Shown: positions 1-64,000 of the stretch, in pieces
How the letters are laid out: each line of letters opens with the position of its first letter
Position numbering within the stretch: the first letter of the stretch is position 1
Source: Agelas oroides
Taxonomy: Eukaryota; Porifera; Demospongiae; Agelasida; Agelasidae
Direction of reading: 5' to 3'
NCBI GenBank assembly: GCA_949130485.1
Contig: OX422183.1
Location: 9,390,636 to 9,454,635 of the forward strand
DNA: 64,000 bases
The notes under the pieces: model-generated
Told to the model about the DNA's origin: nothing
Seen by the model: only the letters and a program-made list of their open reading frames with translations
The model's database searches: none
Program-made: the position numbers and the translations under genes

Positions 1-590
1 ATAGCAATCTACAGTGAACTTGTGCACTTTGGTACATACTGTGGTAAATGGAACCTTTCATTTCTTTTCTTTACATATCAACTAGCTAGATGTTGATGGT
101 GAAATATGTGGACCTATAATACACGGAGCTTTATTACATGTAGCTTGTTTTCTGGCATGACTGATGGGTCTCCCCCTTGACTGGTGGCCCCCTTGCATGA
201 TTGGCATGGACTTATGGTACACTATAGCTATAACTTTCTTGCATGATCTAATTGTGTCCCTCTCCCTTTAGGTTATACATTTTGAAGCAAACTGCCCTTC
301 AAGATGTTCACAGAACCTACAGTGACCAGGGCCAATGCTCATCACAAATAGCTCTGCCTAAATATGTAAGATAGTTAAACCCACCACAATAAGTGTCTGC
401 ATGTATCAACAGGCAAACACATGAGATATCAAGGGTTTTTGCTGTCTAACTATAGCACTATGACATGCTCGTAAATGAAGCAATTTATGACATCATTGTG
501 GTGCAGTAGAGATATTCATTGGCCAGGGTCAAAGGTATGAACTGTGACCTACAATAGTAGCTACTGGGAAAGAGGACGTCATAATGCAAG
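1..590 (+). promoter_or_regulatory. Upstream region of receptor gene A
   Basis: No gene is seen here. From about 285 onward the DNA matches the regions just upstream of genes B (7795-8132) and D (35935-36276), including the stretch that ends at the start codon. Shared landmarks are an inverted CCAAT box (ATTGG, near 518) and a CRE-like GACGTCAT at about 575, which B and D carry in altered form. I infer a shared proximal promoter and 5' UTR. No TATA box or start site can be fixed from sequence alone. Confidence 0.35.
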
Positions 591-3500
591 ATGGATGCAA
601 CAACAAAGATTGCTTTGGGCTTCTTCCTCACAGCAGTAGTAGCTGCAGGTGAGCAAGTGTTGGGTATCTGCTGCTCAAGAGAGCTGTTTATTATACTGGA
701 GGTCCAGTCTTGAACAGAGATCTATATGGCCATATGTATACCACATAAGCTAGGAGAGACTTTGCAGTTATATCCTGCAATGCACAGGCATGAAAGGATG
801 GTAGTCTTATTGTCTCACAAATAGCCTTGTACCCAGGTTCCTCCCCAGCCTGGGTATGAGGCTATTTTCCTGTGTAGGCTATGGTGCTTTTTGGGGCCTG
901 TTTTGTTTACATCTATTGACTATATTGCTTTAGCATGAACTTTACTTTTGTGAGCTTTGCAGATGTTGTCAGCATTGCAAAGAACAGATTAAACGCATTG
1001 ATTTTTGGGAGTGGTTCTTCAATAATGTCTATTGCATTCACAGACAGTACCAAAGTGCCAGAGCAAGACTACAAATTTAGCAAGAGACTAACACCAAATT
1101 CTGTTTGCATTTGTGTTGATATGTGTTACAAACAGCCTGTTGATAGTAAAAGCTTCAGTGGTCTTAACAGTTGATGATGTCTGTGCTTTTACTTGGTTAT
1201 ACATATGTTGACCATTAGAATTTAGACACCCATAACTGCCCCTGATGCTTGCCTGTGTAATTTTATTTGCCAGAGCTGCTGGTCAGTTCGAGTCGTTACT
1301 GCCAAGATCCATTCTGGTACAGCATTATTCTTCCAACATGCTCTGTTAATTTTATGTCCATGTAGCTATATGGATTAGTGCACTGTTAATGATTTATTGT
1401 GTTGGTAATTTGTTGGAAGTATAAATGGGGACCAAATAGAGTTGCTGTTGTTTAGCTGTCAGCACGTGTCGGGTCATCAACTGACATGCAGTATCCTAGT
1501 TTACAGTATCTGAGGTACTTGTAAATAGCATGACATACATGTGGCTTGGTACATGGTATCTATATACATCATCTAATGTGTGTAATGGCAGTGGCATATA
1601 ACATGAGTGACGTACACCACAGACTTAAAAGTACCTTCAATATCCTGTTTATGCACTTACCCTATGAATACTTGTATGTCTACATAGGCCTACACACTTC
1701 ATTGCTAGTGGTATGAACGATGACATCACATGCAGCTTCAAAGATGGAATTCATAGCAAGTAGCTAGTAGCTACTACCAAGACTCCATGCTGATCATTGA
1801 GTACATTACATACAAGGTTGCAGCCACAGGGTACCATGTTAGCCCGATAGCTACTGCTGTGTAGCTCATGCATGCAAAAAGAAATCATGCAGATACATGA
1901 CATATGACTTGGTTTCCTTCATGTTTACACTTAAGATTGGGACCGAGTCCACTGCTGGGCAATCTTGCACAATACAGACCCAGTAGAGTGTTTGTAAGTA
2001 CTATCAGCATCTGCAAGGACTTCACTAGTCTCGTCCCCAGTACACTGATCAAGATGGCTGCTGAGTCTGTTTGTAGTAACTGTTGGTTAGGATGATAACA
2101 TAATTTGATAACATAATATGCACTGTGCATAAGCCTTGTATACACAGAAACCTGGTGGCATGTTCTGCCCTCAGGCTAGTGCCTGCATGTGAGTAGTTGT
2201 TCCACAGTATCAGTCATGTCCACTGTTGGTCAATGTGAAGCATTGGCTACATATTCTGAAGTACTTGTTTGGATATGTGTATGACAGACCACAATAAGTA
2301 AAGAGAACTGTTCAGCCACTAGTTGGGGTTGCTACACTCTTCCCAGTTAGCTGGCTGCATCATTTTGAGTAGTTTCAGATTGCAACAACTGCAGCTATAT
2401 CTGAGATCTCCACAACATAGTGACAACAAGGCTTAAATATCATGACAGAATGCCTTATTCTCTCAAATTGAATGAAACCCTTAACTCAGTCATGATCCTG
2501 TGGTACTGGGGACTAGTACTGTGAATGAGATAAAGTTATATAGAAGTGGATCTCTTCAGGAACACAAATTTCAAACATATAGTACCACAACATACTGTAT
2601 ATAGCCTTGTTTCCAGGCCTTCACTGCCTCCAGTATTGGATCACTTCCAATAAAGACAGGAAGATTTTGACTCACATGCAGTGACATTGGATAGAGCGAG
2701 GCTATACAAAATGATATAATATGTATAGAGAATATCCACAATACACACCACTAGTGTGTGGCTCACTTAAGAAGGTGTAGGGCAGGAGTAGCTTTGTTCA
2801 TTTTGGCAGTTGGGTTGGGTCAGCTACCATGACTGGGGAAGGGAGTTGGAGTTAAGGTACTTCAGTGGAACTTAGCTGTAATTAAAAAAGTGAGATCATT
2901 CCTCCTATTGTGTTCCATAATTATTTTGTCTCCCTGTTCCTTGTACCTCATTGTCCACATCTTCATGTGATCTTTAACTCCTTATTATACTTAGCAGCTT
3001 TTTTATTTCTTTACTTTGGTTTTGTCAGGAATGCTGTCTTTTCTTCACTTCATTACTGCTACTCTGTTACATTATTATCTGCAGATGCAGTGAACATAGC
3101 CCACAACACAACACTTACATATCATGGAAGAAATTCTTATCCTTCCTGGTACATGAATGGTAGGGTGGTTCCTCTTGGTCCTCTGTATCGATTTAAATAT
3201 GATACTAGAGATTTGCTAGCTATACTCACAATAGATGGGAATGAAATGTGTGGTATTATGAACGTGAGTTGCAGAGTGGAGGCCCAGACTGTATACACTG
3301 AGAGACTCAATATTTCAGGTTTGTATAATTATTTACCTGGCATGCAGGTTATTCAACATGCTGAAAGCTACTAGCTATAGCCATTTTTTGTCCATATGAA
3401 CTGTGATCTACTCCTTTGCAGGTTCCCTACCACCTCCTGAGAATGTGACAATCAGTTCTCACAACTCCCGTACTCAACTGCAATGGAAACCTCCTTACTA

Positions 3501-4971
3501 CACACTGAACATTGAATCAGATGTCATACATGTGGACCCCCACATAACACAGTATACAGTGTACATTTTTGATGCTTCAAATGGTAGCATGATTCGCAGT
3601 GTGAACACAACCGAGACAAGCATTACACCTACAAACGATATACCTCTGTGTCCCATGTATAAAGTCTCAGCTTGGAATGCTGGTGGTAAGGGTGAATTGA
3701 GTCAAACATTGCAGGAGAGCACACCTCAAGGTAAACATGCGCTAAAGACTTCCTGACTTAATAAACAGGCATGACCTTCCATCAGCTTTCACTGTTGTTT
3801 CTCTTCTAGTTGAGAAAATCAATGTTACAGTCACAGCAGAATCTGGAGCTTTACACTTACATATTGAAGTAAGGTCTCATTAATATTTTGATGGCTATTT
3901 AGCTATAACTTTCCACAGGTGAATGTTAATAAATACCTTCTATACAGGTGGATGTTGTATGCCCCAGTAGAATGCCCGAGTTCTTTCTCATCACTCTGAT
4001 GAGTGGAAGTGAAACAACCAGACATCATCAACGAAACTTCACCATCAGTCCACCCCAAATGTTGCCATGTGCACCATTCGTCCAAGAATAAGTGCAGGAA
4101 ATGCTGCAGGAACTTCTCCCATTGAAACAGTTGTAGTTGGTAAGTTACGTTTCACTAGTAATCCCAGAATTAAACTATAATGTCTCTCTCTACCATAGTG
4201 TGTTCAGGTGACAGCACAGACTCTACGACTACCGCTACCTCCACTACTGCTGTTACTACTGCTTCCAGTTCTAGAAGTGGCAGTGAGGGTAACAGGCAAC
4301 AAGGAAACAGTACCACTTTAATAGGTACTAGCTATATCCCTTTGCTCAGTTTGCTGTGATTATAACTGGCTAAACAATACTAACTGCCCCCAACTCTTTG
4401 TATAGTCGTTCTTATTGGAATAATTGCTGCCATTGTTGGAGTGTGGATTGTGGCAGCAACAGCTGGGATCATATATTGCAGAGGGCGAAAAAAAGGTATG
4501 CACAATAGTAATTATGCATAAGCACACAATGTGAATAGTATTAAATTGGGCTTATATGAGAATGATTGATCTTTAAATTAGCAGGATGCCATTTTATGTG
4601 ACAGTCGAGAAATCAAAATTTCTGTATAATTGTATGTACCGTATTAGTGTTGATCTGTATATGTGCTGGTTGTTATGTATGTGGTATGAACAGTATAAGT
4701 ATTTGCACATATACATATATACTTTTATTGTAGCCACGTTCCAAGTAGAAAAAAAAAAGATCCTTCTATGCTACAGTGTACTTTATATCATCTTCCAACT
4801 TTCTCTGTTTTTGCTTCTAATGTCTCCAGATAAAGTGAAGAACGTGAAATTGAGATGAAACCCAACCAGGCATATGAAACTATCAGTCTACCACGTCCCT
4901 CCCAGTCTAGTGCACAAGTCCACACCAAGCCATGTCCAGCTTATGAAGTTGTTGTCCAGGCTCATCACTGA
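591..4971 (+). pseudogene. Receptor gene A: Ig-FN3-FN3-TM receptor, frameshifted
   Basis: Exons read as 591-648 (signal peptide, MDATTKIALGFFLTAVVAA), 3085-3318 (Ig-like), 3422-3730 (FN3), 3810-3868 plus 3948-4139 (second FN3), 4199-4324 (Ser/Thr stalk), 4406-4495 (TM) and 4830-4971 (tail). All have GT/AG ends; introns are phase 1 except phase 0 between the two halves of the second FN3. Two single-base losses break it. A C is missing from the C-run at 4053-4056 (exon 192 nt, against 193 in B, C and E), giving a stop at 4089. One base is missing near 4841-4845 in the tail exon, so the tail ends at 4858 instead of 4971. As it stands it would make a secreted protein of about 267 residues. The broken tail still contains both tyrosine motifs in another frame. 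Either this is a recent pseudogene or the indels are assembly errors in homopolymer-like tracts. Intron 1 (2.4 kb) matches intron 1 of B and D. Confidence 0.75.
2025..2040. mobile_element. Remnant end of TAGTCTCG short element in gene A intron
   Basis: Only TAGTCTCGTCCCCAG remains here, directly after GGACTTCAC. At the same intron position genes B (9612-9677) and D (37559-37618 and 38169-38235) hold full hairpin elements flanked by this 9-bp sequence. Seen directly; inferred to be an internally deleted copy of the element that was inserted before the genes duplicated. Confidence 0.6.
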
Positions 4972-6130
4972 GGGTTGACACATCACTGGAATGTGGCTAG
5001 CTATTGCAGATATGTACAAATATAGTTATATCATCACTGCATATTCCAGTTTCTTTGTGCTATGGTTTATGATCAGAGACTGTTCTGATCAACTGACACT
5101 CATAATTATATATTATACTAATATTTGGTTTATGGTATAGTAGGTATGTTAAAATCACATTTTTGGCATGTAATATACATGTGACTTGTTACCTGGTATC
5201 TAACAACATCTGCTGAGTAACGTGCATCGTGAATGACGTGCATCACTGGCTTAAAAATTCTGTTTATGTACTTACACTATGAATAATTGTATGATTATAT
5301 ACATTTTATGTTTACATATTAATTGGTTGTTTGCTTGCACAGCAGTGATTACATCACAGCCTCAAAGGATGGTATTCGTAGCATGCAATACTATTAATCA
5401 CTGCCATAAACTTGCATGAGTGGTACCCTTGCATGCAATGTGGGAGCCACACAGCCCCACTTTGTACTTAGAGACTTTTCATACGTAGCTATAGTAGGGC
5501 TAGCTCCCAATGGAAAAACTGAAGGTGCAGCAATTTCAAATCTATAAACTAAATAACTATCTATCTACTTACAGTACATAAAAGCCAAACGACAATGCAT
5601 GCAGTTCATGCACAGAGCTACTCTTTGCCCAATTTGTCTTGGACTCAAAACAGTCAGTGAAGTATCCAAAATTGGGCAAAGTTGTTCAAATGACTTTTGA
5701 AGCTTCACTAATAAAACCATTGGATGTGTCTTGTGCAAAAACACCTGGACCACTCAATTTTACAGTTATCAAGGGAATATTCTAGCTATTATTTTATGTT
5801 GCTAGTACATTTTCCACAGAAAAATTAATGATAGTTTGAAGTGACTTTACAATGAAATTTAGCACGCCCCACCATTGGTAGTGTATTAAAAAAAATAGCT
5901 GTGCATGGATATCTACCAGTATTGAAAGTATGATTATACGGAATCCCCATATAAAATCAAATATCCCACATTTTGGCATGGCATATATAACCTGTCTGCT
6001 ATGCATATTATTGGAAGAACAAAGGTCATAGAAACAATTGTAACTCTAGTTTACAAAAAAAAGATCACTTGGTTCTTGGATTTTAGCATATATACTTGAT
6101 TCAAGTTTATTTGATCTTTGATTTTCTTAG
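4972..6130 (+). repeat. 3' flank of gene A, paralogous to 3' flank of gene D
   Basis: No gene is seen. The stretch matches 41641-42985 downstream of D almost throughout, for example the repeated TTCTGATCAACTGACACTCA tract and the segment around 5340-5900. A shorter match follows gene B (15533-15850). It shows that the duplicated unit extends past the last exon. Confidence 0.7.
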
Positions 6131-7041
6131 TTTTTTTCTCATTAGGTTTTTTTTCATTTAGTGCATGGGTCAGTGGATAGTCCCTTGTTGTTTTTATGCA
6201 GTTGTGGTTTCCTGGTTGATAGACTTACTCTGTTGTTTTAATGTGCACATCCTTCTAAAGATGTTTCTGATCTGTACCTATATGAACTGCAATATATGGC
6301 CTCAACATTATAGCTAAATGTATATTATTATCAGTGTATTAATGGAACCAAGGTGTATAAACACTTACTAAGACTTTGCAATTGTACAGGTCCATAGCAC
6401 TTCACCCAAACATGCAATGATTCCCTGTTTGCACTACATAGCATAAAATGATGGCTTCATTCATCAACTGATTATCATCAGAAAAGCTACTACTAGCACT
6501 TGTGTGCATGGCTGAGTATCACTTAGGGTCATTGATGATTGACATGGGTATTATTGGGTTCTACAATGTTTACCAATGGGGGATATTTAATTTGGATGGG
6601 ATTACCACATAATATTTGTTTCCCAATATACTCCTTTGTGAGATGCTGCTTCGAATCCTTTCAAATTTTTTATAATATATCATGTACATTTTGAAAACAA
6701 CAGGTCAGACCAATTTGAGCTGCCAAGTTAGGCAAATGCAAATGCAAAGTGCATGAACACTACACAAACTTTGGTTGTATGTCTGTGTAACTTTACTGTG
6801 ATTTGGATTTATACACGCAGGTATCAGTGGTGACCTCATGATTGCAGCCTAGTAGAGTTTACATGAACTGGAGCTGATCGATGCTTTTCTGCCTACCTGG
6901 TTGTCGAATGGAACAGTGGCTCCATTGAGGATCTTTATATACATTTCAGTTTCAATTAACTGGTTTCATACGAGAAGCCGTATAAGCCATATAACTAACT
7001 ACCTACATTTTCTGTGCCATCCACTTCTGTTCTATTTCCCG

Positions 7042-7145
7042 ACATGTATTTTGAAGAAGCATGAAATTGAGATGAAACCCAACCAGGCGTATGAGACTGT
7101 CACCAGACCTCAACCAGCAATACACCTTCACACTAGACACCTAGA
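7042..7145 (+). pseudogene. Decayed receptor tail exon, upstream of gene B
   Basis: The DNA matches the last exon of B/D: the coding stretch for EIEMKPNQAYETVT is kept, then similarity fades into a short CA-rich repeat and the second tyrosine motif is lost. No other receptor exons are seen near it. Its paralogue sits at the same place in unit 2 (35075-35199). It is either the remnant of a deleted receptor copy or a stray duplicated exon. Confidence 0.65.
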
Positions 7146-7794
7146 CACTAGGTACCTGATATTTAGAACACCAGCTGGCAACTTAGAACACTAGCTTACT
7201 GATATTCAATTTTTCATTTTCAAAACAAAAATGCATATATTATCATACATCTTTACAAACAGTATTCACTTAAGTTGAAATTTTTGCTGGTGTCTTCTGG
7301 GTTCACGTAGACTTTGTCCCCATAGAGGAGGTCATGTAGTACCGAGTCATAAGACACCATTGCAGTAATAGTTTGACGGTAAGTAGCTATGGTCTAAATC
7401 AGTTTGACACTCTAGCGTAGTGATCTACGTGATTTATAAAGCCAGCACAAAGCCTCATAAAATTGCACGCTTCGCATTTGGGTTTTATATAAGGCTTTGC
7501 TTGGGCAGTGAAAATGTACATCTGAACATCAAACATCTTTATTTAGGTTAGATACCAAACTATATAGGGATCTATGGTGTTTCACTTGAAAGCATTTGAA
7601 TTTACGACAACTCTTTGTTCTTTAAGTTCCATACTTTTGTACTTTACAGACCATGCATCTTCCCCTTGGCCTCCCCTGGTTATTGTTGGTAAAATGGCAC
7701 AAGATGTAGGGATGGTGTGAAAGTGTTGTGGTGTCGTCCCCATCTTGTTTGGATGGTTTTTGAGGGCTCCATCCCTATGACTTTAGATTTTGCT

Positions 7795-8132
7795 ACTTTT
7801 GAAGCAAACTGCACAGAACCTACAGTGACCATAGCCAATGCTCATCACAAATAGCTTTGCTTACATGATAGCTACACCCATGCCACCAGAATAAGTGTCT
7901 GCATGTATAAACAGGCAAACACATGAGATATCAAGGGGTTTTGTTGTCTAGCTATAGCACCACGACATGCTTATTGATATTAAGTCACGTGGTAAATGAA
8001 GCATTATTTTGCAATTTATGACATCATTGGGGTGCAGCAGAGATCAGAGGTATTCATTGGCTAGGGTCAAAGTTGTATAAACTATGGCCTACATACTGGG
8101 AAAAAGCATACGAGTACGTTTCATAATGCAAG
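7795..8132 (+). promoter_or_regulatory. Conserved region upstream of gene B
   Basis: It matches 285-590 and 35935-36276 in order. It contains TATTCATTGG and GGTCAAAGTTG blocks that are shared by all three + strand genes and end at the start codon. Inferred to be proximal promoter and 5' UTR. Confidence 0.35.
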
Positions 8133-11100
8133 ATGGATACAACAATAAAGATTGTTTTGGGCTTCTTCCTCACAGCAGTAGCTGCAGGTGAGCAAGTGTT
8201 GGGTATCTGCTGCTCAAGTCTGACAAGAGAGCTATGTGCAGCCTTGAACATGGTCATATGTATACCACAATAGCTAGGAAGGATGGTTGGGGTAACTTGT
8301 AGTGCCATTGTTATAATTATTTATACTGCACAAAGATAAGAGTACCATAGCTTTAGATGCTAGTCTGTTTGTCTCCCCCATAGCCTTGTACCCCGGCTCC
8401 TCCCTAGCCTGGGTATGAGGCTATTCCCCCATGTATGGTGCTTTTTTGAGGCATGTTCTGTTTACATCTATTGACTAGATTGTTTTAGTGTGAAATTTAC
8501 TTTTGTGAGCTTTGCAGTTGTTGTCAGCATCGCAAAGTAAACATATTGATTTGTGGGAGTGGTTCTTCAATGATGTCTACTGTGTGCTTATCCATAGCAT
8601 TCACAGACATGCAGTACCAAAGTGCTAGAGCAAGACTACAAATTTAGCAAGAGAATAACACCAAATTCTGTTTGGTTGATATATGTTCAGCCTGTTGATA
8701 GTGAAAGCTTCAGTGGTCTGACCAGTTGATGAAGTCTTTACTTTTACTTGCTATGGATTTTACATATTATGTTGAACATTAGGCACCCATAACTGGCCCT
8801 GACGGTTGCCTGTGTAATTTTATTCGCCAGAGCTGCTGGTCAGCTCGAGTCATCACTGCCAAGACCCATCCACAGCATTCTTCTTCAACTTGCTCTATGT
8901 CCATGTATACGGATTAGTGGATTATGCACTGTTGACGATTTATCAAGTTCTTTGTTGGAGATTTGTTGGAAGTATAAATGGGAACCAGATAGAGTTGCTG
9001 TTGTTTAGCTATCAGCACATGTCGGTCATCAACTGACATGCAGTATCCTAGTTTACAGTATCTGAGGTACTTGTAACAGCATGCATGACATACATGTAGC
9101 TTGGTACATGGTATCTATATACAACATCTAATGTGTGTAATATCAGTGGCATATAACATGAGTGACGTACACCACAGACTTAAAAGTACCTTCAATATCC
9201 TGTTCATGCACTTAACCTATGAATACTTGTATGTCTACATAGGCCTACACACTTCATTGCTAGTTGTATGAATGATGACATCACAGCTTCAAAGATGGAA
9301 TTCATATCATGTAGTACTACCAAGACTCCATGCTAATCATTATTTCTCTTCAATGACTGGCACCCTTACAAACAAGGTTGCCGCCACAGGGTAACATGTT
9401 AGCACAATAGCTACTGTCACTACTGTGCAGCTCATGCATGCAAAAAGAAATCATGCAGATACATGTATATTACACCTATGTCTTTGTAGTAGTTTTTCCT
9501 CCACATTTACACTTAAGATTGGGCTCCACTGCTGGGTAATCTTGCACAATACAGACCCAGTAGCTAATGTAGAGTAGCTGTAAGTACTATCAGCATCTAC
9601 AAGGGCTTCACTAGTCTCGTGCCCAGACTCCTTTTGGAAAAATCGATTTTTCCGAAAGTCGTTTGTGCACGAGACTAGGACTTCACATCTACTACTAGAG
9701 ACAGTATAGCATAAGCGAACAATTTCTCATAACAAGCAAAATCCAATGTACACTGAACAAGATGGCTGCTGTGTCTGTTTTGTAGTAACTGTTGGTGAAT
9801 ATAGGATGATAATATATTATGCACTGTGCATAAGCCTTGTATACACAGAAACCTGGTGGCCATGAAACATGTTCTGCCCTCAGGTTAGTGACTGCATGTG
9901 AGTAGTTTCAATTATCCTTGTTGTTCCACAGTATATCAGTCATGTCCACTGTTGGTCATTGTGAAGCAGTAGCTACATATTCTGAAGTACATGTTTGGAA
10001 TATTTAGATATGACAGATGCACAATAAGTAAAGAGAAATGTTCAGCCACTAGTTGAGGTTGCTACACTCTTCCCAGTTAGCTGGCTGCATGCATCATTTG
10101 AGTGGTTTCAGATTGCATGATCTTTAGTCCAATGCAAGCAACTGCAGCTATCTGAGATCCCCATAACATAGTGACAATAAGGCTTAAATACCATGACAGA
10201 ATGCCTTATTCTCTCAAATTGAGTGAAACTCTTAACTCAGTCATGATCCTGTGGTACTGGGGACTAGTACTGTGAATGAGATAAAGTTAGAAGTGGATCT
10301 CTTCAGGAACAAAAATTTTAAACATATAGTACCACAACATACTGTAGCCTTGTTTCCAGGCCTTCACTGCCTCCAGTATTGGATCACTTCCAATAAGGAC
10401 AGGAAGATTTTGTCACATGCAGTGACATTGGATAGAGCGAGGCTATACGAAATGATGTAATATGTATAGAGAATATCCACAATACACACCACTAGTGTGT
10501 GGCTCACTTGAGAAGGTGTAGGGCAGGAGTAGCTTTGTCCATTTTGGCAGTTGGGTTGGGTCAGCTACCGTGACTGGGGAAGGGAGTTGGAGTTAAGGTA
10601 CTTCAGTGGAACTTAACTGTAATTAAAGAAGTGAGATCGTTCCTCTTATTGTGTCCCATAATTATTTTGTCTGCCTGTTCTCTTGTACCTCATTGTCCAC
10701 ATCTTCCTGTGACCTTTAACTCACTATTTAACTTAGCAACTTTCTATTTCTACCTTGAATTTTTCGTGTTTTTTTTTTTCAGGAAAGCTGTCTTTTCTTC
10801 ACTTCATTACTGCTACTCTGTCACATTGTTATTACTACAGATGCAGTGAACATAGCCCACAACACAACCATAACACTTGAATTTCGTGGAAGAAATTCTT
10901 ATCCTACCTGGTACATGAATGGTAGGGTGGTTCCTCCTGGTCCTCTGTATCGATTTAAATATGATACTGGAAAGTTGCTAGGTATACTCACAATAGATGG
11001 GAATGAAATGTGTGGTATTATGAACGTGAGTTGCAGAGTGGAGGGCCAGACTGTATACACTGAGAGACTCAATATTGAAGGTTTGTAATTATTTACCTGG

Positions 11101-14100
11101 CATGCAAGTTATTCAACATGCTGAAAGCTACTAGCTATAGCCATCTTTTGTCCATATGAACTTAGCCTCGTGCCTCGTACCGAGGCTGTGTGCCTCGTAC
11201 CCAGGCCCCACACGGCCTGGGTACGAGGCTAATATGAACTGTGATCCACTCACTTGCAGGTCCCCTACCTAGTCCTGAGAATGTGACACTCAGCTCTCAG
11301 AACTCCTCCACCCAACTGCAGTGGAAACCTCCTTACTACACAATGAATGAGGAATCAGATGTCATACATGTGGACCCCCACATAACACAGTATACAGTGT
11401 ACACTATTGATGCTTCAAATGGTAGCATGATTCACCGTGTGAACACAACAGAGACAAGCTTTACACCCACACACAATATACCTCTGTGTCCCATGTACCA
11501 AGTTTCAGCTTGGAATGCTGGTGGGGAGGGTGAATTGAGTGAGCCAGTGCAGGAAAGCACACCTCAGGGTAAACAAGCTAAATTAGACTTCCTGAACTAC
11601 AGGTAAGAACTTTCTGTCAGCTGTCACTATTATTTCTCTTCTGCACCTCTCTAGTTGAGAATATCAATGTTACAGTTACAGCAGAATCTGGAGCTTTACA
11701 GTTTCATATTGAAGTAAGATCTCAACATTTTGATGGCTGTTTCCCTATAGCTTTTCACAGGTGAATGTTAATAAATACCATCTATATGCAGGTGGGTGTT
11801 GTATGCCCAAGTAGAATGCCAGAGTTCTTTCTCATCACTCTGATGAGTGGAAGTGAAACAACCAGACATTTTCAACGAGACTTCACCATCAGTCCACCCC
11901 CAAATGTTGATGTGTGCATCATTCGTCCAAGGATAAGTGCAGGAAATGCTGCAGGGACTTCTTCCATTGACACAGTTGTAGTTGGTAAGTTGCATTCCAG
12001 ACTCCACTGTTAACCAGAATTAAACTGTCCAAACCAAATTGTTTTCATCACTATATTTTGCTATAGTTTGTTCAGATGACAGCACAGACTCTACTACCAC
12101 TGCCTCTGCTACTACTGTTTCTACTGTTACTAGTACTGAAAGTGAAAGTGCGGGTAACAGGCAGCAAGGAGTCAGTACCACATTAATAGGTAATGTGTGC
12201 ATGTAGAAGGCACTGCAATTAACTGTTATAGCGATCCATTTGCTATGAACATAACTATGCATTTGGTTACCAACTGCTTTTAACTATTTTGTTTCAGCCA
12301 TCAGTATTGGAGTCATTGCAGCCATTGTTGGAGTGCTGATTGCAGCAGCAACAGTCACAATCATATGTTGCAGAAAGTATAAGAGAAGGAAAGGTACATT
12401 AGAAATAAGCATTAGAAGTCATATACAGCTCGGTGTCTGGAAAATGCGGATCAACGGATCGGCTGACCACGGACTACAATGCGAAAGTGGGCTGGAATCA
12501 CCCCCGCTACAATTGCATTCAACTGTAATCTCACTCGTCCTTTTGTCGCTTGGAGGACAAAAACTGGTGCAACAGATTCGCCTCAGCTCCACGTCGCATC
12601 GTTCGTCCGTAGGTCAAAAGCTGGGGCGTGGCACTGGCATGACATGCCCAGACCCCCTCGCACGCTTTTCGGGGGTGGTCTGGGGACGAGACTAGGCATG
12701 GCACACCATGACAAGCTAACTTCATTCCCAGACCCCGATTGCCTGGTCTAGGACGCGCTACCCAACCTTTGCGAAAAAAGTGCAGTTATTTTTTTTCCCA
12801 GAAGAAAGTCTCCAAAGTTGCCATTTAAACGAGTGTAAGTTGTAGATACGTAAACGAAACTAGCCTGGGTCAGTAGTAGGGTGTCCAACCTGAAAAATGA
12901 AAGTGTGCGCATTGATTCCAAAACAGTGGTTTTTATAAGAGCTAACCCAGGAAAGAAAGAAACCACAGAAGGATCGGGTTCGAATGTCAATTTTATTCAG
13001 AAACAGTGCACTTTTCCGGAAGTGGTAAGTCCCGCAAAATGGTACGTGACCAATATCAAGCCATGGGCCTAGTTATCTCCCAAAACACTTACCCTCACAG
13101 ATCTAATGTACAACTCACTGCCACGTTTAAAGTAGCCTCGCTGGCAGTGGTCAGTGGTTTAGGAACGAAATAATCTTACCGGTTACGGCGAACTTAAATT
13201 TTTGGTCACGTGCCATTTTTCGGAATTTACCACTTCCGGAAAAGTGCGCCGATCCCAAAAGAAATGACATGCGAACCCAATCCGTCTGTGGTTTCTTTCT
13301 TACCTGGGTTGGCTCTTATGAAAACCACTGTTTTGGAACCAATGCGCACACTTTTGTAATTCAGGTTGGACACCCTATCAGTAGGTAGCTATATAACCTA
13401 GACTAAGTAGCTGTCAATGCCGCGCGCGCCACATGGCCATGCGCATTCCACCACGTGCTAATGGGCGGTGTCTATTTCAGCTACATGCAGTTAGTTAGTT
13501 AGTGGTGGTTAGAGATATAAATGAGTTTTAATAAAATATCTTACCATGACTTGTAAAATGAGGGGGGGTTGGAAGATGAAGTGGTGAGGGGTGGATGGAG
13601 AGTGGCGGCTTTGACTTTTTCAGTGGGTTCACCTTGTTTATGGCAAGACAAACTACACAGTGACAAAACAAAACAACTTGGACTCCAGGGGACAGGCTAC
13701 ATAAACACAGACAAGCCTTCCCCTGGCACCCCTCTCGGAGCACCAGGGGACAGACTACATACATGACAGACAAGCCTTCCCATGGTACCCATCTCAAAGT
13801 GCCATGAGACAGACTACACCAACACATAAAGCCTTCCCCTGGCACTCTTCACAGAGTACTCCAGGGGACAGACTACACCAAGACAGATGATTCTTTCCCT
13901 GGAGTCCCCCTTAGAGCACCAGGAGACAGATTACAAAGAGACAGACAAAGCTTCTTCCCCTGAAGCTTCTTTCAGAGTACCAGAGGACAGACTACATAAA
14001 GAAGACCAACAGACTAACCTTCCTCTGGAGCCCTTCTCAGGGTACACCAGGGAGGTGGGTGGGTGCACTGCTCTGGGTGACAGTGCTTGGCGGCTGTTGC

Positions 14101-15532
14101 AGCTGGCTATAGAAAAGGCCTGGTCAGCGCTGGATGGCCCGTTCTTCTGCTTTCTTGTACAAACGAGCGTAGAAAACGGTCCTTTCACCTTGTAGGGACT
14201 CCATTTGTGGCTTTTTAGGCAGCTTTCAATCTGAAGGAGCGTTCTTTGGTTGGAGGGCCCTGACTATCGAACGCTCGGTAATGAGTGGGTATGGTCAGGG
14301 TCATGAACCTGCAAAGAACTTCTGAAGGAAGCTGTGGATCAAGTTTCTCGGGCTATCTCCTGGCAGAAATGGAAATACAGGTGAAAGAAGGTGGGACTAG
14401 TCTAAACAAGACCTTCAGGAAATATTATTTAGTATTTAAAGGGTTTTAATTAAAAAAAACAAAAACGCTCACCTGCCTCTAAAGTAGGGAGATTTTTTGC
14501 CTGAGAAACAATGAATTTACTTACCATGGCCTTAGTAAAGCTTGGATGGTCAGTTTTTATGCTCTGTGGGTACAGATTTCTGTGATGGTCAGTTGTCATG
14601 TAATCAGGAAATCTGCCTCACAAAGGGCTAAAAATCGGGTATGGAGAGTGGTTGGCTCTACATCGGATTCCAGTTGGCACAGTACATGCTAGGAGCCACT
14701 ACTATATCTGTATGCATCATCCCTACCTTGTTTGCATACTTTTTGGCATGCCATCCCTACATCATGGGGGTCTTCCTACCACAAGTTCACAACCTTTACT
14801 GGCAGTTCATGGGTGTAGCCTCGTTCTCAGGCCACTTCCTCCTCGCACATGGCCTGGGAACGAGGCTAGTATGATCCAGCAGTATGCCTTGTAGGTAGCT
14901 ATCAGGTAGCTTAGAGTGATACCTTGGTGGCATTATGTTATACGTGACCTCTTAATAACTGATGATGGCGTCGTCAGTTTTTGGCCACATTATTATATGT
15001 TGGCTGGATACCTTCCTTGGTCCGTATTTCCACTTCTGCTTGGAGCACTGGAAACTTGTGTCAAAGCTTTATTGACACATTCTCTGTGGGTTTATGACCT
15101 TTGCCACACCCACTGTCTTAGTTTGACAGCTAGCTTTTACATTGTTTTCATTTTCTTTTATGTATTAGTGTTGATCTGTATATGTACTGGTTATGTATGT
15201 GGTATGAACAGTGTAAGTATTTGCACGCATATCCTACATATCCTATCCACAGGCCTACTCCAGCTTCAGAGGACCTATATGTTGGTTGAAACGGCATTTA
15301 TACTTTTGTAGCCACATTCCAAAAAACTGATCCTTCTGTGCTACAGTATACTTTATATCATCTTCCAACTTTCCTTCTCATGTCTCCAGATAAAGTGAAG
15401 AAGAGAGAAATTGAGATGAAACCCAACCAGGCATATGAGACCGTCACTCCACCAAGTCCCCCTAGACCTGCAACACAAGTCCACACTAAACCATGTCCAG
15501 CTTATGAAGTTGTTGTCCAGGTTCATCACTGA
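8133..15532 (+). CDS. Receptor gene B: Ig-FN3-FN3-TM with YETV/YEVV tail, intact
   Basis: Exons: 8133-8187, 10841-11080, 11260-11568, 11655-11713, 11792-11984, 12067-12189, 12298-12393, 15390-15532. Joined they keep one frame of 405 residues: signal peptide 1-18, Ig-like 19-98, FN3 99-201 (LQWKPPYY, SAWNAGG), second FN3 202-285 (SAGNAAGTS), Ser/Thr stalk 286-326, TM 327-351 followed by CRKYKRRK, tail 359-405. The tail holds NQAYETV (Tyr374) and PAYEVV (Tyr397), 23 residues apart, with PPSPPR between them, which fits a class II SH3 ligand (PxxPxR). There are many N-x-S/T sites. I infer a plasma-membrane receptor whose tail is bound by SH2 proteins once phosphorylated; the ligand is unknown. 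Exons 6-7 are nearly identical to those of gene C and differ in type from A and D, so B is a mosaic. Intron 7 is swollen to 3 kb by transposons. Confidence 0.8.
9612..9677. mobile_element. Short hairpin element, 9-bp target duplication
   Basis: Inverted ends TAGTCTCGTGCCCAGAC and their complement enclose a palindromic centre (AAATCGATTT). It is flanked by GGGCTTCAC and GGACTTCAC (8 of 9 match). It lies in intron 1 of gene B. The 9-bp duplication points to Mutator-like transposition. Confidence 0.7.
11163..11231. mobile_element. Short inverted-repeat element in gene B intron 2
   Basis: Ends TAGCCTCGTGCC and GGTACGAGGCTA, flanked by perfect 9-bp copies of ATATGAACT (11154-11162 and 11232-11240). 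It is absent at the same intron position in A and D, so it inserted after the genes separated. Confidence 0.75.
12431..13497. mobile_element. Mutator-like element copy in gene B intron 7, one end lost
   Basis: It begins CGGTGTCTGGAAAATGCGGA after the flank TATACAGCT, exactly as the complete element at 17514-18152 in reverse orientation. The other inverted repeat is missing: similarity stops near 13497. It carries a nested element (12877-13377). The ORFs that cross it are readings through transposon DNA. Confidence 0.7.
12877..13377. mobile_element. Nested foldback element, hAT-like
   Basis: Ends TAGGGTGTCCAACCTGAA and their complement; the inverted repeats run over 100 bp, and further complementary blocks continue inward (the TTCCGGAAGTGG and TGGTACGTGACCAA stretches). 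Flanked by 7-8-bp TCAGTAG copies. The gene C paralogue at about 17705-17720 has the uninterrupted site, so this insertion came after the B/C exchange. Confidence 0.75.
13685..14055 (+). repeat. Minisatellite, about 60-bp unit, six degenerate copies
   Basis: Units start near 13685, 13743, 13802, 13861, 13919 and 13979, each with a CCAGGGGACAGACTACA-like core. It lies in intron 7 of gene B. Open frames across it on both strands are a by-product of the period. Confidence 0.8.
14816..14868. mobile_element. Very short TAGCCTCG inverted-repeat element
   Basis: Ends TAGCCTCGTTCTCAGGCC and GGCCTGGGAACGAGGCTA enclose only about 17 bases. No clear target duplication. Same family as 50081-50161. Confidence 0.6.
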
Positions 15533-17115
15533 GGGTTGCCATTAGCTATACATAAGTGACACATGCACTGGGATGCAGCTAGCGATTGCAGATGTAGTTA
15601 TGTCATCAGTGTATATTTGTGCTACGGCTTACGATCAGAGACTCTTCTGATCAATTGACACTTACATATGATAATATTTAGTTTACAGTATAATGGGTAT
15701 GTTAATATATTACCTGGTGTCTGACAACATGCATGACGTAATGAATAATTGTGTGATTTCGTCAATGACATTCAACAGCAATTAATTGTTTGCTTGCACG
15801 GCAGTGATTACAATCACAGCTTCAAAGGATGGTATTCATAACATGTTATATGTGCCCACGGAAGCGGAAGAGCAAGCAAAAAACGTTTTTCACTGTTCTT
15901 CCGCTCCCGTGTATTATAATGAACACAAACCGAAGAACAAAAAACGGGGGAGGCCTGGGGACGAGGCTAGTGTCAAATACTTTGTACTTTGAGTAGTATA
16001 GCCATAGTGTAACTGTATTAGGTTTGTCATTTTCCTGTAGCCAGCTTTTTGTATGTTTGTATCAATTTTGGGCTATGACTTAGCAGTGATTTGCTGTTGT
16101 TAACTGTTCTGGTCAATTGACTCCTATTGCTTATTATATGCAGCGTACACACAAATTAATATCTGTTTGTATGTACTTGCATTGCACTTGGTTTTGTGGG
16201 ACTGTTGATGGTATCTGTATAGTAGTAATGAAATCCAGTGATCTTATATCTTAGCATTTAACCCAAGAAATCTCAATTACATCAAAACCACAACAAAAAT
16301 GTGGCCAAAACCTGAGATATGAGGCTGAAGCAACTTAATGATAATTATGGTTTTGGCTACATTTTTGTGTAGAAGGAAGAGCTATAGTCGATCTAGAGCT
16401 TACCTGGCAGTATCCACTGAGTGAGTTTCATCCAAAACAAACAAAAGCTGTTTGTATGAATCAAGTTCACCTTTCACTATGGGCCTCTATATGGCATGCA
16501 GCCCGTATATTACGTAGCACTATAGCTAATTGCTACCTCACGCACTAGCTTCCAACCTCCTCTGGGTTGAATTACCATGCAATTTACTGAACATTGCATA
16601 TCTTGTAGTAGGCCATTGCAAAAATCATATTATCAAGATCATGGGCTGCAATTTTTCTTACCTCAATGCACACTCAAGAGAGCATGATGTCATTTTTAAA
16701 ATGACATCAGGCACTCTTGGCACACTAGATATCCCTTTTCTTTTGTCATTCTTTAGAGCCGATATATGCATGTTTGTATACCCTCCATGATATACGACCA
16801 TGGCCACTCACTTGCATGACTTGTAACATTTTTTCCACAATATAAAATGATCGTATGTAGGGTATGATTAAAAGGGGAATGCTTCATAAACACAATGGTA
16901 ACTACTACCCTCACTGCATTGTCTGTAGCATTAAAAAATACACACAAATAATTTTGAAGTTAAAAGAAAAAAAATGACATGCAATAATTAACATTCAGTA
17001 TGGCTTTCTTCTACTGCAACAAAACAACTATTTGTCTCATAACTGTATACACTACAAACCAAAGGATGACAACAATCACAAAAACTATTCTGATGTTACT
17101 CACAAGACATCAGAA
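15533..17115. other. Intergenic region between convergent genes B and C
   Basis: 15533-15850 matches the 3' flanks of A and D. A short element follows at 15852-15969. From 15970 to 17115 I recognise no gene. There is an inverted repeat around GGTTTTGGCTACATTTTTGTG (about 16349-16370 against 16292-16312) and a small palindrome GATGTCATTTT/AAAATGACATC at 16686-16709. Confidence 0.5.
15852..15969. mobile_element. Rearranged short element related to 60214-60318
   Basis: The right part matches 60237-60318 closely (CCGCTCCCGTGTATTATAAT, then GGCCTGGGGACGAGGCTA). The left part holds an inverted piece of the same sequence (GGAAGCGGAAGAGCAAGC). No target duplication could be fixed. Confidence 0.5.
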
Positions 17116-17121
17116 TTTATT
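17116..17121 (-). terminator. Polyadenylation signal of gene C
   Basis: AATAAA on the minus strand, about 150 bases past the gene C stop codon at 17272. Confidence 0.5.
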
Positions 17122-17129
17122 TTTGATAA

Positions 17130-17240
17130 ATGACTTGTGTGCAATGACAATGAAAAGGCTGGGGGGGAAAATGACGTGTGCAATCACAATGAAAAGGCTG
17201 GGGGAAAATGACTTGTGTGCAATTACAATGCAAAACTGGA
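17130..17240. repeat. Short tandem repeat in gene C 3' UTR
   Basis: Three degenerate units of about 38-40 bp with GACTTGTGTGCAATGACAAT and AAAAGGCTGGGGG cores. They lie between the gene C stop and its polyadenylation signal. Confidence 0.7.
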
Positions 17241-17271
17241 AAAAAGATGCATCACAGTTTGTCTTGGTGCT

Positions 17272-19988
17272 CTATCTTGCACACTCCCTATTGCCTTTAG
17301 AATCTCTGTAAACTACTTCAGTTACAGGACCTTTGTCAAGTGGTACTGGTCCACCAAGTGAAGGGCTATAAAGAAAAAACTGATAGTTAGCACTAGCAAT
17401 ACTATTAATAGTAGGAAGATTACCTTTTTGAGTAGAAGTTGTTACCGTCAGTTTGGTCCTCTGAAGGGTCTACTAAACGAAAAGAATATGCAGCTCACAT
17501 AGCAAGCTGTATACGGTGTCTGGAAAACGCGGATCAACGGATCGGCGGATCACGGACTACAATGTGAAAGTGAGCTGGAATCACGCCCGCTACTAACTAA
17601 CTGCATGTAGCTGAAATAGACACCGCCCATTAGCACGTGGTGGAATGCGCATGGCCATGTGGCGCGCGCGGCATTGACAGCTACTTAGTCTAGGTTATAT
17701 AGCTACCTACTGATCCAGGCTAGTTTCGTTTACGTATCTACAACTTACACTCGTTTAAATGGCAACTTTGGAGACTTTCTTCTGGGAAAAAAAATAACTG
17801 CACTTTTTTCACAAAGGTTGGGTAGCGCGTCCTAGACCAGGCAATTGGGGTCTGGGAATGAAGTTAGCTTGTCATGGTGTGCCATGCCTAGTCTCGTCCC
17901 CAGACCACCCCCGAAAAGCGTGCGAGGGGGTCTGGGCATGTCATGCCAGTGCCACGCCCCAGCTTTTGACCTACGGACGAACGATGCGACGTGGAGCTGA
18001 GGCGAATCTGTTGCACCAGTTTTTGTCCTCCAAGCGACGAAAGGACGAGTGAGATTACAGTTGAATGCAATTGTAGCGGGGGTGATTCCAGCCCACTTTC
18101 GCATTGTAGTCCGTGGTCAGCCGATCCGTTGATCCGCATTTTCCAGACACCGAGCTGTATATGACTTCTAATGCTTATTTCTAATGTACCTTTCCTTCTC
18201 TTATACTTTCTGCAACATATGATTGTGACTGTTGCTGCTGCAATCAGCACTCCAACAATGGCTGCAATGACTCCAATACTGATGGCTGAAACAAAATAGT
18301 TAAAAGCAGTTGGTAACCAAATGCATAGTTATGTTCATAGCAAATGGATCACTATAACAGTTAATTGCAGTGCCTTCTACATGCACACATTACCTATTAA
18401 TGTGGTACTGACTCCTTGCTGCCTGTTACCCGCACTTTCACTTTCAGTACTAGTAACAGTAGAAACAGTAGTAGCAGAGGCAGTGGTAGTAGAGTCTGTG
18501 CTGTCATCTGAACAAACTATAGCAAAATATAGTGATGAAAACAATTTGGTTTGGACAGTTTAATTCTGGTTAACAGTGGAGTCTGGAATGCAACTTACCA
18601 ACTACAACTCTTTCAATGGAAGAAGTCCCTGCAGCATTTCCTGCACTTATTGTCGGACGAATGGTGCACATGGCAACATTTGGGGGTGGGCTGATGGTGA
18701 AGTCTCGTTGATCATGTCTGGTTGTTTCACTTCCATTCATCAGAGTGATGAGAAAGAACTCGGGCATTCTACTGGAGCATACAACATCCACCTGTATATA
18801 GAAGGTATTTATTAACATTCACCTGCGGAACTGAGCTATAGGGAAACAGCTAAATAACAATCAAAATATTGAGATCTTACTTCAATATGAAACTGTAAAG
18901 CTCCAGATTCTGCTGTGACTGTAACATTGATTTTCTCAACTAGAGGTACTAGAGGTGCAGAAGAGAAATAACAGTGACAGCTGACAGAAAGTTCTTACCT
19001 GTTTATAATTAATTCAGGAAATCTTTGGCTTGTTACCTCGAGGTGTGCTGTCCTGCACTCGCTCACTCAATTCACCCTCACCACCAGCATTCCAAGCTGA
19101 GACTTGGTACATGAGGCACAGAGGTAGATTGTGTGTGGGTGTAAAGCTTGTCTCTGTTGTGTTCGCACGGTGAATCATGCTACCATTTGAAGCATCAATA
19201 GTGTACACTGTATACTGTGTTACGTGGGGGTCCACATGTATGACAGCTGATTCATTGTTCATCATGGTGTAAGGAGGTTTCCACTGAAGTTGTGTGGAGG
19301 AGTTTTGAGAGCTGATTGTCACATTCTCCGGAGGTGGTAGAGGACCTGTAAAGGGGTGAATTGCAGTTCATGTGGACAAAAGATGGCTGTATAACTAGTA
19401 GTATTCAGCTTGTTGAAGAACTTGCATGCCAGGTAAATATAGTTACAAACCTTCAATATTGAGTCTCTCAGTGTATACAGTCTGACCCTCCACTCTGCAA
19501 CTCACGTTCATACTACCACAAGTTTCATTCCCATCTATTTTGAGTATGCCTAGAAAATCTCCAGTATTAGGATCATATTCAAATTGATACAGAGGACCAG
19601 GAGGAACCACACTACCATTCATGTACCAGGAAGGATAAGAATTTCTTCCACGACACACAAGTGTTATGGTTGCGTTGTGGGCTATGTCCACCGCACCTGC
19701 AGCAAAAATAAAATGTGGCAGTGCAACACTGAGATTGAGAGAACATACAGTATTTCCTGACAAACCAAGAATTTCAGGGAAAACAACAGAATTGCCAAGG
19801 CCAAGATACGCAAGTGGGCTCAAGAAATAAGACCAAAAAATGACATCTGACCATGCACTCTTACAAAATTTACCGTGCATGGCTATGGCCTTAACTATGT
19901 GCGTGGACTTACTTGCTGGGCACGTCAACGATAATACAATCGCTGTTAGTGCGACGATATCCACCATTTTCAAACTGTACACGTCCAT
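17272..19988 (-). CDS. Receptor gene C: Ig-FN3-FN3-TM with short tail, intact
   Basis: Exons in transcript order: 19988-19913, 19696-19451, 19345-19037, 18939-18881, 18791-18599, 18516-18394, 18285-18190, 17472-17424, 17365-17272. They join into one frame of 414 residues: signal peptide 1-25 (MDVYSLKMVDIVALTAIVLS), Ig-like 26-107, FN3 108-210, second FN3 211-294, Ser/Thr stalk 295-335, TM 336-360, tail 368-414. The Ig domain has a B-strand cysteine (LVCRG) that A, B, D and E lack. The tail starts VDPSEDQ as in gene E (VDPSDQ) but ends after EVVYRDSKGN...CAR, so it has tyrosines 381 and 403 but no YxxI/V/L motif. I infer a short-tailed partner or decoy of the E class. A 639-bp transposon sits in the intron between the TM and tail exons. 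The two small tail exons rest on splice-site and frame logic and are the least certain. Confidence 0.75.
17514..18152. mobile_element. Complete Mutator-like non-autonomous element in gene C intron 7
   Basis: Inverted repeats of about 78 bp start CGGTGTCTGGAAAA; flanks are perfect 9-bp copies of AGCTGTATA (17505-17513 and 18153-18161). A smaller TAGTCTCG hairpin is embedded near 17890-17945. The open frames inside match those in the gene B copy because the DNA is nearly identical; they do not look like a transposase. Confidence 0.8.
17595..18590 (-). repeat. Right arm of near-identical inverted tract (gene C side)
   Basis: Partner of 11985-13497, in inverse orientation. It includes exons 6-7 of gene C and the element at 17514-18152. 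Identity falls off in the intron next to exon 5. Confidence 0.75.
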
Positions 19989-19994
19989 TAAGGA

Positions 19995-20335
19995 ACTCGC
20001 CTCAATCTAGTCTCGAGTAATAGCAACAATTTTTCACTTGACAGTAGCGATATGGGAAGTGATAGTACACTAAACTCTGCGAGCAAAACGAACGTGTTCT
20101 TCTGCGACAGAAATGACAAAACAGTAGATTTTGTCTTCTGTGCAGGTCTCAGAACTACTTCGAAGTAAATTATCAATCAGGCAGGGGAGCGCGCTGGCCA
20201 CCTGAGACAGTGTGACCAGCCTACTACCAGTCTCGCGTACGAAAAGAAGACAACAGCTGCACTTGCAAGCTTGAGAGTGAATGTCGCTAAACCACAAGTA
20301 GCGGATATTTGAACGCCCAGCTGGGCACGAGACTA
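19995..20335. mobile_element. TAGTCTCG-ended segment just upstream of gene C
   Basis: Bounded by CTAGTCTCGAG near 20010 and GGGCACGAGACTAG near 20333. Its paralogue 48955-49316 lies upstream of gene E, so it predates the 28-kb duplication. Lying 10-350 bases before the start codon, it may hold the promoter or 5' UTR of C. No core promoter element was recognised. Confidence 0.5.
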
Positions 20336-21075
20336 GAGTAGCTAGCCTCGTTCCCAGGCTCCTCCGGAACACGAATATGTATCGCAGGGAGAGCTTTTAA
20401 TTTTTCTACGTAAGCATGACGTAATCGAAATAGGACTAAAACAGAAAGGCAACGTTTTGCGCGTTGTTCAACCGTACAACACTGTTGCCGCAGTCCTTCT
20501 TTTAATCAGGAATTGCAGCATAGCTACACAGCAGAGCGTTTCTCTTGTTTAGGCTGGTTCATTTGAGTGAGAAGACTGTGGTTGAGACTTTGAGCGACCA
20601 AAGAGTGATGTATTCAGCTATGGTGCATGTTGTTAGCTAATACCTTGTCAGTGTGTAATTTTTTTGTTGATGTCCCCCCCTATGCAGAGGGCCTATAATA
20701 TACATATAAACCTATGTATACTTTCACTAACTAGTAAATTCTGTAGTGCCATTGTCGTTGTTTGTGAAAGTTTGCTTGGTATTTATGTATACTCACTGGT
20801 TATTTCTTTCAAGCAGGTGATGGAAATTATATGGAGTCAACATGATGACTGCATGCATGACTATCAACTTATATGCTTTGTTAATCAGTGGTACTTTACC
20901 AGATCATACCATGCATATTTTTTTTATCAACTTTACATCCATCATACACACTATCGTCCAGTTTGTTTATATATACATCAGTTAGTTCCTTGAATGCTTC
21001 ATATAGAAGCTTTTCATGATTTCATTAGTAAATAATAATTACCAGTATCATGCGTGAACACAAGGTAGGTCATGC

Positions 21076-21402
21076 TAGTCTCGTGACCAGCCGGAAACAA
21101 CCTACGGAAAATCCGTCTGGTAACATTGCGTGCCTTTCTGGGGCTTTTGCACACGTCAGCAGGGTTTGAACACGGCCGGCGCTAACCATATATGGACGTT
21201 CTCACCACTACATGGCTTCAATTATCACCAATTAGCATCCGCACAAGCGCTAGGGCGCTAGTGGGCCGCCCAAGTAATTGGAAATGCTACAATTTGATTG
21301 GTACGTTCAAATAACTCCGTCGTAAGTAGAAAAGCCCCAGAATCGAGCCCAACGTTACCAGACGGATTTTCCGTAGGTTGTTTCCGGCTGGTCACGAGAC
21401 TA
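21076..21402. mobile_element. 327-bp inverted-repeat element, perfect 9-bp duplication
   Basis: Inverted repeats of about 50 bp begin TAGTCTCGTGACCAGCC. Flanks are perfect copies of AGGTCATGC (21067-21075 and 21403-21411). No coding capacity for a transposase; Mutator-like by duplication length. Confidence 0.8.
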
Positions 21403-21651
21403 AGGTCATGCATGTTTCAATGTGTGAAGTTAACTGAACATAAACATCTCCGTGCATGCAGTTTCCATTGGAACGTGGACTTCAATGGATGCATGCTCAT
21501 TGAAATGGGGATGAATCAAAGGTGGAGTTGCTTTCTTCACTGCATGCTTGTACCCACGAGTTTGATGCTTTTCTATTGTTCAACAGCTCCTGCATATGTA
21601 GCATGGAAGACATGCAGTCATAAGATGCATGCACAGTTCAGAGAAGAGTGC

Positions 21652-21693
21652 ATGATGACATCATTTTTATTGCAACAAAAATGATGTCATCAT
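21652..21693. repeat. Perfect 17-bp-arm hairpin
   Basis: Arms ATGATGACATCATTTTT and AAAAATGATGTCATCAT with an 8-base loop. The core resembles the palindrome at 16686-16709, so it may be a small element end. Confidence 0.7.
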
Positions 21694-22037
21694 ATACACT
21701 CTTGATCAGCTAAATGAACGTATCAACACATCCAGGCTATTATAGTACAAACACAATTGCTTCTGTAGTGTGTGGATGTGAATGCCAGACAAAATATTGG
21801 TAATGCTTTTTACTAGGTATAGTAATATCATGTTAACTATAGTACCTATATAGGACATGCTCCTTGAGAAACTGGAGATAATTTTGGAGTGGCCTCGTGA
21901 GTCGTGATGAGGAAAACCTACGCTGTTGAAAAAGTGCCTGGTGGTCAAGAAACCGAAACCGGTGGAATGATTTCAAGAATATAGATTTCTCACTGGAATG
22001 TATAGCTAGCCATCTCAAACCACTATCAAACAGGACT

Positions 22038-22260
22038 GTTGCAGTTGGCACACACACATCTTAATTGTATACCTTTTCTAATGCCATGAACTCTGCAAAC
22101 ACTGCAATGAATATCCTCAGCTGATAGCTACACCGTGCCTAATCTGTAAACAACTGAATCAACCTCATGACTGTTGCAGTTGGCACACAAGACCATTTTC
22201 TAACTCTGCAAATACTCCAATGAATATCCTCAGCCGATACAACCTCCATGAATAGAAGTA
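22038..22260 (+). repeat. Degenerate tandem duplication, about 134-bp period
   Basis: GTTGCAGTTGGCACACA recurs at about 22039 and 22172, each followed by CTCTGCAAA and AATATCCTCAGC blocks. No function seen. Confidence 0.6.
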
Positions 22261-22428
22261 ATCTGTCAACAACCGTACATTAGCTACAAAAACATGCCAC
22301 CGCAAGTTGCAACACCACAAATACAACTCCTCATTATCACCTTTCTCACCATCAAACTCTTCTAGCTAAGGTTTTACTGCTATGCTCTTCGTTCTTCGTC
22401 ACATATATAATAGGGGAAATACGTATAA

Positions 22429-22989
22429 TCGGGGCGAGCGTGAGCGAGCCCCCTTCTAGTGATGCTAACGGGACCGTCTCATATATATATATATTATGTG
22501 TCATATGCGTACGTCGTGCCGCATATCCTAAACTTATCCAATTTAACGCACGTAACGTCTATAAAATACGTATAGTGCAGACGCCACGTGTTCTACAATG
22601 GAGTCGTACAGCAATTCTTCAGCAAGAGTCCCCGAGTCATCAGGGAATAGAGAAGACAGACTGCAGCGTAGAAGAGAGCGAGAGAGAACTCGTCGTGCCT
22701 CTGAAACCGCGGAACAGAGAGAGGAACGGCTGAGAGTGCGGAGAGCAAGAGATAGGGCTAGACGCGCCGCTCAGACTGCCGAAGAGAGAGACGCCAGATT
22801 GCGGCAAATACGCGATAACCGACGTCAGAGTCTGGCAACTGAAAGCGAAGAGGAGAGAGCAGTTAGGCTTCAGCAGATGAGGGACAGGCTGGCCTCTGAG
22901 ACTGACCCCAATCAACTGCATCAAAATACCTTGCGCATCCATCGCATTCGAGCTCACGCTCGCCCCCACAATGCTGTGCATTCACCTAG
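22429..22989 (+). mobile_element. Helitron-like non-autonomous element with STPR ORF
   Basis: It begins A|TC followed by GGGGCGAGCGTGAGC; near the 3' end lies the complement GCTCACGCTCGCCCC, then a short hairpin AATGC-TGT-GCATT and CTAG|T. The TC start, CTAG end, A/T flanks, 3' hairpin and lack of a target duplication fit Helitrons; terminal inverted repeats with a 3' hairpin fit the Helentron/Helitron2 subtype. That it is Helitron rather than another type is inference. A sister element lies at 27375-27947. Confidence 0.6.
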
Positions 22990-22996
22990 TTTATAG
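22598..22996 (+). CDS. STPR-repeat basic protein ORF inside Helitron-like element
   Basis: A 132-residue ORF. Residues about 23-115 hold four 23-24-residue repeats of the STPR type (RRASETAEQREERL, RRAAQTAEERDARL and two weaker ones), rich in Arg and Glu and predicted helical. STPR repeats are known as DNA-binding helices in insect FGBP-1 and, to my knowledge, occur at the N-terminal side of Helitron helicase proteins in several invertebrates. No helicase or Rep domain is present, so this would be an N-terminal fragment. The last residues are encoded by the element's own 3' inverted repeat, and the stop lies a few bases beyond its 3' end, in host DNA. The upstream ATG at 22440 is in another frame. 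Expression is unknown. Confidence 0.55.
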   Translation: MESYSNSSARVPESSGNREDRLQRRRERERTRRASETAEQREERLRVRRARDRARRAAQTAEERDARLRQIRDNRRQSLATESEEERAVRLQQMRDRLASETDPNQLHQNTLRIHRIRAHARPHNAVHSPSL

Positions 22997-23024
22997 GATT
23001 ACCTTTTGTATGACCCCTTCCTAC

Positions 23025-23246
23025 TAGTCTCGTGCCCAGACCCCACCCGCGAGGAGAGGGTCTGGTGACATCCGGCTGAATCCTCGGGCCGGGCTTCATT
23101 AAAAATTCATAGCTTATTGTATGCATAGTTGCGCACTGATAACTAATTTACGCGCCAAAAAAGTGCTGTGTCATCAGATCATGTTGAAGTAGTCAAGAAT
23201 TTCCGGTGTTGCAACCACAGATTGTCAAGGCCTTGGAACGAGGCTA
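23025..23246. mobile_element. TAGTCTCG/AGGCTA-ended element, paralogue at 30325
   Basis: Starts TAGTCTCGTGCCCAGACCCC and ends GGAACGAGGCTA. Its first 130 bases match the complement of 30325-30465. No clear target duplication. Confidence 0.55.
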
Positions 23247-24118
23247 AGTAAATATTCAGCGGACTTTATACGGCAGCCTGCTTATCGCGCTTCTTCTAGC
23301 TGTAGGGCAACCATCGAGGACTCCTACACTGCACACTCCTAATCTGCTGAGTTTTGTAACATACTTTGAAGGAAGATGGTTGGTGGGCAATATGAGTTGC
23401 CAGAAAAGCTCATCCCAATGTTTGTAAATTGATTGAAATTTTTAAATAGGAACAAGCACACACAGAAGTTTTGATTGCTCAGCTTGTAACTAGTTCCCAA
23501 CCACCATAAAGTGTTGTAGTAACTAAATGATACTCTTTGCTTTACTTAAAAACTGTTTTTAGTTGAGTAGGCAAAATGGCACATTTGATTTTTAGCAGGC
23601 AAAATGGGAGTAGGCGAAATGGCACCAAACCGCTCAATCACATGACTGTAGAAAAAAGAAGTCCAGTGGAATGTGAAGAAACCAGGAACAATCTTGCGTA
23701 ACTACAGTGACCTCAACACTAGCCACTGGGACAGATGGCCAGCCACAGCTAATCCAAAGAATTATGAAATTACTCCCTTTGTTTTAATTCTGTATATTTC
23801 ATGTGTGGGAGAAGGACTGAAAAGGAGGATCACCCTGATATGATAATGTTTTAGTCTTCATTCTTTCGCAGCTGGTTTATATGCAGGCCACGTCTGGCAG
23901 TTCAAGATCAGAGTTCTTAATTTGTGTGAGTTATCAATAGCACTATTGATTATGCTTCCTTGAATTTGATGAAGAGTTGGTGTAGCCCTGTTCTCAGACC
24001 GGTTTTTGAAGTATGTACTGAGAGTGATGGATAGCTGAACAGGGGCCTAGAAAAGAGGTTAGTTTTTATCATACAATCGATTTTAGTTTAGCAGAAAAAG
24101 TCCCATCAAAGTGCTCGT

Positions 24119-24138
24119 GTGTGTATGTGCGTGTGTAT

Positions 24139-24169
<31 letters not shown>

Positions 24170-24183
24170 GGGGGGGGGAGGGG
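24119..24183 (+). repeat. GT microsatellite followed by a 26-base G run
   Basis: (GT)n to about 24152, then an unbroken run of 26 G (24153-24178) and AGGGGGG. The strand could form G-quadruplexes; the run length is likely unstable and error-prone in sequencing. Confidence 0.9.
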
Positions 24184-26454
24184 GGTCTTCCACATCACTC
24201 ATTGCATTCTCCATCTCGTAGCATTTCGGTACAAAGGTCATTCTTCTGTGGTGATGCCCCAGTGTGTCTACTTATCATTACATCACATTACTGTGCCTTC
24301 CCTCTCTCTGTTTCTGCATACTGTAAACAATCAAAAAGTGGATGGTAGTGAAGGCCTATAGAACTAATGGCATCAAAAGAAACATTTCACTATTTTTGCA
24401 AAGGGTGTTTACGTGTAACACAGCCATATCATAGCCTCGTTCCCAGGCTAGCCACATCAGCAGAGGCTAGCCATATCAGCAGTTAATCTGGCAATCAGGA
24501 TCATGTGGTCATGGTCATAGGGTGACATGCACAAGGTTGGCTGTAAAAGTATGTACTGACTGGATGGGCCAATTCTTGCCTTCAATTCTTGCCTTCATTG
24601 CATGAATGGACTTAGAAAGCATTACTCTCACCTTGTAGGGGCTCCATTTCTGGCATTGTAGGCAGTTTTATATCTGTCTTCTACTACAGATCCATGACGT
24701 GTCTGGTTTCCATCCCATGATCAGGAAAGTGGGAATGTGAATCTCTGTCTATTTGTTCCCATGGCAAATGGAGAACATGAAAATCTACTCCATTTCAGGT
24801 GCTTTACACTATCCATTAGTGCTATATTTATAGGCAACAGGTTTTTGCTGATGGTGCTCATAGAATATGTCTGCTTTTCCTATGTGTACATTGTAATATG
24901 GAAGTTTGATTTTGCAATGGGGTGTTGGAGTTTATGGATGACTAACTATGCCCAAGTTAATGGACAAACACTCATTACGTAAGCTTTCATATTATACGAA
25001 CTTTAGTAGTAAAGCTCAACTCATGATTTATTACTGATTAAATGTTTGCTTTTAGAAGTTACCACTCTTATGACAATGGTATTTGGCATCTTTCCTATTA
25101 CGCCAGTATCGCAATTGGGGAAGTATGTTCAGCTAATACCAATAATTAGTCTACTAGCCTTCTTGCTACTTAGATGTCAATTGTGACATCATACTCATCC
25201 TAATTAATTTAGACATTTAGACAACTGAGTGAGCAACACTTGGTGTAGTTCTACCTACTACACAAACAGAAACAATTTCTTGTTTGACCTTATACCCTAC
25301 CTTCAACCTTTAACCATACCATATATTGTTTGAACAATGAAGCCACATAAACAGGTTGGAAAATTAAATGTTTCCAGACTCTCACCCACAGTTTTGCTTT
25401 TCATCCGGCTGCCGGCCACAGGGAGTGAAATAGTCTGAGAACAAGGCTGTACTTGGTGTATGTCATGGGCAGGACACTGCTGTTTCATTAAAGGAAAAAC
25501 AAGGTATAAAATTTCATAGCAGAACCTCAGCTCACTTACTCTCAGCTCAGACTATTACATATTCTTTCCCTTCCAGGTTGAATGATGACCAAAACAGGCA
25601 CAACAGCTACAACGAAAATAACAAGCCATTTGCTATTGGTAGCTTATGCTGAGCCTGTTGGCTGAAATGGTTAGAGAGACATCAACATGATGGTAATGAC
25701 ATGATCTTGAGTACAACCCTCCCCGCCTCATTTAGGCTCACACATATGACATCGTTGTAGAGGCAAGCAACTATGAAGGTTAGTGGTGTAACTTTTCCAC
25801 TCAATTTACATGTAGTTAGCTAAGCTGATAAGAGATGCATAGTCTGCATCAGGTGTTACTGGTACATTGATGTAAAGTATAATGCAAATGTTCAAGGCAA
25901 TAAAATTTGCTGCAGCTGGCTGGATGACTACTAACAAGCTTTTCTGTGTCATCATGTGAAGCAGCTGGAACAGAGGTTTGTCAGACAATGCAACAATGCC
26001 TGTAGATAGATGAAGGTTTTGACTAGTGGCATTTGTCTGTTAAGTCTGTATTCATAGCATATCAATGACAATGTGACAATGCTGACAGTTGTCAACTCAA
26101 TACCAACAAACGCCTGGTCCATTTCATCATGTGAATGACGTCAATGTTTACCTACTACTAAAATAGTTATTTCCTACACACAAAACATGTTATTGTTACT
26201 CAAACCCATGTAAAAGTTAAAATTACAAAGGTGAAAGGTTTAGTTTCTATAGGCCAGTGAATAGCATTATCATCAGGATTCTCAGCGAGATTTCTTGTGA
26301 TTATCCTGTACAAATGAATCTCATTGTGTGGTCACATGTCACTTGCACTATCATCACATGATGATGTAGTAATGGACAGTCGTAGTGGCCTGAGAGTCTG
26401 GGAATGAGGTTGGTGATGATTAAACAGCCCTTGTTTTGTAACTCACTCAGTAGG

Positions 26455-26536
26455 TAGCCTCGTTCCCAGGCCCCACCCAGCTTTCTGTCCGTACTGAAAG
26501 TGACGGAAAGCTGGGTGGGGCCTGGGAACAAGACTA
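26455..26536. mobile_element. Short TAGCCTCG hairpin element with 9-bp duplication
   Basis: Ends TAGCCTCGTTCCCAGGCCCC and their near complement; CAGCTTTC arms meet around a CCGTACTGAAAG centre. Flanks CTCAGTAGG and CTCAGTGGG match at 8 of 9. Confidence 0.75.
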
Positions 26537-27374
26537 CTCAGTGGGTACAACTAGCTAGGTAACTTTTAGATGGACATGCAGCTAATAGTCCTTCCTTATT
26601 CACAAAGTGTTTGAGTGTTTCCTATGTTTACTATGGGCTGCTATGGTTGTCTGTATGATCATGCCATTTGCAAAGCTACTTTTCTCTGAGTCACCTACAT
26701 GTCTAGACCAAACCCAGGTTTTCTGTTCAGAAAATTTGGAATGGAAAGTCTGGGTTCAAGGCTACTTGTTGGCTCAGTTATATTTTTAATTATTTGGCTT
26801 TTCCAATACGCTAAACTGGCTACTACCCTAACCCCACTCTTCACTAATTGTTAAGCACTCTCATTTCAGATTGTTAGTCTGAAACTTTGGATTTCAAAGT
26901 CATAAAGTTGAGATATGAAATATCCCCATTCTTCCCTGTTGTTCTCTTACTTTGAGACACCCAGTGCATGCTGGAGTCCCCTGAAGTGGGACAGTGGAGA
27001 TGTCCCTTAGCAATCAGAGAACATGAATGCCAGTTTCACCTCATGTGCTACAGCATGCCTCTGAACAACAAATTCAATTTACATGAAAACTCAGGCGCTT
27101 CAATGAACACAGCTTCCATTCCTAATCGAATGTTGGTATGTTTAGTTTCTTGTAGCAGCCCTGATAAGCATGTGACATTTTCCCTCATAAATTTACTTAC
27201 GGCTTCATGCATGAGTAACACTGCAACTTACATATAGCCACTTTTGTAGTCTCATTTTTAGGAAACAGGATGACTAATGATAAGAATACCTTCAATGTGG
27301 GGTAATAATCATGTATATGTGTACATCATTTTTGAAGGAGGAAGGAAGCAGGATGCAGTAATTGAGATCAGTTA

Positions 27375-27947
27375 TCGGGGCGAGCCTGAGCGAGCCCCAC
27401 ACTAGCGTGACTGCATTGCGCACGTGCGTGTGTATGTTTGCTTGCTTGCTTGCGGCTACATACCGTAAATTTTAAATGAGCGCAGATAAATATTTCACGA
27501 AGATTGAACGTCTGCGTGCACTTTATAGCTCAGTCGAGAGTGACAGTGAAGGGCCACTGCCAGAGTGCAGCATCAGCGTGAAAGAAGCCCGGAGCGAAGA
27601 CGACTCAAGTAGAAGCACACATGGCAACTTGTGTTTGTTTTATTGTAAGCTACCGGTATTTATTAGTCTTGCAGGCCAGACTCTGACTACGGATCGGACA
27701 ATTCGCTGGAGACTACTCACAGACGGTATGCACGGTGGCTGAAGTCGCTTCAGGTAAGGGCCATGCACAAACTACACTCCAGATTCAGCTCATGAGTTGG
27801 GTGTGAAGCTTAGTCCATGCGTGTGTAGCCATAGTAACTGCCCTGACTGCCAGCAGACAGTCACAAACTGCTGCTATTCATGGTTTGTGTGCCATGACAC
27901 AAATCAGCACAATCTGCTCGCTCAGGCTCGCCCCACGATGCTTCTAG
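27375..27947 (+). mobile_element. Second Helitron-like element, exact 19-bp inverted ends
   Basis: It begins A|TC then GGGGCGAGCCTGAGCGAGC; the exact complement stands at about 27917-27935, followed by ACGATGCTTCTAG|T. Same family as 22429-22989 (a single G/C difference within the inverted repeat), with a different cargo ORF. Confidence 0.6.
27476..27742 (+). CDS. Small ORF of Helitron-like element, conserved relic at 57 kb
   Basis: An 88-residue ORF beginning MSADKYFTKIERL; the segment CSISVKEARSEDDSSRSTHG is acidic and Ser-rich. It may be one exon: a donor-like GTAAGC lies at 27646, right after GGCAACTTGTGTTTGTTTTATT. The DNA at 57190-57360 (minus) encodes the same start and the same CSI-x-x-KE-x-RSED-x-S signature, interrupted by a frameshift. 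So the protein, not only the ends, is shared between copies. The function is unknown; I recognise no domain. Confidence 0.4.
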   Translation: MSADKYFTKIERLRALYSSVESDSEGPLPECSISVKEARSEDDSSRSTHGNLCLFYCKLPVFISLAGQTLTTDRTIRWRLLTDGMHGG

Positions 27948-28342
27948 TTACTAGATAGGGCAATTTAGAACAGTGGATTTGTTTATGAATGGTCTATGTG
28001 GTAGTCATGGAATACTTGATTGGTTACTACTTTTCATGCTGGTTTATGGTTACATTTAGCCAGTTCAGTGGGCTTAATGACATTTTGTAGGGAAATGACT
28101 TGTTGGCAATGTAGCTGGCCTGAATTAGCCCTACCTGTTCAGTTAGCATATACATTGAAGTTTTTGCTATGGATAAATGTTCATGTTAGTCTGCATTCAT
28201 GAAGCATACCATCCTTATATGTTCTATTAGTATGCGATGCATGTGTGCACTGCAGTTGTTGTGTCAAGTGGGGGAGCTCCAACACCCAACTGGCATAACA
28301 TTTTCCCTATTTTTCTACATAGAACCTTAAGTCCCAGTTTGA

Positions 28343-28462
28343 GTTGATCTCGGGAGAATTGATCTCGCGAGAGTTGATCTCGGGAGAATTGATCTCGCGA
28401 GAGTTGATCTCGCGAGAGTTGATCTCATGAGAGTTGATTTCGAGAGAGTTGATCTCGAGAGA
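28343..28462 (+). repeat. Eight-copy 15-bp minisatellite carrying TCTCGCGAGA
   Basis: Units of 15 bp (GTTGATCTCGCGAGA and variants) start at 28343, 28358, 28373, 28388, 28403, 28418, 28433 and 28448. Three units contain the full palindrome TCTCGCGAGA; the others vary the centre (CGGG, CATG, CGAG). In vertebrates this palindrome is a promoter element bound by BANP; relevance here is unproven. Confidence 0.85.
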
Positions 28463-30324
28463 CTAAATCGGGCAGTTACAGCTAAATGATATTACAGAAA
28501 AAAAGTAGTCTTTCCAATCATCACATAACTACACTATCCAATCAAGGTGTCAACCAGCTTACGTCACACTTGTTTACCACCTAAAGTATAATGTATAATT
28601 ATGTATGGTACACATAACTCTTAGTGAGAATGGATTATATAGTAATAAGCTGTTTTCAATGACGATGGTATACGTATCAGTATACCTCAATATTGGTACC
28701 TTGAGGTATACACCATTTCCTACACAAAACATATGAATCTCTCTTGTACAATGGTTTTGCCTGGTACGGGCCAGGGTTGACCTTCCATACTGGTGTCAGG
28801 TTACAAGGGACACCTATGTGTAACACAATTATCCCCCACAGTATAAAATTTACAACTGACCATGAGTAAAAAACCAAGTATGACATGCAAGACAACACAA
28901 ACTGAGCATGACATTTTAACGTGCAGTATTATAGTGATATAACTGCAGCATCAACAAAGTATCTTTAACAAGATTGTGTGGGTCATAAAACCCATCCAAG
29001 CCAGCTCGACTTGGTCATAGACAGGCATGTAAACAAAAATTAGGTACATGTGCAATACATGTTGTAGACACATGAAATGCAGCCAAGAGAGAAATTCATA
29101 GCACAGACGCATGGAGATGCATGCCGTATTATTCATAGATGTCAATGAATTTATCTTTTGACTGTGTGATTTGCATACCAAAGTACAGTAGTTTCACGTA
29201 CCCACACATGTAGTGCACATGTACCTAATTTGTGTTTACATGCCTGTCAGGTGACTAATTCATGGTAGTAGCTTGCTATGAATATAGCTCTTTTTGAGAA
29301 AATTTACAGCCAACTACTGTACTTTAGTACTATAAGGGGGCAGGTGCACATACTCTGGGAATCAGCAGTAAATATGTCTACAAGTTGATTGCCAACTTCA
29401 TACTGTTCAATGATGGCAGTGTGACTAAAAACACAAAACTGTTTAGCCATTTTGACACGACAATAGCAGGAGATAGTCCCCTGACCAAGCAACTCTGCAA
29501 ATGGAAATATATGGTATTTACAAGGCTGCTTAGCATTATAGTTATTCACTTCTAACTTTGTCTTCATATTGAATGTTTTACATTGAAACTTGTGGTCACA
29601 TGACTTATGGTAACTCTGATCAGCTCACCTCTAGGTCTGAGGACACCAAACTCTTTAAAAGTGATGCTGCATTTTGAAAAACATTTCCCATACTGTAGGT
29701 ACTCCAACTAACAATTCAGCCACCCAGCCGTAGCAGTCATCACTTTATTGAGAGCTAAGAATCCTGGGGGTGTGAGCATCTGGTTCCCAGGCTACTAGTT
29801 TTATTATCATTGCAAATTTTAGTAGTCCCCCCTCCTAACACATTGGTGCTGGGTCAGTTGATACTGCTCCTGGCTTCAATTTGCTTGATAGGGTTAATTA
29901 ATGAATAGTCTAAATCCTTGAATTGACTAGGTGTACGCATGTGCAAAGTAAGCCTCGCGCATAATATAATGACTGAAGGGAACAGATCTCAAGGCATGTC
30001 TAGGCATGAACGAAGGGAGCCAAGGTGTGCTTTTGAGAAGTTTGCAGACAGTGAGGTGTTGCAGTGTTCTGCTTGCCTCTTGCCTTTGCTCCCTTGGTGT
30101 TGCAAGGCGTTGACTGCGGTCTGATGGTCCAACGGACTCCACTTTCTCAAGCTTCTGTTTTTTCGCTCCACTCTGTCTAGCTCTCTGCCTTTGTTTTGTT
30201 GTCGCTGTCATGTGCTGGCTGCGCTCTACTAACCTTAGTATGAAGCAATGAGACAGCTAGTGCCGCTGCAGTGCTGGGAATGTTCAACTTACGTGTAAGT
30301 GTACACAATACCAGAAATCCTGCA

Positions 30325-30465
30325 CTTTTTTGGCATTTAAATTAGTTATCAGTTCTCAACTATGCATACCACAAGATATGAACTTTTAATGAAACCCAAG
30401 GAATCAGCAGAATTTCACCAGACCTTCTCCTCGTGGGTGGGGTCTGGGCACAAGACTAGTTACAT
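30325..30465. mobile_element. Partial TAGTCTCG element, inverse copy of 23025-23150
   Basis: It ends GGGGTCTGGGCACAAGACTA and matches the complement of the first part of 23025-23246, including GTTATCAGT and AACTATGCATAC blocks. The other end was not found. Confidence 0.5.
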
Positions 30466-30844
30466 GTAGCTTCTCACACCCTACGCAATATATGTATGTA
30501 AGAGATAATTGAGCCGGAGGTGGTGGATAGTGAGAGTATCCGCTCAGGCAAATTAAGTGCTTGTACAGTCAACCCACCCAGGCCCGCAACCCCATCCGCA
30601 GGGGATCTCCACGTAGCCACTACCACAGTGTATTTAATTGCGAGAGGAAGGACAGCTGTTGTCAAAAGACCTCATCTTTATCCATCTCCACATATATACA
30701 CATGTCTAAAGCCCTCATCCTAACAGCCCGTAGAGAAACCTACAGCACATAAGGAAGTTTCAGTACTTACTGTTGTAACTTAGCCACATGTGAGCCTTCC
30801 ATATAACTTAGTCAAAAACCTCTTTACAACCCATTGTCTATTAT

Positions 30845-31000
30845 AATGTAAATGTGAGTGAGCCTCAGAGCCTCCCAGTAGTAGCTCAAGTGAGAGTGAG
30901 CCTCACACCCGTAATGTGAATGTGAGTGAACTCACATCCGTAGCGTAACTGTGAGTGAGCCTCACAGTAGTAGACCCAAGTGTGAGTGAGCCTCACAGAT
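30845..31000 (+). repeat. Degenerate repeat of GTGAGTGAGCCTCAC blocks
   Basis: Five spaced copies of (A)GTGAGTGAGCCTCACA-like sequence, itself partly self-complementary, separated by GTAGTAGCTCAAG- or ACCCGTAATGTG-like spacers. Confidence 0.7.
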
Positions 31001-32702
31001 ATTAACACCCAACAGCCCTAGCTCAGCCTTTAAAGTACGGAACCAACTATACCCCTGGCCCTAGGCATACCGTTACTATAGCAAAGCACACGCCATAACC
31101 AGCATAAACATACCGTTACTAGGATAAGTACGCTGTTACTAGGCCAGAAACACGCTCCCATTTAAAGTCCGTCGACCACATTTCACACACAAACTAGTAT
31201 ACTCACCGCAAGAAAGCCGCCGCAGTACAGACCCGAATGTCTGGCAAAAGAACCTTTGGTATAAGAACGCCTACCATCAAACAACAAGCCTCCCAGGTGC
31301 CCCACCAAGACGAGAGTCTGTACGTTGGTTTGCCCATCCCCCTAGTCAGAGAGTACGAGTCGGTAGACTCCCTAAGTAGGGATGGTGTGCATGCGCAATT
31401 TATGTAATACTTTTAAGCAAAACCCCAAAACTCGGCCACAAAGGCGCTATAAGCTTATCTAAGCACCCAGCCATTGTCTTTGAGTGATTTTATAACCACA
31501 GAGATTCACAAAGTTGCCCAAAAATATCGCGGAAGACAGCTAAGCACAAAAGTGTGCGGTAATGGAAGTGCCATTTTTGTCATCATCAAATTTTGTTCAA
31601 CCATGTTAACTCAAGAACGGTTGAAGTACTCACTATGGTTTTAACACTGATACAATGTGTATCTCAGCACACAGGTCCAGCCATACATATAGCATCTTCA
31701 GAACTTGTTTACTGAAGTCATATGCCATTCACAACACACTGCAGCCGCTGCCTGGGGGGGCACCGGGGGCACGTGCCCCCACAAAGTTTTATGCAGGGGG
31801 TCAGTGCCCCCACAAAATCTTACAGCGGCAGGCACATAATTCAGGTGTTTGTGGTGGTCCGATCAGTGAAGACGTCACATTTGTGGCTTAGTCATCTTCT
31901 CTGAGCCCACACCAACCAGCAAGCAAACTCAAGCGAGTGTCTGTGTCTAGATTTGGACTATGACAATATTGGTGATGGTGAGCGGCAAAGCCCGGGAACG
32001 AGGGTGATACCTTGATGCCCCAAGCTGTCAAGCACGGTATGAACTATAGATGTTCACATCAGAGTAGTAGCTAGTTCAGAAGCAATCTTAGAGCATCTAA
32101 TTCTGAAAAATTTTCTAGGGGGTGTGCCTCCAGATCCCCCTTGTAGACATGTGCCCCCCCAATCGTAAGTGCCTTCCGCCACCTATGAACCACCGGGGAC
32201 AACTTCTATGCTTGAGCAGATATGTTGGCTGTCATTGTCCTCCTACCATTCATCAGATCACACCAAGCATTGTTTCCTGCTGTTGATAGTCACTGACTAC
32301 GCCATGCAGTAACAGTATCCAACAACATTCAATGAATGACCACATAGCATTTTGTATAAATTACAGTTGTGTGCCCACATGTTCAGTATAGTAATTGGCA
32401 TGTTCAAAATATGAGACTCATTAAACATTAAACTCCTGTTTACATTGCTGTCAGAAACCCTCTCTAACTATTGTGTCTGCAGCCACAATAGTACGATAGA
32501 CACTAAACTCAGCCATGCATGTCAGCATATAATTGCAAGGATGTATGACATCACAATAGTGCTGCATGAGAAAAACAGTGATAAAGTTGCATTGTGTATT
32601 GGTGTTTCATGTTACTATGTAGTGCAGTACATATCATGAAAGGGCAGTCACCTGTCTCTAAAATCAGAATATGACAATACATGTTTTATTTTCTTGATGT
32701 AG

Positions 32703-32978
32703 ATGTTATCACTGACAGGGCAGGAGCATGTGAAAGTGTATTCACTAACGTATAAACATAATTATGAAAGTTTCCTGGTAGCCTGGCAGCCTCCAGTCCT
32801 TAACTCCCCACCTAGCTCTCTGTCTTTTACCGTATGTAGGAGTCTGGTACATAATCTCACGTGCCATGATGTAGTCAGAAAATGGTTACTCTTTCAGGAC
32901 ATTTATCATCTTGTTCAAGCAACTACACGTTCAATGCTTGGTACTTGTGACAGCTATCATCCACTACCTAGACATGTG
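32703..32978 (+). CDS. Possible orphan FN3-like exon
   Basis: An open frame of 92 codons between an acceptor (TTGATGTAG) and a strong donor (GTG|GTAAGT). Residues such as VKVYSLTYK and FLVAWQPP look like the A-B strands of an FN3 domain, and SLSFTVCRS like a C strand. It is in phase 0, whereas the cluster's FN3 exons are phase 1, and it is not closely related to them. There is no neighbouring exon I can join to it. The paralogous place in unit 2 (about 59700) keeps the first codons (MLSLLYHS) but then differs. It could equally be a chance frame. Confidence 0.3.
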
Positions 32979-33225
32979 GTAAGTTACCTTGTACCTTCGT
33001 TCTTGCTGTTCTGGGCCCTGTGCGCCCATGCACAATTAAACCCTTCCTACTCTCTTTTCTATCTTGATGTCACACACATACATGAGATTGTGTACCAGGC
33101 TCTCCCCACTTTTCCGTACTTCAATTGACAGAAACCTGGGCATGGGGCTGGGAACAAGGCTACTTCCCCCCTTCAAAGAATGAGAACAGACAGTTGTTTG
33201 CTAGCCAATATACTAGTTTGAATGC

Positions 33226-33280
33226 ATCCATCTGCTAGCTATTATCTGGTTCAGAACCATATAGTAGCTAGCAGATGGAT
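33226..33280. repeat. Perfect 16-bp-arm hairpin
   Basis: Arms ATCCATCTGCTAGCTA (33226-33241) and TAGCTAGCAGATGGAT (33265-33280), 23-base loop. Possibly a small element; no target duplication was established. Confidence 0.7.
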
Positions 33281-35074
33281 ACATACAACTAGCTGACCAT
33301 TAAGTATAAATCTATAGCTAGAAAAACAAGTGTCTTGCTAGCTCTGTGCTTTTTATTAAAGCTTGATGAAATTCAGAGTGGGGATGATGGATGGCGATTA
33401 TGTTGGTGAATTGTTTACATAATACTCACCTGTTCAATTAACCCCGAAACTGAAATAACTACTCGGGTTACTTTAACTGAGTTCTGTGCACGTTGCATTC
33501 AGTAATCAAATATGTACAGATGATACACATTGGTTCTCCTCTGCACAGATAAAAGTATGAAATGCTCTTTTGAACGTTGAAGTGGTTCCACAGAACTTGA
33601 ACAGTTACCAAATCAACAGTATAAAAATCCTTCACAAGCCGCAACTGTCAGAGTCACTATCTGCAGACAGCAAATACAACATGTAAACCTATATATGTTT
33701 CACATACTGTAAGTGAGATGGTGAGGACCTGTATAAAAGTGAAATAGCTCAAAGTGCAACTGGTGTGCAGCAGTGTGGAGCTGAGTAATGTTGTACACAT
33801 GACACAGGTTTGTGTAGAGACATAAACAGAAATTTAGGGTACTGAGAAAGTAATGTGCCATCTTATTCATGAAATGGTTTAGGGTACCTCTTTAATACAA
33901 ATTGGGGTGTGTATTGGTTACTCCCAGACGACCCCCAATGCCTCTGGCTCTGCATGGTGCACATGCCTCTTTTGTTTTTAAATTTGGTTTCTGATGTATT
34001 GAAAGTCTGAACATTATCAATCTGTACCGCTATCTCCAGGTGCATATCCTGGACCAGGTGTGTATCCATGGCAACCAAGGATATGTGGTCACCACAACAC
34101 TATGTATGGAGGAAATCCATGGGATGTTTGTAAACTATTCCCAGACCCTGAAATTCATGACAGCTCAAAAAGATTGGGTCAGTGGGATAGTCCCTTGTTG
34201 TTTTTATGCAGTTGTGGTTTCCTGGTTGATAGACTTACTCTGTTGTTTTGATATTCACATCCTTTTCTGATCTGTACCAAAATATCCATATATGGCCTCA
34301 ACATTATAGCTAGATGTACTTCTATTATTATCAGTGTATTAATGGAACCAAGATGTGCTGTAAAACACTTACTAAGACTTTGCAATTGTACAGGTCCATG
34401 GTATATATCTAGCACTTCACCCAAACATCCAATGATTCCACCATATAGTATAAAATGATGGCTCCATTCACCAACTGGTTATCATCAGAATAACTGCTAC
34501 TAGCACTTGTGTGCATATGGCTGAACATCGTTTAGGGTCATTGATGATCGACATGAGTATTATTGGATTCTACAATGTTTACAAATAGGGGATATTTAGG
34601 ATTGCCACATAATATTTGTTTCCCAAATACTTCTTTGTGAGATGCTGCTTCGAATCCTTTCACTTTACAATAAATATATCCTGTAAAGTATTGGATGTAG
34701 GTACATTTTGAGAACAACAGGTCAGACCAATTACATTTTATTGAGCTGCCAAGTTAGGCAAATGCAAATTAAAGTGCATGAACATTACACAAACTTTGGT
34801 TGGATGTAACTTTACTGTGATTTGGATTTACACATGCAGGTGTCAGTGGCAACCTCATGATTGCAGCCCCTGATGTGACAGTAGGGTTTACATGAACTGG
34901 ACCAAGCTGATGCTGTTCTGCCTACCTGGTTGTCGAATGGAACAGTGGCTCCATTGAGGATCTTTACATACATTCCCATGTCAACTAACTGGCGTTTCAT
35001 ACGAGCTAGCTGTGGAAGCCATATAACTACCTACATCTTCTGTGCCATCTCTTCCAATTTCTGTTCTTTTTCCA

Positions 35075-35199
35075 GACAATTAAATTTGTAGAAGCATGAA
35101 ACTGAATCAGGTGTATGAGACTGTCACCTCAGCCTGCAATACAAGTTCACACTGAACCATGCCCAGCTTATGGAGTTGTTGTTCATGCTCATCACTGAG
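35075..35199 (+). pseudogene. Decayed receptor tail exon, upstream of gene D
   Basis: It follows an acceptor-like TTTTCCAG and matches the B/D tail exon to its stop, including GTGTATGAGACTGTCACC and CCCAGCTTATGGAGTTGTTG. It lacks about 12 bases near the start and carries a TGA after CACAC. Paralogue of 7042-7145, but retains the second tyrosine codon region. Confidence 0.65.
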
Positions 35200-35520
35200 G
35201 GTTGTATGTACACACGTCCTGTGGTCTTGTTGAAAAAGAGGGTCTTGGACACCTTCACTGAGGAAGTGTATCAGTATGTTGTCACACCAATCAGATTGTT
35301 CAGGGAAGTGAATTACACGTATATACATTGTCACAGATAGCCAGCTTGCAGATTTGGGGCACCAAAACTTATGCTACTAGTAACTGATAACACCTGCAGT
35401 TACTGACCACTGTATGTCAACTGACCCCAGTTTTCCTAATGAAGGTGTCCAGACCCTATTTTTCAACAAGGCCGCAGGGTGTGTGTGTGAACATTTGGTC
35501 TGGGAAGGAGACTAGCTACA

Positions 35521-35724
35521 TCACTTCAGGATTATAGCTATCCCAGGGCTGTGAAAGACTCCACATACCATCCCATTCATGCATGACATCACTTCAGGAT
35601 TATAGCTATCCCAGGGCTGTGAAAGACTCCACATACCATCCCATTCATGCATGACATCACTTCAGGATTATAGCTATCCCAGGGCTGTGAAAGACTCCAC
35701 ATACCATCCCATTCATGCATGATC
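35521..35724 (+). repeat. Three near-identical 68-bp tandem units
   Basis: Units start at 35521, 35589 and 35657 (TCACTTCAGGATTATAGCTA) and are virtually the same, implying recent expansion. They lie just before the gene D upstream region. Confidence 0.9.
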
Positions 35725-35934
35725 ATATAATAAGGCTCCATGTACTGTAGGTCCACATATTTTATCATTAACATCTAGCGAGCTAGTTGGTGTGTACCAA
35801 AACGCACAAGTTCACTGTTGATTGCTAGTTGAATGGCATGTGCCCAGGACTGCAATATTTTATGTACATTGTGTATAGCTATAACTTCCTTGCATGACCA
35901 AATTGTGTCCCTCTTTCTTTGGGTTATAGATGTT

Positions 35935-36276
35935 GCTACTTTAGACTGCCCTTCAAGATGTCACAAAACTACAGTGACCAGAGCCAACGCTCATCACAAA
36001 TAGCTTTGCTTACATGATAGCTACACCCACCACAATAAGTGTCTGCATGTACAAACAGGCAAACACATGCGATATCAGGGGGTTTGCTGTCTAGCTATAG
36101 CACCGTGACATGCTTATTGATATTAAGTCACGTGGTAAATGAAGCACTATTTTGCAATTATTTATGACATCATTGAGGTGTAGTAGAGATCAGAGGTATT
36201 CATTGGCCAGGGTCAAAGTTGTATAAACTATGGCCTACAATAGTAGCTACTGGGAAAGAGTACGTCATAATGCAAG
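35935..36276 (+). promoter_or_regulatory. Conserved region upstream of gene D
   Basis: It matches the equivalent regions before A and B up to the start codon, with ATTGG at about 36201 and a TACGTCATAATG block at about 36261. Inferred proximal promoter and 5' UTR. Confidence 0.35.
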
Positions 36277-37558
36277 ATGGATGCAACAACAAAGATTGTT
36301 TTGGGCTTCTTCCTCACAGCAATAGTAGCTGCAGGTGAGTAAAGTGTTGGATATCTGCTGCTCAAGAGAGATAGCCTATTTATTACACTGGAGGTCCAGT
36401 CTTCAACAAAGATCTATATGGCCATATGCATACCCCAATAGCTAGGAAGGACTTTACAATTATATCCTGCAATGCATGGGCATGAATTTAAAGGATGGTT
36501 GGGGTAACTTGGAATGCCATTCTTTTAATTATGTATACTGCACAAAGATAAGAGTACCATAGCTTTAGATGCTAGTCTGTTTGTCTCACAAGCTAGTGCC
36601 CCCCATAGCCTTGTACCCCGGCTCCTCCCCAGCCTGGGTATGAGGCTATTCTCCCATGTATGGTGCTTTTTGAGGCATGTTCTGTTTACATCTATTGACT
36701 ATATTGTTTTAGTGTGAACTTCACTTTTGTGAGCTTTGCAGTTGTTGTCAGCATCGCAAAGAAAGTATTTATTTGTGAGAATGGTTCTTCAATAATGTCA
36801 ACTGTATCCAGAGCATTCACAGACAGTACCAAAGTGCCAGAGCAAGACTACACATTTAGCAAGAGAATAACACCAAATTCTGTTTGTATTTATGTTGAGA
36901 TGTGTTTTACAAACAGCCTGTTGATAGTAATAATTTTATGTCCACATAGCTATATGGATTAGTAGATTGTGCACTGTTGACGACTTATTCTTTGTTGGAA
37001 ATTTGTTGGAAGTATAAATGGGAACCAGATAGAGTTGCTGTTGTTTAGGTGTCTGGCATCAACTGATATGCAGTATCCTAGTTTACAGTATCTGAGGTAC
37101 TTGTAAATAGTACGACATACATGTGGATTGGTACATGGTATCTATATACTTCATTTAATGTGTGTAATGTCAGTGGCATATAACATGTACACCACAGACT
37201 TCAATATCCTGTTTATGCACTTACCCTATGAATACTTGTATGTCTACACAGGCCTACACAGTTCATTGCTAGTTGTATGAATGATGACATCACAGCTTCA
37301 AAGATGGAATTCATAGTGTGTAGTACTACCAAGACTCAATGCTATATATAATCATTGAGTCATTATACTGTCACTACTGTGCAGCTCATGCATGCAAAAA
37401 GAAATCATGTATATTACCACCTAAATCTTGTTATTAGGTTTTCCTCCACGTTTACACTTAAGATTGGGAGTGAGTCCACTGCTGGGCAATCTTGCACAAT
37501 ACAGACCCAGTAGCTAATGTAGAGCTGTAAGTACTATCAGCGTCTACGAGGACTTCAC

Positions 37559-37618
37559 TAGTCTCATGCCCAGACCCCTTTCAGAAAAATCGATTTTTCC
37601 GAAAGGGGTCTGAGACTA
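37559..37618. mobile_element. Short hairpin element in gene D intron 1 (copy 1)
   Basis: TAGTCTCATGCCCAGACCCC ... GGGGTCTGAGACTA around AAATCGATTT, flanked by GGACTTCAC on both sides. Orthologous position to 9612-9677. Confidence 0.75.
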
Positions 37619-37629
37619 GGACTTCACAT

Positions 37630-38075
37630 TAGAGCTGGGACGATATTTCAATATATTGATATATCGCAATATTCACTGGCATGATATGATATCGATACCG
37701 TCTGTTCAGTTATCGATATGGCAGGTCAAGGTTCATGTATGTTTTTTTACAAACGCATACTCACTATTACTGCAACTAGTGAGCGACTATTACTGCAACT
37801 AGTGTACCTAGTGAGCGACTATTCAGTTCTGCTGGTGATGTTATTTCGGAGAAAAGATCTTGCCTAAAGCCTAAAAACGTTAACATGTTGCTCTTTTTGT
37901 ATGAAAATTTGTAGACACTGCAGTTTCTTAAGTTTTCTTTGTTATTGTACTGTGGCCTATGTTCCACTAGTTTACATTTCCTTGTCATTTGGTGGACTTT
38001 ACCCTCTCAATATATTGATATATTGCAATAAAGCAATATATTGATATGGTGAAATATAATATCGTCCCAGCTCTA
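37630..38075. mobile_element. 446-bp hAT-like non-autonomous element
   Basis: Inverted ends TAGAGCTGGGACGATAT and ATATCGTCCCAGCTCTA, with ATATTGATATATCGCAATA-like blocks inside both ends. Flanked by perfect 8-bp CTTCACAT copies (37622-37629 and 38076-38083), the hAT-typical length. No transposase inside. Confidence 0.8.
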
Positions 38076-38168
38076 CTTCACATCTACTACTAGAGACAGT
38101 TGCACAATACAGACCCAGTAGCTAACATGAGTAGCTGTAAGTACTATCAGCGTCTACAAGGACTTCAC

Positions 38169-38235
38169 TAGTCCTGTGTGCAGACCCCTTTCGGAAAAAA
38201 TCGATTTTTCCAAAAGGGGTCTGGGCACGAGACTA
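38169..38235. mobile_element. Short hairpin element in gene D intron 1 (copy 2)
   Basis: Second copy of the 37559-37618 element with the same GGACTTCAC flanks, created when the host stretch around 37490-37560 (GACCCAGTAGCTAA ... GTCTACAAGGACTTCAC) was duplicated at 38105-38168. Confidence 0.75.
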
Positions 38236-41200
38236 GGACTTCACAGCTACTACTAGAGACAGGCAGAAGCGAACAATTTCTCATAACAATGACATCAAGC
38301 AAAATCTGATGTACACTGAACAAGATGGCTGTTGTGTCTGTTTGTAGTAACTGTTGGTGAATATAGGATGATAGTATAGTATGTACTGTGCATAAGCCTT
38401 GCATACACAGAAACCTAGTGGCCATGAACTTCTACCCTTAGGCTAGTGACTGCATGTGGGTAGTTTCGATCATCCTTGTCGTCCCACAGTATCCGTCATG
38501 CCCACTGTTGGTCAATGTGAAGCAGTATAGCTACATACTCTGAAGTACTTGTTTGGATTGGTTTTAATATTTAGTTGCGGGCTTGTGTGATATGACAGAT
38601 GCACAATAAGTAAAGAGAACTGTTCAGCCACTAGTTAGGATTGCTACACTCTTCCCAGTTAGCTGGCTGCATCATTTTGAGTAGTTTCGAATTGCATGAT
38701 CTTTAGTCCTTAATGAATGCAAGCAACTGCAGCTATCTGAGATCCCCACAACATAGTGACAACAACAAGGCTTAAATATCATGACAGAATGCCTTATTCT
38801 CTCAAATTGACTGAAAACCTTAACTCAGTCATGATCCTATGGTACTGGAGACTAGTACTGGGAATGATAAGCATGGTATTGTTAAAAGTGGATCTCTTCA
38901 GGAACAAAATTTTAAAGCATATAGTGCCACGACATGCTGTAATGCATGCAGCCTTGTTTCCAGGCCTTCACTACCTCCAGTATTTGATCGCTTCCAGTTT
39001 GAAAAGGGACAGGAAGATCTTGTTACATGCAGTGACATTGGATGGAGCGAGGCTATATAAAATGATATATATAATAATTCAGAGAATATCCACCATTTGC
39101 ATCACTAGTGTGTGGCTCACTTGAGAAAGTGTGGGGCAGGAGTAGCCTTGTCCATCTTGGCAGTTGCTAGGCTGTATAGCTACCATGACCGGGGAAGGGA
39201 TTTGGAGTAAAGGTACTTCAGTGGAACTTAGCTGTAATTAAGAGAAGTGAGATCATTCCTCCTATTGTGTTCCATAATTATTTTGTCTGCCTGTTCCTTT
39301 GTACCTCATTGTCCACATCTTCATGTGATCTTTAACTTCCTATTTTACTTAGCAGCTTTTTTATTTCATTACTTTGGTTTTGTCAGGAATGCTGTCTTTT
39401 CTTCACTTCATTAATGCTACTCTGTTTCATTATTATCTGCAGATGCAGTGAACATAGCCCACAACACAACCACAATACTTGAATTTCGTGGAAGATCTTC
39501 TTTTCCTCTCTGGTACATGAATGGTAGTGTGGTTTCTCCTGGTCCTCTGTATCAAATTAGGGATGATCCTAGTACTGGAGATTTTCTAGGCATACTCACA
39601 ATAGATGGGAATGAAACTTGTGTTATTGTGAACGCGAGTTGCAAACTGGATGGCCAGACTGTATACACTGAGAGACTCAATATTTCAGGTTTGTAATAAT
39701 TTACCTGGCATGCAGGTTATTCAACATGCTGAAAGCTACCAGCTATAGCCATCTTTTGTCCATATGAACTGTGATCTACTCCTTTGCAGGTCTCCTACCA
39801 CCTCCTGAGAATGTGACAATCAGTTCTCAAAACTCCTCTGCCCAACTTGAGTGGAAACCTCCTTACTACATAATGAATGAGGAATCAGATGTCATACATG
39901 TGGACCCCCACATAACACAGTATACAGTGTACACTATTGATGCTTGTACCAGGAGAATTTTTCACACTGTGAACACAACAAAGACAAGCTTTACACACAC
40001 ACACAATATACCTCTGAGCCCCATGTACCAAGTCTCAGCTTGGAATGCTGGTGGTGAGGGTGAATTGAGTGAGCCAGTGCAGGACAGCACGCCTCAAGGT
40101 AAACAAGCTAAAGACTTCCTGAACTACAGGTGAGAGCTTTCTGTCAGCTGTCATTGTCAGCCTTTATCTCTCTTCTGTACCTCTAGCACCTCTAGCACCT
40201 CTAGTTGAGAATATCCATGTTACAGTTGCAGCAGAATCTGGAGCTTTACAGTTTCATATTGAAGTAAGATCTCGATATTTTGATGGATATTTAGCTAGTC
40301 ATAGCTTTCCACAGGTGAATGATAAATACCTTCACATACAGGTGGATGTTGTATGCCCAAGTAGAATGCCTGAGTTCTTTCTCGTCATTCTGAGGATTGG
40401 AAGTGAAATAACCAGACATCATCAACGAGACTTCACTATCAGTGCACCCCCAAATGTTGATGTGTGCACCATTCGTCCAAGGATAAGTGCAGGAAATGCT
40501 GCAAGGGACTTCTCCCATTGACACAGTTGTAGTTGGTAAGTTCCCTTTTGGCCTTCACTATTAATCCCAGAATTAAACTATAATGTCTCTCTACTATAGT
40601 ATGTTCAGGTGACTCTACGACTACTGCTGCCTCCACTACTGCTGTTACTACTGCTTCTAGTTCTAGAAGTGGCAGTGAGGGTAATAGCCAACAAGGAAAC
40701 AGGACCACTTTAATAGGTACTAGTCTTAATTGGCTATCCCTTTGTTATGATTATAACTGGCTGAACAATACTAACTGCCCCCAACTCTTTGTCTAGTCGT
40801 TCTTATTGGAATAATTGCCACCATTGTTGGAGTGATGATTGTGGCAGCAACAGTTGGGATCATATATTGCAGAGGACGTAATAAAGGTATGCAAAACGCT
40901 CTACAAGGATTTTAAAGAAGTTAATCCAGTAGGGAGGCGGGCTGCGCATGTGCAGTAGTCAGCATATCCTAGACACAAGGGCAAGCAGGTGGTAAATCTG
41001 AGACAAGAGAGCAGGAGCCATTAGTGTCTAAAATCTGGCCTCCCACCCAGGTTCTGCCCCCATCAGATTGGCTATAGTGGTCAAATTTCTCTATCAGGGT
41101 ATACAGTTCCTGGTATGACATGGTTGGGCAGGGCTTCTTGAGGGGACACAATCATGAATAATTATGAATAAGCACACAATGTGAACGATTTTCTGTACAC

Positions 41201-43489
41201 CCACTTAAGCAGGCACATTTGAGAGTGCAGCTGAAAATATACTAAATTGGGCTCATATGGGAGTGATTGATCTTTAAATTAACAGGATGGAATTTTATGT
41301 GACAGTCAAGAAATTAAAATTTCTGTATTTAGTGTTGATCTGTATATGTACTGGTTGTTATGTATGTGGGATGAACAGTATAAGTATTTGCACACATATA
41401 TATACTTCGGTAGCCACGTTAAAAAAAAATCCTTCTATGCTACAGTGTACTTTATATCATTTTCCAACTTTCTCTGTTCTGCTACTCATGTCTCCAGATA
41501 AATTGAAGAAGAGAGAAATTGAGATGAAACCCAACCAAGCATACGAGACTGTCACTCTACCATGTTCCTCCAAGCCTGCAACACAAATTCACCCTAAGCC
41601 ATGTCCAGCTTATGAAGTTGTTGTCCAGGCTCATCACTGAGGGTTGAATATAATTACCATTTGCTATACATAAGTGACACATGCACTGGGATGCAGCTAG
41701 CTATTGCAGATATGTACAGATATAGTTATATCATCACTCCATATTTTGTGCTATGATCAGAGACTGTTCTGATCAACTGACACTCATAATTATGGTTTAT
41801 GGTATAGTAGGTATGTTAAAATGACATGTAATATACATGTGACTTGTTACCTGGTATCTAACAACATCTGCTGAGTGACGTGCATCATGAATGACATGCA
41901 TCACTGACTTAAAAATTCTGTTTATGTACTTACATTATGAATAATTGTATGGTACATACATTACATTTATATCGTAATTGGTTGTTTGCTTGCACAGCAG
42001 TGATTACATCACAGCCTCAAAGGATGGTATTCGTAGCATGCAATACTATTAATCACTGCCATAAACTTGCATGAGTGGTACCCTTGCATGCAATGTGGGA
42101 GCCACATAGCCCCACTTTGTATTAGAGACTTTTCATACATAACTATAGCTCCCAATGGAAAAACTGAAGGTGTAGCAATTTCAAATCTATTATATCTATC
42201 TACTTACAATACATAAAAACCAAACTACAGTGCATCCAGTTCATGCACAGAGCTACTCTTTGGCCAATTTGTCTTGGATTCAAAACAGTCAGTGAAGTAT
42301 CCAAAATTGGGTGAAGTTGTTCAAATGACTTTTGAAGCTTCACTAATAAAACCAATGGATTTCACTTGATGTGTCTTGTGCAAAAACACCTGGACCACTC
42401 AATTTTATAGCTATCAAGAGACTATTCTAGCTATTATTTTATGTTGCTAGTACATTTTCCACAGAAAAATTAATTGAAGTGACTTCACAATGAAATGAAA
42501 TTTAGCACGTCCCACCATTAGTAGTGTATTAAAATAGCTGTGCATGGATATCTACCAGTATTGAAAGTATGATTATACGGAATCTATAATATAAAATCAA
42601 ATATCCCACATTTTGGCATGGCATATATAACCTGTCTGCTATGCATATTATTGGAAGAACAAAGGTCATAGGAACAATTGAAGGGCTGAGAAGGTCTAAC
42701 CCAAAATCAAGTACTGGAAATTGCATGAATTGTGCAAATATGCAATAAAAAAACGTACATACCATATGAACATGTGGTCCAAAATTTCAAATTCTTAAAT
42801 GTTCAGCATCTTCTGAAATGCATTTTAAGAGTATCCCCATGTTAGGGGGGGCTAACTCAACATTTGTGGGTTAGACCACTATGCTTCTCAGCCCTTCAAT
42901 TGTAACTCTAGTTTACAAAAAAGATCACTTGGTTCTTGGATTTTAGCATATATACTTGATTCAAGATTATTTGATCTTTGATTTTCTTAATTATTTCATT
43001 AGGTCCTCTAGCTTACATACCAATCGAAATCTAGCTTGGTAATGAACCACAGCTTGCTGGAAAAAAAAGGCAGGCCTAGATGTTACATGCTACTAGACAT
43101 AATCAACTAAAAATGGATCTGTGGAAATGCGGTATATGACTTGTTTCATGCAGTGAGTTTTCCATTATTGCATCATTATGGCATAATTGCATGACTGATT
43201 AGTGATTTCGAAACTTACAAAACAACTTGTGGGAAGCTAGCTTATGCTATATACAAAATGTACGATATGCATGTATACACATAAGAGTTTTCCATTCATC
43301 ACATCATTATCACATAAATGTATGGATTGTTGCAGATGTAATCTGTTGGTGTCGTCATTATTACAACTATAGAAAGATGGCTGTGGTGATTGTCTTTCTT
43401 GCTATAGTATGTAGCTGTTAGTGAATATAGCAGGTAACCATTTATTTTATAGAACAGTATATAGTACATGTCTGGTGTACACAAGTGGT

Positions 43490-43578
43490 AATTGAGATGA
43501 AAATCAACCAGGCATATGAAACTGTCACTCTACCAAGTCCCTCCAGGCCTGCACTAAGCCATGTCCAGCTTATGAAAA
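43490..43578 (+). pseudogene. Third decayed receptor tail exon
   Basis: The stretch coding EIEMKPNQAYETVTLPSPSR is recognisable (with Lys-Ile in place of Lys-Pro), then the CCATGTCCAGCTTATGAA block, after which similarity stops. About 12 bases are missing in between. No upstream receptor exons. Confidence 0.6.
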
Positions 43579-44163
43579 TAATGTTTTTGATGCAGCTGCA
43601 TACATGACTAAATCACTAACTTAAACACACATTCAGTTGTATCAGGCAAATAAGAAAAAGTGCATGAACTTTCTTCTAATTTGCCTTATGCCATCAAGAA
43701 AATAGCAAGGAAGAAACTACAGTGTATTTGATGAGGTTACCAAATACGGTGAACATTGTTCAGCATATTAACTGTATAATTGTAGTTGTTCCCTGGTTAA
43801 TTTAGTTGGTTCCTGCATGGTTGAACTCAAGCTGATACAGTTTCAATATGTTTACATGAAATTATAACGTGTTTGTGTAGTAGGCAACTACAAACCCTTG
43901 GCATTCAAGGCATCGGATATTTCTATGTGATCTTTAACGTAACAACCACTGTACAAATTGCAGCCCATGACTCTGGTGGCGGATTTAGCACTGAAAATTC
44001 ACATTTACTACAGTTTCTTGCTTGTCAACAGATTGACAAACCAAGTCATCTTGGGTAGACCACTGAAACTTTCATTTACCAACAAAATGTTCATAGCTAC
44101 CATTATCACATAATGGGCACAATTTGGAGTGTAGCTGGAGAAGTCTGCTATAGTAGAGAGCTG

Positions 44164-44330
44164 AAATTTATGACGCATGTTTGCATTGGCATTGGTAGTT
44201 ATGAATTTCAGTGATGACATCACATCTTAAAATGTATGACGCGTGTTTGCATTGGCATTGGTAGTTATGAATTTCAGTGATGACATCACATCTTCAAATT
44301 TATGACGTGTGTTTGCATTGGCATTTGGGG
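44164..44330 (+). repeat. 66-bp tandem repeat, 2.5 copies
   Basis: Units start at 44164, 44230 and 44296 (AAATTTATGACGCATGTTTG and variants) with very few differences. Confidence 0.9.
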
Positions 44331-45289
44331 GCCTGTTTGAGGTCATGTACATTATCTCAGATGTTACAGATGGAGAAAACATGTTTACAACCAATCATAA
44401 AGTACTATGCTGTATGAGCAGAAATGCTAGAACCTATTTCACTTTTGTGTTGGCCTGTTCCAAGGCCTTTCCCACCTTTAACCTTTGATTACAAGATTTT
44501 CACAGTACATAACAAGGGAGTTAGTTATCATCTATTGATTAAAGTTACTCCGTTTTTGGGCATGGATTTTCTTTAGCTATTGCAGCACAGCAGTTACTGA
44601 GAGAAGTAGAAATGACAAAATAGTTATACAAATGAAAAATACATGATCGAAAACAGCAACAGGAAAAAATCAGGTGATTGACTGAGTGAGGAGTACCCTG
44701 CAGACATAGTTCTATGTCCTATAATTGTCGTCAGATAATAATAGAGTGTAGCATAAAATGTGAAATGATAGTTTGCTTCACCTCATTCTTAAGTATTGAT
44801 GTGTTTCCCACTTATATAACTGCCTGTCATTTTTGCATCACTCAGTTGTGCTATCAATCCACATTTTAGGCTATGTCCATGCTAAACTGTTTCATTAAGT
44901 TTACACTGTGCATGAACCTTGTTACAAGGTTATATAGCATGTCTTTGCCATCATGCCTATGCCAGCCCTGAGATGTTTATTCAAAAGTGGAATCCTGCAG
45001 CAGACAGCTGTCAGCATCAGATTACAATATTACATGTAGCAGCCTGCAGCATTTAAAGTATTAGTTTTGCTAATTTGCTGTATATGTATACTCGCATCAT
45101 GATGTGCACATATGGCCGACCACAGGCAACTTATATAGATAACCCATAACCAGAGGTTGAAGAGTTCAACACAGCATGCACATACCAATAATAACTGTAA
45201 ATATCTATACATTACATTAAAGCAAAAGTTTTCACATTCTAGTATATAATTATACAAGTACAAAAGAGCTCACCATCAGTACCAGAAAC

Positions 45290-45295
45290 TTTATT
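45290..45295 (-). terminator. Polyadenylation signal of gene E
   Basis: AATAAA on the minus strand about 200 bases past the gene E stop codon; supports the proposed last exon. Confidence 0.5.
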
Positions 45296-45496
45296 GTAAG
45301 ATTTTGGCAGCACATACAATTTTTTTGTTAACATAGAAATGAAGCCGACATGCACCAACAATCATAATTGTCAGAATCCAATCAGACAAGTAAAATGAGC
45401 ATGTATCACATACGAGATCACAAAGCACAACTGTCAAAAACATTATGTAATGTAAAAATGATACGGCATATGCAGACACAATGGTTAGCTCCACAG

Positions 45497-48407
45497 CTAG
45501 TCTTGGTGATTTATCTGACTATACAGAACAGGGTCATCATTGGTTGGTGGCCGGACTTTAGTCTGTTTCACTGGATCAACCTCTGCATACACCCCTTTGT
45601 GTGGACTCCCGGCTTGAGCTGGAGGGCTGGGTGGGAGTAATGGGTCATCTGATCTCCCACTGCCTGCTGAAGAGGTGCTTTCAGCCGAGTCTGATGACTT
45701 AGTCCGGCCTCTAGCTCTTTCAGGATCTCTGGTTACTGGTCTGCTTGTGGTCTGTTCATAATCTGCCTCAAGTACTTCAGGTTTATCACGTGAAGGGCTG
45801 TTAGGGTTAAAAAATCACTTATAAGAGGTTGAACGGGGGTTCCCAAACGTCCTTCCACAATCTCTGCAGAGCTCAAATGGTTAGAGAACGTCTACTAGCC
45901 TTCGACAGGCCTAGTTATACTAACTGGTAATGTGTTTGTGTGAACTGTGTTGTTATTGATCTAATTTTCAAACAATTCCGCTAATTGTTCGAACACCCCC
46001 CCTTCCTGGGAAAAACCGTTAATGTATTCCATAGAATTCAAACACCAGAAATGAAATTATTTAATTTTGTTTGAATAATTAGACTCATTATGGTAACTTA
46101 TTATTATGGACTTTAAAGTTCAATTGCAGTATTTGGCACACCTTTTCGAGTAGTAGTGATCAGTTTGGTCTGAGGGATCTACTAAAGAGAAGAAGATGCA
46201 GTTCACATATAGCACTGACCTAAACTGCCCATTATGATGTACCTTTACTGTTTCTCCTTTTATAGTTTCTGTAACAAATGTATCCAACTGTTGCCATGGC
46301 AATCAGTGCTCCAAAAATGGCTGCAATGACTCCAATAACACTGGCTAAAACAAAATAATTGGAAGCAGTTAAAGAAAATCAGTTATGTTCATAGCAAGGG
46401 GGTTGTTATAACAGTTCATTCAGTTTAGTGACTTCTCTGCACCACTTACCTATTAATGTGGTACTGTTTCCTTGCTGCCTGTCTCTCTCACGTTCACTTT
46501 CAGTACTAGAAGCAGTAGTAACAGCAGTAGTGGAGGCAGTGGTAGTCATAGAGTCTGTGCTGTCACCTGAACAAACTATAGTAGAGAGACATGATAGTTT
46601 AATTCTTGGATTAATAGTGAAGGTCAAAAGGGAACTTACCAACTACAACTGTTTCAATGGGAGAAGTTCCTGCAGCATTCCCTGCACTAATCCTTGGACG
46701 AATGGTGCACACATCAACATTTGGTGGTGGACTGATGGTGAAGTCTCGTTGATGATGTCTGGTTGTTTCACTTCCACTCATCAGAGTGATGAGAAAGAAC
46801 TCAGGCATTCTACTTGGGCATGCAACACCCACCTGTAGATAGAATTATTAACATTCACCTGTGGAAAGCAACTAACTATAGCTAAATAGCCATCAAAATA
46901 TTATTGAGACCTTACTTCAATACGAAACTGTAAAGCTCCAGATTCTGCCGTGATTGTAACATTGATTTTCTCAACTAGAGGTACAGAAGAGAAATAACAG
47001 TGACAGCTGACAGAAAGTTCTCACCTGTATATAATTTAGTTCAGGAAGTCTTTTACCTTGAAGTGTGCTCTCCTGCAGTGGTTCACTCCATTCACCCTCA
47101 CCACCAGCATTCCAAGCTGAGACTCGGTACATGGGACACAGAGGTATATTGTGTGTGAGTGTGAAGCTTGTTTCTGTTGTGTTCACACTGCGAATCATGC
47201 TACCATTTGAAGCATCAAAAATGTACACTGTATACTGTGTTATGTGGGGGTCCACATGTATGACATCTGATTCAATGTTCATTGTGTAGTAAGGAGGTTT
47301 CCACTGCAGTTGGGTGGAAGAGTTCTGAGAACTGATTGTCACATTCTCAGGAGGTGGTAGGGGACCTGCAGAGGAGTAGATCACCGTTCACATGGACAAA
47401 AGATGGCTATAGCTAGTAGCTTTCAGCATGTTGAATAACTTGCATGCCAGGTAAATAATTACAAACCTTCAATATCGAGTCTCTCGGTGTATACAGTCTG
47501 GCCCTCCACTCTGCAACTGAGGTCCATAATACCACAAGTTTCATTTCCATCTATTGTGAGTATAGCTAGCCAATCTCCAGTACTGGCAACATATTTAGTT
47601 CGATACCAAGGAGGAGTAACTGGACTACCATTCATGGACCAGGCAGGAAAAGAAATTGTTCCATGATATGTAAGTGTTGTGGTTGTGTTGTGGGCTATGT
47701 CCATTGCATCTGCTGCAAATAAAATGTAGAAGTGCAAAATTGAGACTGCAGTATATTTCCTGACAAAACCAAGAATTCCAGGGAAAATGGCAGAATTGCC
47801 ATTGAAGGCATGCAGATGCAATGCAGTTAAGTGGATGAGAGGAGATAAGTGCATGAAAAATGAAGTCACCGTGCACCCTTGAAGGAGATTATGATGGCAA
47901 CAAAATGGTGGAAAAGGAACATAAAACCAGCTACCCCTCCCCCCCCATTCCCATTTCAGGTTCATGCAATAACATCAGAGAGCATGGGTTCAATCAACAC
48001 GTCCATCACACAGTGCATCTTGGTAGCTACACAGATTTTCACGTGCGACTCCTCTAATATATAGTTTGGATTTCTGGATTGAATAGGTGTGCACCACTGG
48101 GGATGAACATTGGACTTTAATACACCTACCCAACATTAATCGTGTCCTGGGGGTTGGGCATACCAGTTCTTTTCGCAGTTGTTTCCTTGCACAATAAAAT
48201 TATTACAGCTGGGTATATTCATCTACATGCGGGGTTGGGCATACCAGTTCTTTTCGCAGTTGTTTCCTTGCACAATAAAATTATTACAGCTGGGTATATT
48301 CATCTACATGCAACTGTGTGCGTGGACTTACTTGCTGGGCACATCAACGATAATAAAATCGCTGTTAGTGCGACGATATCCATCACTTGTAAACTGTGCA
48401 CGTCCAT
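45497..48407 (-). CDS. Receptor gene E: Ig-FN3-FN3-TM with ITIM-type tail, intact
   Basis: Exons in transcript order: 48407-48332, 47709-47467, 47365-47057, 46974-46916, 46832-46640, 46575-46450, 46344-46243, 46181-46142, 45797-45497. They join into one frame of 482 residues: signal peptide 1-25, Ig-like 26-106, FN3 107-209, second FN3 210-293, Ser/Thr stalk 294-335, TM 336-360, tail 370-482. The last exon has no ATG of its own. Its end reads HKGVYAEVDP ... DPVLYSQINHQD: Tyr453 in YAEV and Tyr475 in VLYSQI, which fits the ITIM consensus (V/I/L/S-x-Y-x-x-I/V/L), 22 residues apart. Further tyrosines lie at 379, 380 and 396. Proline and serine rich stretches (LLPPSPPAQ) precede the motifs. I infer an inhibitory-type receptor engaging tandem-SH2 phosphatases. 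Convergent to D. The Ig acceptor is a CAGCAG tandem. Confidence 0.78.
48151..48311. repeat. Two-copy 81-bp tandem repeat near gene E exon 1
   Basis: GGGTTGGGCATACCAGTTCT starts at 48151 and again at 48232; the copies are virtually identical. They lie in intron 1 of gene E, next to the donor side. Confidence 0.85.
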
Positions 48408-48441
48408 TAGTTTAAGGAACATACCTCAATCTAGCCTCAAG

Positions 48442-48950
48442 CAGTGGTGTAGCCAAGCTGGGGCACACTGGGGCACATGCCCCAGCAACCAGAGGCCGTG
48501 CTCCACCAAGTGCAGGCGCGCTTGCAAATTATCGACGACGAAAGTGCCGCGATCGGGTGCTAAAATACATAAAGGTCTTGAATCTAGCAGCGCAAATAGC
48601 TATCTGTATCCTCAGAAATCGCGTGCAGTGAGATCAGGGGAGCGTAAGAGACTTAGTTATTATAACGAAGTACGCTCCCCTGATCTCACTGCACGCGAGT
48701 TTGCCGAGAGTAATGAAGTGACTTTACACCACGCACAAATCCGGCGTAGTGGGAGTGCTCCTGATTCAAGGCGACGGTATGGCCTGAAATAGCCTCAGAA
48801 CCGACCTGGGAAGCTCAAAAATTCCAAAATTTTCTGGGGGAGCATCCCCCCAGACCCCCAAGTTTGTCTCTTCATTTTGTGTTGAAATCCCACAAACGTA
48901 GTGTGCCCACGCTGTGCCCTAGCATAGGCTGTGTCCTGGCTACGCCACTG
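48442..48950. mobile_element. 509-bp hAT-like element upstream of gene E
   Basis: Ends CAGTGGTGTAGCCAAG and CTGGCTACGCCACTG. Flanks GCCTCAAG and GCCTCGAG are an 8-bp duplication (7 of 8). The gene C paralogue (near 20006) has the uninterrupted site. It contains a perfect 28-bp inverted repeat (48619-48646 and 48671-48698) around GTGCAGTGAGATCAGGGGAG, which may be a second, nested foldback. Its open frame is not a known transposase. Confidence 0.75.
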
Positions 48951-48954
48951 GCCT

Positions 48955-49316
48955 CGAGTAACAACAACAATTTTTCACTTGACAGTAGCGATATGGGAAG
49001 TGATATTATACTAAAGTCGATGAGCAAAACGAACGTGTTCTTTTGCGACTGTAATGACTGGAGCATAGAGAACTATCAGAAACGATCAGTCAGGCAGGGT
49101 GAGCGCTGGCCATCAGAGACTAATGACTGGAGCATAGAGAACTATCAGAAACGATCAGTCAGGCAGGGTGAGCGCTGGCCATCAGAGACAGTGTAACCAG
49201 CTTTATAAGACAGCAGCTCGCAAAACAAGTAGCGGGTATTTTCATGATTCTAGCACAATTACATGATTACAACCCGTAGGGTTACGCCCGGTATGTCCGG
49301 CTGGGCACGAGACTAG
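48955..49316. mobile_element. Segment upstream of gene E, paralogue of 19995-20335
   Basis: It shares CAATTTTTCACTTGACAGTA and the GAGCAAAACGAACGTGTTCT block with the gene C upstream segment and ends GGGCACGAGACTAGAG. Here it carries an internal 69-bp tandem duplication (49052-49189). Its place before both minus-strand genes suggests promoter or 5' UTR content. Confidence 0.5.
49052..49189. repeat. 69-bp perfect tandem duplication
   Basis: TAATGACTGGAGCATAGAGA starts at 49052 and 49121; the two units appear identical. The gene C paralogue has a single, related unit. Confidence 0.9.
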
Positions 49317-52105
49317 AGGACAAGTGGCACTGCTTACGTACAGGGTACAGTGACGTACTCTAACCTTTTAAAGATGATAACTTTCTGATTGAGCACCAGA
49401 GACAAAAGCCACGTCTCTCTGTCTGAAGGTATCTTTTATATTTACTTTCACTGTGCTTTGAAAAACTCGAGTATGAATAGAACGGTATATAGCTTCACAT
49501 CAGTTAACCATTTTTTTTTATAATAACCACTAATAACTAAGGTCAAGGCTGATAATGCACTTGGAAGTATGGTTGGCTGTAGAAAGCCCTTGGTCAGCAC
49601 TTGGGTGTGCCATTACTCACAAATGGACTCCAAAAATGCACCTTTCGTCTTGCAGAGCACTGTAGACAGTTTTCAGTCTAACCATTCATTGCCACATAGT
49701 AGCCTGGTTCCAAGGCCTTCCTTGGCTCCAGTTTTTGTTTGCTTGCAGTATGCGAATACAAAGGGGGGAGGCATGGTCCATTTTATCATGTTCCATGACG
49801 TCAGGTAAAGAATGGTAGACGTACAAAGGGCAATGCCTGATTGTTGTAACTCACAAACTTTGCATTGGTCAGCCTCAAGTCTACCAAACAATGAATGTTC
49901 TGGTCTCCAGTCATTGGACAAGATATTACAAGAAGGGCCTCAAAATTCTTTGCAGGCACTGCCCCCCGTGTGTCTACTTATCACTACATCACATCGCTGT
50001 GCCTTCCCTCTCTCTGTTTCTGCATACTGTAAACAATCAAAAACTGGATTGTAGCAAAAGCCTGGGAACAAGCCTAGCCATAGCCTCGTTCCCAGGCTCT
50101 CCCCACCACTTTTCTGTACTGCAAGCGACGGAAAGCTGGGCGGGGCCTGGGAACGAGGCTAGCCTAGCCATGTAGTCTGGAATGAGATAATTTGCAGTCC
50201 AGACAAACAGGTTATGTTTATGCATCAGTAAACAGTCCAAACACAAGAAACTACAAATCTGAGATTCAGATTCACTTCAGGTTCAAGGGGGTTGTATAGT
50301 GCTAATGGCATCACACTAGTTGAAGAAACATTTCACTATTTTTGCAGGTTGTTGAGTGCTAGATGAACAAGAAGATTTGCTTTCATGGAGCTAGGCAGCT
50401 TCAAAATACTCCTAAACATGAGTTGGCCTAGCAGGCTGTAAGTTTCTGCTGCCCAGAAATGGTTTCTAAACCACTGTAATGCAGCCACATCAGCAGTTAA
50501 TCTGGCAATCAGGATCACATGGTCATGACCATCAGGTTGTGGAACATGCACAAGGTTGGCTCTAAAAAGGCCTTGACTGGTTTAACTCATCCCTATATAT
50601 TTAGGCGAAAGGGTTTTGTTGATGGTGCTCATAGAATGACTGCTTTTCCTGTGTACACTGCAATATGGAAGTTTGTTTTTACACGGGGAATGGAGTTCGA
50701 GTTGAGTTGTGTCATATGACAATGATTTGGTGTCTTTCCTACTATGCCAGTATAGCAATTGGGGAAGCATGTTTCAGCTAATACAAATAATTAGTCTACT
50801 AGCCTTTGCCAATTAGTTGTCAATATTGTGACATCATGAAACAGTTGTTGAGTGAGCAACACTTGGTGTAGTTCTACCTACTAAGCCAAAGAATATAGCA
50901 CAACACCACAGAAACAATTTCTTGTTTGACCTCAGACCTTATACCCTACCTTGTTTTTCTGGAACAATGAAGCCATATAAAACAGCTTGGAAAATTAAAT
51001 GTTTCCAGACTCTCACCCACAGAGTCTGGGAACGAGGCTATACTTGGTGTGTCATGTGCAGGACTTGAAAGCAGGATTTGAAAAGCTTCACACTCTCTTT
51101 AGGTGACAATCACTAAATTTGTGTCTGCTTGCAGTGCTTCAGTATTGATAGACTTGTGAACAGTTTCATCTAGTTGATAGCTTTTACTGGCCTACAGCAC
51201 TTTACCACTCTGTACCTCGCAACACAGGACAGTATTGAGAGTTGCCGACAGATACTGGAATGGTCGCTGAAACCAACCTGCCTGTTCCCCACTCATGTTC
51301 ATCAGACAAAATCTATAGCAAACTACACACACACCTCCAAAGGTGAGTGAAGTCTCATTGGAAAGCATAAAAATGATTTAATGTCAGTCCACCAGTCCAG
51401 TCCACTAGTCTAGTCCAGTGATTGTAGACGGCAGTGACGAAGTCCATCTGCGGTGTCAATAGTGTCAATAGCCATTCAGTGGCATAATTGCCACCAGGTA
51501 ACAGGCCACGGCGTTTACGAATATCTCACTGATCCATCTGTTTTCCCTTTGGGTACCGATACAATTAAATTTTGTACACTGTTGTATTATTAACAGCTCG
51601 AGCTTTCATGCCTGCAACAGTCTGATAGTGATCCCCTAGACCATTGTGGAGAGTCACACTTAACCTCGCCTTTTGTTGTTATTGCACTGTTCACCTACAC
51701 GTTCATGATCAGTGAGTCATAAAAACATGGCTGGGCATAATTCAAGCGTGTCACTTGATTGCATTGGAAAACTGCTTCTGTTGGATTAAGCGTTACACGT
51801 ACAAGGTAGCTCTCATTTAAGGTAACAGCATATAACAGACTGACCAACCATAGGCTTGGGCCAGGCAACAAAGTTTGCACGCCAATGCCAGCAGTCACCT
51901 GAGAATATAAACTCGCACACTACACATACTGGTATTTATACCTCACAGTCTTACATTCCAACACACAATGCACAACACCATGCACTATCCTCAGATACAG
52001 AGGCATGCTCACCTATTTTAGAATCCTGTCTACATGCACCAGACACCAACAATGAGAGCCTATTTTCTGTCTAATTCGAAAAAAACATAAACCAATGCTC
52101 CATAC
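49317..52105. other. Non-genic part of duplication unit 2
   Basis: 49970-51060 matches 24240-25480. A minus-strand open frame at 51695-51898 begins right after an acceptor-like CTCAG and includes NESYLVRVTLNPTEAVFQCN, but its phase does not fit signal exon F. I do not call it. A plus-strand frame ends at 52074, just before the Helitron-like 3' end, and could be cargo. Confidence 0.35.
50081..50161. mobile_element. Short TAGCCTCG hairpin element, perfect 9-bp duplication
   Basis: Ends TAGCCTCGTTCCCAGGC and GCCTGGGAACGAGGCTA; flanks are perfect copies of GCCTAGCCA (50072-50080 and 50162-50170). Confidence 0.8.
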
Positions 52106-52150
52106 AACCCGCTCACGCTCGCCCACAATGCTCTGCAAATCCCCTACTAG
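52106..52150 (+). mobile_element. 3' end of a third Helitron-like element
   Basis: GCTCACGCTCGCCCACAATG, a short TGC-rich tail, then CTAG|T, as at the 3' end of 22429-22989. The 5' end was not found, so its extent is unknown. Confidence 0.5.
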
Positions 52151-52167
52151 TAAGTGAGTGAACTTAC

Positions 52168-52237
52168 TTGTTGCGCATATTGACGACAAAACTGCCAGTG
52201 TGATGATATTCACCGCCTTCGAACCGTGTACGTACAT
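52168..52237 (-). pseudogene. Orphan signal-peptide exon F of the receptor family
   Basis: MYVHGSKAVNIITLAVLSS followed by ICAT and a phase-1 donor A|GTAAGT: the same length class, N-terminal pattern (M-x-V-x-x-x-x-x-V) and splice phase as exon 1 of C and E. No Ig or FN3 exon follows on the minus strand before gene E. The following DNA carries a Helitron-like 3' end. Either the body of the gene was lost or the exon feeds a diverged gene I do not recognise. Confidence 0.5.
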
Positions 52238-55200
52238 ATCAAGGGACACGTTGCGCACTCATCTAGCCTTGGAAACCTACTACTTCGAAACGCGCGTTCC
52301 GCTTATTGTAGTCGCATCTGTATGACGTCACACGATTGAATCGATTTTTAATAATTATTAAAGAATTCCGTATCTATGTGCGAGGTCAGGGTGTCATAGA
52401 GCAGCGTAGTCGTAAGTTGGACTGTCAGCAATGTGACTTATGATGGTGGCGATTGCTTTGTTGGTCATACGGATCGTGATGGGATGTTCTTGTGTTAAAC
52501 TGTAAGCTCCGCACCTGTCATGGCAGATTTGTTCCCCCCCATCTCCCCGGAACAAATTTTTTTGATGAGTATGGACCCCCGGAACTTATTTCGGTACGAA
52601 ATATTTGGACCCCCTACAACACCGTTACAAAAATGTTGTTAGTAATTAAGTACAAAGGCAGGAACACGAGTAATGGAACCATTTAATATAATGAATATGA
52701 TATCACTTGATACATCTCTAACACTGAAGTATGTCTAGGTCAGTATTTTACAGTGTTAAATACCTGCTTGTGATCTCGACTCTCCTAGCTGTTGTTCAGT
52801 GTTGTCTCACAACTCAGATTTTCTAGGCCTTTGTCAGATGGTCTGACAGAAAGGCTGCTATGGTCTACTCTAGCCTTGTTTCCAGGTTCTCACATCACCA
52901 ACTTTATCACTTGCAGTCGCTGTTCCAAGACTTGCTTGCCCTCAGCATTCATCATTTGCAGTACTGCAAATAATGAATGCTGTGTGAGTCTTAGAATGAT
53001 GTTGGGTCTACTCTACAACAAATCCTTTTTTTATAGTGACACAACTTCTTAGACAATCTTGGGGCAAGACAAAGTTGCATTTTGTCCGCTGGCAATGCAC
53101 GCAAGTGTGCATTGTAGGGGGGGACAAAATTTTGGGGGTGGGTCCATATTTTTCAGCTGGTTTAGTTCCGGGGGTGACGAATTTAGGGGGGTCCAAATGC
53201 ACCTTGTTGAGAGGACCATTACATTACCTCACTATGCTTTTCTGTAACTATTCAGATGCTAACACTGTGTGTACAAACCTCTACAATAAGATAAATTGTA
53301 TTTATGTTCTAGTCACTTGTGCTTTTACGTGGGTACCTATACAGCATAACAACACAGTTTGGAATGGTGTTTGCTGGTCAGAGAGTGGTTGTAGTTAGGG
53401 TCACAAACTGCACAGAATGGCTAAAAGTACACTTGGCTCAAGTTTCCATAAATACAGTACATTCAAAGTACCAATAGGCTAAAATGACTTGTAGAGAATA
53501 TAATTTATACCTATTAAACAATACACACTAAACTTATTTTAGCAGCCAGTCTTCATTTTTCAATCTTTTGTAATGAGGAGGACTCTTAAAGTCACCAAAA
53601 ATGTATATGTAGGAGAAAAACTGTGCACCAGCAAAAATTTCATTTTTGTTCAAGTGTAGCTGGATTCACCATGGCTTTAGCATAAAAATTATGTTATTTC
53701 TGGGACTACACAGCATTTTGTACACAAGCTATTCACAGAACACTGCAGCTTAATCACTCGACTGGACTACTGGAATGGACTACTGAACTGTTACTAAAAG
53801 TCATGCTTTTTATGCTACTATAACTGTATCCTGCAAACTCTGACTGCATAGATGATTTTGTGGTTGGCAAGTTATAATGCTACTGAGTCGGTGTGGGGGA
53901 GATCCAAACGACATGATAAGTGGTTGGCCTTTCAACTGACAAAGGTGGGTCACTAGAAGATAGTTAGCTAGCCAGCTTCAGCTTCATAGCTAGCTTGGCC
54001 ACATGCACAAAATTCTTTAGGGATATTGGAAGTGACTATTTGCTAGTAACAGTAACAGATTGTGCATGCAGTCCATCAGCATCCATGTCTTTTCCAAAGT
54101 TTGGTTCCTTAATTATTCTTTTGCAGATATTACTATAAATATTGAAGTAACTAGCTTTGAGTCTATTCCAGTTCAAATATATTCATAGCTTGAATATATT
54201 TGTACTGTGTATTTAGTGGGTGCACAGGTGAATAGATTTTCATGTCAATTAATATTGGACATGAACAAAAACTATTTTTAGTAGTATGACAAGAAGCAGG
54301 AGGAAGGGAACAGCTGTCTTGCTTAAATACTGTAATGTGCAACTCCTCTAAACACGCAGAAAAATATCGATACATGTTATCTTTACTTACACAGTTTGCA
54401 ATTTGTATTTATATTAGGTTTGTGTCGCAATCATGTGATCATATGCTATGTAACTCTGACCAGCTTGCTTCTGAGTCTTCCTACTGAATACCTTTCATCA
54501 CCGATAATTCCGTAACCTACATAGCGTGCAAAGTTACTTTTCTGTTTCTGGTCCTACAAGTTACTTAAAAAGGACCAGGCCACAAGCTTTTTTTGTGTGT
54601 GTGTATGTGGCATGGTGGATGATAAAACAAGTATTGGTAGCAATGCCATACCAAAACTAAAGTGTTCAACTTTTTAACATGTTGTGAGGAGATGTACTTT
54701 GTTTTCAGGCAGACAGTGTTTGACACCTGCAGTGACGTGCATAGCTGTTTACATGCCCAATCGCTACATGCTATGAATATTGACCAAAGCAAGTACTTGA
54801 TTACTGCACTTCAGTGGCCATGTAAACAAACACCTGCACAATTCACCTAGATATTTTATCAGGAAGAGAGCAGTGAAACCTGGGAAAGGGCAATGCCTGT
54901 GAAAGTAGGAATAAATATCCATATACTAACTCTTGTATACATGCTGGCTTGTGACAGTATAAATTATATGGCATGCAACTTGTAATGATATTGAAGCTTA
55001 CCCAGACAGTTGTCAACTCAGCAGAGAGTACAGAGTGTAAATACTCCAATAAACAGTTTAGTCACCCATGCCTTCAGCATTTAATCGCTTTTACTGCTAG
55101 CTAAGAAACTGGGGGCGTGAGAGTCAGGAGCCTAGTTTTGCTATCATTGCAAATGTTTGTATCCCCCACCCAACAGATTGGTGCTGAGTTAATTAATGAA

Positions 55201-55900
55201 CAGTCTAAGTTCCCCACAGCAAATTGATGAAAAAGTGGACTTTTGAGACTTTTTTTAAATGTGAGTTTTAAATACCCCATGCAACTGGCCACTGTAGATA
55301 TACTTTATCCCGAACTCCAACAGTAGAATTGACTTCCTTGGCAACCTAAGACCATGTATACACTCTCTGAGTGGTAGCTACATAGCTAGTTACGTAGGTT
55401 CTCACAGTATGTATGGGGTATTTCCCACTCACTGCTTATACCCTTACATGGTTATAATGAATAGATAGCTTGGGTGTTGGGAATTTGAACCCAAACATAT
55501 TACAGCTTATTTACACAACAGCTTATTTATATCTCTATTCTATTTCTGGAAATACCATGATTCACTAGCCAATATAAGTACATATTTACCTCTGTTATGA
55601 AGAAGGAAAATGGAAATCCCTGATTGGAGATTGCTTCAGGAGGAAATTCATAGCCAGCAACTCCCTTGCAATTTGTTCATGTTTTCCACATTCAGTTTGG
55701 AAGTCTGCATGTACTTTACTATATACTTAGGGTATTTTCCACTCACTTCTTACATGGTTATAATTATAATTCATGATGTGTGATTTCCTCCAAGGGAATA
55801 CATGGTTTTCATGATGTATTGATTGTTTATTGTAATCAGTCAGAGTGAACACATTATTGAATAATGACTAAATACCCCAGTTCAGGTTTAGGAAAATTTA
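52238..55900. other. Non-genic region, unit 2
   Basis: 52530-53220 has a pair of opposed CCCCCGGAAC- and GTTCCGGGGG-like blocks with GGGTCCATATT, typical of a decayed inverted-repeat element of about 650 bp. A small hairpin lies at about 52942-52980 (CAGCATTCATCATTTGCAGT and its near complement). 54160-55130 matches 29280-29780. No gene is supported. Confidence 0.4.
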
Positions 55901-56047
55901 TATAACCTGTTACCCAGGCAACATCTAAGAATGTTGCCCATATCTCTCTTGTACAGTGATGTTGCCTAGGTAACAGGTTATATAATAGTTATATCCCTCC
56001 CTGGGGTGTGTAAAACAACCACCCCCCAGGGAGGGATATAACTATTA
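55901..56047. repeat. Two adjacent long hairpins
   Basis: Hairpin 1: arms 55901-55925 and 55958-55982, 24 of 25 paired (core CCTGTTACCCAGGCAACATC). Hairpin 2: arms 55983-56006 and 56024-56047, 24 of 24 paired (core AGTTATATCCCTCCCTGGGG). They abut without a gap. Confidence 0.85.
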
Positions 56048-57189
56048 CTTATAATGTGGTACAGTGTAAATGAGAAAAGTTTAATTTGGTTTCAATGGCA
56101 TTATCTGCTTTAAGTTTAGTCCTCTCCGATTATCATTGGCTTCAGCATTTTTGTACCAGGGCCATACCAAGCTATTTTGAGGTAGTATGGCCGAAGCTAT
56201 ACAGGGCATGCCCCCCACCCCCTCCCCTCCTAGGAAAACTTATATGCTTGGAGATTGCTTCTGAGGCCATTCTTCGTCCCAAAATGTCTTTGTTTAGTCT
56301 TGCCTGCACAGTAAAACCTCTCTTATCAGGGACCAGGCCTCTTCAGTAACTGAGAAACATGTACATGTATATTGTGTATAGTCATGCATCCAACATAACT
56401 ATGTCATTAAAATGTCATGAAGTAAGGCCACTCAAATTTTAGTTTCCTTTTTGACGTCCTACAAATGATTAAAAATAACCAGGTAATCATGATGAAAATA
56501 AACTAGTGGATAATGTGAAATAGTCATATCTGCTGTGAATAGTGTCTTTTGGGTGTATTTTACAATGATGTAGCTATGAGTTTGGGCTTAACAGATTGCT
56601 TGTAGTTGCATTTCTGTCACAACAGTGGAATGACACTGCCACCATCATGTCCCCAGGTCAAAAAGTGCCACTTGCTGTGTTGGGAAGTGACTGATTACTG
56701 TTAACAACAACATACAGATTGGATCATAATTGTAGGGTTAAACCCATCTGATGCAGCAATAATATTAGTCAATAGCACTACGGTTTATTGCACTCTGCAG
56801 GTGCTGTTTGGACAAGTGAACTGGTTTCCTGCTTATCATTAGTCTACTGGCCCTCAGATATTTTTTGCGCTGTAGCAATGGTAACATCCACTTTCAGGGT
56901 CTGTTTTGGATATTTATGTTTATGCAACATCGGATGATGATGTAAAAGAAACATGATAGAGTCATATGTCAAAACTGCTGCCCCAAATTTTGAATTTCAT
57001 ATGACCTTGTCCTCACATCAGTTATATGTCGTGTAGCTACATTTATGGTTTTTACATGTATGTTGTAACACATAAGAATGTAATTACGTCTCAAGTGCAC
57101 ATAATGCAGTCATTGTCCACTGACTAATCTTCACACTCAAAAATTCATCTCTGCCTGTGCACCACCTGTGAGCAGCCTGCTTTGTCTGT

Positions 57190-57410
57190 CATGGTCTGTG
57201 CTTGAAGTAGCTAGGAGTAAGTTACCATCGGTGCTACAACCTGAGTTGTCTTCACTCCTGGTCTCTTTCATGTCGATGCTGCAGCCCTTCACTCTCATTC
57301 TTAGCTAAGCCATGGACATTTAATCTTTGTGGAATGTTTAATGCACTCATTTGAAATTGGCAGTAAGTAAATGTAGCTCTGCTAGTGTGGGGCTCACTCA
57401 TGTTTGCTCC
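57190..57410 (-). pseudogene. Decayed copy of the 27375-27947 Helitron-like element and ORF
   Basis: On the minus strand the left end reads TTGGAGCAAACATGAGTGAG where the intact copy has TCGGGGCGAGCCTGAGCGAG, largely C-to-T and G-to-A changes at CpG. Then ATGAGTGCATTAAACATTCC aligns with the ORF start at 27476, and the CSIDMKETRSEDNSG-coding stretch aligns with CSISVKEARSEDDSS. A frameshift separates the two parts. Confidence 0.55.
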
Positions 57411-57752
57411 AATAAACGCATTAGCTGTTGTACCCATTGCCATAGCAACAGGCCCTCATTTTCTGAGCCACTAGGAGAGGCTAGGAGGTTGAAGGTAGTA
57501 CTAGCTTGCTGACGTAATGTCTGCACAGGTGTTTCTGGTACCCTTATGTTCATGCTGATGTTAAATATCAAGTTGCTGCAGCTGGCTAATGGGAATTGCA
57601 CAGGCTTTGAGGTAATTGAAACCTGTTGTGGTGGACTGTACCTGCTAGCCCACAAAATAGATTCAGGGTCAGTTGTCTTTGGGACACATATTTGAATAGG
57701 TCCATTGCTGTTTTCTAAAGAACAGGTCATAACTGTTGAATTACTATAACTA
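57411..57752 (-). other. Unrecognised open frame with exon-like start
   Basis: On the minus strand an acceptor (TTTTATAG) is followed by an open frame of about 117 codons including YSNSTVMTCS, ICVPKTTDPE and SCSNLIFNISMN, with three N-glycosylation sites. No domain is recognised, and it runs into the decayed Helitron-like end, where its stop lies. Possibly an extracellular exon; equally a chance frame. Confidence 0.25.
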
Positions 57753-58607
57753 TAAAATGAAAACACGTCAGAAAGAGTTTGGTAACTTTAACAACACTTG
57801 CACAGCAGTGACTTTACCACATTGTAAATATCCAGTAACGGACGACTCTATGCATACAGTTATGAACTCACTCAGGCTGGCCATGTCATGCATCATTAAT
57901 ATAACTATCCAAGCAGATCCAAATTGTAAAAGAACTAATTAGAACATTCATGAATTAGCACGACTATGGTAGTACACACAAAAATGAAATGTCGCCAAGT
58001 AGAGAAGACTTCTTTATTACTCTCATCCATGAGCAGATAGCAATTATATACCTTTTTAGCTTATGATGACAATTGCCATAGCAACAGGAATTTTACCCCC
58101 ACTAGAGGGGCCAGCTATGTAACAAACACAGAAACTACCACATCAGCTGAGAGGGAGAGGTCAGGGAGTGAGTGACTTTCAACTGTTCAAGGTTATGCAG
58201 TGTTAGCTAGCTGACCTGGTGAGTTGTGTGAGATAATGAAAGTCTTGGCACAGCTGGCTAACCATTCTCAGCTAATGACTGTATTGTGGGGGAAGACCTA
58301 GCTTTAAAGTTTACTCTATATGTAATACCAGGTGGGCATATGTACAGATGCAACCATGCACACCAGAGGTTGCTACAGTAACTGTTTTTGTGGCTAGCTG
58401 GCTTCTTGCTTATCCTGTTAGCTTCCTGCATGCTCATCATCCTGTTAGAGTCAATGTGGTTTTCAGAGTCAGTTGTGTTTGGACATGTTTTTACAACGTG
58501 GGTGGAGATGCATGGTCATGACTGCCCTACAGGCTCTAATAGAGAAGCCTTGTAGGTGCTACAAGCAAAGAACTGCAAGAATCCATATCATTACTGTAAG
58601 TCACATG

Positions 58608-58713
58608 TAGCCTCGTTCCCAGGCCCTCACCCAGCTTGCCGTTGCTTGCAGCTCTCCCACTTAACCGTACTGCAAGCAACGGGAAGCTGGGCGAGGGCCT
58701 GGGAATGAGGCTA
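58608..58713. mobile_element. Short TAGCCTCG element, perfect 9-bp duplication
   Basis: TAGCCTCGTTCCCAGGCCCT ... GGGAATGAGGCTA, flanked by AGTCACATG on both sides (58599-58607 and 58714-58722). Inner GCTTGCCGTTGCTTGCAG and complement form a second stem. Confidence 0.8.
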
Positions 58714-59571
58714 AGTCACATGTGTGCTACTACTGAATGCGCAATGAAGTCAGAAAGGGGTCATAGTACAAAGCATATCAGAAAAAATATCACTCAAGAA
58801 TCCTTAAATCATTACTGTATACCACATGTCATGCAATGAAGTCATAGTAAGCTTATCAGAAAAAGCCCCATGCACTCATTTGTTGCCTTTGCCATTGTTA
58901 CTTATGTATGTCACACTCAACAATAATCTTGTGACATTTTCTGATATGGCTATGTATGTACTGTGGTGAGACTTATACTAGCCTTGGAATTGATCACTTG
59001 GAAAAGCAGAGACAGGGCTTAGGAGTGAATTTTGTGTGAAGTCAGGACTTCATTCCATAGTCTCATCCCTAGATCACACCCTCTCACGAAGAAGAGGGTG
59101 ACTATTGAGTGCTTTCTCAGTTTGCACAACGTAGCTCTGGCTTGCATTCAATACTTGCATGGATATAGTGTTATGTGGCCTGTTCAAAATTGTACTGCTG
59201 AGTTAGCACAACAAGAAAGCACTCAGTTGTCCTCATGTGGAGCCTGGGCACAAGACTATCCCTTCCCAGCCTCCACCTTTTGTCTATATTGGATAACCCC
59301 TATGTTTGAGCAGTTGCCATTTTTCTGCCATTCACTAGGTCACATCAAGCATCGTTTCCTGCTGTTCATAGCTATAGATGCCAGGAACAGTATCCAACAG
59401 CATTCAATGCATGACCACTTAGGGTTTTGTATTGCATGCCCACTTGTTTTGTATAGTATTTGGCTCACATTGTAGGACTCCATTAAACTTCTGTTTGCTA
59501 TTACCATGTCTGAAACCTGTCATGTCTGCAAGCAACAACAACCACATTGAGTTGTATCCTGCACTTGGAAG

Positions 59572-59613
59572 GATGTCACCTGTCTAAAATTGAAATTTTA
59601 GACAGGTGACATC
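59572..59613. repeat. Perfect 42-bp palindrome
   Basis: Arms of 20 bp (GATGTCACCTGTCTAAAATT and complement) around GA. The paralogous place in unit 1 (about 32540) reads straight through without it. Confidence 0.85.
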
Positions 59614-59884
59614 ACAATAGTGTTGCATGAGAAAAACAATATCACAGTTTTGTCAAATTAGAGTACTGTTGTTGTTTGATGATGTTATCATGTACATATG
59701 ATGATGTTATCACTCCTGTATCACTCCATGATAGATAAGACTGGTGTTGGAGAACAATTTACCCTGGAGCAGACATATGGATTGACCATATCATCTCCGT
59801 CAGTGAAGCTACATACTTGTGCCATACATATAACGAGATCTATCAGATCTTTCCCACTCTCATTAACCGTGAGTTACATCTCAC

Positions 59885-59991
59885 TAGCCTCATTCCCAGC
59901 CCTCCCCTGTTTTTCTTCAGTTTGCGTTCAGTATAATACACTGAAGCAGAAGTGCGACAAATAACAGGGAAGGTCTGGGAACACTTATCAC
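59885..59991. mobile_element. Short element of the CCCTGTTTTTC type
   Basis: It starts TAGCCTCATTCCCAGCCCTC and ends near GGTCTGGGAACACTTA; the interior resembles the complement of 60214-60318. Confidence 0.5.
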
Positions 59992-60213
59992 GTGATGTAG
60001 ACACAAGGTGGACGTAGGGGGGAGGGGCACCAACTACCTATTCATGTGCAATAAAACCGAGAGCGAGTTTCTTACCATTTAAGTTGAGTACCCTCAATCT
60101 CGTGAACATCTGGGGTCCTGTCTAGCGATGGAACGAAGACTAGCACGTTATTTGAATGTGTGGACCCCTCCCCCCCTACATCCACTTCGCATCCACTGAC
60201 ATCATTCACATAT

Positions 60214-60318
60214 AAGTGTTCCCAGGCCTTCCCTGTTTTTCGCTGCTCTTCCGCTTCCGTGTATTATATTAAACACAAACCAAAGAACAAAAACAGGGGA
60301 GGCCTGGGAATGAGGCTA
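60214..60318. mobile_element. Short element of the CCCTGTTTTTC type, second copy
   Basis: It runs from AGTGTTCCCAGGCCTTCCC to GGCCTGGGAATGAGGCTA, with TTCCGTGTATTATATTAAAC inside, shared with 15852-15969. Confidence 0.55.
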
Positions 60319-60663
60319 CATTTCTTGTACAATAAATGTTTGAGTTTAAATAGTAAACAGCATGTGACAACACCCAGTAGCACTGAAGCCTTTTTCTATC
60401 CATTCCTTAAATTAAGGAATTTTGAGGATGTAAATAAATACTGTGACGTAGTACTGTTGTATGTAGGTTGCTAAGTTTTCTGGTAAAGTGACATTCTTCA
60501 CCAGTTGCACTAATTCAATGTTGAAGCTGATGATTGGGAACGCACTGATGGTTTCGAGTAATATTGTACACATGACATAGCTAGGATAGTAATTTAAGGC
60601 CCTAAGAAAGTAATATGCTATCTTGGTAATAAAAATACTTTAGGGTGCCTCTTAATACAAATT

Positions 60664-60915
60664 TAGAGGAGAAACAGTTTGCTGAACCAAGTCGAATTTC
60701 TTGGACTAGCGCACGCATTTGTGACAGTGTCACCTAACAACATTCAAAACATTTTAATTATGCCAAATCCACTCAAAAAAGGTACGGATACTCAAGTTGA
60801 GATAAAAATTTTACTGTTGTAAGGGAAGTGCTTTTGAGGAATAAGCCCAAGAAATTCGACTTTGTTCACCGACTGTTTCTCGCCGGGAGGCACGCGCAGG
60901 CTAGGCACGAGACTA
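60664..60915. mobile_element. 252-bp inverted-repeat element with 9-bp duplication
   Basis: Subterminal inverted repeats GAGAAACAGT and AAGTCGAATTTCTTGG with complements; right end GGCACGAGACTA, left end shortened to TAGAGG. Flanks are perfect ATACAAATT copies. The paralogous unit 1 site (about 33892-33902) has a single ATACAAATT and no insert. Confidence 0.75.
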
Positions 60916-63766
60916 ATACAAATTGGGGTGTGTATTGGTTATTTCTGGACCACCCCCAAATACCTCTGACCCTGCATGGGTACTATCCACCCTGGTTTAG
61001 GTTGCTTAACTACTCTGAGCGATCCGAGCAGCACAGAGTAGCATTGTTTGGCAGGGATTAAGCTTAGTTCAGGCCTCCTGCTGACCTCTGTTGACTCTGG
61101 AAATACTGCCTGGGTTGTCACACCAATAGAAGAGGCTTCGAAAGTTTCTACCAACTTGGGCAATCAACTTCAGGATCTCTACCACCTTCTGTAAATAGCC
61201 TGGTTTGTCTACACAACATCCAGCCCTTGTGCAGTAGATGCACATGCTCCAACCTCTCGGAGCCGTCTTCACCGACACTGCTCATGCTGGCTGCATCAGG
61301 ACATCAACAGCAATAGCTTGTAGAGTGAAATCGTAACTTTTTGTCTGTACGTGGTGTGCGGCTACATTGAATTACAGTCTAAAAGACATACAGAATGCGT
61401 ATGCCAAATATATATGCATATGCATATACATATATATATCAGAGAAAATCCACCATTCAACTCACTAGTGTGGAGCTTTCTCAGGTTTGTCCCAATAAAT
61501 GTGTGTATTTGTAATTTACCACTGATTGCCTATATGTTTTAACCCTTGTTAAACTGTGATAGCCAGCGGATGGCAACAAATTAAGTTAGGCTGGAAGCTA
61601 GGCAAGTAATTAAATTGACATTGTAGGCTGTTACTGTACATGATCACCATTGCCATAGCAACAACAGGGTGTTGCATGGGATACCTAGTTCATTCATGGT
61701 TCATGTGTTACTCACAACCGCATCACTTTTGTACGTTAGAAATCAAGGCCTAAGATGCTCGTATTTAGTGCCATTCCCAGACCAAGTTGGTTTCTCTGGT
61801 CAGCAGAAAAATAATAGAATTGGCACACTTTCACTAGTAAAACTGTAACTCTATTATAAAGCAATTCAACACACCGATTGGATTGTGTGTTGAAGGAAAT
61901 TACATTTACATTGCTTATTATGTCATCACAGATGACCAGCTTGGCTTACACTTACATGTATTACTACATGTGGTGCTACTATACTGTATAGCACAAAATT
62001 TTCTAGCTAGGGTCTAAATTTTCGCGAATAGCGGCTTTTGAAGATTTTGTTGCAATGATTTTGCAAATTTGCTGTCTAAACCATGTGCACACTGCACATG
62101 CAATGTATTATGGGTGTGGCATACAAACCTATTAGTTCTTTCTAACACACACTGTCACACTGTCGTCTGTTCAAGCACACAGCTGTCAGCACAGCAGTGC
62201 CTACTTGGAAGATATTTCTCTGAATAGCGTTGCTTGCAGGTTCAGTAGCTTAGCCCTGGGATGTTGTCCATCAACACTCTTGCAGTCAGAGCGTGAAAAC
62301 TGTTCAAAAATTTTCATTGAAATAATTTTGCGAATGGTTGAAAATAAAGATCCACGAAAAGTTATCGCTATACAGTATGTTTGCAATTAACACCTTCTGA
62401 TTACTGTATGTCAACTGGTCTCAATCTCTAACCCTGATATATACAAATTCAGGCACATGTATAGTCACTACTTCCAGACCATCCCCAAATTCCTGACTCT
62501 TATCCTTTTGATTTATGCAATGAGATTTCTGAAGACTGATTTGTATTCATGGCAACCAAGACATGCTGTCATGGCCAATACTTCTATGGAATGTAGTAAT
62601 CTATTCCCAGGCTTTCCCCTGAGACCCTGAAATTTAGGGTGAGAGATTAAGGTGGGTATTCCCCTTGTTTGGTGCCTATTGGCTGCAAATTTGGAGATAC
62701 AGTGCAATACTGTTTTTATGTATGTTGCTTGGTAGTGTTGAACTGCAGATTCATAGCCTGAGTATGCCCTCATTTCTGGCAGTGGAGGCATGATGCGACT
62801 GAGACTGAGACAGTTTGGTTTATTGCCTGCTTATGCATTGTCTTGTACAGTATATTAGGTGTGTATAATCACTAGTTGTGCACTTACTTTCATGACATCC
62901 ATGGCAAACTGCTGAAGTGCGTATGTCCTTGCAATAACATTTGCATGATGTCATTGCAGTGGTAATTACAACTACTATTCATTGTTGTTTTGTTATGTCT
63001 GGTCAAAGTTCGGTATGCATGGGGTGAATTCGTATGGGTACATGAATAGCTTTTGTGACTGTACCGTAAGGGTTTCTATGGCTAGTTTACACATGTATGC
63101 AACATTTTCAGTTGTTACAACTAACCTTGAACTGTCAATGTGCATGCTACCTGCCATATGGATAAGGCCAGCCATCTGACTGCATTATGTGCATGAGATA
63201 ACAGTCCCCATCTCCCTGTCATCCCAATGCAGCTGATGAAGCCTGATAGATACTTGCAACTGCTGCAGTTATCAGTAGAGTATAGAAACTATGCCACTTG
63301 TTGTAGACAGCTATTTAATTAGCTTTAGTTCACAACACACTGTGTACTGTGAGAATATCAGAATGTGCATTAGTGACAGTGGTACAGCAGTTCCACATCA
63401 TTCTCAGGTAAAGCTGAAGGCACCAGCAGCAAACGAACTAAGCTGAAAGTCGAATGGAAAAGTATATTTGAACCTCAGCTGTGTGCCTGAGGAAGGAATG
63501 ACAAGCTTCCTCTAGTCATGTTTCCAGAAAGGTTCCAGCTGATGCCTGCTGGTTAAGCCTTGGCGAATTATGCATAATTTTGAAGCATAACATAGTAAAG
63601 TAGCACATTTGAGCGTAATAAAGTGCTTTCAGCAAGCATAATAGTAATACTCTCCATTGAGACCTTTTTGATGTCCAAATACATGTAACAAAAAGACTAG
63701 GTCTAGATACAGTTAAAACATTTTAAGCTTTAGTAGCTAGTTGGCTATCAACAAATTTGCCACTGC
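60916..63766. other. Non-genic region at end of unit 2
   Basis: 60922-61000 matches 33900-33960, and 62470-62790 matches 33900-34200 again. A decayed Helitron-like left end (minus) lies at about 61460-61497. No supported gene. Confidence 0.4.
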
Positions 63767-63994
63767 TATAGATGGTTTTCATGGGGCGTGGTCTCACTTC
63801 CGGAGGGCAAGAGTTGGGTCTGTGTTTAGTGCAGCCGTGCACAAAATACAGGCTAGTAAACGCTACATCAAGTCCTTACCATTAGATAAAAGCTGCTTCT
63901 CTCAAGGTGAAAGGTCCGCTGTACAGCTACCTCTTGATCGCGCGTTTGCCCTCCGGAAGTAGGATGCTTAATTGACATTTGGAAACCATCTATA
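63767..63994. mobile_element. 228-bp inverted-repeat element at window end
   Basis: Ends TATAGATGGTTT and AAACCATCTATA, with subterminal CACTTCCGGAGGGCAA-like blocks at both ends. A 73-residue frame spans the element, but no domain is recognised, so it is not called as a gene. Confidence 0.6.
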
Positions 63995-64000
63995 CCCTTT

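Follow-up and report, generated by a model that had tools for sequence, protein, structure and literature searches.

Does the cluster of Ig-FN3-FN3 receptor genes in the 64,000-nucleotide stretch analysed here (the window) form part of a recognition locus, and what kind of signalling would its tyrosine tails serve? The initial annotation had proposed an immune or self-recognition role for a set of five paralogues, accompanied by three tail relics and one orphan first exon. All of these elements were found (Table 1), and both ends of the reported span proved exact: 591 is the start of the signal-peptide exon of gene A, and the orphan exon on the minus strand begins at 52237.

Gene content of the window and extent of the array

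Genes A, B and C lie on the plus strand and genes D and E on the minus strand, with three S-type tail relics at ~7.1, 35.1 and 43.5 kb. Self-alignments of the window span ~300-2600 bp at 74-94% identity, and a B-like FN3a query matched the other four FN3a copies of the window with E values of 1e-58 to 3e-54, so that a chance origin of these repeats is excluded. Only B and E are intact: eight exons of B join into an open frame of 405 residues and nine exons of E into one of 482 residues, all joins being GT-AG. The introns had been described as phase 1, which holds for most of the joins in B and E, the exceptions being a phase-0 intron within the second FN3 and a phase-2 intron within the tail of E. 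The other three genes are damaged, and their exons were placed partly by exon joining and partly by protein matches. In gene A, FN3b-2 (3948-4139) has 192 nt, one base under the 193 of B, and the tail shows a second one-base length difference (142 nt, 143 in B); FN3b-2 of gene C (40342-40535) has 194 nt, one base over that of B. The last exon of D, T2, carries an internal deletion that removed both ITIMs. The first relic consists of an 11-residue Ig fragment (6892-6924, a weak match) and a tail piece (7051-7137).

Table 1. Receptor exons and relics located in the window
Feature	Position	Strand	Basis
Gene A signal-peptide exon, type SP1	591..648	+	ATG, GT donor; 95% to SP1
Gene A Ig exon	3085..3318	+	protein match, exon joining
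Gene A FN3a, FN3b, stalk, TM exons	3421..4494	+	protein match, exon joining
Gene A short (S) tail exon, YETI + YEVV	4830..4971	+	protein match, exon joining
S-type relic: Ig fragment + tail-exon piece	6892..7137	+	protein match
Gene B signal-peptide exon SP1	8133..8187	+	exon joining
Gene B Ig exon, without B-strand Cys	10841..11080	+	exon joining, Ig alignment
Gene B first FN3 exon (FN3a)	11260..11568	+	exon joining; five-copy profile matches PTPRF FN3
Gene B second FN3, exons 11655-11713 + 11792-11984, phase-0 intron between	11655..11984	+	exon joining
Gene B Ser/Thr stalk exon	12067..12189	+	exon joining
Gene B transmembrane exon	12298..12393	+	exon joining
Gene B short (S) tail exon, YETV + YEVV, stop codon	15390..15532	+	exon joining
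Gene D tail exons T1 (17472-17424) + T2 (17365-17272)	17272..17472	-	downstream-region comparison, exon joining
Gene D FN3b (2 exons), stalk, TM exons	18190..18939	-	exon joining
Gene D FN3a exon	19038..19346	-	protein match
Gene D Ig exon, B-strand Cys kept	19449..19694	-	protein match; AF2 pLDDT 91.8
Gene D signal-peptide exon, type SP2	19911..19988	-	77% to SP2 of E, E 1e-12
S-type relic: short Ig fragment + tail pieces	34921..35195	+	protein match
Gene C signal-peptide exon SP1	36277..36334	+	exon joining
Gene C Ig exon	39443..39688	+	exon joining
Gene C FN3a, FN3b, stalk, TM exons	39789..40873	+	protein match, exon joining
Gene C short (S) tail match, YETV + YEVV	41488..41637	+	protein match
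S-type tail relic	43491..43576	+	protein match
Gene E tail exon T2: GVYAEV, strict ITIM VLYSQI, then stop	45497..45797	-	exon joining
Gene E tail exon T1 (DPSDQTDHYYSK)	46142..46181	-	exon joining
Gene E FN3b (2 exons), stalk, TM exons	46243..46974	-	exon joining
Gene E FN3a exon	47057..47365	-	exon joining
Gene E Ig exon	47467..47709	-	exon joining
Gene E signal-peptide exon SP2	48332..48407	-	SP2 similarity, exon joining
Orphan signal-peptide-like exon, weakly like SP2 (35% identity)	52166..52237	-	sequence match

The array reaches far past the window, with 25 FN3a copies over ~477 kb and two more farther along the chromosome; the interval concerned is 9.08-10.55 Mb of C1. The proposed clustered receptor family with relics was thus borne out, as a birth-and-death array.

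Two tail classes on one cassette

The five genes fall into two receptor classes built on one Ig-FN3-FN3-stalk-TM cassette, S (A, B and C) and I (D and E). The S tail is short, with two Yxx[VI] motifs; the I tail is encoded by two exons (T1 and T2), and its relatives carry tandem ITIMs (LVYAQL...VQYAQI). First exons are also class-specific where found, SP1 in S and SP2 in I. A reading of D and E as tail-less, there being no S tail downstream of them, was ruled out when tblastx of the downstream regions revealed the second tail. All five genes had been said to share the whole architecture including the tyrosine tail; this is correct for the cassette but not for the tail, the one in D and E being of a second, unrelated type. 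Downstream of the 27 FN3a copies, an S tail was seen in 11, an I tail in 11 and neither in 5. All 11 I-type tail places (E <= 0.01) sit 1.3-4.4 kb downstream of a same-strand FN3a copy. Relic 9380 was not paired with the S tail at 9390086, 9.2 kb farther downstream. S-tail places lacking an FN3a copy also occur at 9.98-10.36 Mb of C1 and at 8.97 Mb of C12.

ITIM receptors carry two cytoplasmic [SIVL]xYxx[IVL] motifs ~20-30 residues apart, and ITAMs follow the pattern YxxL/I x6-8 YxxL/I. Among I tails (n = 28, comprising six from the array and 22 database hits, with the deleted T2 of D left out), the first motif was a strict ITIM in 25/28 and the second in 26/27, at a spacing of 21-22 residues in 27/28, counts that are favoured by the gathering of hits through likeness to one tail. 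The I class thus has two ITIMs at the proper spacing; in the window, E retains one strict motif and D none. In the S tails (n = 54, gene B plus 53 database hits gathered in the same way, with the same bias towards conservation), the tyrosine and Yxx[VI] were present at both sites in 54/54, the +3 residue being mostly Val. Strict ITIMs were rare (5/54 at the first motif, 2/54 at the second), and the ITAM pattern was not seen in these 54 sequences, in which the tyrosines are 23, 20 or 18 residues apart in 50 and 25 or 35 in the rest. The S tails of the array itself, the three relic tails set aside, read YET[VI] in 13/13, with the second YxxV in all 11 that read far enough. The earlier comparison with receptors bearing ITIM/ITAM-like tails is strengthened for the tandem ITIMs of the I class; the S tail is not an ITAM and mostly not an ITIM. 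Between database relatives and the array copies compared the best identity was 92%, in a 50-residue tail; relatives that differ may represent other species or unread paralogues.

Ectodomain and transmembrane domains

The Ig-like nature of the distal domain was supported by an AlphaFold2 (AF2) model and structure comparison. The Ig-only model of gene D was closest to the Ig domains of Rst, NCAM, UNC-5 and DSCAM, the fold being assigned by VIA-align; Foldseek gave no match below 0.001 with this model. Of the two residues of the canonical B-F disulfide, the F-strand Cys is present in 17/17 aligned Ig sequences and the B-strand Cys in 13/17, the latter missing in window genes A, B, C and E. An FN3 likeness of the first FN3 was suggested by profile comparison, in which a profile of five FN3a copies matched an FN3 of PTPRF (E 2.4e-4); the Pfam fn3 match (E 0.012) was below the Pfam cut-off. 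An AF2 model of database protein P0002 (Ig, intron read-through, FN3) was poor in its FN3 part and had no PDB match at E <= 0.001.

In paired receptors of the vertebrate type, the activating partner has a charged transmembrane residue. No charged residue was found in the core of any of the 18 TM matches listed, and the S tails are not ITAMs; an activating role of the S receptors is therefore a guess.

The closest matches of the Ig model and of FN3a, together with a short tail that is not an ITAM, would suit IgCAMs of the adhesion or guidance type, whose tails serve anchoring or sorting (YxxV as an endocytic YxxPhi) and which have no immune use. We consider this distinctly unlikely, because tandem ITIMs at a spacing of 21-22 in most I tails, two tail classes per cassette and fast turnover are, in our judgement, unusual for structural adhesion genes.

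Rate of change of the Ig exon

The Ig exon is the most variable exon of the cassette. Among the window genes its pN/pS was 1.57 (bootstrap 1.02-2.85), against 0.58 for FN3a (bootstrap P(Ig<=FN3a) 0.0006), and fell to 1.27 (0.77-2.58) without the two frame-damaged genes. Maximum likelihood did not show omega > 1 for this exon: the best estimate was 1.4 with five genes (2dlnL 1.83 over omega 1) and 0.7 with eight. The case for positive selection on Ig is thereby weakened. The excess over FN3a was absent in 9504/9509 and in 9369/9375/9384, and the distal Ig changes faster in part of the family.

The damaged window genes, the relic tails and copy g9246m, in which both ITIM tyrosines are lost, could also point to a mostly decaying duplication array whose tails are conserved by recent common ancestry and not by use. 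This is highly improbable given that 25/27 FN3a copies have no stop within the match, that pN/pS in the window is 0.58 for FN3a and 0.42 for FN3b-2, and that the short-tail tyrosines are kept in 54/54 sequences although identity to the query drops to 50%.

Cassettes shared between S and I neighbours

A number of S genes converge with an I neighbour, the two sharing an inverted cassette from Ig to stalk/TM. With 85-94% identity in B/D, 84% in C/E and 85-97% in 9504/9509, this inverted homology begins at the Ig exon and extends as far as the stalk, the TM or the following intron. For 9144/9155 the identity is 73% across the Ig part and 86% across the remainder, and for 9233/9246 the homology comprises cassette pieces at 73% and 68%, plus pieces of 62-97 bp elsewhere. 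Class is associated with strand (S, 10 plus and 1 minus; I, 2 plus and 9 minus; Fisher p 0.0019, post hoc test).

The FN3a and Ig trees leave out seven of the 27 FN3a copies (six not fetched, and relic 9380, which is in pieces), and the FN3b tree has 17 rows, without A and C (frame-damaged) and 9132 (no match); the untyped 9100m and 9155m were included in the trees and excluded from class counts. The ectodomain trees need 6-7 class changes, compared with 5.2-5.8 under shuffled labels, and a single ITIM clade was rejected (AU p <= 1.1e-5). Tail class is not tracked by the ectodomain, and cassettes are mixed across the classes. The S/I sister pair 9504/9509 was supported at 100/99, 100/99 and 100/100 in the three trees; related ectodomains thus occur on different tails, as in paired receptors.

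The idea that each pair of neighbours has an ectodomain of its own was ruled out by comparison of seven such pairs. A partner-specific ectodomain was found for 9504/9509 in all three domains, for 9144/9155 in both FN3 (9155 being without a known tail) and, narrowly, for 9369/9375 in Ig and FN3a. The closest copy to D in Ig and FN3a is B, but D is not the closest to B, and 9088/9100, 9233/9246 and C/E are not partner-specific in the ectodomain.

Host of the locus

In silicateins, Ser-Tyr replaces the catalytic Cys-Trp of the related proteases. With a silicatein query, silicatein-like exon arrays were found, three of them with Ser-Tyr where the catalytic Cys-Trp would stand; of four loci near silicatein matches (L036-L039), three had Cys-type (cathepsin) motifs only and the fourth had none. 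Because of these arrays, the sponge host proposed earlier is supported, as a siliceous demosponge.

Discussion

Taken together, the window probably covers the central part of a recognition complex of paired receptors belonging to a siliceous demosponge, with an immune or self-recognition use that we infer; allorecognition may be one of several possible uses. In the mechanism that we propose, S or I receptors, whose ectodomains are related, would use the variable Ig to bind a surface ligand of self or microbial origin, and Src-type kinases would then phosphorylate the tails. I tails would recruit a tandem-SH2 phosphatase that damps the response (Shp2 has been reported in Amphimedon; PMC7260276), S tails would dock other SH2 proteins that promote it, and the S/I balance would decide between tolerance and attack. 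Cassette copying between inverted S/I neighbours may keep some partners on similar ligands.

The ligands could be those of microbes or symbionts and not self, with ITIM/YxxV pairs of innate receptors reading bacterial or algal surfaces. Such a role, tentative but with a real chance of being correct, would suit a birth-and-death array with relics, a divergent distal Ig and exon shuffling, and paired receptors elsewhere evolve against pathogens too. Nothing here separates this reading from allorecognition. A dedicated allorecognition complex, in which shared alleles engage I receptors and lead to fusion while mismatch leaves S signalling unopposed, is somewhat unlikely. An extensive IgSF cluster at one locus, with tails that bear ITIMs, recalls Botryllus FcoR and Hydractinia Alr (PMC12065747, PMC11067881), and sponges are reported to reject allografts (PMC5450542, PMC9505182); however, the differing database relatives may be of other origin, as noted above, and one assembly is considered here. 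It is rather doubtful, though conceivable, that the locus serves a demosponge as its histocompatibility complex, with convergent S/I pairs whose cassette is kept alike by inverted-neighbour exchange while the tails, and the first exons where read, stay class-specific. If so, ITIM-balanced self-recognition would exist in Porifera, either from the animal ancestor or independently evolved.

The proposed paired-receptor complex resembles known systems in its working logic, and homology to vertebrate or Botryllus receptors is not implied. Like the vertebrate paired receptors KIR, LILR, SIRP and Siglec, it has clustered IgSF genes, related ectodomains with different tails, tandem [SIVL]xYxx[IVL] ITIMs and sequence sharing among members, but its ectodomain is Ig-FN3-FN3 and its non-ITIM partner has a two-YxxV tail and no charged TM residue among the matches listed.

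Compared by described domain order, the Botryllus fester co-receptors (FcoR) are an IgSF family of an allorecognition locus and resemble the array in having ITIMs, along with gene pairs, haplotype complexity and a 'core' YxxI/L/V motif, but are reported as Ig-Sushi-Ig-Ig, with pairs of FF and FcoR instead of two tail classes per cassette (PMC12065747). Hydractinia Alr, compared by description, has at least 41 Alr-like IgSF loci in one interval, many pseudogene-like (PMC11067881), and reported ITIMs (PMC12065747); the available text of PMC11067881 does not mention an FN3-FN3 cassette or two-class convergent pairs. Sponge aggregation factors have also been proposed in sponge cell recognition, but are described as an extracellular proteoglycan complex, not ITIM receptors (PMC11999971). 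According to a 2025 review, the proteins put forward for allorecognition in sponges, cnidarians and ascidians are not conserved, and the same ITIM-type signalling has been reached convergently by systems ranging from cnidarians to mammals (PMC12065747).

The receptors behind sponge rejection of foreign tissue are unsettled, and no earlier description of receptors like these in sponges was found in the portion of the open-access literature searched. A sponge cluster of tandem-ITIM and YxxV receptors on a common cassette would extend ITIM logic to Porifera, and it supplies genes and motifs in which differences between individuals, Shp2 binding by the tails and the ligands of the pairs can be tested.

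Architecture of the window genes

Within the window (contig C1:9390636-9454635), self-comparison revealed three direct and two inverted copies of a block. The genes are built, in order, from exons for a signal peptide, an Ig domain, a first FN3 domain (FN3a), a second FN3 domain (FN3b), a Ser/Thr stalk and a TM segment, followed by a tail; FN3b occupies two exons, with a phase-0 intron between them. The end points of the cluster in the initial annotation are both the exact first bases of signal-peptide exons. Gene B (plus strand, 8 exons, 405 residues) and gene E (minus strand, 9 exons, 482 residues) are intact. One-base length differences were found in genes A and C and a deletion within the last exon of gene D; for these three genes, exon joining recovered only part of the exons, the remainder being based on protein matches. 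Two further open frames in the window are listed in the table.

Two conserved tail classes

The short (S) tail is a single exon, D.LKKREIEMKPNQAYETV...PAYEVVVQ.HH, and the I tail consists of two exons, T1 (..DPSDQTDNYYSK) and T2 (SPSLGGPVPLYKPPV.EVVYVTSE...LLLPPSPP...LVYAQL...VQYAQIEHQD). Database searches with one tail of each class retrieved 22 T2 relatives and 53 S-tail relatives on public contigs; gathered by likeness to one tail, both sets lean towards conservation. Among 28 T2 sequences (the 22 relatives and six from this genome), a strict ITIM is present at the first motif in 25/28 and at the second in 26/27 (one sequence ends early), with a spacing of 21-22 residues in 27/28. The first-motif misses are gene E and relative P0029, both with Gly at -2, and 9246m. 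A third tyrosine (VVYVTS), present in 24/27, fits no ITIM. Seven I genes of this genome had T2 read: four carry both strict ITIMs, E carries one, and D and 9246m carry none. In 9246m, both ITIM tyrosines are replaced (LVFAQL and VQHAQI) in an otherwise open tail, so that it is possibly a decoy or decaying receptor. When gene B is added to the 53 S-tail relatives, both S-tail tyrosines, with Val or Ile at +3, occur in 54/54 sequences, of which 5 have a strict ITIM at the first motif and 2 at the second.

First exons differ between the classes where found: type SP1 precedes genes A, B and C, with weaker matches (E 0.002-0.005) before copies 9088p and 9144p, and type SP2 precedes D and E and weakly resembles the orphan first exon. 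SP2 was not found before the remaining I genes in the stretches read.

Extent of the locus

The assembly (259.3 Mb, 141 contigs) was searched; the sequence itself was read at 9.07-9.27 Mb, in seven more stretches, at eight short loci and in the window, and match tables were used elsewhere. The search yielded 27 distinct FN3a copies with E values of 6e-14 or lower, two of them with internal stops: 25 at 9.088-9.565 Mb of contig C1 (477 kb), one at 10.135 Mb and one at 10.546 Mb. The next match (E 5e-6) lies at 11.41 Mb. T2 was found at 11 distinct places at E <= 0.01, the weakest being that of gene D (0.007), all 11 located 1.3-4.4 kb downstream of a same-strand FN3a copy. An S tail follows 11 other copies on the same strand at 1.4-7.9 kb, and neither tail was seen downstream of 5/27, these assignments being by position only, not by transcripts. 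At E <= 1, the S tail occurs at 24 places (21 on C1 at 9.09-10.36 Mb, one on C1 at 16.79 Mb, two on contig C12); those without a nearby FN3a (see table) may be either other receptors with the same tail or relics.

The length listed for the longest public contig is identical for relatives P0005, P0034 and P0082 (2,569,759 bases) and for P0008 and P0054 (822,528 bases). Since both sets comprise FN3a-bearing and tail-bearing proteins, related loci may be present on long contigs in public data.

Coordinates of individual features
Feature	Location	Remark
Insertion in TM-tail intron of gene B	window 12877-13376	palindrome as judged by eye, about 500 bp
Open frame	window 22565-22993	Arg-rich, repeat-like by eye; mobile-element origin possible
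Open frame	window 32703-33125	one stretch like start of FN3 domain, by eye
Gene 9246m, tail	C1:9241587-9241922
Gene 9565m	C1:9565069-9566879
S-type tail exons without nearby FN3a match	C12:8972731-8976004
S-type tail exons without nearby FN3a match	C1:9982030, 10037079, 10088903, 10357333, 16790855
Silicatein/cathepsin-like exon array	C4:288-302 kb	matches to silicatein fragment
Silicatein/cathepsin-like exon array	C11:396-435 kb	matches to silicatein fragment

Ectodomains, strand and neighbouring pairs

The trees of FN3a, Ig and FN3b require 7, 6 and 6 class changes, respectively (5.2-5.8 on average with shuffled labels), and a single ITIM clade was rejected (AU p 1.1e-5 for FN3a, 1.6e-7 for Ig and 6e-42 for FN3b), indicating that ectodomains do not follow tail class. 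In gene 9565m, the Ig exon comes from one main clade and FN3a from the other, each split supported at 100/100, which makes the gene a chimera formed by exon shuffling.

S genes number 10 on the plus and 1 on the minus strand, and I genes 2 and 9 (Fisher p 0.0019, a test chosen post hoc on a pattern already seen, with tandem copies not independent). Convergence is seen, for example, in the S/I neighbours B/D, C/E, 9504/9509 and 9233/9246; the opposite arrangement is found in 9369 (I, plus) and 9375 (S, minus). In B/D, C/E and 9504/9509, inverted homology at the BLAST setting used starts at the Ig exon or just before it and excludes first exons and tails, ending at the stalk in C/E, at the TM exon in 9504/9509 and in the intron after TM in B/D. 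Identity in B/D is 94% from FN3a to this intron and 85% in the Ig part, with an extra 123 bp at 100% past the insertion in B. Gene D lacks the insertion at the corresponding site, so that the insertion is probably younger than the tract common to both genes. The partners 9504/9509 show strong likeness specific to each other (Ig 98% versus 49% for the next best), a feature that is not general among neighbouring pairs.

Variability of the Ig exon

Comparison of the five window genes with one another gave pN/pS values of 1.57 for Ig and 0.58 for FN3a (P(Ig<=FN3a) 0.0006, bootstrap over codons), and 0.42 for the second FN3b exon in three of them. The corresponding Ig and FN3a values are 1.43 versus 0.24 in 9144/9155 and 0.92 versus 0.54 in nine diverged genes. 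The Ig excess is absent from 9504/9509 and from 9369/9375/9384, and ML gives an omega for Ig that is not significantly different from 1. A fair statement is that the distal Ig in much of the family is under weaker constraint or episodic diversification relative to FN3; positive selection on it is at most suggested.

Host type

A degenerate DNA pattern for the Ser-type site C-[GA]-x-S-Y-A-F matches three places, identical to each other and all within exons of the C11 array; the reversed control gave no match. Together with the arrays, these sites support a siliceous demosponge host.

Proposed mechanism

Architecture, tails, cassette mixing and variability are the properties we have shown for this receptor family. 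In the proposed mechanism, the receptors would bind a ligand, their tails would be phosphorylated, a phosphatase would be recruited and opposing signals would result. Shp2, Grb2, Crkl and Sos are reported in the sponge Amphimedon (PMC7260276), which supports the availability of the effector. A review describes ITIM receptors at allorecognition loci of Botryllus and also of Hydractinia (PMC12065747). No ITIM receptors of this type in sponges were found in the accessible parts of the literature searched, including PMC11999971, PMC5450542, PMC12723187 and PMC9505182; among these, a sponge transcriptome study counts Ig-like and FN3 domains, with ITIM not mentioned in its accessible part (PMC12723187). 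While claiming no membership of a named family, we propose that the locus works like a paired-receptor system.
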